Source: a virus. From it: DNA of 32,132 nt. Below are positions 1 through 32,132 of this stretch, in pieces (the first letter of the stretch is position 1; each line of letters opens with the position of its first letter). The stretch is from positions 1 to 32,132 of the IMG/VR virus record IMGVR_UViG_3300043466_000642; one strand, 5' to 3'. Made by a program: the position numbers and the translations under genes. Below the pieces are notes generated by a model. The model was not told the DNA's origin, made no database searches, and worked only from the letters and a program-made list of their open reading frames with translations.

Positions 1-127
1 ACCAAATCAGGTCACAACATTTCATTCATGCGACAGGATCAGTGATGCCATATTTCATTCAGAAAGATCATCCTGATTGTTCAGGATGGGCAACAGTGAA
101 AGCCGATGGTGAATTGCTTGGTTGCCA
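1..127. repeat. Terminal direct repeat, left copy (circular-assembly overlap)
   Basis: The first 127 bases are identical to the last 127 (32006-32132). An exact overlap of this length is what a k-mer assembler leaves on a closed circular contig (127 is a common largest k), so it is better read as an assembly overlap than as a biological terminal repeat. It implies a 32,005-bp circular map. Bases 1-45 are the 3' end of the small virion gene at 31790-32050. Confidence 0.95.
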
Positions 128-1511
128 CATGACAAAACAAGATGCGATTGATCAGGCTGTTGCTGTTGCACTTTCTGAGGGTTCAACATTTGATGGCGAA
201 CTGCGAGAACTGCCACAGAACTACAGACCAGCAACAGCAGCAGATGTGCCAGAAGGAAGAGCGTGCGGAAACTGTGCGTTCTTCAATGAAGAAAAACTTG
301 CTGAAGATGGTCGCGCTTTCTGTGAACAATGGGATGAATATGTGCAAGGAGGGTTCTATTGCAACGCATGGAAACCTAAGAATGCATATCGGCAGGATGG
401 TGCTTCTACTCCTGCACCGAAAAAGGATCAGATCACAGGCAGTGACACCAATCCTGCAGGTTCTGCTTCTGGCAAATCTGGTGGAATTGAAATCAGTGCC
501 GAAACAGAAACAGCGTTGCAAAACAAAGTTGATGAACACAACAAAACGATGCGTGAAGAAAACAAACCTGAATGGACACGCACAACGATGGGTGCAGTGA
601 AGGCTGTGTATCGGCGTGGTGCTGGTGCGTTCTCGACTTCTCACCGGCCAAACATGACTCGAGCGCAGTGGGCTTTGGCTCGAGTGAATGCGTTCTTATA
701 TCTGGCAAGAACTGGCGCACCAGAAAACGCGAACTATGTCACAGATAACGATTTGTTGCATGAAGATCATCCACGCTTTTCGCAGATGCGTTCGGTGCGT
801 GAAGTGCGTTCTGTTGATTTGTCTGCACCAGAGTTCATGCGAGCAAACGCACGCAGAGGATTGCGCTTGTATGCTGAAGGTAAAGGTGGCGATGGCCTAG
901 TTCCACAAACAATCACGGATGCACGCAGAATGGCTGCAGGTGAAATCAGTGAACAGAAATGGCGCAAAATCAATGCATGGATTGCGCGCCATCTTGTGGA
1001 TTTAGAAGCAGTCGAAGATGGCGAAATCACTGCAGGTGTGGTTGCACATTTGTTGTGGGGATCGGGTGCGACACGCTCAGAAGCGTTACGGACTCAGGCT
1101 TATGCGAAACGGATCATTGATCAGTTGGATGCTGAGGAACGAAGCCTTGAATACAACATTCATGCGTGGACACACAAGCAGTGGTTGTTGTATGACGCGC
1201 TAGAAGAGATTGCTGAGCGCACAGGCAAATGGGTGAAGGATGCCTATGGTGATGGCGCACACTATGTGGAAGAGTCACCGTTTCAGGATGAAGGTTTGAT
1301 CTGTGCGAACTGTGCTTTCTATCAAGGTGGTCAGGCTTGCGAAATTGTTGAAGGTGGAATCAAACCGAATGCAGTGTGCAAGTTTTGGATCATCCCAAAT
1401 GTGTTGATCACTGATCAACGGTTGCGTTCTGGTGAAGCATATGGTGGCATGACAAGCAACATGGATGATGATTTAGAATCAGATGAACCAGATGATTTGG
1501 ATGGTGAGTGA
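45..1511 (+). CDS. Head-region protein with two HiPIP-like Cys4 clusters
   Basis: A 488-residue protein of unknown function between the portal-side genes and the prohead protease. An N-terminal domain (about 1-45) is followed by a first cysteine cluster (C74-x2-C77-x15-C93-x12-C106), a middle region (about 190-390) made of two segments I recognise from other phage head proteins (an A-V-Y-R-R-G-A-G-A-F-S segment followed by T-D-N-D-L-L, and an A-R-H...A-G-V-V-A-H-L-L-W-G segment), a second cluster (C420-x2-C423-x8-C432-x12-C445) and a very acidic tail. Both clusters have the spacing of high-potential iron-sulfur proteins, but could bind zinc instead. ATG 45 overlaps the upstream stop as TGATG; GTG 42 is the alternative start. 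Position suggests a virion or head-assembly protein. The structure is visible; metal content and role are inferred. Confidence 0.8.
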   Translation: MPYFIQKDHPDCSGWATVKADGELLGCHMTKQDAIDQAVAVALSEGSTFDGELRELPQNYRPATAADVPEGRACGNCAFFNEEKLAEDGRAFCEQWDEYVQGGFYCNAWKPKNAYRQDGASTPAPKKDQITGSDTNPAGSASGKSGGIEISAETETALQNKVDEHNKTMREENKPEWTRTTMGAVKAVYRRGAGAFSTSHRPNMTRAQWALARVNAFLYLARTGAPENANYVTDNDLLHEDHPRFSQMRSVREVRSVDLSAPEFMRANARRGLRLYAEGKGGDGLVPQTITDARRMAAGEISEQKWRKINAWIARHLVDLEAVEDGEITAGVVAHLLWGSGATRSEALRTQAYAKRIIDQLDAEERSLEYNIHAWTHKQWLLYDALEEIAERTGKWVKDAYGDGAHYVEESPFQDEGLICANCAFYQGGQACEIVEGGIKPNAVCKFWIIPNVLITDQRLRSGEAYGGMTSNMDDDLESDEPDDLDGE

Positions 1512-2203
1512 AAATGGAAATACGCAAAATCAATGTGCAAGATTTCGAGATACGCGAAAATGGCGATGGGATGTCTTTTCGTGGATACGCTGCAGTGTTC
1601 AATTCTCCTTCTGAACCGTTGCCATTCACGGAAACAATTCGTGCTGGCGCGTTCGGCAAATCGTTGCGTTCGCGTGCCACAATCAAAATGTTTTTGAACC
1701 ATGACAGCACACTTGTTCTTGCTTCCACACGAAGCAAAACTTTGAAACTTACCGAAGATTCAACAGGTCTGTTAGCTGAAGCACAACTGCCAGACACCAC
1801 CTATGCACGCGATCTGGCTGTGTCCATGAAGCGTGGCGATGTTGATTCCATGTCTTTCGGTTTCACTGTTCCTTCTGGTGGGGATCGCTGGTCAGATGAT
1901 GGAATGACACGCGAACTGCGCCAAATCAAACTGCATGAAGTTTCTGTTGTAACTGGTTTTCCGGCATATGCTGCAACAACTGCACAAGTGCGTTCCATTG
2001 ATGCGCTTGCACAACGCACGGGTTCTGATGTGGATCAACTTGCTGATGCGCTCACCATTCTTGAAGCAGGAATGAATCTGACTGAAGATCAAGCATCGTT
2101 GCTCACGGAAACAGTTTCGAAGTTGCGTAGTGATCCAACTGCGCCTGTTGCACTCGATATCAAGCGGAAGCAACTCGATCTTCTTCTAAATAAGATCAAC
2201 TAG
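1508..2203 (+). CDS. HK97-type prohead protease (peptidase U35)
   Basis: Serine protease that trims the capsid precursor inside the prohead before DNA packaging. The family pattern is clear: an N-terminal strand region ending in G-Y-A-A-V-F-N-S, the catalytic histidine in F-L-N-H-D (about residue 62), the serine in S-M-S-F-G-F (about 117), and the L-x-E-V-S-V-V-T-x-F-P-A-Y segment typical of the family. At 231 residues it has the usual length plus a helical C-terminal tail. The gene lies directly before the major capsid gene, as in HK97. GTG 1508 overlaps the upstream stop as GTGA, a junction used elsewhere in this genome; ATG 1514, preceded by GGTGAG, is a reasonable alternative. Confidence 0.95.
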   Translation: MKMEIRKINVQDFEIRENGDGMSFRGYAAVFNSPSEPLPFTETIRAGAFGKSLRSRATIKMFLNHDSTLVLASTRSKTLKLTEDSTGLLAEAQLPDTTYARDLAVSMKRGDVDSMSFGFTVPSGGDRWSDDGMTRELRQIKLHEVSVVTGFPAYAATTAQVRSIDALAQRTGSDVDQLADALTILEAGMNLTEDQASLLTETVSKLRSDPTAPVALDIKRKQLDLLLNKIN

Positions 2204-2325
2204 TTGCACACAACATTTTTTTGATGTTGAATTGATGATGTGTCTGTGTCCCACAGCACGCTGATGTTGTGCGTGTCCCACGCCTATCAAAACACATATC
2301 CATTTCTATCCATAAGGAAAATCAA
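2204..2325 (+). promoter_or_regulatory. Leader of the major capsid gene with weak terminator-like element
   Basis: The gap between protease and capsid genes starts with a 10-bp palindrome CAACTAGTTG across the protease stop, a GTTG-CACA-CAAC mini-hairpin and a run of seven T (2216-2222). This could be a weak terminator or pause site, which would let the capsid mRNA be made separately. A second small inverted repeat (CAACAT 2211-2216 with ATGTTG 2224-2229) follows. No convincing -35/-10 pair is visible. The capsid ribosome-binding site AAGGA lies at 2314-2318. Confidence 0.35.
2244..2283 (+). other. Twin 5-bp hairpins with identical TCC loops in capsid leader
   Basis: Two perfect stem-loops follow one another: CTGTG-TCC-CACAG (2244-2256) and GCGTG-TCC-CACGC (2271-2283). 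The stems differ at paired positions while the loop is the same, so the fold is kept with different bases. They lie 43-82 bases before the capsid ATG and could be a protein-binding or mRNA-stabilising element. The function is inferred. Confidence 0.45.
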
Positions 2326-3510
2326 ATGTCTTACATTGACAAGCAAATTGAAATCCGTCAGCGTGCATGGGAAGAGGCAAAAGCCCTTCTCGATCATGCA
2401 GAAGCTGAAGGTCGCGATCTTTCTGGCGAAGAGTCAGAAAAGTATGATCGCATCACGAAAGAACTTGAAGAGCGTGCAGCCACGATCAGCAAGTTGAAGT
2501 CAGATGAAGAGCGTGAAGCAAAGTTTGCTGCTGCTGCATCTGGAATCGAATCACAAGTTCGCAATGCTGCACCTGCACACAATGGTGATGCCGATCTGAT
2601 CCGCGCCATTGCGCGTGGTGAAGTTCGTGGTGCAACTTTTGAACAGCGTGATGTGACAACGGCCAGCACTGGCGCACCTGTACCAACTTCGTTCTTCAAC
2701 GAAATCATGCGTCACATGGTTGTTGCCGGCCCGATGCTGGAAGTTTCAAACATCATCCGCACTGCTGGTGGCGAGAACCTTCAAATCCCACGCTCGAACG
2801 CATACAGCACTTCTGCTGCTGTTGCGCAAGGTTCAGCATTTGCTGAAAGCGATCCAACCTTCCAATCGTTCTTGACGCTTGGCGCATACAAGCATGGATT
2901 CCTTGTGCAAGTGTCGCGTGAAATGGTTGAAGATTCTGGTGTTGATCTTCTTGGCTTCCTCGCAGAGCAGGCCGGAATCAGCATCGGTGTTGCAATCAAC
3001 ACTGCACTCACCACTGGTACAGGTAGCAATGCACCAACGGGAATTGTCACTGCAGCCGGAACTGGTGTCACTGGTTCAACAGCTGTAACCGGTGCGTTCA
3101 CTGCAGACAACCTCATTGATCTTGCATACAGCGTGAACAGTGCATACCGGCGCATGCCCAACACTGGTTGGCAGATGCGTGGCACAACCATTGCTGCAAC
3201 ACGCAAGTTGAAGGACACTTACGGCCAGTATCTGTTCCAGCCATCGCTGCAAGCAGGTCAGCCTGATCAACTTCTTGGTTATCCAATTTGGGAAAATCCA
3301 GATGTTGCTGCTGTTGGCACTGCTGTTAAGTCTGTGCTGTTCGGCAACTATCGCCAGTATCATGTTCGCCTTGCAGGTGGCATCCGTTTTGATCGTTCGG
3401 ATGATTACGCATTCGCGAACGATCTCATCACATTCCGCGCTGCGGTTCGTGTTGATGGTGGCCTTGCACAGCAGGGTGGCGTGAATGTGTTCTTGGGTGG
3501 TGCTTCCTGA
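2326..3510 (+). CDS. Major capsid protein, HK97 fold
   Basis: A 394-residue capsid subunit. Residues 1 to about 65 are a charged, heptad-patterned coiled coil typical of the HK97 delta (scaffolding) domain that the upstream protease would remove. The rest has HK97-family features, including a T-S-F-F-N-E-I region after the likely cleavage zone (about 120-135) and a C-terminal R-F-D-R-S-D-D-Y-A-F...F-R-A-x-x-R-V-D-G-G block. Start ATG 2326 is set by AAGGA at 2314 and by the coiled coil beginning M-S-Y-I-D; the open frame extends upstream but lacks a site there. The gene has its own leader and is followed by a terminator, consistent with high, separately adjusted expression. Confidence 0.96.
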   Translation: MSYIDKQIEIRQRAWEEAKALLDHAEAEGRDLSGEESEKYDRITKELEERAATISKLKSDEEREAKFAAAASGIESQVRNAAPAHNGDADLIRAIARGEVRGATFEQRDVTTASTGAPVPTSFFNEIMRHMVVAGPMLEVSNIIRTAGGENLQIPRSNAYSTSAAVAQGSAFAESDPTFQSFLTLGAYKHGFLVQVSREMVEDSGVDLLGFLAEQAGISIGVAINTALTTGTGSNAPTGIVTAAGTGVTGSTAVTGAFTADNLIDLAYSVNSAYRRMPNTGWQMRGTTIAATRKLKDTYGQYLFQPSLQAGQPDQLLGYPIWENPDVAAVGTAVKSVLFGNYRQYHVRLAGGIRFDRSDDYAFANDLITFRAAVRVDGGLAQQGGVNVFLGGAS

Positions 3511-3547
3511 TTTAATCGGGAACAATCCAGTTCAAGAAGTAGGATTT

Positions 3548-3590
3548 GGGTGGCAGTACGCGCAGGACTGCTGCCCATTTTCTATTTCTT
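3548..3590 (+). terminator. Intrinsic terminator after the capsid gene
   Basis: A ten-pair stem, GGGTGGCAGT (3548-3557) with ACTGCTGCCC (3567-3576), contains two G-U wobbles and encloses a nine-base loop. It is followed by the T-rich tract ATTTTCTATTTCTT (3577-3590). It sits 37 bp after the capsid stop and just before the glycosyltransferase ribosome-binding site, so it probably limits read-through into the sugar cassette. Confidence 0.65.
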
Positions 3591-3599
3591 GGAGGAAGC

Positions 3600-4862
3600 G
3601 TGAATGCTGGTAATAATCAGAAACACACCAATGGATTTGCCGGAACTGGAAGCGCAGTTTCTGCTTCGAGCAGGATTGGCGCACTTACCAGAAACGCGAC
3701 CATCAAAACGAAAGAGCAACTTAGAATCCTCTGGTATTCCAACGCACCTTTCACAGCCACAGGCTATGGAGTCCAAACAGCAGACATCATCACGCGTTTC
3801 AAAGAAAAAGAACACGAAGTAGCAGTTGCAGCGAATTATGGTTTGGCCGGTGCGCCTTCCATGTGGAATGGAATCAAAATCTTTCCAACAGGTTCTGCAC
3901 CATATTCGGATGATGTTCTTGCAGCGCATTATGCGGAATGGACACACGGAAGCAAACTGCCGAATGTGTTGTTCACATTGTTTGATGTGTGGGTATTTAA
4001 CACTTCTTTTTTGCAAGATATTCCACGCATCGTTTCGTGGACTCCGATTGATCATGTTCCGATTCCACCAAGAGTTTTGAACTGGTTACACCAACCGAAT
4101 GTGACACCAATGGCGATGTCAAAGTTTGGTTTGGATTTGATGCATAAAGCAGGTCTTGATGCTGTTTATGTTCCGCATGGTATTGGTGATACTTTCAAAC
4201 CTACTTCTCGATCTGTGTTCGGTACAGGTCGAGAACTGATGCAAGTGGAAGATGACAAGTTTGTTGTGATGATGAACAGTGCAAACAAAGGTGCTGCACC
4301 TTGTCGCAAAGCGTTCGGTGAAAATCTTCTTGCGTTTTCCATATTTGCTGCAGACAAACCGGATGCTGTGTTGTATTTGCATACAGAAGATCGTGGAACA
4401 CAAGGTGGAATCAATCTGCTTGCATTGTGCAAAGCTGTTGGTTTGCGTGAAGATCAAGTTCGGTTCGTGGATCAGTACGCATACAAGATGAACATTGCAC
4501 AAGATGTTCTTGCTTCTCTTTACACTGCGTCAGATGTTTTGTTGGCGTGCAGTATGGGTGAAGGTTTTGGTGTGCCTGTGGTGGAAGCGCAAGCGTGTGG
4601 AACTCCGGTGATTGTTTCTAATTTCACTGCACAACCGGAACTGGTTGGTGATGGTTTTGTTGTTGATGCACAGCCATCGTGGGATGCTGCACAGGATGCA
4701 TGGTTTTGTGTTCCGTTTGTGAAACAGATTGTTGAAGCGTTGGAAACACAGTATGCGAAACCTCGAACTAGATCGCAGGATGCGATGAAGTTTGCTGATG
4801 ATTATCGGTTCAGCAAAGTGTTTGATCAGTATTGGAAACCGTTCTTGAAAACGCTCGTATGA
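3600..4862 (+). CDS. GT4-family glycosyltransferase (GT-B fold)
   Basis: A 420-residue retaining-type glycosyltransferase of the GT4/GT-B class. After a low-complexity N-terminus of about 40 residues, the first Rossmann domain opens with L-W-Y-S-N-A-P-F-T-A-T-G-Y-G (44-57). The donor-binding domain carries E-G-F-G-V-P-V-V-E (321-329), the E-x7-E motif of GT4 enzymes, followed by A-x-A-C-G-T-P-V-I-V. GTG 3600 is chosen because GGAGG lies at 3591-3595; the frame is open to 3546 without a site. It begins a four-gene sugar cassette inserted directly after the capsid gene. A virion protein is the likely acceptor given its position, but host-surface or DNA modification cannot be excluded. Confidence 0.88.
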   Translation: MNAGNNQKHTNGFAGTGSAVSASSRIGALTRNATIKTKEQLRILWYSNAPFTATGYGVQTADIITRFKEKEHEVAVAANYGLAGAPSMWNGIKIFPTGSAPYSDDVLAAHYAEWTHGSKLPNVLFTLFDVWVFNTSFLQDIPRIVSWTPIDHVPIPPRVLNWLHQPNVTPMAMSKFGLDLMHKAGLDAVYVPHGIGDTFKPTSRSVFGTGRELMQVEDDKFVVMMNSANKGAAPCRKAFGENLLAFSIFAADKPDAVLYLHTEDRGTQGGINLLALCKAVGLREDQVRFVDQYAYKMNIAQDVLASLYTASDVLLACSMGEGFGVPVVEAQACGTPVIVSNFTAQPELVGDGFVVDAQPSWDAAQDAWFCVPFVKQIVEALETQYAKPRTRSQDAMKFADDYRFSKVFDQYWKPFLKTLV

Positions 4863-5638
4863 AACTGTTGTGGATTTCGCATCATCTTCCATCGGCCAAT
4901 GTGCAAGGTGATCAATGGTTGCAAGGCGGTTTGCGTGGTGGCGCAGAAATGTCCGATGAAGAATATCTTGCTGGCGCACCTGATGATGTTGATGTGTGGC
5001 GTGTTCATCCTGAACAGTTGATTGGTTTGGATGTTCGAGAGTTTGACAAGGTATTGATCACTGGCACTGATCTTTTGACGGAACTGCAAATGCAATTTTT
5101 GGCGAAGTTCAAGCCGATGGTGTTTGTGCATCATCAGCAGACACGCACGCATGGCAGGCAAGTTTTGTTGGAATCGGCTGATCCGTTTGTGTGTCACACT
5201 CCTGCACATTTGTCTGTTGAACAGCAGTGGTGCAACCTCGAGAACACAAAGCTGGTGTTGTCTGCTTTGAATGTTGATGATTGTTGGATTGATCACAAAG
5301 AACCGTTTGCTTTGTGGGCAGCACGCAACCATCCGTTGAAAGGCAAGAATCAAGCAGCGTTGTTTGCTGCGGAACATGATTTGCCTTTTCTTGCTGTGTC
5401 CGATTTGGCGCGTGATGAAGTGCTTGCGTTGATGGCTTCTGCGTCATGGTTTCTGCATTTTCCTTTGGCGTTTGAATCTGAGTGTCGCAGTGTGATGGAA
5501 GCAGTTCTTTCTGGTTGCACTGTGCGCACGAACGCGAATGTTGGTATCACTTCCTATGATCATTGGAATGATCCGCAATGGTTGTCTGATGAGATTGATT
5601 CTGCGCTAGAAAAGTTTTGGGGATTCGTATGCAGGTAG
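4859..5638 (+). CDS. Glycosyltransferase-like protein (short GT-B)
   Basis: A 259-residue protein with a glycosyltransferase GT-B character but shorter than usual (about 350-400). It starts K-L-L-W-I-S-H-H-L-P-S, similar to the N-terminus of its neighbour, followed by G-G-L-R-G-G-A-E-M (23-31). Near residue 200 it has F-P-L-A-F-E-S-E-C-R-S-V-M-E-A-V-L-S-G-C, which resembles the C-terminal E-x7-E donor motif of GT4 enzymes. ATG 4859 overlaps the upstream stop as ATGA, so the two are translationally coupled. The substrate is unknown. Because the fold is compact, it may work as a partner of the preceding enzyme. Confidence 0.7.
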   Translation: MKLLWISHHLPSANVQGDQWLQGGLRGGAEMSDEEYLAGAPDDVDVWRVHPEQLIGLDVREFDKVLITGTDLLTELQMQFLAKFKPMVFVHHQQTRTHGRQVLLESADPFVCHTPAHLSVEQQWCNLENTKLVLSALNVDDCWIDHKEPFALWAARNHPLKGKNQAALFAAEHDLPFLAVSDLARDEVLALMASASWFLHFPLAFESECRSVMEAVLSGCTVRTNANVGITSYDHWNDPQWLSDEIDSALEKFWGFVCR

Positions 5639-6279
5639 CAGTTCTGATTCCTACTTTGCGCAGATCGTTCAAGCTTCGTGCTGTGGCCAATAATGTGATG
5701 CAGTCCGATTCGCGTTGTGTGCCTGTGTTTATTTGTGAAGCAGATGATGAAGAAAGCATTGAATCTGTTGGCGAGATTGAAGGTGCGCAACTGGTGATCA
5801 ATGTGCGTTCGCGTTCTTATGCCGGCGCAATAAACACTGCTGTGTGGTGGATGGATTCGGATTGGTTCTTTCTAGGTTCTGATGATTTGGATTTTCGTGC
5901 AGGTTGGCTTGATCATGCGTTGGCCATCGCAGATGGGTTTGATGTGGTTGGCACTAACGATTTGCACAATCCTGAAGTGTTGCGTGGTGAGCATTCAACA
6001 CATTCGCTGGTGCGTGGATCGTATGCACGCAACGGTTGCATTGATGTTCCTGATGTGTGCCTGTTTGAAGGCTACAAACACAACTGGTGTGATACGGAGT
6101 TCATTCAAACTGCGATGAAGCGTGGCGTGTTTGTTCCGTGTCTCGATGCGGTTGTAGAACATAAACATTGGGCATGGCAGTTGGCTTCTATGGATTCAAC
6201 TTATGACAAAGGGAAATTGTTCGAAGCAGATGATCGGCAACTGTTTTGGGGAAGGGAAAAATTATGGAATGGCATGTAA
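5629..6279 (+). CDS. GT2-like glycosyltransferase (GT-A fold)
   Basis: A 216-residue GT-A type transferase. The N-terminus V-A-V-L-I-P-T-L-R-R (3-12) is the usual first strand of GT2 enzymes, and G-S-D-D-L-D-F (83-89) is the DxD-type metal/nucleotide-sugar motif. A late C-D-T-E-F segment and H-K-H-W near residue 180 could be the catalytic acid and metal-binding region. ATG 5629 overlaps the upstream gene by 10 bp. It is the third transferase of the cassette, which implies either a glycan of several sugars or several acceptors. Confidence 0.78.
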   Translation: MQVAVLIPTLRRSFKLRAVANNVMQSDSRCVPVFICEADDEESIESVGEIEGAQLVINVRSRSYAGAINTAVWWMDSDWFFLGSDDLDFRAGWLDHALAIADGFDVVGTNDLHNPEVLRGEHSTHSLVRGSYARNGCIDVPDVCLFEGYKHNWCDTEFIQTAMKRGVFVPCLDAVVEHKHWAWQLASMDSTYDKGKLFEADDRQLFWGREKLWNGM

Positions 6280-7196
6280 CAGGTGCGAACGGTTTTATCG
6301 GTTCGCATGTTGTTTGGCATCTAATCAATCAAGGTGAAAAGGTTGTTGTGTATGGCACGAAGCCACCAACTGATCCTTTCCGTTTAAACGCATGGCAATC
6401 CACATCTGAACACAGGTTTATTGATCTGCGTTATGAATTGCCGGATTTCACTTCGGCTGATCGTGTGTTGCATTTCGCAGCTGATATGGGTGGTGTTGGA
6501 TATTTCACTGCACACGATTACAAACCTTTCATCAACAATGCACGCATGACATTCAATGTGTTGGATGCTGTGCATAGGTATGAAACACCACGCACTTTCT
6601 TGGCTGCTTCAGCGTGCGCATATCCGATTGTGTTTCAACAATCGTTGCGTACCAGCAAACCGCTTGCGGAATGGATGTTGGATAGTGGCACACCAGATCA
6701 GATGTATGGTCGCGAAAAGTTGAACATGGTGATGTTGGCTGAACGATCAGATGTGGATGTGCGTGTTGGTTTGTTGCACACGATCTATGGCATCGGGCAA
6801 GAGTTCGAAGGTGAAAGGGTGAAGTTTCCTGTTGCTGCTGTGAAGAAGATTTTGAAAGCGCGTGACACTGGTATTGTTGAATGTTGGGGTACTGGTGAAC
6901 AGTTGCGTTCATATCTTTATGTGGATGATGCTGTGCGCAAGATTCTTGCTGTGGTCAATGGCGACAATCGCAAGCCTGTGAACATTGGTTTCGCTGGCAA
7001 CATTTCTTGCATTGATGTTTTGCGTTTGTGTGCAGACATTGTTGGTATTGATCCTGAATATGTGTTTTCTGCCGATAAGCCTTCAGGTGTTTTGAATCGT
7101 GACTGCAACAACGAACTGTTTGATTCGCTGTATGGCAACATGGACACGGTTGGATATCGGGATGGTTTCAGCAGACTGATTAATTGGTTGGGGTAG
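6264..7196 (+). CDS. GDP-mannose 3,5-epimerase-like NAD-dependent sugar epimerase
   Basis: A 310-residue extended short-chain dehydrogenase. It has the NAD-binding glycine motif T-G-A-N-G-F-I-G (6-13), A-A-D-M-G-G-V-G (72-79), S116 in A-S-A-C-A-Y-P, and the catalytic Y148-x3-K152 in Y-G-R-E-K. The A-A-D-M-G-G-x-G and S-A-C-x-Y-P segments are characteristic of GDP-mannose 3,5-epimerases, which make GDP-L-galactose and GDP-L-gulose from GDP-mannose. Related nucleotide-sugar epimerases remain possible. It overlaps the preceding transferase by 16 bp; ATG 6264 is preceded by a GGGAAGGGA tract. It probably supplies the unusual sugar donor used by the three adjacent transferases. Confidence 0.85.
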   Translation: MEWHVTGANGFIGSHVVWHLINQGEKVVVYGTKPPTDPFRLNAWQSTSEHRFIDLRYELPDFTSADRVLHFAADMGGVGYFTAHDYKPFINNARMTFNVLDAVHRYETPRTFLAASACAYPIVFQQSLRTSKPLAEWMLDSGTPDQMYGREKLNMVMLAERSDVDVRVGLLHTIYGIGQEFEGERVKFPVAAVKKILKARDTGIVECWGTGEQLRSYLYVDDAVRKILAVVNGDNRKPVNIGFAGNISCIDVLRLCADIVGIDPEYVFSADKPSGVLNRDCNNELFDSLYGNMDTVGYRDGFSRLINWLG

Positions 7197-7205
7197 GATT
7201 GGCGC

Positions 7206-7811
7206 ATGGCTTTGACTAACGCTTATTGCACTTTGAATGAACTGAAAGCAGCGTTGCGGATCACTGATGCAGTTGACGACACATTGCTAGAGAACTGCAT
7301 TAATGCTTCCGCACGCTTGATTGATGGTTATGCGAACCGATATTTTTACAATGGTGGAACGGCCACCAGAATCTTCGCTGCAGAATCGGCAACTGTGTGC
7401 CAAACGAATGATCTTGCCGGAACTGTTGTCACAATCAAAACTGCTGCAACAGATGTGAAAGTTTATGACACCACATGGGATGTGACTGATTATCAATTAG
7501 AACCTTTGAATGGTGTGAGCGATGGCCAGTCGTGGGTATATACACGCATTCGTGCTGTTGGTGATTATCTGTTTCCAACATTGGATGATCAAGCATGGGT
7601 GCAGGTCACTGGTGTTTGGGGATGGACTGCTGTTCCACCACAGATCACACAAGCAAACATTCTTCAAGCTGCACGATTGTTCAAGCGTTACGATTCGCCA
7701 CTTGGTGTTGCAGGTTTTGGTGATTTCGGTGCTGTGCGCGTATCGCGTGCACTCGATCCGGATGTTGCACAGTTAGTTGATCCTTTCCGCAGAATGGATT
7801 TCCTTGCATGA
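7206..7811 (+). CDS. Head-tail connector (HK97 gp6-like)
   Basis: A 201-residue protein with the arrangement of gp6-like connectors: an N-terminal helical segment beginning Y-C-T-L-N-E-L-K-A-A-L-R-I-T-D-A-V-D-D with L-L-E-x-x-I-x-x-A-S-R-L-I-D repeats, a central beta-rich part, W-x-x-V-P-P-x-I-T-Q-A (about 140-150), and a C-terminal D-P-D-V-A-Q-L-V-D-P-F-R segment. Connectors of this type form the ring below the portal. Its position, first gene after the sugar cassette and before the tail genes, fits. The start at 7206 has only a weak GGTAGGA site. Confidence 0.82.
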   Translation: MALTNAYCTLNELKAALRITDAVDDTLLENCINASARLIDGYANRYFYNGGTATRIFAAESATVCQTNDLAGTVVTIKTAATDVKVYDTTWDVTDYQLEPLNGVSDGQSWVYTRIRAVGDYLFPTLDDQAWVQVTGVWGWTAVPPQITQANILQAARLFKRYDSPLGVAGFGDFGAVRVSRALDPDVAQLVDPFRRMDFLA

Positions 7812-8218
7812 GTGCAACCATCAGCCAAGTGAAAACTGCGCTTGCCACGAAACTTGGCACGATCACAGGGTTGCGTGCTTACGCGTATCAGCCTGATTCA
7901 CCTGCGTTTCCGTGTGCGATTCCTACACTTAATGAGATTCAATATCATGGTGCTATGGGTGCAGGTTTAGTGACCTACACTTTCACGGTTTCAATCATTG
8001 TGGGTCGCGTGTCTGAACGATCCAGCGAATCCAAGTTGAATGATTTCGCTTCCTATTCTGGTGCTTCTTCTGTGCGTCAGGTGTTGGAATTGGATGGTTC
8101 TCTTGGTGGTGTCGTTGCCGATACGCTGGTGAACAACGCAACCAACATCACATCCATAAGTTTGAATGATGCTGATTATCTGGTGATTGATTTTTCAGTC
8201 ACAGTGTATGATTCGTGA
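7808..8218 (+). CDS. Tail terminator / head-tail joining protein candidate
   Basis: A 136-residue alpha/beta protein, translationally coupled by ATGA to the connector. Its length, an N-terminal helix (S-Q-V-K-T-A-L-A-T-K-L), and a central run of beta strands (V-T-Y-T-F-T-V-S-I-I-V-G-R) fit tail-terminator or tail-completion proteins, which close the tail tube at the head-proximal end. No unique motif is present, so the call rests mainly on gene order between connector and major tail protein. Confidence 0.6.
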   Translation: MSATISQVKTALATKLGTITGLRAYAYQPDSPAFPCAIPTLNEIQYHGAMGAGLVTYTFTVSIIVGRVSERSSESKLNDFASYSGASSVRQVLELDGSLGGVVADTLVNNATNITSISLNDADYLVIDFSVTVYDS

Positions 8219-8219
8219 C

Positions 8220-8405
8220 ATGACCAAATATCTAGTCACAGGTAGTTTGCCGGTTTGTGATGTTCCCACTGGTGGCACAGTGGAAGGCAGTGCCATTCCT
8301 GATGTAGAATTGCTTTTGCAAATCTGCGCCATTGCACCTGTTCCAGATCCAAAATCCAGAGTCAAGGAAGAAGAGTCAAAAAATGGCGAAGCAAGTTCTA
8401 ACTGA
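8220..8405 (+). CDS. Small conserved phage protein before the major tail protein
   Basis: A 61-residue protein beginning T-K-Y-L-V-T-G-S-L-P-V, then a glycine turn G-G-T-V and a helix D-V-E-L-L-L-Q-I-C-A-I-A-P-V, ending in a charged tail. Small proteins of this plan occur in head-tail regions of actinophages, but the function is unknown to me. ATG 8220 lies one base after the upstream stop. Its last 23 bases overlap the major tail gene. Confidence 0.6.
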   Translation: MTKYLVTGSLPVCDVPTGGTVEGSAIPDVELLLQICAIAPVPDPKSRVKEEESKNGEASSN

Positions 8406-8793
8406 TGTCTATGTGTCGCTAGGTGGCACAAACATTTCTTCATATGTTGCACAGGTTTCACTCAGCACATCGGTTGCTGAAGTAACCACCACAGCATTCG
8501 GTGACACTTCTGTTCGCAGAGTTGGTGGTTTGAAAGACAACAGCGTCACGCTTTCAATTCATCAGGACTATTCCGCAGTAGAAACACTTGTTTATCCGTT
8601 GATTGGTTCGACTGCACAAATGATCGTGCGCCCATCGGGAACTGCTGCAACACCAGCATCCACTGCATCGCCTGCTTACCAATTCAATGTTCTTGTAACG
8701 GAATGGTCGCCGGTGAATGGTGCTGTGGGAGAGCTGGCCACTGCAGATGTTTCATGGTTGATTGATGGTGCAATCACAAAGACTGTTGCTTGA
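8383..8793 (+). CDS. Major tail tube protein
   Basis: A 136-residue beta-sandwich protein with the pattern of tail tube subunits: V-S-L-G-G-T-N-I-S-S-Y-V (about 9-20), T-T-A-F-G-D-T-S-V-R-R-V-G-G-L-K-D, the central Y-P-L-I-G loop, and a final W-L-I-D-G-A-I-T strand. Such subunits stack as hexamers around the tape measure. ATG 8383 has a purine-rich AAGGAAGAAG site at 8365-8374. It immediately precedes the tail chaperone genes, the expected order. Confidence 0.85.
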   Translation: MAKQVLTDVYVSLGGTNISSYVAQVSLSTSVAEVTTTAFGDTSVRRVGGLKDNSVTLSIHQDYSAVETLVYPLIGSTAQMIVRPSGTAATPASTASPAYQFNVLVTEWSPVNGAVGELATADVSWLIDGAITKTVA

Positions 8794-8816
8794 TCTAACA
8801 CAAAGGAATCCTGCGC

Positions 8817-9101
8817 ATGAAAGTTGCATTGAAAGTAACTGACACGAATCAGAACACACGCGAAGTTGTTGCACAATTCGCAGACTTTATTGCATGGGAA
8901 ACGGAAAACAATCGTTCCCTTGCAACCTTTGAAGCCGATATGAAACTGCGTGATCTTTGCTGGTTGGCGTGGCACACAGAGTTCAGAAACAAAGTGACTG
9001 TTCTTCCGTTCGATCAATGGTTGAATGATGTTGCGTTGATTGAACCTGTTGCAGATGGAAATGTGATTGTCCCTTTGGAGAGTCAAGCGCACATTGGATG
9101 A
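8817..9101 (+). CDS. Tail assembly chaperone, G-type short form
   Basis: A 94-residue, mostly helical protein in the position of the lambda gpG tail assembly chaperone, which binds the tape measure during tail building. It has AAGGAA (8802-8807) before ATG 8817. Near its 3' end lies the slippery heptamer CCCTTTG in phase for a -1 shift into the next frame, which would extend the product to about 140 residues. Without the shift, translation stops at TGA 9099-9101. Confidence 0.8.
   Translation: MKVALKVTDTNQNTREVVAQFADFIAWETENNRSLATFEADMKLRDLCWLAWHTEFRNKVTVLPFDQWLNDVALIEPVADGNVIVPLESQAHIG
9071..9077 (+). other. Programmed -1 frameshift heptamer CCCTTTG
   Basis: In the chaperone frame the codons read GTC-CCT-TTG, so C-CCT-TTG is a phased X-XXY-YYZ heptamer. 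A -1 slip re-pairs the tRNAs on CCC and TTT and continues in the overlapping frame, which is open from 9044 to 9238. The fused protein would have 87 residues from the first frame and 53 from the second. The G/T frameshift is well conserved in siphovirus tail chaperones. Confidence 0.7.
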
Positions 9102-9238
9102 TTGCCTATCTCGCTTGCGAGACTGGGATTGCACCAAGTGTGTTGCTGAAAGAGTCGCCTAGAATGCTTTACACGATGCAAGGTTATTTGCGTTGGCGTG
9201 CAGTGAAAATGGAACAGGCGTATCGTGGCAAAGGCTAG
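9098..9238 (+). CDS. Tail assembly chaperone, T part (46-codon second frame)
   Basis: A 46-residue open frame in the -1 phase relative to the chaperone, beginning M-I-A-Y-L-A-C-E-T-G-I-A-P-S and ending in a basic helix. It corresponds to the T extension of G/GT chaperones. It can be reached either by frameshift at 9071-9077 or by re-initiation, since ATG 9098 overlaps the upstream stop as ATGA. It ends 14 bp inside the next gene. I consider the frameshifted fusion the main product. Confidence 0.7.
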   Translation: MIAYLACETGIAPSVLLKESPRMLYTMQGYLRWRAVKMEQAYRGKG

Positions 9239-9761
9239 AGCAGTTGGAAGAGGTAAACAGGCTTCAATTTATATTGAAGGTGTCACTGAGTTCATCCGTG
9301 ATGTTGGTCGCGCTGATCCACAATTCAATAAAGAATTGCGCAAAGCTGCGATTGATGTGGCAAAAGTTTTAGTTACGGATACACAAAAAACTGCTGCATC
9401 TGTGAAGCATGAAGGCACCGGAAAATCTGCGATGTTTGTTGAAGCAGCGAAAGGTTTGAAGGCATATCCTGATCGTTTTCCAACAATCAAACTTTCTGGA
9501 TCATCTGGTTTCGTGTCGCGTTCTGTACCGAATAAGAAACGCAAAACGAAAGTCACACGCAGTGATGTTTTCTTTGGTGCAGAGTTCGGTGGCCAAGCAC
9601 GCCGATCAACGAACCAGTTCAATCCATATGTGCAATCACCTACTGGCAGAGGTGGCAGGGGCTATTTCTTTTTCCCTACTGTGCGCAGGGATGCGCAAAA
9701 GATTGCGGATCAGTATTTAGATGCGATTGATGTGATTCTGCGGAAACTGTCCGAAGAGTAG
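9225..9761 (+). CDS. HK97 gp10-like tail completion protein
   Basis: A 178-residue basic protein of the HK97-gp10 type, common in actinophages. Recognisable parts are an N-terminal V-x-E-F-I-R-D-V helix followed by L-R-K-A-A-I-D-V-A-K, then V-F-F-G-A-E-F-G-G-Q-A-R-R-S-T-N-Q-F (about 116-133) and G-R-G-G-R-G-Y-F-F-F-P-T-V-R (about 142-155). Proteins of this family join the tail to the head. GTG 9225 is the start and overlaps the chaperone extension. It is the last gene before the first palindromic operator. Confidence 0.82.
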   Translation: MAKARAVGRGKQASIYIEGVTEFIRDVGRADPQFNKELRKAAIDVAKVLVTDTQKTAASVKHEGTGKSAMFVEAAKGLKAYPDRFPTIKLSGSSGFVSRSVPNKKRKTKVTRSDVFFGAEFGGQARRSTNQFNPYVQSPTGRGGRGYFFFPTVRRDAQKIADQYLDAIDVILRKLSEE

Positions 9762-9770
9762 ATTCCGCAA

Positions 9771-9789
9771 AGCCTTATGGGATATGGCT
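9771..9789. promoter_or_regulatory. Palindromic operator, site A
   Basis: AGCCTTAT-GGG-ATATGGCT, 15 of 16 half-site bases matching the perfect palindrome at 18566. It begins 10 bp after the gp10-like stop and ends 28 bp before a TATGAT box, at the boundary between tail genes and the metalloprotease gene. Confidence 0.7.
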
Positions 9790-9817
9790 CAAATGAATGC
9801 TTGATCTGGTCGCTGTG

Positions 9818-9823
9818 TATGAT
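9818..9823 (+). promoter_or_regulatory. Putative -10 box TATGAT before the metalloprotease gene
   Basis: TATGAT is the same -10 hexamer as in the promoters at 18526 and 25297 and lies at a similar distance from a palindromic operator. No good -35 hexamer is found 17-18 bp upstream, so activity may depend on a bound regulator. Confidence 0.4.
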
Positions 9824-9852
9824 AAGATGAACTTATGAACACAGGAGGAACA

Positions 9853-10569
9853 ATGAAGGGAAACAATGTCAGGTGGAAGTGTCCGATCTGCGAAAGCGGA
9901 TTGCTTGCACCATCAAGACCACGCATGAATGATGTGCGCCGATACTGCTTGCCATGTTCAGAGGAAACAGGCAAGTTGGTTCAACGCACAGCACCAGCAC
10001 TTGAGAAGAAGCGTGCAACAAAGAAAGTGCAATCATCAGCGAAAGCATCTGCCAAGCGTGCAACTGCAGCGAAGAAGAAAGCACCAGCGAAACAACAAGC
10101 ACGCATTGATGCACAGCGCGTGAAGATGATCAACAAAGAAGCCGAAAAGATTTGGGCGTTGATGTCAGAGTTTCATGGTGGCAAACGGTTGCCTGTGATC
10201 AACATTGTGCGCGCACAGAATCGTGGCAAACAGCACGGACATGCATTGCCTTCTGCGAATGAGATTCAAGTGAATGTAGATCGTGATCAAACAAATTATC
10301 GCAGTCGCAGAGTTTGGGAAGTGCTTGCACACGAACTAGCGCACTGTGCTGTACCACCAACACGCCGAACTGGTATGAGCAGAGATGTGCATTCGCGAGA
10401 GTTCTACCAATGCTTGAAAGTGGTTTGGCAGAAACGATGGAACTGCACAATCTCATTCGCGCAAGTAAGCACATGGGGGTATTCGGTGGATTACATCATT
10501 GAAGCACAAGCAGAACATCTGATTGATTGGAAACTGCCAACACGATCAACAGCACAGGTGGCTGGCTGA
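9853..10569 (+). CDS. SprT-like zinc metalloprotease with N-terminal zinc ribbon
   Basis: A 238-residue protein. Residues 10-35 form a four-cysteine zinc ribbon (C10-x2-C13, C32-x2-C35). A lysine/alanine-rich linker (about 50-85) resembles nucleic-acid-binding tails. The catalytic domain has H160-E-L-A-H164 in W-E-V-L-A-H-E-L-A-H-C, with D-V-H-S-R-E-F-Y about 20 residues later as a likely third ligand. This is the plan of SprT/Spartan-like proteases, which cut DNA-crosslinked proteins in cells. ATG 9853 is fixed by AGGAGG at 9841-9846; ATG 9835 lies before it. Surrounded by tail genes and driven by its own operator, it could act on DNA-bound proteins during infection or process a virion protein. 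Confidence 0.78.
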   Translation: MKGNNVRWKCPICESGLLAPSRPRMNDVRRYCLPCSEETGKLVQRTAPALEKKRATKKVQSSAKASAKRATAAKKKAPAKQQARIDAQRVKMINKEAEKIWALMSEFHGGKRLPVINIVRAQNRGKQHGHALPSANEIQVNVDRDQTNYRSRRVWEVLAHELAHCAVPPTRRTGMSRDVHSREFYQCLKVVWQKRWNCTISFAQVSTWGYSVDYIIEAQAEHLIDWKLPTRSTAQVAG

Positions 10570-11234
10570 TGTTCGCGGTTCGTGTTTCTTCAGTGAAGTC
10601 AGTGCGTGTACTCCGGTTCGCTGACGACTGGTCGCAACTGCGTGCAAGGTTGCTCGAGCATGTTGAACGCGCAGACAAGTTCGCAGGTGATCTGTATTCG
10701 CCAGTGACCTATGCGGAAGGTGCGAAGCGTGGCAACGCTGGCGTGTTGCAAGTGAATGCGCTGGTGATTGATTTGGATGGTGAAGCGTTGGATGTTGCAT
10801 TGCCGAACATTGCGCATCTGGAGTTTGTCGCCTACACAACTTTCAGCCACAAAGCAGATGATCCGCATTGGCATCTGGTGCTTCCGTTGGCTTCACCTGT
10901 ACCTGCATGCGATTGGTCTGCTGTGTGGCATGGTGCGCATCAGCAGATCGGTTTAGGTGGCGACATCAAAACTAAAGATGTGGCACGCATTTTCTTTCTG
11001 CCACAGCATGCACCTGATTCGGTGCATCAAACTTTGGTGAACACAGGTGATTGGTTTGTGCCGGTGCATGGTGTTGTGCCGATGCAGAAACAAACCACAC
11101 ATGATCGAGAAATTGTGTCCATCGTGCCTGATTCATTTTGGGATGCACCTTGCGATATGTCTTGGTGCGATGGATTAACTCGGCCACAGATGTATCAGCT
11201 TGCACGCAAACGGTTGGAAATGTTGCGCATGTAG
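10569..11234 (+). CDS. Primase/replication-initiator-like protein (AEP type)
   Basis: A 221-residue protein with the three motifs of archaeo-eukaryotic-type primases: V-I-D-L-D-G (D68, D70), P-H-W-H-L-V-L-P-L (H100, H102) and D-V-A-R-I-F-F-L-P (137-145). The same block, with F-V-A-Y-T-T-F-S-H before it, is found in plasmid and phage replication initiators and primase-helicases. Here only the primase-like domain and a short C-terminal tail remain; no helicase domain is attached. ATG 10569 overlaps the upstream stop as TGATG. Its place before the tape measure gene is unusual. It is the only primase-like gene in the genome. Confidence 0.7.
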   Translation: MFAVRVSSVKSVRVLRFADDWSQLRARLLEHVERADKFAGDLYSPVTYAEGAKRGNAGVLQVNALVIDLDGEALDVALPNIAHLEFVAYTTFSHKADDPHWHLVLPLASPVPACDWSAVWHGAHQQIGLGGDIKTKDVARIFFLPQHAPDSVHQTLVNTGDWFVPVHGVVPMQKQTTHDREIVSIVPDSFWDAPCDMSWCDGLTRPQMYQLARKRLEMLRM

Positions 11235-11243
11235 AATGTGCGC

Positions 11244-13307
11244 ATGGCACGCGCAAGAACTTTCACCATCCGAATTGTTGGTGATGCAAAAGATGCACAA
11301 CGAGCGTTGAAGGGCATTGGTTCTTCAGCTAAAGGTTTGTCTGGTTCGTTAGCACCGGCAACTGCAGGTTTGGGAAAACTGTTTGGTGCTGCTGCTGGTG
11401 TTGTCGGTTTCGCTGCGATCACCAGAGGAATCAGTTCAATGGTGTCTGCTGCGTATGAGTCGCAGAAAGTTTTGAAACAAACTGAAGCGATTGTGAAAGC
11501 AACTGGTATGGCTGCAGGAATGACTGCAGGTGATATCAGTGCGTTGGCTGATTCGTTGTCTAAGAAAGTTGGCATTGATGATGAAGCGATTCAAACCAGC
11601 CTGAACTTGTTGCTCACTTTCAAACAGGTGCGCAATGAGGTTGGTGCAGGGAACGATGTGTTTGATCGTGCTGCTCAGGCTGCATTGGATTTGGGGAATG
11701 TGTTTGGTTCTACCGATTCGGCTGCTGTGCAACTTGGCAAAGCGTTGTCTGATCCTGTGCGTGGTGTCACAGCATTGCGCAGATCTGGTATCAACTTCAC
11801 GCAATCACAGTTGGATCAGATCAAAGCGTTGGTTGCTTCTAATGATTTGTTGAGCGCACAGAAAATCATTTTGGGTGAAGTGGAGTCGCAGGTTGGTGGT
11901 ACTGCGGAAGCAACTGCTACTTCTGCGGATCGGTTCAAGGTTGCGTTTGAAAACATTGCGGAGAACATTGGCACTTTGCTTCTTCCTGCAATGGAAGCGT
12001 TTGCAAATTACATGATCAACACTGTGCTTCCGTTTGTGCAGGAAGTGATTGATGCGTTCAAGGAAGGTGGGTTGGCTGGCGCGTTGCAGGTTGCTGGCGG
12101 TGCGTTCTTGGACTTCACCACAAATGGTGGCACTGCAGCAGAAGTTGTTTCTGGTTTGTTAGGCATTCTTGCTGGTGCTGCTACTGCGTGGATTGTGTAT
12201 AGCGTGGCGACTACTGCTGCAGCGATTGCAACAGTTGGTTTGTCTGCAGCGATTGCTTCCATTCCGGTGATTGGTCAGATCGCTGTGATCATCGGTTTAA
12301 TCATTGCAGGTTTCACTTACCTTATTTTGAAATCGCAAGGTTTCCGCGACATGCTCAAAACAATCTGGAATGCGTTGGTGAGCGTTATTGAAACAGGTTT
12401 GAATGTATTTCTAAGAGGATTAGAAATTGCAGTGAATGCTGTTGTTGATGCAATCAACTTGTTGATCAGTGCATACAACAAGATCCCGTTCTTGGGCAAC
12501 ATAGATAAATTGAAACATGTCAATTATGAAATTGACTTGACAGCATGGAAGTTCGGCAACGCTGCAAACGCTGTGCAAGGTTATGCGCTGAGCGCAGAAC
12601 AGGCTGCATATGCGACAAGCATTCTTGACAATGAACTTGCTGCACTGGTTGGCATTCCTGCCATCAAAGAACTTGCTGGTGCAACTGATGCAACTGACAA
12701 GTTCAAATCCAGTCTTGGTGGTGTTGGTTCTTCAGTGCCGAAAGAAACTGCTGCAGAGCGTTTTCTGAAAGCGATGCGCGAAGGTGCAGACAAGGCTGCT
12801 GAAGCGTTTCGCAGTTTGCGTGATGACATCGCAAAGAGCATCAGTGGGTTGCTTGATCTTGGTGATGCGTTTGAAGTTGGTGGAAGCAGAGGAATGGTGC
12901 GTGCGTTCACTCAACAAGGCAAAGACATTTTGAATTATGCACGCAACCTTGCAACCTTGCAGCGTCAAGGTTTGGGGCAGCCAGCGTTGCAGCAGATTCT
13001 TGGAATGAATCTCACTGATGGTTCTGCGATTGCGCAAGCGTTGGTTGATGGTGGCATTCAGCAGATACGCCAGATCAATCGTGTGTTTGGTCAGGTGGCG
13101 CAAGCCGGAATGGAACTTGGCACTCAGTTTGCCACTGCTGTGAATCCGTATGGTGCGCAGATTGCTACACAGCAGGATGTTGTGAATCAGACTGTGACTA
13201 ACAATTTCAATGTGGTTGTGAACAGCAACAATCCTGATGCTGTAGTGCGTGCGTTGCGCACTTATCAGAGGCAGAACGGATCAGTGCCGATCAGGGTGAG
13301 TGGCTGA
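11244..13307 (+). CDS. Tape measure protein
   Basis: A 687-residue protein that sets tail length and lines the tail tube. The N-terminus is basic with V-G-D-A-K-D-A-Q-R-A-L-K-G-I, followed by a helical, glycine/alanine-rich domain. A long hydrophobic stretch (about 300-370, including I-A-S-I-P-V-I-G-Q-I-A-V-I-I-G-L-I-I-A-G-F) is typical of the membrane-active part of tape measures. The C-terminus has T-N-N-F-N-V-V-V-N-S and ends V-P-I-R-V-S-G. At about 0.15 nm per residue the tail would be near 100 nm. ATG 11244 is preferred over GTG 11238. Confidence 0.93.
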   Translation: MARARTFTIRIVGDAKDAQRALKGIGSSAKGLSGSLAPATAGLGKLFGAAAGVVGFAAITRGISSMVSAAYESQKVLKQTEAIVKATGMAAGMTAGDISALADSLSKKVGIDDEAIQTSLNLLLTFKQVRNEVGAGNDVFDRAAQAALDLGNVFGSTDSAAVQLGKALSDPVRGVTALRRSGINFTQSQLDQIKALVASNDLLSAQKIILGEVESQVGGTAEATATSADRFKVAFENIAENIGTLLLPAMEAFANYMINTVLPFVQEVIDAFKEGGLAGALQVAGGAFLDFTTNGGTAAEVVSGLLGILAGAATAWIVYSVATTAAAIATVGLSAAIASIPVIGQIAVIIGLIIAGFTYLILKSQGFRDMLKTIWNALVSVIETGLNVFLRGLEIAVNAVVDAINLLISAYNKIPFLGNIDKLKHVNYEIDLTAWKFGNAANAVQGYALSAEQAAYATSILDNELAALVGIPAIKELAGATDATDKFKSSLGGVGSSVPKETAAERFLKAMREGADKAAEAFRSLRDDIAKSISGLLDLGDAFEVGGSRGMVRAFTQQGKDILNYARNLATLQRQGLGQPALQQILGMNLTDGSAIAQALVDGGIQQIRQINRVFGQVAQAGMELGTQFATAVNPYGAQIATQQDVVNQTVTNNFNVVVNSNNPDAVVRALRTYQRQNGSVPIRVSG

Positions 13308-13308
13308 C

Positions 13309-14439
13309 ATGGGGACACAGAACATATCGGTTTTGTACTATCCAACAAAAGGTTCAAGCCTTCCTGTGATCACTTTGGATGATGTGCAAAGCGTTTCGTT
13401 TTCGCAAGGCAGACAGCGCGTGGTTGATCCGTATCCTGTTGGCACTGCAACGATTGAATGCAGGAACATATCTGCGTGGACAACAAAACCAAAAATTGGA
13501 ATGTTTTGCAAAATCAATTTGACTATCAATGGCAACACAACAACTGCATTGTCGGGGATGATCATCAATGTGCGAATCATTTACGGTTTTACATCTATTT
13601 ATGATCGCGCAGAAATAACTGTTGAAGATGCTTTGGGTGATTGGGGGAGATCACAAGTGGAAGCGTTTTCGCTGGCATCAAAAAAAACCGGTGCGCAAAT
13701 GGAAGATTTAGGAAATGAAATCAATGTGATTCCAACAGAGTTTGACACACGATCCACCGCATCTGCACAAACCGTTGATGGTTCTGCTTTGGATTATTTG
13801 AACACGCTGTGTCTTACAGAATACGGACATATCACTTCGCAAGAGGTTGCCAACTTGTCGCGAACATATTTTTATGGGCGCAATCGCTACTGGAGTACAA
13901 CGGTTTTTAAGTTCAGTGATGATTCAACAGACATTGCTGCTGGTGCAATGCCTTACGAATCAGTGGAGTTTGCTGATGCAGCGGATTTGAACTTCACAAA
14001 AATTGTGGTGAATCCTGCAGGGCTGGCAACACAAACCGCTGTGCGTGGTTCAAAACCTTACAGATCATTGGAAGTTGATACCGTTGATGTTTCTACTGCG
14101 CAGGCTGATGATCTTGCAGAATACTTGCTTTATAACTTCAAACAGGATGATGCAGACATTTTGCAGATTTCTTCTACTTGGAACAGAGCGCAGAGAGCAG
14201 GTACTGCTGCAGAAGATAATTTGCGTTCTTTACTTTTTGAAGGATATAGAACTGGTTTGCCGATTGATGTTGTGTTGCGTGGCACAACATTCAACTGTGT
14301 AGTTGAAGGCAGAGAATGGATAGCAACACCAGAGGAGATCACAGCAACTTGGTTTTTGTCTGGCAGAACTTTCAACGATTATCTGCTTTTGGATAACACT
14401 GCTTATGGCATACTTGATTCTTCTAAACTTGGCTTCTAG
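13309..14439 (+). CDS. Tail hub / distal minor tail protein candidate
   Basis: A 376-residue beta-rich protein directly after the tape measure, the usual place for the distal tail or hub protein. Visible parts are an early D-V-Q-S-V-S-F-S-Q-G-R-Q-R segment, D-P-Y-P-V-G-T-A-T-I-E, a G-x-I-x-x-V-R-I-x-Y hub-like strand pair, and G-L-P-I-D-V-V-L-R-G near the C-terminus. Proteins of this plan in actinophages are annotated as minor tail proteins. ATG 13309 has GGTGAG at 13295-13300; GTG 13300 is an alternative that adds three residues and overlaps the tape measure gene. Confidence 0.72.
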   Translation: MGTQNISVLYYPTKGSSLPVITLDDVQSVSFSQGRQRVVDPYPVGTATIECRNISAWTTKPKIGMFCKINLTINGNTTTALSGMIINVRIIYGFTSIYDRAEITVEDALGDWGRSQVEAFSLASKKTGAQMEDLGNEINVIPTEFDTRSTASAQTVDGSALDYLNTLCLTEYGHITSQEVANLSRTYFYGRNRYWSTTVFKFSDDSTDIAAGAMPYESVEFADAADLNFTKIVVNPAGLATQTAVRGSKPYRSLEVDTVDVSTAQADDLAEYLLYNFKQDDADILQISSTWNRAQRAGTAAEDNLRSLLFEGYRTGLPIDVVLRGTTFNCVVEGREWIATPEEITATWFLSGRTFNDYLLLDNTAYGILDSSKLGF

Positions 14440-14447
14440 GAACTGAT

Positions 14448-14942
14448 ATGGCAACACCAACTAATCTTCCATCAACTTTCACTGTTGGTCAGGTTCTGAC
14501 TGCAGCGAACATGAATGATGTGCGTGGCGCGTTTCGTATTCTGCAGGTGGTGACTAATAACTATTCCCTCGCGTATTCAAATGCGACCAACACTTACACG
14601 GATGTTGGTGTAACTGTGGACATCACACCACAGGCAACTTCTTCAAAGGTGCTTGTCGTGGCGAACATCAATGGTGCGTTCAAACAAACGAACAACACCG
14701 CACTTGATTTGGAGATTCGCAGAGCATCCACAACGATTTACACAGCGACAGCGAACTTCAACACAGGAAGCGTGCTGACAAATGTTGGTTCCGTAACGAT
14801 GGTGTATTTGGATAGTCCTGCAACTACTTCTTCCAGAACATACAAAGTGCGTGGGCGTTCTTCGCAGAACCTTGCTACTGTTGGCGCACAGTTGCTTGGT
14901 GCATCAGATTCATCCATCACAGTATTTGAGATTTCAGCATGA
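14448..14942 (+). CDS. Tail fibre or receptor-binding-type protein
   Basis: A 164-residue protein. The N-terminus F-T-V-G-Q-V-L-T-A-A-N-M-N-D-V-R (11-26) is the conserved short anchor of many phage tip and fibre proteins. The rest is threonine/serine/asparagine-rich with alternating hydrophobics, as in a beta-sandwich tip domain. It would be the most exposed tail protein and thus a candidate for host recognition. It is short for a fibre, so it may form trimers alone or with the protein encoded next. Confidence 0.65.
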   Translation: MATPTNLPSTFTVGQVLTAANMNDVRGAFRILQVVTNNYSLAYSNATNTYTDVGVTVDITPQATSSKVLVVANINGAFKQTNNTALDLEIRRASTTIYTATANFNTGSVLTNVGSVTMVYLDSPATTSSRTYKVRGRSSQNLATVGAQLLGASDSSITVFEISA

Positions 14943-15094
14943 CACACGAACAGATCATTGAAGCATTGTTGGCATTAGGTTTTGATGGTGGCTGGTCACT
15001 GCTTGGCACAGACATTGACAACATGCTTTGGTTGAACGATGCACCGAAACCAACATTGGAAGAACTGCAAGCAGCGTTAAGAGAACCAGCATGA
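14939..15094 (+). CDS. Small tail-associated protein (51 aa)
   Basis: A 51-residue protein coupled by ATGA to the fibre-like gene. It contains W-S-L-L-G-T-D-I-D-N-M-L-W-L-N-D followed by P-K-P-T-L-E-E-L-Q-A-A-L, a pattern often seen in small proteins or fibre C-termini next to phage tail genes (a tryptophan-rich turn and a K-P-T-x-E-E-L helix). A tail-tip assembly or chaperone role is plausible but not shown. Confidence 0.6.
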   Translation: MTHEQIIEALLALGFDGGWSLLGTDIDNMLWLNDAPKPTLEELQAALREPA

Positions 15095-15270
15095 ATAAAG
15101 AGTTTCTGAAATCGTGGTCACGATCTGTTCTGGTTTGTTTGTTGATGGTGATTACTTCAACAGGGATGAGTTTGAAAGATGTGCTGGTTGCGCTCGCAGT
15201 GTCTGTGATTGCACCTGTGATCCGTTGGTTGGATGAAGATGATTCTGCATTTGGAAGAGGCGCACAATGA
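15091..15270 (+). CDS. Holin candidate (two membrane segments)
   Basis: A 59-residue protein. A short basic N-terminus (M-N-K-E-F-L-K-S-W-S-R) is followed by two hydrophobic segments, about 12-28 and 29-46, and an acidic C-terminus (D-E-D-D). This is the size and charge plan of small holins that open the inner membrane for the endolysin. It overlaps the genes on both sides by ATGA, directly before the endolysin. Confidence 0.7.
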   Translation: MNKEFLKSWSRSVLVCLLMVITSTGMSLKDVLVALAVSVIAPVIRWLDEDDSAFGRGAQ

Positions 15271-15743
15271 CTGTGAACACCACCGATTTTTACTACTGGC
15301 AAAACGCATCCAAATGGGACTATTTATTGTTCCGCAAAACTTCACCGAATCTCGAACTGATTAAGGATTATTTGGTGAAGCACATTGGTGGTGCGAATTG
15401 GGGAACATACAACCGGCGACCTATCAAGGGTGGCACGCTTCCTTCCACACATTCTTTTGGTGCAGCTTTGGATTGGGCATATAACACACCTGAACAGAAA
15501 GAAGCAGCGATCAAGTTTCTGATTGAGAACAGCAAGGAACTTGGTGTGCAGATGGTGGCCGATTACGAAGGTTGCAGAATCTGGATTAGCAAACGCAGAG
15601 ATGGTGTTGCGTATTGGAAACCGCAGACACCGAACGCGTATGGCATGTGCAGTCCTGGTTCGCGCTGGTTGCATATCGAGATCACTAACACTTCGTGGCG
15701 TTGGCGTGTTCCTCTCTATCTACGGATAGATAAACCTATCTAA
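15267..15743 (+). CDS. Endolysin, peptidase M15 (D-Ala-D-Ala carboxypeptidase-like)
   Basis: A 158-residue single-domain lysin that should cut peptide bonds in peptidoglycan. The zinc-binding signature S60-T-H62-S-F-G-A-A-L-D69 and the second signature W-L-H136-I-E138 are both present, giving the complete M15 ligand set. No separate wall-binding domain is present. The gene follows the holin candidate with an ATGA overlap. Its last bases form a TCTATC-TACG-GATAGA hairpin (15715-15730). Confidence 0.9.
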   Translation: MTVNTTDFYYWQNASKWDYLLFRKTSPNLELIKDYLVKHIGGANWGTYNRRPIKGGTLPSTHSFGAALDWAYNTPEQKEAAIKFLIENSKELGVQMVADYEGCRIWISKRRDGVAYWKPQTPNAYGMCSPGSRWLHIEITNTSWRWRVPLYLRIDKPI

Positions 15744-15932
15744 TCGGCTGTGTGGGTCTAGGCTGATTCAGGGGTATCTAACTACCCGAAACGGTTTTGC
15801 GTGCGTTAGAACGCAATATGAACGGAATGGTGGCATTGTGGTTGGAAGCCTTGTGCCACATGACTATTGATAAATCGCACATCTATAATTGTAAGTAACC
15901 AGACTGCGCATGTTCGGAAAGCCTTATGTGTT
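15744..15932 (+). other. Non-coding gap after the endolysin with several small stem-loops
   Basis: About 190 bases without a gene. TATCTA is repeated at the endolysin end and again at 15775-15780. Stem-loops are GGGTA-TCTAAC-TACCC (15772-15787) and TTGCGT/ACGCAA (15797-15802 with 15811-15816). None is followed by a T-run, so a clear terminator is not visible. A half-site of the palindromic operator (AGCCTTGT, 15847) and a promoter lie in the second half. Confidence 0.4.
15860..15889 (+). promoter_or_regulatory. Sigma70-like promoter before the second lysis-region membrane gene
   Basis: ATGACT (15860-15865), an 18-bp spacer and a perfect TATAAT (15884-15889). Operator B lies 30 bp downstream of the -10 box, in the early transcribed region, where a bound repressor would block elongation or initiation. 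Confidence 0.55.
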
Positions 15933-15938
15933 ATGGAA
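15920..15938. promoter_or_regulatory. Palindromic operator, site B
   Basis: AGCCTTAT-GTG-TTATGGAA. The left half is perfect; the right half matches 4 of 8. It covers the start codon ATG 15933 of the membrane gene, so binding would affect its expression directly. It is the weakest of the four sites. Confidence 0.5.
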
Positions 15939-16124
15939 AACATGCTTGTGCCAATCATCGTGGCATTGATCACCAGTCCTTTGATGTGGCTGTTGAACAG
16001 GTTGGACAAACGGAACACAGCACAGCATGCGAATAGCATTCAGATGTTGCAAGAAATACAAGAAGATGTGAAGGAAGCTAAAGCCGATATCAAGAACCAC
16101 ATCACATGGCATCTTGATCAATAG
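15933..16124 (+). CDS. Membrane protein with coiled-coil tail, second holin/antiholin candidate
   Basis: A 63-residue protein: one N-terminal membrane segment (about 4-21, M-L-V-P-I-I-V-A-L-I-T-S-P-L-M-W-L-L) and a charged helical tail with E-I-Q-E-D-V-K-E-A-K-A-D-I-K-N-H-I-T-W-H-L. Proteins with this N-terminal anchor and H-x-x-W-H-L ending are common near actinophage lysis genes. It may modulate the first holin. ATG 15933 has GGAAAG at 15917; ATG 15942 is an alternative. Confidence 0.65.
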   Translation: MENMLVPIIVALITSPLMWLLNRLDKRNTAQHANSIQMLQEIQEDVKEAKADIKNHITWHLDQ

Positions 16125-16132
16125 GAGGAATC

Positions 16133-16366
16133 ATGGCCTTGCGCGATGAACTCAAGTTTCATGCACGCAGATCTGGTGGTGTGTGTGCTGTAGCAATCAT
16201 GTTGCAATCTGCCGGAAAACAAAAAGAAGAAATTGTGGAACTAATTAATGATCACACTGTTCCATCTTCTGTGTTGGTGCGACTGTTGCAATCGCATGGT
16301 TTCACTATCAAAGATCATTCTGTGACACGCCATCGCAGGAAGGAATGCACTTGTGAGCATGCGTGA
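16133..16366 (+). CDS. Small helix-turn-helix-like DNA-binding protein
   Basis: A 77-residue protein with a strong AGGAGG site before ATG 16133. The C-terminal half, T-V-P-S-S-V-L-V-R-L-L-Q-S-H-G-F-T-I-K-D-H-S-V-T (shown in part), reads as a helix-turn-helix and ends in V-T-R-H-R-R-K-E-C-T-C. Actinophages often have this protein type directly before a metallophosphoesterase gene, as here. The target is unknown; its operon position makes it another candidate regulator. Confidence 0.6.
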   Translation: MALRDELKFHARRSGGVCAVAIMLQSAGKQKEEIVELINDHTVPSSVLVRLLQSHGFTIKDHSVTRHRRKECTCEHA

Positions 16367-17411
16367 AGAATTAGAAAGTCTCGAACGCATTCAGATGCAA
16401 CGCAAGATGGATGATGTGAAGCGTGAAGTGGCTGATGCGCGTGAGCGTGCAAAGATCGCGGAAGAAGCAATGCAACGGATGCAGCGTGAACTTGGTTTGC
16501 TAACTCATCTTTCTAAATCTTCTCCTGCTACATGGATGACGCAACCTGCGAAAGCGAAAGCGCATCGTGGAACACCTTGGTTGTTGTTATCGGATTTGCA
16601 TTTAGATGAAGTTGTGAATCCTGCTGAAGTGATGGGAAGCAACGCATACAACCGCCGGATCGCTGAACTGCGTATGAAGAAACTGTTTGAATCTGCTGTG
16701 AAAGTGTCACGCGATTATTGGTCTGGTGTCACCTATGACGGAATAGTTATGCCACTTGCAGGTGACATTTTCTCTGGTGACATTCACGAAGAACTATCTG
16801 AAACTAATGAAGATACAATGTTGGGCAGCGTCTTGCATTGGGCAGATCATTTGTCTGCAGGTGTTTCAATGTTGGCTGATCATTTCGGCCATGTGCATGT
16901 GCCTGTGGTGGTTGGCAATCACGGTAGGCGCACACGCAAACCACGCGCCAAGATGCGTGCGCGTGACAACTTTGATTGGTTCATTGGTCAGATGTTGGCA
17001 CGCCAGTTCCGTAACGATAAACGCGTGACATTTGATGTGAGCGATGGTGCAGATTTGGTGGTGCAGTCATATGGTCACAAGGTGTTGATCACGCATGGTG
17101 ATCAAGCGAATGGTGGCAACGGGATTGGTGGTGCGATGATGCCAATCATGCGACTGGATGCCAAGAAGCGTCAAAGGCAGAACGCTGTGAATCAACCATA
17201 CGATCTGATGGTGATGGGACATTGGCACACATTGATATTTGCGCCACAGTTCATTGTGAACGGATCGTTGAAAGGTGCTGATGAATACTGTTGGATCGGC
17301 AACTTTGGTTTTGAAGAACCAGCGCAAGCAATGTGGTTGATGACACCAGAACACGGAAAGACATTCACTGCACCAATTTTTGTGCAAGATAGGAAAGCAG
17401 AACGATGGTAG
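16353..17411 (+). CDS. Calcineurin-like metallophosphoesterase
   Basis: A 352-residue phosphoesterase with an N-terminal coiled coil (about 3-50). The catalytic metal motifs are all present: D81-x-H83 (S-D-L-H-L-D), G-D138 (L-A-G-D), G-N-H190 (V-V-G-N-H-G), H248 in T-H-G-D, and G-H-W-H (289-292). The family includes nucleases of the Mre11/SbcD type and phosphodiesterases; no capping domain identifies the substrate. GTG 16353 is chosen because AGGAAGGA at 16337-16344 is correctly spaced to it; ATG 16359 lies too far away. It overlaps the upstream gene by 14 bp. Confidence 0.85.
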   Translation: MSMREELESLERIQMQRKMDDVKREVADARERAKIAEEAMQRMQRELGLLTHLSKSSPATWMTQPAKAKAHRGTPWLLLSDLHLDEVVNPAEVMGSNAYNRRIAELRMKKLFESAVKVSRDYWSGVTYDGIVMPLAGDIFSGDIHEELSETNEDTMLGSVLHWADHLSAGVSMLADHFGHVHVPVVVGNHGRRTRKPRAKMRARDNFDWFIGQMLARQFRNDKRVTFDVSDGADLVVQSYGHKVLITHGDQANGGNGIGGAMMPIMRLDAKKRQRQNAVNQPYDLMVMGHWHTLIFAPQFIVNGSLKGADEYCWIGNFGFEEPAQAMWLMTPEHGKTFTAPIFVQDRKAERW

Positions 17412-17677
17412 AAGCTGATGATCTTGCAGTGGTGTTAATCGTTTGGGCAGATGCACACACAGGTGAACATGGTTGGATCAGCAATGAAATTGATCCCGAT
17501 GATGGCGAAGTGTTGGTGCATTCTGTTGGTTTTCTAGTTCCGGCAGATGATGGTGGGAAGAAAGATCACATCACCTTGTGGCAGTCATTATGTGATGATG
17601 AAGGCATTGCACGATTTCATATCCCTGTGGCGATGGTGCGCACGATGAAAGTGTTACGGCCACCAAAGCAGGACTAA
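17405..17677 (+). CDS. Conserved small phage protein of unknown function
   Basis: A 90-residue protein overlapping the phosphoesterase gene by 7 bp. It contains W-A-D-A-H-T-G-E-H-G-W-I (about 14-25), V-H-S-V-G-F-L-V-P, D-H-I-T-L-W-Q-S and H-I-P-V-A-M-V-R, a series of motifs I associate with a widespread phage protein family without assigned function. A beta-rich fold is likely. Confidence 0.7.
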   Translation: MVEADDLAVVLIVWADAHTGEHGWISNEIDPDDGEVLVHSVGFLVPADDGGKKDHITLWQSLCDDEGIARFHIPVAMVRTMKVLRPPKQD

Positions 17678-17703
17678 TAGAATCTGCAGTTATGGCACTA
17701 GTG

Positions 17704-17733
17704 TGATCAATCCCCACAACGAAGGATTGATGA
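17704..17733 (+). promoter_or_regulatory. Hairpin covering ribosome-binding site and first start codon
   Basis: ATCAATCC (17706-17713) pairs perfectly with GGATTGAT (17724-17731) around a ten-base loop. The 3' arm contains most of the AAGGA site and part of ATG 17730. Translation of the small gene that follows should be low unless ribosomes or a factor open the stem. Confidence 0.5.
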
Positions 17734-17879
17734 TGTTGAGCGCAGAAGAATTGCATGATTTGGTTTGGATGTTGCGCAGAGTGGTTGTGCATGGTGAGCA
17801 TGCTGAACGGTTGATCGAGTTGGAATCGCGTTTGCAACAAGAGTTGCGCCGGAAGAAGGCACGCCAGCACGCTGCTTGA
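17733..17879 (+). CDS. Small helical protein (48 aa)
   Basis: A 48-residue highly charged helical protein (L-S-A-E-E-L-H-D-L-V-W-M-L-R-R...Q-Q-E-L-R-R-K-K-A-R). The second of two adjacent ATGs fits AAGGA (17722-17726) best; ATG 17730 would add one residue. It is the last rightward gene before the convergent terminator. A DNA- or protein-binding helix is plausible; function unknown. Confidence 0.6.
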   Translation: MLSAEELHDLVWMLRRVVVHGEHAERLIELESRLQQELRRKKARQHAA

Positions 17880-17885
17880 GAATGC

Positions 17886-17918
17886 AAAAAGCGCACCACC
17901 ATTTCTGGCAGTGCGCTT
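17886..17918 (-). terminator. Terminator of the leftward operon
   Basis: AAGCGCAC (17889-17896) pairs with GTGCGCTT (17911-17918), with an inner CCA/TGG pair in the loop. Read leftward the stem is followed by a run of five T (17890-17886), the form of an intrinsic terminator. Read rightward there is no T-run, so it mainly serves the minus-strand genes. Confidence 0.75.
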
Positions 17919-17931
17919 CTCGCAGGTGTGT

Positions 17932-18162
17932 TCAATCGCTCAGATGTTCTGCAAGCCTTGACATCACTTCTGCGTTCGCTGCTGCTTTCATCATTTGTGA
18001 CATTCTCAAATCAACATTGCCTTTGATGTTGCATCGTTTTGTGTTCTCCCAATGCAAAAGCGTTTCGTTGAGCATGTGGATTAATTCTTTTATTTCATCA
18101 ATCGCATTCTTCTTGAATGTGTCTGCTGCTTTCACAGCATCTTCCTGTGTGAATGTTTTCAT
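17932..18162 (-). CDS. Small leftward protein of unknown function (76 aa)
   Basis: Second gene of the leftward operon. The 76-residue product is helical (T-Q-E-D-A-V-K-A-A-D-T-F-K-K-N-A-I-D-E-I), with a methionine- and alanine-rich C-terminal half. I do not recognise the family. The start is fixed by AGGAGGAAC in front of ATG 18162, the leader type shared by the early operons; the frame is open to 18186. Confidence 0.75.
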   Translation of the reverse strand: MKTFTQEDAVKAADTFKKNAIDEIKELIHMLNETLLHWENTKRCNIKGNVDLRMSQMMKAAANAEVMSRLAEHLSD

Positions 18163-18210
18163 TTCTGTTCCTCCTGTTGTGTTCATTGTTCTTGTTGAAA
18201 AGCGTTTTGA

Positions 18211-18489
18211 CTACGGCTCAATGCCGTTGCGCTCGCAGTGAGAGAGCCACCATGTGAGAGATGCAATCGCATCGCGCTTGAGGTCAAACGGTTGGCATTG
18301 ATCCCATTTGTTTGCCCTGACAAAATCTGTTCCCTTGCGCACTATGTACCATTCAGTGCGCTGTGCTGGTGGTGGGCATCCTTTGGCGTGGAATCGCTCG
18401 CAATAAGGATGCTCGCAATCCAAACCATCGGGCTGCCATGTTTCTTTGACAATCTCATATTCGCATGTCTTGATGTTGTACTTGTTCAT
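18211..18489 (-). CDS. Small cysteine-containing leftward protein (92 aa)
   Basis: First gene of the leftward operon. The 92-residue product has C-E-H-P-Y-C-E-R-F-H-A-K-G-C (about 26-39), a possible metal site, then W-Y-I-V-R-K-G and a C-terminal T-W-W-L-S-H-C. The family is not recognised. AGGAGGAAC precedes ATG 18489. Being the only genes on this strand and driven by a promoter like that at 25273, this pair may be expressed immediately on infection. Confidence 0.75.
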   Translation of the reverse strand: MNKYNIKTCEYEIVKETWQPDGLDCEHPYCERFHAKGCPPPAQRTEWYIVRKGTDFVRANKWDQCQPFDLKRDAIASLTWWLSHCERNGIEP

Positions 18490-18525
18490 TGTTCCTCCTA
18501 TGTTCGGCGTGATTGCCATACATGA

Positions 18526-18555
18526 ATCATAAACCAAACTTATATCGGAATGCAA
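18526..18555 (-). promoter_or_regulatory. Leftward promoter with shared module
   Basis: Read leftward: TTGCAT (18555-18550), 18-bp spacer, TATGAT (18531-18526). The stretch 18547-18511 matches 25281-25317 at 31 of 37 positions, including GGTTTATGATTC and TATGGCAA. Operator C lies 34 bp upstream of the -10 box. Confidence 0.65.
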
Positions 18556-18565
18556 CAGTTATTTG

Positions 18566-18584
18566 AGCCTTATTTTATAAGGCT
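18566..18584. promoter_or_regulatory. Palindromic operator, site C (perfect)
   Basis: AGCCTTAT-TTT-ATAAGGCT, a perfect 8-3-8 inverted repeat in the divergent region between the leftward operon and the recombination operon. It ends 17 bp before a rightward TATAAC (18602-18607), so one bound protein could control both directions. Confidence 0.75.
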
Positions 18585-18676
18585 TTCCCGATGTTGCCCC
18601 ATATAACGCACGCCTATATGAACCTTGAAGCACCTATTCATTACCGTGAAACCAGATCCAAAACACAGGAGGAAAC

Positions 18677-19609
18677 ATGCAGATACCGAAACCACCACAC
18701 GGATCACTTGAATGGCATCAGATACGCCACCGCGATGAACAAGATCGTGTGCGATTCGGCGCAAGCGAAGCACCAATTCTTGCTGGTGTCAGCAAATACG
18801 AAACGATCACATCACTTGCGTTGCGTAAATGGTCTCCACCAGAAGTGAACGAACCGAACGCTGCGATGATGCGTGGCAACATTCTTGAACCAGCATTGAT
18901 CACTTATGCAGAACAGCTGTTGCAACAGACTGTGACCACACCGGATGTCATGTATGCGAACGGAAGATTCATCGCAACATTGGATGGAATCACAAACGAT
19001 GGTTCAACAATCGTTGAAGCAAAAACCACAACCGCATACTCGAGCGATGATGAACTTCCTGATGAATACTTTTGGCAGGTGATGGCACAGTTCGCTTGCG
19101 TACCTGATGCGCACACTGCGTTGGTGGTGGTGTTGGATCGCAAGATGCGTTTAGGTTCTTGGATTGTCACCAGATCGAGCCATGAAGAACAGATTGCTGA
19201 ACTTGTGGTGCGTGCCGATTTGGTTGGCGCAATGTTTGACTGTGGCGAACTGCCATCCGATGCCGAACCAACTGAAGCTGAAGTGAAACAGTTGTTCCCA
19301 ATTCCAGATGGCCAAGTTGAATTGACACCAACAGAAATCGGTTTGCTTGAAGAATGGGATGCGTGGAAACAACAACGCGAGATTGCAGAAACACAAGAAC
19401 AGAATGTTCGTGACAAGATTGCACGCATATTAGGTGCGAACGAAATTGGAACATTCGGTGGTGTTCCGGTGATCACTTTCAAAACACGCAAAGGTGTTGC
19501 ACGCACAGATTTGAAAAGTCTCGAACGCGACTATCCCGAAATAGTTGCGAACTACAAAACAACAGGAAACACAACACGCATTTTGCGTATGACTGGAGGA
19601 AGAAAATGA
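18677..19609 (+). CDS. YqaJ-like recombination exonuclease
   Basis: A 310-residue 5'-3' exonuclease of the PD-(D/E)XK class (lambda exonuclease/YqaJ type). Motifs: S-L-E-W-H-Q-I-R near the N-terminus with F-G-A-S-E-A-P, R-G-N-I-L-E71-P, T-L-D103-G and V-E114-A-K116. The C-terminal part holds a coiled coil (about 220-260). It resects ends for the annealing protein encoded next, with which it overlaps by ATGA. ATG 18677 follows AGGAGGAAAC. It is the first gene of the rightward early operon, downstream of operator C. Confidence 0.88.
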   Translation: MQIPKPPHGSLEWHQIRHRDEQDRVRFGASEAPILAGVSKYETITSLALRKWSPPEVNEPNAAMMRGNILEPALITYAEQLLQQTVTTPDVMYANGRFIATLDGITNDGSTIVEAKTTTAYSSDDELPDEYFWQVMAQFACVPDAHTALVVVLDRKMRLGSWIVTRSSHEEQIAELVVRADLVGAMFDCGELPSDAEPTEAEVKQLFPIPDGQVELTPTEIGLLEEWDAWKQQREIAETQEQNVRDKIARILGANEIGTFGGVPVITFKTRKGVARTDLKSLERDYPEIVANYKTTGNTTRILRMTGGRK

Positions 19610-20256
19610 AACTGGAAGAAATAGTTGAAAAGTATGCGACACCAGATCCTGCGATGGTGTCAAAACTGAACAAACGATACAAAGACAAGAACGGAAACTG
19701 GCAAGATTTGTTTTTGGACTATGTAGGCCACGCAGACTTGACCAAGATTCTGATTGCGATTGATCCCGAATGGAATTGGAAACCTCTCGAAGTTCGTGAT
19801 GGTGCGCCAGTGATCAACATCAGTGTTGGCATCGCAACGATGTGGATTGAACTGACTGTGCTAGGCAAAACGATCATTGGTGTTGGTTCATGCAAAGCCG
19901 ATAAGGAAGATCACTGCAAGGAACTGATTGGTGACGGATTGCGGAACGCTGCGATGCGTTTCGGAATCGCAATCAATCTGTGGTCAAAATCGGACACACC
20001 AACCAGCGCACCACGCACCATCCGCAATCAACCGATGAATGTTGTGAACAATGTGGTGCAACATCCAGCAGGGAAAGCTGGTGCTGGACTGGTGAAATTG
20101 GTTGAACGCGAATCATCCAAGCAAGGTGATCCAGTGAAGATAGTTGCCGGCATTGTAGGCCGAAAACTCGATGCGTTAAATGATTTAACTGCAGAAGAAG
20201 CACGCACTGTGTTGGCACAACTTAAACAAACCACAGATGAAGAAGAGCCTTTTTGA
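19606..20256 (+). CDS. Single-strand annealing protein (Rad52/Erf-like)
   Basis: A 216-residue annealing protein paired with the exonuclease. It shows Y-V-G-H-A-D-L-T-K-I-L (39-49), D-P-E-W-N-W-K-P, and G-D-G-L-R-N-A-A-M-R-F-G-I-A (109-122), the hallmark of the Rad52-related phage annealing proteins of actinophages. The C-terminal region is a separate helical domain ending in D-E-E-E-P-F. That acidic tip resembles the protein-docking tip of bacterial SSB proteins. Overlap with the next gene is TGATG. Confidence 0.82.
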   Translation: MKLEEIVEKYATPDPAMVSKLNKRYKDKNGNWQDLFLDYVGHADLTKILIAIDPEWNWKPLEVRDGAPVINISVGIATMWIELTVLGKTIIGVGSCKADKEDHCKELIGDGLRNAAMRFGIAINLWSKSDTPTSAPRTIRNQPMNVVNNVVQHPAGKAGAGLVKLVERESSKQGDPVKIVAGIVGRKLDALNDLTAEEARTVLAQLKQTTDEEEPF

Positions 20257-20849
20257 TGAATGCAAATCCATTGAAGTTCGCAATCGCTGATCCACCTTAT
20301 TTGGGCAGAGCGGAACGCTGGTATGGCGAAACTGGTTGTGGCATTGCGCGTGGTCATGGTCGAGCAGATCAACATCCCGAAGCACACATTTGGGATGATC
20401 CGCAAAGCCATATTGATCTAGTGCATCGTTTGAATCGTGATTATCACGGATGGGCAATCGCGATGAGCGTTCACAGCTTGTCTGTATATTTATCTGCAGT
20501 AGAAACAGATTCACGCAATGGCATTCGTGTATGTGTATGGCACAAACCATCTGCTGTAACAAGTGGCTCACGCATCACTAATCATTGGGAACCGGTATTG
20601 ATCAATGTTCCAAAAGAACGCAGATCATGGAAAAGCGGAAACAAATGTTCCGATGTGTTTTCATGCAATCCGAATAGACGCGGATTCATAGGAAGCAAAC
20701 CGCATGCGTGGACATTTTGGATTCTCGAGTTGTTAGGCGTGCAAGAAGGTGATTCGGTTGATGATCTGTTTCCCGGATCTGGTGCTGTTGCAGAAGCAAT
20801 GCACATTTTGGCGCAAGGTTTGCCAATTCAAGAAGGATTGTTTGAATGA
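20256..20849 (+). CDS. DNA methyltransferase (DPPY type)
   Basis: A 197-residue methyltransferase-like protein. D12-P-P-Y15 is the catalytic motif IV of amino-methyltransferases (N6-adenine or N4-cytosine), and D-L-F-P-G-S-G-A-V (170-178) is the SAM-binding motif I, so the order is IV before I. It is of a compact family common in actinophages. No restriction enzyme is adjacent. It may protect phage DNA or mark it for other processes. The target site cannot be read from sequence. Confidence 0.82.
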   Translation: MNANPLKFAIADPPYLGRAERWYGETGCGIARGHGRADQHPEAHIWDDPQSHIDLVHRLNRDYHGWAIAMSVHSLSVYLSAVETDSRNGIRVCVWHKPSAVTSGSRITNHWEPVLINVPKERRSWKSGNKCSDVFSCNPNRRGFIGSKPHAWTFWILELLGVQEGDSVDDLFPGSGAVAEAMHILAQGLPIQEGLFE

Positions 20850-21397
20850 TTGACCATGCACCAAATTGCACTATTGATCTGGAATCATTAGATGCACATT
20901 GTCCACGATGTGTGGAACTAAACAACCAATGGAGGAAAACAATGGAACAAACAGAAATGGATGCGTATCTAGCGCATGTCGCACGCGACACCAGCAAAGA
21001 ACGCGCACAATCCGAAGTGATGAATGGCACATTCAACGCACGCAAACAACGCGCATTGCAACTGTTGTCAGATGGCGAATACACATGGCGTGAACTTGCA
21101 CAAGCAATGGATTTGCATCATGGCCAAGTGTCTAGTTTGTTATCAACATTGCACAAAAATGGTCACATTGTGATGATGAAAAAGATCAAAGATCGTTGCC
21201 ATCCGTACACACACATTGACAACACACGATGGATGATGCCGGATGAATACTGGATTGAACCAGTACAAACCAAAGCATCACGCAAAATGAACACTGCTAA
21301 TCAATTAGCGGAAACAGTCGCACAATTCTTGAACAGAAATGCGAACACAAATGATCTAGTGAAAGCACTAGAAACCTATTGGAAGGAATCCCAATGA
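20846..21397 (+). CDS. Winged-helix DNA-binding protein, with internal start
   Basis: A 183-residue protein. An N-terminal cysteine segment (C8...C19-x2-C22) is followed by a winged helix at about 65-110 (R-A-L-Q-L-L-S-D-G-E-Y-T-W-R-E-L-A-Q-A-M, then Q-V-S-S-L-L-S-T-L) and a helical C-terminus. Inside the frame GGAGGAAAACA stands directly before ATG 20942, giving a 151-residue form without the cysteines. Either two forms are made or only the shorter one. ATG 20846 overlaps the upstream stop as ATGA. Confidence 0.72.
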   Translation: MIDHAPNCTIDLESLDAHCPRCVELNNQWRKTMEQTEMDAYLAHVARDTSKERAQSEVMNGTFNARKQRALQLLSDGEYTWRELAQAMDLHHGQVSSLLSTLHKNGHIVMMKKIKDRCHPYTHIDNTRWMMPDEYWIEPVQTKASRKMNTANQLAETVAQFLNRNANTNDLVKALETYWKESQ

Positions 21398-21708
21398 ACC
21401 AAATGACCATCATCGGCAACATTGCCGAACCGAAGCTGACATTCACAAACAGTGGTCACGCCAAACTTGAAATTGGTTTGGCAACAACACGCACAGTGAA
21501 AGAAGAAAAGATCACCACTTGGCACAATGTGGTTGCGTGGGGACAACTGGCAGAAAACTTGTCTGCTGTGTTGCAGAAAGGTGATCGTGTGATTGTCATC
21601 GGAAGAATTAACGAAGATACATATACGAACAAAGATGGTGTTGAAGTCAAGTGGCGCACTGTGGTTGCTGATGATGCTGGCAAATCGTGCAGGTGGTCTG
21701 CAGAGTGA
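21394..21708 (+). CDS. ssb: Single-stranded DNA-binding protein
   Basis: A 104-residue OB-fold SSB. Family marks are M-T-I-I-G-N-I-A-E-P-K-L-T-F-T, T-T-W-H-N-V-V-A-W-G-Q-L-A-E-N (47-61) and V-I-V-I-G-R-I-N-E-D-T-Y. It consists of little more than the OB fold and ends D-D-A-G-K-S-C-R-W-S-A-E, without the acidic D-D-x-P-F tip that bacterial SSBs use to recruit partners. It overlaps genes on both sides by a few bases. Confidence 0.9.
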   Translation: MNQMTIIGNIAEPKLTFTNSGHAKLEIGLATTRTVKEEKITTWHNVVAWGQLAENLSAVLQKGDRVIVIGRINEDTYTNKDGVEVKWRTVVADDAGKSCRWSAE

Positions 21709-21902
21709 TGGCAGATTTCGAAGAAATGCGCAACGCTGTGAAGCGTGCAACACAAGATGACATTGTTGAAAGATTGACTGCAATCGCATTCCACGATCCG
21801 CAGATTGATTATCGGCAGGACATCAAATTGGTTGCTGCAACAGCAGCTGATGAGATTGAAAGATTGCGTACAGAACTCGAACACATGCGCAACACTCGAT
21901 GA
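21708..21902 (+). CDS. Small helical protein (64 aa)
   Basis: A 64-residue acidic, helical protein starting at ATG 21708 (TGATG overlap with ssb). It contains D-D-I-V-E-R-L-T-A-I-A and A-A-T-A-A-D-E-I-E-R-L-R-T-E-L-E-H, the latter a coiled-coil pattern. Small proteins with this A-A-D-E-I-E-R-L-R ending are common in phage operons. Function unknown. Confidence 0.65.
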   Translation: MADFEEMRNAVKRATQDDIVERLTAIAFHDPQIDYRQDIKLVAATAADEIERLRTELEHMRNTR

Positions 21903-22183
21903 TTTTTGCAGATCGTTCCGGTGGTGACTTCACACCAAATGAGTTCACACAATATCTGCGTGATCTAGCTGACTATTGCATCAGTATTGAACAACAAGAA
22001 TTAGAAGAAGCATTTTTGGAATCGGCACATATCATTGATTCCGATACAGATCATCTATTCACATTGCAATTTCAACACATCATCAATAGCGAAATGATCC
22101 GTGAATTATCACTTGAACGCAACCAATGGAAGAAGCGTGCGATGAGAGCAGAAAAAAAACTTAGGAAGAGCAGCAATGATTAA
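21899..22183 (+). CDS. Small acidic helical protein (94 aa)
   Basis: A 94-residue protein coupled by ATGA. It is acidic in the middle (S-I-E-Q-Q-E-L-E-E-A-F) and basic at the end (W-K-K-R-A-M-R-A-E-K-K-L-R-K). I do not recognise the family. The following gene starts within its last 8 bases. Confidence 0.65.
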   Translation: MIFADRSGGDFTPNEFTQYLRDLADYCISIEQQELEEAFLESAHIIDSDTDHLFTLQFQHIINSEMIRELSLERNQWKKRAMRAEKKLRKSSND

Positions 22184-22283
22184 GTTGGCAACATGGATAT
22201 TGATGATCATTCTTTTTCCGTTCGTTGCGATGGCCATGCTGACTGCATATGTGATCGCAACAGACAAGGAAATGTGGCGATGA
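22176..22283 (+). CDS. Single-pass membrane microprotein (35 aa)
   Basis: Residues 3-28 are almost entirely hydrophobic (L-A-T-W-I-L-M-I-I-L-F-P-F-V-A-M-A-M-L) and the C-terminus is D-K-E-M-W-R. It overlaps the preceding gene by 8 bp and the WhiB gene by ATGA, with AGGAAGAG in front of ATG 22176. Coupling supports it as a real gene. It may act as a membrane anchor or a small inhibitor. Confidence 0.6.
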   Translation: MIKLATWILMIILFPFVAMAMLTAYVIATDKEMWR

Positions 22284-22504
22284 ACTGGATGGAACACGCT
22301 GCATGCAAAGGTTTGCCAACACAAATCTTTTTCCCACATGGGCAGGATTACAGTGCTGGCAAAGCAATATGTGCGAAATGCACTGTGCGTGAAGAATGTT
22401 TAGAAACAGAACTGCAATTTGATATGTCGAATCATGGTTTGTTTGGTGGATTGACACCAGCTGAACGATGGGACATCAAACTAACTCGATGGAATGCAAT
22501 CTGA
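22280..22504 (+). CDS. WhiB-like iron-sulfur transcription factor
   Basis: A 74-residue WhiB-family protein. The four cluster ligands are C9, C31-x2-C34 and C40 (C-x21-C-x2-C-x5-C), preceded by F-F-P-H-G-Q, and the G-L-F-G-G-L-T turn (53-59) corresponds to the family G-V/I-W-G-G motif. The family is confined to Actinobacteria and their phages and acts by binding the principal sigma factor. ATG 22280 is chosen because homology starts there and it overlaps the upstream stop as ATGA. It could redirect host transcription or control phage promoters. Confidence 0.93.
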   Translation: MNWMEHAACKGLPTQIFFPHGQDYSAGKAICAKCTVREECLETELQFDMSNHGLFGGLTPAERWDIKLTRWNAI

Positions 22505-22602
22505 TGTGGCGTTATGCAATCGGATGGTGTATCGGTTTGATCAACCTGTGGATCACTTTGCGTTATCAGTGGTGGAACGATGAAGAAGATTCTGAAAAAT
22601 AA
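22504..22602 (+). CDS. Tryptophan-rich microprotein (32 aa)
   Basis: A 32-residue product starting in the WhiB stop (TGATG). It has a hydrophobic core (W-C-I-G-L-I-N-L-W-I-T-L) followed by Q-W-W and an acidic tail. It is probably membrane-associated. The next gene starts inside it. Confidence 0.5.
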   Translation: MWRYAIGWCIGLINLWITLRYQWWNDEEDSEK

Positions 22603-22699
22603 AGAAGGGTATTACAGAATCAGTGTGGTGATGTTTGCGCTCTATGCGTTCAGCATCGGATTCTGGTTCTTTGCAATCTGGTTGGAAAGGATTTGGTGA
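22580..22699 (+). CDS. Single-pass membrane microprotein (39 aa)
   Basis: A basic N-terminus (K-K-I-L-K-N-K) followed by a membrane segment (about 14-34) rich in aromatic residues (F-S-I-G-F-W-F-F-A-I-W). It overlaps its neighbours on both sides, 23 bp upstream and TGATG downstream. Function unknown. Confidence 0.5.
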   Translation: MKKILKNKEGYYRISVVMFALYAFSIGFWFFAIWLERIW

Positions 22700-22830
22700 T
22701 GAAGTGTTGTGATCAAAATCCGCACAGGTATTGTCGCTGCAGTGGCGCGACTGAACCTTGCAGAAGTTGTGAATGGGATTCGGAACATGCGTTGTGGCAT
22801 GAAGAAAACGATGAACCAGAGGATGACTGA
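22699..22830 (+). CDS. Cysteine-rich zinc-finger-like microprotein (43 aa)
   Basis: C3-C4, C12-x-C14, C21-x2-C24 in 43 residues, with histidine near 30 and an acidic end. The spacing suits a small zinc knuckle. It is chained by TGATG to genes on both sides. Function unknown. Confidence 0.55.
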   Translation: MKCCDQNPHRYCRCSGATEPCRSCEWDSEHALWHEENDEPEDD

Positions 22831-22997
22831 TGGCGATTGGTTCTGATCCCGAAATTGGGAAACAGTTCACTGTGTGGAAAGACATGAACCAAGAACAACG
22901 CAAAGCATGGTTCAAACATTTCCGGCAATTAGCTGGTGCAGATTGTTTAGGTGGCCATGCCACTTTGGGGTATCCAAAGCGAAAGGAAACAAAATGA
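22830..22997 (+). CDS. Small protein before the methyltransferase (55 aa)
   Basis: A 55-residue protein with a central basic helix (N-Q-E-Q-R-K-A-W-F-K-H-F-R-Q-L-A). It overlaps the methyltransferase gene by ATGA. Whether it binds DNA is not evident; the family is not recognised. Confidence 0.55.
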   Translation: MAIGSDPEIGKQFTVWKDMNQEQRKAWFKHFRQLAGADCLGGHATLGYPKRKETK

Positions 22998-23965
22998 ATG
23001 AAGCAACTATTTATGTGGGCAATGTTCTCGAGCAGATAAAGAACATTCCCGATTCAACTGTGCAATGTGTTGTCACTTCTCCTCCATATTGGGGATTACG
23101 CAACTACGGCCACGATGATCAACTTGGTTTGGAATCAACACCAGAAGCATATGTGGAAAACATGGTTTCAGTGTTTCGCGAAGTGCATCGCATTCTGAAA
23201 GATGATGGTGTTCTGTGGCTCAACTTAGGTGATTCATACAACGGTTCTGGTGGAAACCATAAACCGCATCACAAAAATGATTCCCTTTTTCAAGGTGATA
23301 TCGGTGCAGATAAATACAAAGGTGAAGGTCGCAATGTCGAGACTTTGAAACCGAAAGATTTGGTTGGCATTCCTTGGCGTGTTGCGTTCGCATTGCAAGC
23401 TGATGGATGGTGGTTGCGTCAAGACATCATTTGGAGCAAACCAAATCCATTGCCGGAATCCATCACGGATCGTTGCACAAAAGCACACGAATATGTTTTT
23501 CTTCTCACAAAATCCCAACGATATTTCTTCGACAATGAAGCAATCAAAGAAGAATCAGCAACCATTTGGAATGCAAAAACATTCAATGAAGCCAAGAAAG
23601 GTGCAGATCTGGATGATCCTTTTCTGCGCACCAGGGGATTCCATACACAACACAAAGATGAAGAACAGAACACACGCAACAAACGATCTGTTTGGAACAT
23701 TCCGGTGAAACCTTTTCGTGGCGCACATTTCGCTGTGATGCCGGAAAAGCTGGTTGAACCATGCATTCTTGCATCATCCAAACCTGAAGATGTTGTGTTT
23801 GATCCATTTACCGGATCTGGCACTGTTGCTGTTGTTGCTTTGAATTATCAAAGAAACTTCATCGGAACAGAATTGAATCCCGAATATGCAGAAATTGCGA
23901 AAAACAGAATTAACGATTCAAATCCAATGTTCAGCAATGTGAATATCATTGATCAGCATGACTGA
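22994..23965 (+). CDS. DNA methyltransferase (SPPY, N4-cytosine/N6-adenine type)
   Basis: A 323-residue beta-class methyltransferase. S29-P-P-Y32 in T-S-P-P-Y-W-G-L-R-N-Y is catalytic motif IV and D-P-F-T-G-S-G-T (270-277) is motif I. SPPY is most common in N4-cytosine enzymes but also occurs in N6-adenine enzymes. The insert between the motifs (about 70-240) should hold the target-recognition part. No nuclease partner of a restriction system is adjacent, so it is an orphan. ATG 22994 overlaps the upstream stop. Confidence 0.9.
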   Translation: MNEATIYVGNVLEQIKNIPDSTVQCVVTSPPYWGLRNYGHDDQLGLESTPEAYVENMVSVFREVHRILKDDGVLWLNLGDSYNGSGGNHKPHHKNDSLFQGDIGADKYKGEGRNVETLKPKDLVGIPWRVAFALQADGWWLRQDIIWSKPNPLPESITDRCTKAHEYVFLLTKSQRYFFDNEAIKEESATIWNAKTFNEAKKGADLDDPFLRTRGFHTQHKDEEQNTRNKRSVWNIPVKPFRGAHFAVMPEKLVEPCILASSKPEDVVFDPFTGSGTVAVVALNYQRNFIGTELNPEYAEIAKNRINDSNPMFSNVNIIDQHD

Positions 23966-24383
23966 ACTTCTAGGTGCAAGAAAAGCAGATTGTGTGTGTG
24001 GATGTGGTCTGTTTGGTACACCAAAAAAGAAACCACTTGGACACATCAGAATGTGTACTTGTCCACGCTGCACAGGGAAACGCAATCGTGCCAAAGGTGA
24101 TGCCAAAGCAAGAAATGCACGCAAGGCTTTAGGGATCGCTGGTGTGAACTCACGCCATGAAGAAGTGTGGGGAGGCAATCTGCGTGTTGAAGTAAAGGCA
24201 GGTGCGCAAGTGAATCCGATTTGGACACGGTTCAAAAACGCTGAAGAACAATCTGAAGCTGCGCGTGCCATTGGTGACAATCGGCCATTCGCAATGGTGG
24301 CAATGCCTGATGGAATGAAAGATGGTTTGGTGATCATCAGGTTGCGTGATGTGTCTGCGTTTGTTGCTGCACATCTCGAGTGA
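23958..24383 (+). CDS. PD-(D/E)XK-like nuclease with zinc ribbon, resolvase candidate
   Basis: A 141-residue protein. An N-terminal cysteine group (C-V-C-G-C, then C-T-C-P-R-C, about 12-39) is followed by a basic linker (R-N-R-A-K-G-D-A-K-A-R-N-A-R-K) and a nuclease-like core with E-E-V-W-G-G-N-L-R-V-E-V-K-A-G (about 68-82), where E-x-K is the catalytic pattern of PD-(D/E)XK enzymes. Related actinophage proteins are usually called Holliday-junction resolvase or nuclease. The context of recombination genes fits. ATG 23958 overlaps the methyltransferase by 8 bp. Confidence 0.65.
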   Translation: MTELLGARKADCVCGCGLFGTPKKKPLGHIRMCTCPRCTGKRNRAKGDAKARNARKALGIAGVNSRHEEVWGGNLRVEVKAGAQVNPIWTRFKNAEEQSEAARAIGDNRPFAMVAMPDGMKDGLVIIRLRDVSAFVAAHLE

Positions 24384-24404
24384 AATGAATTAGAAGGAGG
24401 AAAA

Positions 24405-25280
24405 ATGACTAGTGGCTTATGGGCAAAAATTGCTGTTGATTACGCTGATGATCCGAAAATTGTTCGTGCCGGCATTGAAGGTGAAGTGTTGTTTGTGCGA
24501 TCTGTGTGTTGGTGCAAGAAACAGAACAATGGTTTCATTCCGGATGTGTTGCTTACACGCATTGGTATGGGATTGAACGGTTTGGAACAAATCGCTGAAC
24601 GGTTGGTTGCAGTGGGGCTTTGGCAGATTGTGGATGATGGTTGGTTCATTCCAAAGTTTGATGAATGGCAATCTGCGAATCCGAACACAAGTGAGAAAGC
24701 ACAACATGCAAATCATTTGCGTTGGCATAAGAAAACACCAAAAGCTGATTGCATATGGTGTTCATCCCAATCATCCCACTGCGATCCCAATGGGAATCCA
24801 TTTACGATTCCTAGAGAAGAGAAGAGTAGAGAAGAAACTATTAGTGCGACATCTGCCGATGCGCAGAAGATGTGTGATCTATTAGCACAAAAAATGGTTG
24901 CCAACGGATGCAAACCACCAAACATCACACGCAAATGGATTGATGACATGGACAAGATCATGCGCATTGATGGCCACACTGCAGAAGAAGTTGAATCAGT
25001 GATCATGTGGTGTCAGCAGGATTCTTTTTGGTGCAGCAACATTCTTTCGCCATCAAAACTGCGCACACAGTTCGATGCACTCAAATTGCGAATGCCGAAA
25101 CAAGAAACACCACAACCGGAAGAAGTGCGTGATCCCGATTTCAAATGCTTCGAAGATGGGCTAGTGGATTGGAAAATTGGTTTGGAACTCGATTCGGAAT
25201 TGGTGCAATCCAAGTTGGCTGGCATGACTGAACATCAGCAAAGCCTTTATTTGCAAGGCTTTCGTGGGATGCTTGATTGA
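24405..25280 (+). CDS. Replication protein, DnaD/DnaT-like helicase loader candidate
   Basis: A 291-residue protein. Residues 1 to about 75 look like a winged-helix replisome-organiser domain (V-L-F-V-R-S-V-C-W-C-K-K-Q-N-N-G-F-I-P then L-V-A-V-G-L-W). A variable, cysteine-containing linker leads to a C-terminal domain with M-W-C-Q-Q-D-S-F-W-C-S-N-I-L-S-P-S-K-L-R (about 204-223), the signature of DnaD/DnaT-like loader domains. It probably recruits the host replicative helicase. GAAGGAGG precedes ATG 24405. Operator D and a -35 box lie in its last 40 bases. Confidence 0.72.
   Translation: MTSGLWAKIAVDYADDPKIVRAGIEGEVLFVRSVCWCKKQNNGFIPDVLLTRIGMGLNGLEQIAERLVAVGLWQIVDDGWFIPKFDEWQSANPNTSEKAQHANHLRWHKKTPKADCIWCSSQSSHCDPNGNPFTIPREEKSREETISATSADAQKMCDLLAQKMVANGCKPPNITRKWIDDMDKIMRIDGHTAEEVESVIMWCQQDSFWCSNILSPSKLRTQFDALKLRMPKQETPQPEEVRDPDFKCFEDGLVDWKIGLELDSELVQSKLAGMTEHQQSLYLQGFRGMLD
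25242..25260. promoter_or_regulatory. Palindromic operator, site D (inside a gene end)
   Basis: AGCCTTTA-TTT-GCAAGGCT; with the flanks, AAAGCCTT pairs perfectly with AAGGCTTT. It matches the consensus at 12 of 16 half-site bases, with the outer six bases of each half intact. It lies in the last codons of the replication gene, 36 bp upstream of a TATGAT box. Confidence 0.65.
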
Positions 25281-25302
25281 CGGTATCAGTCTGGTTTATG
25301 AT
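25273..25302 (+). promoter_or_regulatory. Promoter of the accessory operon
   Basis: TTGATT (25273-25278), an 18-bp spacer and TATGAT (25297-25302). The -35 box lies in the final codons of the replication gene. The 25281-25317 stretch matches the leftward promoter module at 31 of 37 bases, extending past the -10 box to TATGGCAA. Confidence 0.7.
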
Positions 25303-25332
25303 TCTTCTATGGCAAACAAGGAGGAACAAGCC

Positions 25333-25578
25333 ATGAACACAGCAGAAAGAATCACAGCAGACAAGATCAAGGTCACTCTTGAAGATGGCACTGTGAAGAT
25401 CATTGGTGGCAAGCGTGCAACACGCGCAGAGGCAGTAGTTGTCAGCAGTCGCCATTACGAACGAGATGGACAACCAATGATCTATCGCGAATATGCGTGT
25501 CGCCAGACTTTGGAAAGCGCACTGCAGTACGCACGCACTTTCACTAGGTCAATCGTTCATGTGATTGATGTGAAGTGA
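25333..25578 (+). CDS. Small protein of unknown function, first gene of accessory operon
   Basis: An 81-residue beta-rich protein (I-K-V-T-L-E-D-G-T-V-K-I-I-G-G-K-R-A-T-R-A-E-A) with Y-R-E-Y-A-C-R-Q-T-L-E-S-A-L-Q-Y-A-R towards the end. The family is not recognised. ATG 25333 fits GGAGGAAC at 25320-25327; an ATG at 25309 lies before that site and is unlikely to be used. Confidence 0.7.
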   Translation: MNTAERITADKIKVTLEDGTVKIIGGKRATRAEAVVVSSRHYERDGQPMIYREYACRQTLESALQYARTFTRSIVHVIDVK

Positions 25579-25592
25579 AGGAGGAACAGAAC

Positions 25593-25823
25593 ATGAAACG
25601 CGCAACAGGAATGAACAAAGTGCAAGCCACAGCGATCCAAATCTTCATGCAGATGGTTGATCGCAAAATGCCTGAATACTTGTCAGTTGGTGAAGCAGCA
25701 TCTGTGTGTTCTGATCATGGTGTGTATGCGCCACGATGGGAAGCACAAGCACGCAGAGGATCACCAGACCAGATCGCGCTGGCAACAGTCGCATTGTTCA
25801 TCGCACGCAGGATTGATGACTGA
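25593..25823 (+). CDS. Small helical protein of unknown function (76 aa)
   Basis: A 76-residue protein: an amphipathic N-terminal helix (V-Q-A-T-A-I-Q-I-F-M-Q-M-V) and Y-L-S-V-G-E-A-A-S-V-C-S, which could be a partial helix-turn-helix, then a helical end with A-L-F-I-A-R-R-I-D-D. GGAGGAAC at 25581-25588 sets ATG 25593. Confidence 0.65.
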   Translation: MKRATGMNKVQATAIQIFMQMVDRKMPEYLSVGEAASVCSDHGVYAPRWEAQARRGSPDQIALATVALFIARRIDD

Positions 25824-25960
25824 TGAAACAAGTGTGGATTTGTGAACGATGCAAAGCAACAGTGACACTGTTCGTGCGTGTCACACATCCACCATGTTGC
25901 GATTGTCGAGCCAATTTGAAAGGCAGAAAAGAACCACAACCAATGAAGGAGAAGAAATGA
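25823..25960 (+). CDS. Zinc-ribbon microprotein (45 aa)
   Basis: C7-x2-C10 and C25/C26-x-C28 frame a short beta hairpin (T-V-T-L-F-V-R-V), the plan of a small zinc ribbon, followed by a lysine-rich tail. It overlaps both neighbours (TGATG and ATGA). Function unknown. Confidence 0.65.
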   Translation: MKQVWICERCKATVTLFVRVTHPPCCDCRANLKGRKEPQPMKEKK

Positions 25961-26139
25961 ACACTGAAGAATCTGTTGCTTGGTTTCGTGCCAAGAACGC
26001 ACGCAGAAAACAAGAACAGCAAACACTGTCCAGCAAAGAACTACATCGGAGGCGCACCGAAAGGCGCAACATGCCAAATGGTGCATTCGGAAAGAAGGAG
26101 GATCAAAATGTTGTCACTGATAGCACTGATGTGGATTGA
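25957..26139 (+). CDS. Small charged protein (60 aa)
   Basis: A 60-residue protein with a strongly basic middle (A-R-R-K-Q-E-Q-Q...R-R-R-T-E-R-R-N) and an acidic end (D-S-T-D-V-D). It is probably disordered or helical and possibly nucleic-acid binding. Its last 32 bases overlap the next gene. The family is not recognised. Confidence 0.55.
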   Translation: MNTEESVAWFRAKNARRKQEQQTLSSKELHRRRTERRNMPNGAFGKKEDQNVVTDSTDVD

Positions 26140-26248
26140 ACTGTTTGGTGCAGCAATCCTGTTCTCAGCCACCAACGAATCCAACCAACATCCAAACGCT
26201 TCCGCAGTGATCGGACTGTCACTGATGATTGCAGGGGTGCTGATATGA
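26108..26248 (+). CDS. Small membrane protein (46 aa, two segments)
   Basis: Two hydrophobic segments (about 2-20 and 32-46) with a short polar loop N-E-S-N-Q-H-P-N. AAGGAGG before ATG 26108 is strong although the start lies inside the upstream gene. It forms a membrane-protein pair with the next gene. Confidence 0.6.
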   Translation: MLSLIALMWIELFGAAILFSATNESNQHPNASAVIGLSLMIAGVLI

Positions 26249-26427
26249 GAAACCAACGCTGGTTGATTCTGATCTGTGTCCTGCAACCGTTGTGCATCAT
26301 TCTGGTTGCACCAGATTCATCTGAAGGTTGGCGCACTCTAGGTCAGATAGTGATGCTTAGCATTTGGGGATTGGGGATGGCTGCGTTGATGCAGTTAGGT
26401 CATACAACACGAAAGGAACACCAATGA
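26245..26427 (+). CDS. Small membrane protein (60 aa, two segments)
   Basis: Residues 6-22 (W-L-I-L-I-C-V-L-Q-P-L-C-I-I-L-V-A) and 34-51 (I-V-M-L-S-I-W-G-L-G-M-A-A-L-M) are hydrophobic, with a basic C-terminus. It is ATGA-coupled on both sides. The pair could change the host membrane, for example in superinfection exclusion; this is inference. Confidence 0.6.
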   Translation: MRNQRWLILICVLQPLCIILVAPDSSEGWRTLGQIVMLSIWGLGMAALMQLGHTTRKEHQ

Positions 26428-26588
26428 GCGAAGAAGATGTGATGAGACAGGTCGCTGTGATCATGTTGCACAACCATCGGCTGAAGTTGCAGAACGAAGC
26501 GATGCGCACACAGTTAGAAGAAACAGTGACAGTGCTACGCGAACTGCAAGCAGAGATTGCAACATTGCGCACACGAATCGCCTACTAG
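26424..26588 (+). CDS. Coiled-coil protein (54 aa)
   Basis: A 54-residue protein that is almost wholly a heptad-patterned helix (L-K-L-Q-N-E-A-M-R-T-Q-L-E-E-T-V-T-V-L-R). It may oligomerise with other small proteins of this operon. Function unknown. Confidence 0.6.
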   Translation: MSEEDVMRQVAVIMLHNHRLKLQNEAMRTQLEETVTVLRELQAEIATLRTRIAY

Positions 26589-26596
26589 GAGGAACA

Positions 26597-26926
26597 ATGA
26601 AACCAATCCCACACGGAACAGAATCAGGGTATCGGCGTGGCTGCAAATGTGATCCTTGCAAAGCCAGCCACAACGAACGCATCCGCATGAACCAACAGCA
26701 ACGCAAACAAACAAAACATCTGCGCTTATCGTTCACAGAAATAGAAAACCTATTTGAAGATCAAGCATCAGATGAACACATTGCAGAAGTAATCGGTATC
26801 AACCGGCAATCAATACGCAGATACAAAGCTGAAGGAATGTCACTAACTGTTGCAGATCGTGTTGCAACAAAACTTGGTTTCCATCCGCTATCCATATGGG
26901 AACACAAATACTGGTCAGCACAATGA
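26597..26926 (+). CDS. Actinophage-type DNA-binding protein with C-x-C-x2-C segment
   Basis: A 109-residue protein. The N-terminus P-H-G-T-E-S-G-Y-R-R-G-C-K-C-D-P-C-K-A-S-H-N matches a small cysteine domain often found in actinobacterial and actinophage proteins. The C-terminal half has a helix-turn-helix (D-E-H-I-A-E-V-I-G-I-N-R-Q-S-I-R-R-Y) and a final L-G-F-H-P-L-S-I-W segment seen in regulators. AGGAGGAACA precedes ATG 26597. Confidence 0.72.
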   Translation: MKPIPHGTESGYRRGCKCDPCKASHNERIRMNQQQRKQTKHLRLSFTEIENLFEDQASDEHIAEVIGINRQSIRRYKAEGMSLTVADRVATKLGFHPLSIWEHKYWSAQ

Positions 26927-27168
26927 AAGAAGAACAAATGAACTGGAATCAACAAATCAAAAACAATCGCAACAGGCTAGGATTGTCACAACTCGATCTC
27001 GCCGATGAACTGAATGTAACTCAACCATGCATAAGCAGTTGGGAAGCAGGAAAGCAGACACCAGACATGCGAAACCTAGTCAAACTCGAAACATTGTTTG
27101 AACTCCCACAAGGATCACTTCTCATCCCTGTTGCATACCTATCCACCGATCAAAGGAACAACAGGTGA
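26923..27168 (+). CDS. XRE-family transcriptional regulator
   Basis: An 81-residue Cro/CI-type regulator consisting of one helix-turn-helix domain: I-K-N-N-R-N-R-L-G-L-S-Q-L-D-L-A-D-E-L (12-30), then N-V-T-Q-P-C-I-S-S-W-E-A-G-K-Q-T-P (31-47). Such proteins bind short palindromes as dimers, so it is a prime candidate for the 19-bp operator. ATG 26923 overlaps the upstream stop as ATGA; ATG 26938 would shorten it by five residues. Confidence 0.88.
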   Translation: MKEEQMNWNQQIKNNRNRLGLSQLDLADELNVTQPCISSWEAGKQTPDMRNLVKLETLFELPQGSLLIPVAYLSTDQRNNR

Positions 27169-27650
27169 AGTTCCTGCTGGCAATCATCGCCAGCGCGACA
27201 ATCAGCACAGCAGTGATCGCTGAAGCATCAGCACCAGAAGCCGATGCACCAGCACCAACCACCAGCATTGTGCAAACAACAACCACAACCACATTGAATC
27301 TCGATGTGTTCACTGCACCGGCAGATGCAAATTGTCCACAATGGTGGGGACTAGCACGCATGGTTGGATGGCAAGAACAAGATTTAGCAATGCTCGATCG
27401 CGTCATGTGGCGTGAATCTCGATGCATGAATGTCATAGGCCAAACATCAACACAAGCTGCACATCCCCAATGGAATCATGCAGATTGGGGACTAATGCAA
27501 ATCAACAAAAAAGTACATCAAGCATTCGTAGAACAAATCTTTCAACAACCGTTCCCTGACGCAATCAGCGAACCATCAAACAATTTGCGCTTCGCACTCA
27601 AACTGTTTCAAGGATCACGCTGGCGTGCATGGGGATTCAAAGACGCGTGA
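27165..27650 (+). CDS. Exported lytic transglycosylase-like muramidase
   Basis: A 161-residue protein with a signal peptide (about 1-22, K-F-L-L-A-I-I-A-S-A-T-I-S-T-A-V-I-A), an alanine/proline and threonine-rich linker (20-45) and a lysozyme-like domain with catalytic E84 in M-W-R-E-S-R-C and G-L-M-Q-I-N (109-114). C57 and C87 could form a disulfide outside the membrane. The GTG start overlaps the XRE gene as GTGA. It lies in the accessory operon, far from the endolysin, so it may act on the wall early, for example to exclude other phages or help later lysis. Confidence 0.82.
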   Translation: MKFLLAIIASATISTAVIAEASAPEADAPAPTTSIVQTTTTTTLNLDVFTAPADANCPQWWGLARMVGWQEQDLAMLDRVMWRESRCMNVIGQTSTQAAHPQWNHADWGLMQINKKVHQAFVEQIFQQPFPDAISEPSNNLRFALKLFQGSRWRAWGFKDA

Positions 27651-27675
27651 TCATTGCGCCCACATTGATCATGCA

Positions 27676-27786
27676 GCCAGCGGAATAGTCCCACTGCTGG
27701 CACAATCGGGATGGCGCACAAGTCAGGTAGAAAGGAGGAAGAACCTGACTAGTGCAGCCAATCCCTGCACTGCAGGAGGAAAAGCA
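27676..27786 (+). ncRNA. Structured RNA leader of the HNH gene
   Basis: Three stem-loops follow each other: GCCAGC/GCTGGC (27676-27701), AGTCAGGT/ACCTGACT (27721-27750) whose 14-base loop holds AAAGGAGGAAGA, and AGTGCAG/CTGCACT (27751-27771). The last two abut without a gap. An alternative stem CCTGC-ACT-GCAGG (27764-27776) excludes the third one and captures part of the ribosome-binding site. This could be a regulated leader or a small RNA; the ligand or partner is unknown. Confidence 0.5.
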
Positions 27787-28182
27787 GTGCGAAACCAAAC
27801 TACACGATCATCGGAACACAACACACAGATGAAACAAATCCCCAAACCATGCACAGACTGCGGAACACCAACACCAAACACACGATGCCAACCATGCATG
27901 CACCGGTGGTATCTCGAACATCCAAAACCAAAACGAAAACACTACGCAGGGGACTACCAGACACGCAGAAAAAAAATGTTGAAAACAGCTACCCACTGCT
28001 ACCTATGTGGCCAGCCACCAACACCAAACGATCCACTCACAGCAGATCATGTTTTTGCAGGAGTACCCGATAGCCCACTACTGCCAGCGCACCGATCATG
28101 CAACAGTCGCAAAGGCAACCGCGATCCCCATACGGCTTCAATAGGGGATGGCCACGAACCGAACACGCGTTCGGGTGCATGA
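27787..28182 (+). CDS. HNH endonuclease (packaging-associated)
   Basis: A 131-residue HNH nuclease. Four cysteines (C22-x2-C25, C34-x2-C37) form an N-terminal zinc site; C71-x2-C74, D87-H88, H102 and C105-N-S-R-K-G complete a beta-beta-alpha HNH core. In many cos-type phages an HNH protein beside the terminase is needed for genome cutting, and here it directly precedes the small terminase gene. GTG 27787 is set by GGAGGA at 27775-27780; the frame is open further upstream, and M15 is an alternative start without a good site. Confidence 0.85.
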   Translation: MRNQTTRSSEHNTQMKQIPKPCTDCGTPTPNTRCQPCMHRWYLEHPKPKRKHYAGDYQTRRKKMLKTATHCYLCGQPPTPNDPLTADHVFAGVPDSPLLPAHRSCNSRKGNRDPHTASIGDGHEPNTRSGA

Positions 28183-28329
28183 CCCATGCCGATGCCACAC
28201 GCACAACATCGGGAATATCGGATGGGGCTATGTGTATTTCTGTGTTGCCCTGATTGGTGTCTGTAATGGCGCAGGATCGCACAGAACATTTGGTTGGTAG
28301 TTTGGTGGCAGGAAAGGATTTGGTGCGTT
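28159..28329. other. Possible cos/packaging region
   Basis: The end of the HNH gene and the 147-bp gap before the small terminase hold CCGAAC-ACGC-GTTCGG (28159-28174), CCGATG/CATCGG (28189-28194 with 28207-28212) and a repeated ATCGG (28208, 28217). Dyads next to the small terminase gene are expected at cos or terminase-binding sites. No cohesive-end sequence can be recognised directly. Confidence 0.3.
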
Positions 28330-28851
28330 ATGGGAACATCTAGGACTGGTGCGCCTCGAGGCCGGCCACCGAAACCAACTGAAGTTCATCGGCGTAATGG
28401 CAATCCATCGAAGAAAGCTTTGCCGGCTGCGCCTGTTCCAGATTCGGCGTTGGAGGTTGTGAGCATGGATCATGTGCCGGTTGAACCTGTTGGTTTTGAT
28501 CCTGTTGCTTCGTTGGTGTGGTCGCAGTTGTGGCGTGCTGGTCGCAAACATTTGTCCAATGATTCGGATTTTGTGTTGATGGCGTTGTTGTGTTCCAAGA
28601 TTGCGGAACGCACTCAACTGGCCGAATGGCTTGCGGAAGATTTTTCACGCAGGTTCTATGAGACTGCGAATGGGCAGATTGTTTCGCATCCTGCTGTGAA
28701 GCAGATTGATCAGTATGATGCGCAGATCACTTCGTGGTTGTCCATGCTTGGTTTTTCTCCTTCGGATCGTGCGCGTTTAGGTTTGGCCGAAGTTCGGATT
28801 GCTGATGCATTGGATCAGTTCAGGCAACGGAAACAGAATGCAAGTGGCTGA
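28330..28851 (+). CDS. Terminase small subunit
   Basis: A 173-residue protein. The basic N-terminus G-A-P-R-G-R-P-P-K-P-T-E-V-H-R-R-N-G-N-P (7-26) is the well-known opening of P27-type small terminases, followed by L-V-W-S-Q-L-W (about 61-67) and a helical core ending L-G-F-S-P-S-D-R-A-R-L-G-L. It recognises the packaging site and loads the large subunit. ATG 28330 has AGGAAAGGA upstream at a rather long distance. It overlaps the large subunit gene by 14 bp. Confidence 0.88.
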   Translation: MGTSRTGAPRGRPPKPTEVHRRNGNPSKKALPAAPVPDSALEVVSMDHVPVEPVGFDPVASLVWSQLWRAGRKHLSNDSDFVLMALLCSKIAERTQLAEWLAEDFSRRFYETANGQIVSHPAVKQIDQYDAQITSWLSMLGFSPSDRARLGLAEVRIADALDQFRQRKQNASG

Positions 28852-30295
28852 TTGGTTGCCACGCTTTTACACGCCACGCAAATCGGATCAGTCTGATGGC
28901 GAGTTTGTTTCTGATTTTGGTGCAACTTTTTTGCATGTGTCGAAAGGTGTTCATGCTGGCAATTCTTTAGTGGTCACTGATTGGCAGCGTTGGTTGCTCG
29001 ATGGCATTTATGAGAAACGCGCTGATGGCAAGTTTCGGTTTCGGCGTGTGGTTGTTGGTTTGGCTCGCAAGAATGGCAAAAGTCTTTTGGGATCGTTGGC
29101 CGGCATTTACGGTTTGATTGAAGGTGAAGCAGGTGCGGAAGTTTATGCAGCTGCAGGTGATCGGCAACAGGCGCGTGTGGTGTTCAATGAAGCGAAATGG
29201 CAAATCAACAACAGTGCGGAATTGTCTGGTATCTGCAAGGTATATCGAGATGTGATTGAAGTTCCTGCGACTGGCGCAATCTTTCGTGTGCTTTCTTCTG
29301 ATGCGAAACTGCAACAAGGTTTGAATCCATCAACTGTGATCTTTGATGAATTGCATGTGCAACCGAATGATGATTTGTGGGATGCGCTCACGATGGGATC
29401 TGGTGCGCGTGTGTCACCGATGATCATCGGTATCACCACTGCAGGTTTTGATCTCGAGTCGTTGTGTGGTCGCCTTTACAACTATGGCAAGAGTGTTGCT
29501 GCTGGTGATGTTGATGATCCTGCGTTTGGTTTCTATTGGTGGGAAGCACCACCGGATTGTTCATTGGATGATCGAGATGCGTGGTATGCAGCGAATCCAA
29601 ATCTGCCGATTGGCCTAATGGATGAAGAAGATATGGAAACCAGCATTCAACAATCTGGTGAAGCAGCTGTTCGCAGATATCGGTTGAATCAATGGGTACG
29701 CACTAGTGGCGAATGTTGGTTGCCTAAAGGTGCATGGGAAACATGCACTGGTGATGTGGTGTTTGATCCAGATGAACCATCGTTTGTGGGCATTGATATG
29801 GCTTTAAAGCATGACTCGATTGCTGTTGTTTTGGCACAACCACAAGGAAACAAGATCGCTGTTCAAGCACGCATCTGGCATCCCGATATTGAAGGGATGG
29901 ATGTGGCTGGTGTCGAGAAACATTTACGCCAACTGCACAGGGATTTCAATGTGCGCGAGTTTGCCTATGATCCAGCGTTTTTTCAGCGTTCGGCAGAAGC
30001 TTTGTTTGATGATGGTTTGCCGATGCTCGAGTTTCCGCAGAATGGCCAACGCATGATTCCTGCATGTGGCACAACATATGAACAGATTGTTGCCGGCAAT
30101 ATCGTGCATGATGGTTCGCCTATGTTCACGGATCAAGTGTTGTCTGCAGCGCAACGCATGACTGATTCGGGATGGCGATTAAGTAAAGGCAAATCACGCA
30201 GAAAGATTGACGCATGCATTGCGATGGTTATGGCTGTGGATCGTGCATGCCGAAAACAAGAAGAACCACCACTACCACCAATGTTTTTTAGTTAG
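28838..30295 (+). CDS. Terminase large subunit
   Basis: A 485-residue packaging motor and nuclease. Walker A is G-L-A-R-K-N-G-K-S (74-82), Walker B is V-I-F-D-E (167-171) followed by L-H, and the coupling motif appears in I-I-G-I-T-T-A-G. The nuclease domain starts at F-V-G-I-D-M-A-L-K-H-D (about 316-326) and has a late acidic residue in K-I-D-A-C-I-A-M. This resembles the HK97-like large terminases. ATG 28838 is preferred; GTG 28844 is possible. Confidence 0.95.
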   Translation: MQVADWLPRFYTPRKSDQSDGEFVSDFGATFLHVSKGVHAGNSLVVTDWQRWLLDGIYEKRADGKFRFRRVVVGLARKNGKSLLGSLAGIYGLIEGEAGAEVYAAAGDRQQARVVFNEAKWQINNSAELSGICKVYRDVIEVPATGAIFRVLSSDAKLQQGLNPSTVIFDELHVQPNDDLWDALTMGSGARVSPMIIGITTAGFDLESLCGRLYNYGKSVAAGDVDDPAFGFYWWEAPPDCSLDDRDAWYAANPNLPIGLMDEEDMETSIQQSGEAAVRRYRLNQWVRTSGECWLPKGAWETCTGDVVFDPDEPSFVGIDMALKHDSIAVVLAQPQGNKIAVQARIWHPDIEGMDVAGVEKHLRQLHRDFNVREFAYDPAFFQRSAEALFDDGLPMLEFPQNGQRMIPACGTTYEQIVAGNIVHDGSPMFTDQVLSAAQRMTDSGWRLSKGKSRRKIDACIAMVMAVDRACRKQEEPPLPPMFFS

Positions 30296-30303
30296 GAGAA
30301 ATT

Positions 30304-30444
30304 ATGAAGTTAGGCGATTGGATTCAGATTGCAGGGATGTTGATGCTTGCGGTTGGTGTCACATTGATCAGCGTTCCGTTCGGCATCATCGTTGCTGGTG
30401 TTACTATGATTGTGGCTGGTGTGTCTTTGAAGATTGGTGAGTAA
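30304..30444 (+). CDS. Small membrane protein between terminase and portal (46 aa)
   Basis: Two hydrophobic segments (about 7-24 and 26-42, rich in valine, glycine and isoleucine) with a short turn at S-V-P-F-G. AGGAGA precedes ATG 30304. It overlaps the portal gene by one base (TAATG). Small membrane proteins at this position occur in other actinophages; the role is unknown. Confidence 0.65.
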   Translation: MKLGDWIQIAGMLMLAVGVTLISVPFGIIVAGVTMIVAGVSLKIGE

Positions 30445-31793
30445 TGCTGGAAAACCTGTTGAATACAGAAAAGCGTGCTATCTCATACCAGACTTTATGG
30501 GGTGCAGGTGACTATTTCATAAACACCACCGATGCCGGCACTGTTATCACGCAAGAAGATTCGTTGCGCATCAATACCGTGTTTGCGTGTGTGCGTTTGA
30601 TTGGTGATGCGATCAGCACACTTCCGGTTGATACATACCGGCGCATTGATGGTGATCGTGTTCCGTATCGGCCAAAACCATCTTGGATTGAATACCCTGA
30701 TTCAGGCGTGACACGCGAAGATCATTTTCTTCAAGTGTTGATTTCAATGATGATTGCCGGTGAAGCATTTATTCGTGTTCTGCGTGTCAATGGTGAAATT
30801 GTTGGTTTGGTTGTTTTGAATCCACGCAAAGTGGAAATCACACGCGAACGGTTTAACGATGGCACTTTGCGCATCGTGTTCAAGATGCGTGACACAGGCG
30901 AAATGATCATGCAAGAAGATATGTTGCACATTCCAGATATGCGCATGCCATCTGAACTGCATGGAACTTCACGCATTGATCTGATGAAACAGTCACTTGG
31001 TTTGACCAAAGCGCTCGAAGAGTTTGCTTCGCGTTTCTTTGGTCAAGGTTCTGTGACATCGGGAATCATTGAATATCCCACAGCATTAACAAAAGAACAA
31101 GCAGACAATTTGCGCAGTTCATTTGAAGGTTCGCATCGTGGCGTTCGCAAAGCTCATCGCACTGGCATTCTTTCTGGTGGCGCAAAGTTCACCAAGACTG
31201 GTGTTGATCCGAACGAAGCACAAATGCTTGAATCACGCAAACATGCTGTGGAAGAAGTTGCACGCCTGTTCCGTTGTCCTCCTTCGTTGCTTGGTGTCAC
31301 ATCAGCCGGTGCAATGTCATATGCCAGTGTGGAACAGAACGGAATCCATTTCGTTGTTCATACTTTGAGACCATTCATCCAAAAACTAGAAACAGCATAT
31401 TCACGGCTTTTGCCAGCTGATGCATTCTTGAAGTTCAGTGTTGAAGGATTGTTGCGTGGTGACACCATGTCACGATTCGCTGCATATTCAACAGGTATTC
31501 AAGCAGGATTCTTAAATATCAATGACATTCACAGATTGGAAGATATGCGATCTGTTGAAGGTGGCGATGTGTACCGTGTGCCGTTGGCAAACATTGATTT
31601 GAACGCTGCGAATCTGACGGAAACAGAAAAGCGTGTGAACATGCTGCGCACTTTGGTGTTCTCTGGTTTCTCACCAGAGGATGCTTTGAAGGCTCTTGGT
31701 TTGCCAGAGATTGCGCACACTGGTGTTCCTTCAACACAGTTGCAACCTTTGCAGAATGTGAATCCTGATGATCCTGCGAGCGTATATCCATGA
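30444..31793 (+). CDS. Portal protein (HK97 family)
   Basis: A 449-residue portal that forms the twelve-part ring at the packaging vertex. Family marks are I-N-T-V-F-A-C-V-R-L-I-G-D-A-I-S-T-L-P (43-61), V-L-N-P-R-K-V-E-I-T, G-T-S-R-I-D-L-M, and R-L-F-R-C-P-P-S-L-L-G-V (about 274-285). It is of typical length. The C-terminal part is proline/asparagine-rich and ends V-Y-P. It overlaps the following gene by ATGA. Confidence 0.95.
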   Translation: MLENLLNTEKRAISYQTLWGAGDYFINTTDAGTVITQEDSLRINTVFACVRLIGDAISTLPVDTYRRIDGDRVPYRPKPSWIEYPDSGVTREDHFLQVLISMMIAGEAFIRVLRVNGEIVGLVVLNPRKVEITRERFNDGTLRIVFKMRDTGEMIMQEDMLHIPDMRMPSELHGTSRIDLMKQSLGLTKALEEFASRFFGQGSVTSGIIEYPTALTKEQADNLRSSFEGSHRGVRKAHRTGILSGGAKFTKTGVDPNEAQMLESRKHAVEEVARLFRCPPSLLGVTSAGAMSYASVEQNGIHFVVHTLRPFIQKLETAYSRLLPADAFLKFSVEGLLRGDTMSRFAAYSTGIQAGFLNINDIHRLEDMRSVEGGDVYRVPLANIDLNAANLTETEKRVNMLRTLVFSGFSPEDALKALGLPEIAHTGVPSTQLQPLQNVNPDDPASVYP

Positions 31794-32050
31794 TCACTAA
31801 TGGAAGGGTGGCAGTAGGCACTGCAGCAACTTTGATTGATGGCAGATCGCAGATGGCTTCATTTTTTATGATTCACAATGACGACAACACTGATGCTGTG
31901 TATATTGGTGGTCACACAGTCACCACTAGCACTGGTTTGGCTCTTGGCAAAGGTGAACGCTTGGAAATAGTTTTGCATCCTTTGGAAGAACTGTTTGCTG
32001 TATCAACCAAATCAGGTCACAACATTTCATTCATGCGACAGGATCAGTGA
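31790..32050 (+). CDS. Small beta-rich virion protein
   Basis: An 86-residue protein made of short strands: V-A-V-G-T-A-A-T-L-I-D, F-F-M-I-H-N-D-D-N-T-D-A-V-Y-I-G-G, L-A-L-G-K-G-E-R-L-E-I-V-L, H-P-L-E-E-L-F-A-V-S. This resembles small beta-sandwich proteins found near portals in many phages (decoration or neck-type). Its stop coincides with the start of the cysteine-cluster gene, which lies at position 45 on the circle. Confidence 0.72.
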   Translation: MITNGRVAVGTAATLIDGRSQMASFFMIHNDDNTDAVYIGGHTVTTSTGLALGKGERLEIVLHPLEELFAVSTKSGHNISFMRQDQ

Positions 32051-32132
32051 TGCCATATTTCATTCAGAAAGATCATCCTGATTGTTCAGGATGGGCAACA
32101 GTGAAAGCCGATGGTGAATTGCTTGGTTGCCA
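32006..32132. repeat. Terminal direct repeat, right copy
   Basis: Exact copy of 1-127. It holds the end of the small virion gene and, from ATG 32050, the first 27 codons and part of the next of the cysteine-cluster gene, which is therefore shown twice and cut off at the window end. Position n at the start equals n + 32005 here. Confidence 0.95.

Follow-up and report, generated by a model that had tools for sequence, protein, structure and literature searches.

The window, that is, the whole 32,132-nt stretch of the record IMGVR_UViG_3300043466_000642, carries a 127-nt direct repeat at both termini and is thus a complete circular phage genome of 32,005 bp. It encodes structural and packaging functions (terminase, portal, head protease and tape measure), a glycosyltransferase, and a set of DNA-handling proteins comprising a RecE-like nuclease, a single-strand annealing protein, a DnaD-like replication protein and methyltransferases, as well as a WhiB-like protein. 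No integrase was recognised among the window proteins scanned, and the phage is apparently lytic. A nucleotide search of isolate phages with the window returned no matches. By terminase the nearest isolate is Pontimonas phage phiPsal1 (MG835450; 35% identity), which shares its gene order with the window, making an actinobacterial host likely; phiPsal1 has been described as lytic (PMC6106888). The features discussed below are collected in Table 1.

Table 1. Positions of putative operators, promoters, slot genes and candidate regulators in the window
Feature	Position	Strand	Remarks
Putative operator A	9771..9789	+	AGCCTTATGGGATATGGCT; between tail gene and accessory gene; conserved in L043 and, distantly, in G007/L154
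Module A promoter	9801..9828	+	-35-like TTGATC; -10 TAAGAT 9823-9828, alternative TATGAT 9818-9823; assigned from sequence
Module A Shine-Dalgarno	9843..9849	+	strong, AGGAGGA
Slot A accessory gene	9853..10569	+	zinc ribbon plus weak SprT-like match
Degenerate match	15847..15865	+	AGCCTTGTGCCACATGACT; doubtful; TATAAT 15884-15889 lies downstream; only close relatives retain the left arm
p16133	16133..16366	+	candidate operator-binding factor; small, basic and helical
Second minus-strand accessory gene	17932..18162	-	76 aa; among relatives only in L041
Slot C-minus accessory gene	18211..18489	-	92 aa; perfect AGGAGGA; unrelated genes instead in L041, L043
-10 of leftward promoter, module C	18526..18531	-	TATGAT; +44 from operator centre
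Putative operator C	18566..18584	.	perfect AGCCTTATTTTATAAGGCT; between divergent genes
Conserved TATATGAA	18615..18622	+	presumed non-canonical -10 of rightward RecE-operon promoter
RecE-like exonuclease	18677..19609	+	first gene of conserved recombination operon, right of C
WhiB-like regulator (p22193)	22193..22504	+	alternative candidate; present in all four lineages with the operator
Putative operator D	25242..25260	+	AGCCTTTATTTGCAAGGCT; in 3' end of DnaD-like gene 24405-25280; conserved in L041, L043
Module D promoter	25273..25302	+	TTGATT, 18 nt, TATGAT
Slot D accessory gene	25333..25578	+	81 aa; L041 and L043 have other genes here
HTH protein, N-terminal Cys motif	26597..26926	+	homologs only in window's lineage and L114/L117
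XRE-type HTH_3 protein	26938..27168	+	disfavoured as general binder

Palindromic sites in the window and in other phages

An earlier note on this DNA described four palindromic operators, of which three remain: A (9771), C (18566) and D (25242). As the note had it, C is perfect and A matches it at 15 of 16 half-site positions; with up to three mismatches allowed, the pattern found two matches in the window against a mean of 0.03 in shuffled sequences, none of 100 shuffles reaching two. The 12/16 given for D is right as a score for that pattern but understates the site, the outer arms of which form an exact palindrome, AAAGCCTT-N7-AAGGCTTT. The fourth proposed operator (15920..15938, plus strand) was dropped, as it is at chance level, with equal 12/16 matches at 1082, 1096, 12381 and 15847, and is not conserved, the relatives carrying AGCCTTGCAGGATATGAAT at that position with neither a proper right arm nor any palindrome kept. 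It overlaps the start of a small gene. The match at 15847 was also rejected as an operator, being degenerate and not conserved in L015. The placement of all sites at operon boundaries holds for A, which is intergenic, and for C, but D sits within the final codons of the DnaD-like gene, just ahead of the next promoter. The nearby -10 boxes were confirmed at A, at D and, on the minus strand, at C. Two features had been overlooked: C lies between divergent genes, and the modules to which the sites belong are copies of one another. Judged on the window by itself, a 6-bp-arm palindrome in three near-copies is not exceptional, since other palindromes reach three too, and the case for an operator is therefore built on conservation and spacing.

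The recurrence of the palindrome in related phages, proposed as a check in the same note, was borne out. In three close relatives (DNA about 79-95% identical, in round terms 85%) A, C and D are kept in place wherever the contigs cover them, and distant phages carry the palindrome at corresponding junctions. Searching IMG/VR for the exact palindrome, irrespective of spacing, gave 36 contig stretches, among them L003, L015, L033 and L034, which encode homologs of exo, RecE, p17405 or SprT (27-75% amino acid identity). Scans to which a -10 box was added, with or without a Shine-Dalgarno sequence, brought in the further phages L114, L117 and L087; a control pattern gave few matches in the same 12 records. 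For the most part, the proteins of the phages brought in by these collection-wide scans are no more than 35-75% identical. Operator C is conserved in L041, L042, L043 and L015, and L003, L152/L033, L114 and L117 have it at the corresponding junction, which in the distant phages lies after a p17405 or SprT-like gene and ahead of RecE. Junction A has its distant counterpart in L154/G007, between a tail gene and a primase-like gene (flanking proteins of G007 37-49% identical), and L114 and L152 each have one further site, after a p27165 homolog. The idea of a multi-site operator set is supported by this conservation in distant phages, for three sites rather than four.

The operator was absent from 78 loci fetched by nuclease (exo) homology alone, and is thus not general to nuclease-bearing phages. 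The carriers fall into two groups in the nuclease tree, apart from each other and nested among operator-free phages, and the operator-bearing phages all have a GC content of 0.44-0.51. When palindromes of their own were sought in the operator-free relatives, none was convincing. At A, C and D alike the window reads GGC and its close relatives GGG. This co-variation is consistent with a shared factor, but it reflects few independent events, and other lineages show both forms. Operator copies within one lineage are not independent of one another.

A shared module before variable genes

Among the accessory-facing sites found without a spacing condition, nearly all have a -10-like hexamer at +42 to +47, whereas 7-8% of positions drawn at random from those genomes have one in that interval. 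The lone exception is the variant second site of L152, with its -10 at +51; the -10 of module A is at +43 from the operator centre. At these accessory-facing promoters the operator centre falls near -55. The modules of A, D and the leftward side of C (C-minus) have promoter and leader sequence in common, as seen in C-minus and D of the window, A of L043 and C-minus of L041, and several leaders of distant phages have TTCAAGAGGAGG or CTCAAGAGGAGG in common. On the rightward side of C, toward RecE, TATATGAAC is conserved, yet no canonical -10 was found.

The first gene after the module encodes a different small protein according to the site and in nearly every phage; slot A of L043, for instance, holds another gene than the zinc-ribbon/SprT-like gene of the window. 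No known function was recognised among the genes downstream of the modules apart from the weak SprT-like match. Two gene families have moved between slots. The SprT-like gene occupies slot A in the window and the C region in L114, L152 and L153, and a METK.../METL... family is represented at C-minus in L043 and, in L152, behind the p27165-linked operator, a region where L114 has a member too. Instead of dividing the genome into transcription units, as had been suggested, the sites mainly mark accessory-gene slots plus the RecE operon. The element shows what is expected of a dyad operator, namely a two-fold symmetric core, a fixed distance to the promoter and conservation across divergent genomes.

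Readings of the palindrome and candidate factors

We favour, with a probability of roughly 0.7, the reading that interchangeable slots for accessory genes are under the control of a dimeric factor, probably an activator, which acts through a shared operator. The sequence AGCCTTAT-N3-ATAAGGCT (core CCTT-N7-AAGG) would be the operator to which a trans-acting homodimer binds, with its centre some 55 bp ahead of the start points of sigma-70-type promoters, and operator, promoter and strong leader would together form a module placed before slots that hold phage-specific small accessory genes. At C the operator would also face the RecE recombination operon, which is perhaps activated too. The factor would activate the weak accessory promoters together, probably early, and the slots would be exchanged between phages by recombination. 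Protein binding, a dimer, activation, early timing and a role of the genes in host takeover or counter-defence are steps that we infer; activation is suggested solely by the fixed operator position upstream of the -35 region, repression by another geometry being the alternative. The earlier proposal that the bound protein activates some promoters and blocks another was argued from 15920 and falls with that site; the timing switch proposed alongside it is possible. A wider view, held tentatively and at somewhat less than even odds, is that the module may be a regulatory currency common to separate lineages of phages of low-GC freshwater actinobacteria, marking interchangeable counter-defence or host-takeover slots and usable for finding such genes by sequence.

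The alternatives differ in what they make of the symmetry and of the spacing. An intrinsic transcription terminator, or an RNA hairpin insulating the module, might be suspected since C and D fold better than shuffled sequences (z -3.8 and -2.5, respectively) and many unrelated contigs with the palindrome show flanking A/T runs of terminator-like appearance. However, A folds no better than its shuffles, the GC-rich stem followed by a T run that defines intrinsic terminators is found at none of the three sites (no U-tract follows the stem), A, C and D are absent from the window's terminator-like matches, there is no Rfam match, and the distance to the -10 boxes is fixed. Moreover, across 16 sites the core CCTT-N7-AAGG is nearly invariant, and the second and inner arm positions change one-sidedly; no compensatory change was seen in the arms, and of 15 distinct sequences 8 have a mismatch at the second pair. 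Because the arms vary without compensation, the palindrome is, as far as its sequence tells, a symmetry of the DNA, that is, an operator, and not an RNA hairpin, and we regard the terminator reading as very improbable. No more credible is the proposal that the sites are recombination linkers only, aiding cassette swaps without a regulatory role: the modules are indeed duplicates and stand beside genes that have been exchanged, but the operator is kept where the flanking DNA is unalignable, and so is the promoter spacing.

Two regulatory alternatives deserve more weight, although we consider both unlikely. A repressor, acting like Aca proteins, might bind the operator and, once early infection is over, silence both the RecE operon and the accessory promoters. 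Phage operators are often repressor sites, a predicted wHTH protein of an archaeal virus is proposed to act as repressor of early genes by way of a common sequence (PMC11065993), and at C such a protein could act on two divergent promoters at once; in every module, however, the operator is centred near -55, clear of the -35/-10 region, a position at which simple steric repression would be unusual, looping being possible. About as improbable, in our estimate, is a binder that is a host transcription factor, the sites of which are exploited independently by phages of the same hosts. This would fit the carriers' position in two separate exo clades within operator-free ones, all within the GC range given above, and no phage regulator is restricted to operator carriers. 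Against it, none of 28 matches to operator plus -10 was titled Actinomycetota in a scan of 84,980 GTDB species genomes as a whole rather than of the likely host order, and the low-GC exo relatives L218, L232, L204 and L215 are without the operator.

As to the identity of the factor within the favoured activator reading, the XRE-type protein named in the earlier note is an unlikely candidate, and is disfavoured as a general binder since no HTH_3 match was found in G002 and G003 (17 and 18.7 kb), two operator-bearing records of the P1 lineage which are fragments but together apparently span most of that lineage's genome. The HTH protein at 26597 (structure model of medium confidence) was also rejected as a general binder, being absent from G001-G003. 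The protein p16133 was found in the lineages examined except the G007 fragment; it is no operator-specific marker, as 60 of the 78 operator-free exo-bearing loci have it too, and a structure search with its medium-confidence model gave no significant fold match. No regulator that tracks the operator across the carriers was found. The factor may be one of the phage proteins p16133 and WhiB-like p22193, or else come from the host.

Relation to described elements

No description of the window palindrome was found in the literature searched, the coverage of which was incomplete. The closest described element is the ESAS of cluster K mycobacteriophages, a conserved intergenic inverted repeat which, with a SigA-like promoter, precedes several non-structural genes. 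Its imperfect 15-17-bp repeats are separated by a spacer and lie with the promoter inside one 46-47-bp motif; repeat variants differ by subcluster, an mRNA hairpin is little supported, and the element is associated with a 13-bp SAS at the start codon (PMC3203893, PMC11373665). The window resembles this system in having a SigA-like promoter beside the repeat before several non-structural genes, and both occur in actinobacterial phages. In contrast to the imperfect repeats within a promoter motif, however, the palindrome of the window is compact (19 bp, arms of 8 bp) and precedes the -35 region, and the SAS (GGGATAGGAGCCC) gave no match in the window with up to two mismatches. Because the SAS is absent and the geometry differs, we do not file the element as an ESAS, and on these sequence features it is not one.

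The stoperators of cluster A mycobacteriophages such as L5 are short, asymmetric, present in many copies per genome and bound by the lysogeny repressor. They have in common with the present sites that one operator sequence is repeated through an actinophage genome, but the window has three symmetric sites near promoters and no recognised integrase, and the 13-bp stoperator pattern matched it once with two mismatches, against 2.0 matches expected, which is chance level.

The closest functional parallel comes from archaeal viruses, in which one conserved early-gene regulatory sequence precedes several small, poorly conserved, unrelated genes; the promoters there are of the TATA/BRE type, Aca8 is named as a predicted regulator for some of these sequences, and anti-defence roles have been shown for a few of the genes (PMC11065993). 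The window shares the common regulatory sequence ahead of several small unrelated genes, and differs in its sigma-70-type promoters and in the named predicted regulator of the archaeal system. Those early regulatory sequences led to anti-defence genes (PMC11065993), and an operator that flags fast-exchanged small-gene slots could in an analogous way give a sequence handle on host-takeover or counter-defence genes. Most phages that infect the abundant freshwater actinobacteria have yet to be characterised, isolates on 'Ca. Nanopelagicales' having first been reported in 2023 (PMC10202952), and the operator makes the identity of the regulator a directly testable question.

In phiPsal1 the operator is absent, its only matches (with one mismatch) being in coding sequence. 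Besides the common gene order, however, this phage has a duplicated module of its own, differing in sequence from that of the window, in which promoter, leader and Shine-Dalgarno sequence stand before two genes without database matches.

Genome ends and gene arrangement

The two termini carry the same 127-nt direct repeat, which makes this contig a closed circular genome; without the duplicated end it measures 32,005 bp. Its SprT-like and primase/helicase-like genes have a tail gene on one side and the tape measure gene on the other, where functions of this kind are not usually encoded. The gene for p16133, a small, helical basic protein and candidate operator-binding factor, is paired with a phosphoesterase-type nuclease gene, and the pair recurs in no fewer than 60 further viral loci. 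One block shares 91-95% identity with relatives, above the 82-86% of most flanking regions, which suggests that it was exchanged recently.

Coordinates of the features discussed
Feature	Record	Position
Terminal direct repeat	window	1-127, 32006-32132
SprT-like, primase/helicase-like genes	window	9853-11234
Sigma-70 promoter match	window	15860-15889
p16133-nuclease pair	window	16133-17411
High-identity block	window	25593-27820
Promoter-leader-SD module	phiPsal1	26379-26478, 27694-27793
Palindrome array	L213	4251-5115

Promoters and repeats beyond the operator set

The top sigma-70 promoter match within the region scanned (ATGACT-18-TATAAT) lacks a proper operator, and therefore the set of operator-bearing promoters does not include every promoter. 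In the Pontimonas phage phiPsal1 (MG835450), a promoter-leader-SD module is duplicated, each copy preceding a gene without matches; it is a possible counterpart of the module in the window but differs from it in sequence. Another viral record, L213, carries 13 copies of the palindrome AACATG-N5-CATGTT at a spacing of exactly 72 nt, probably a coding tandem repeat.
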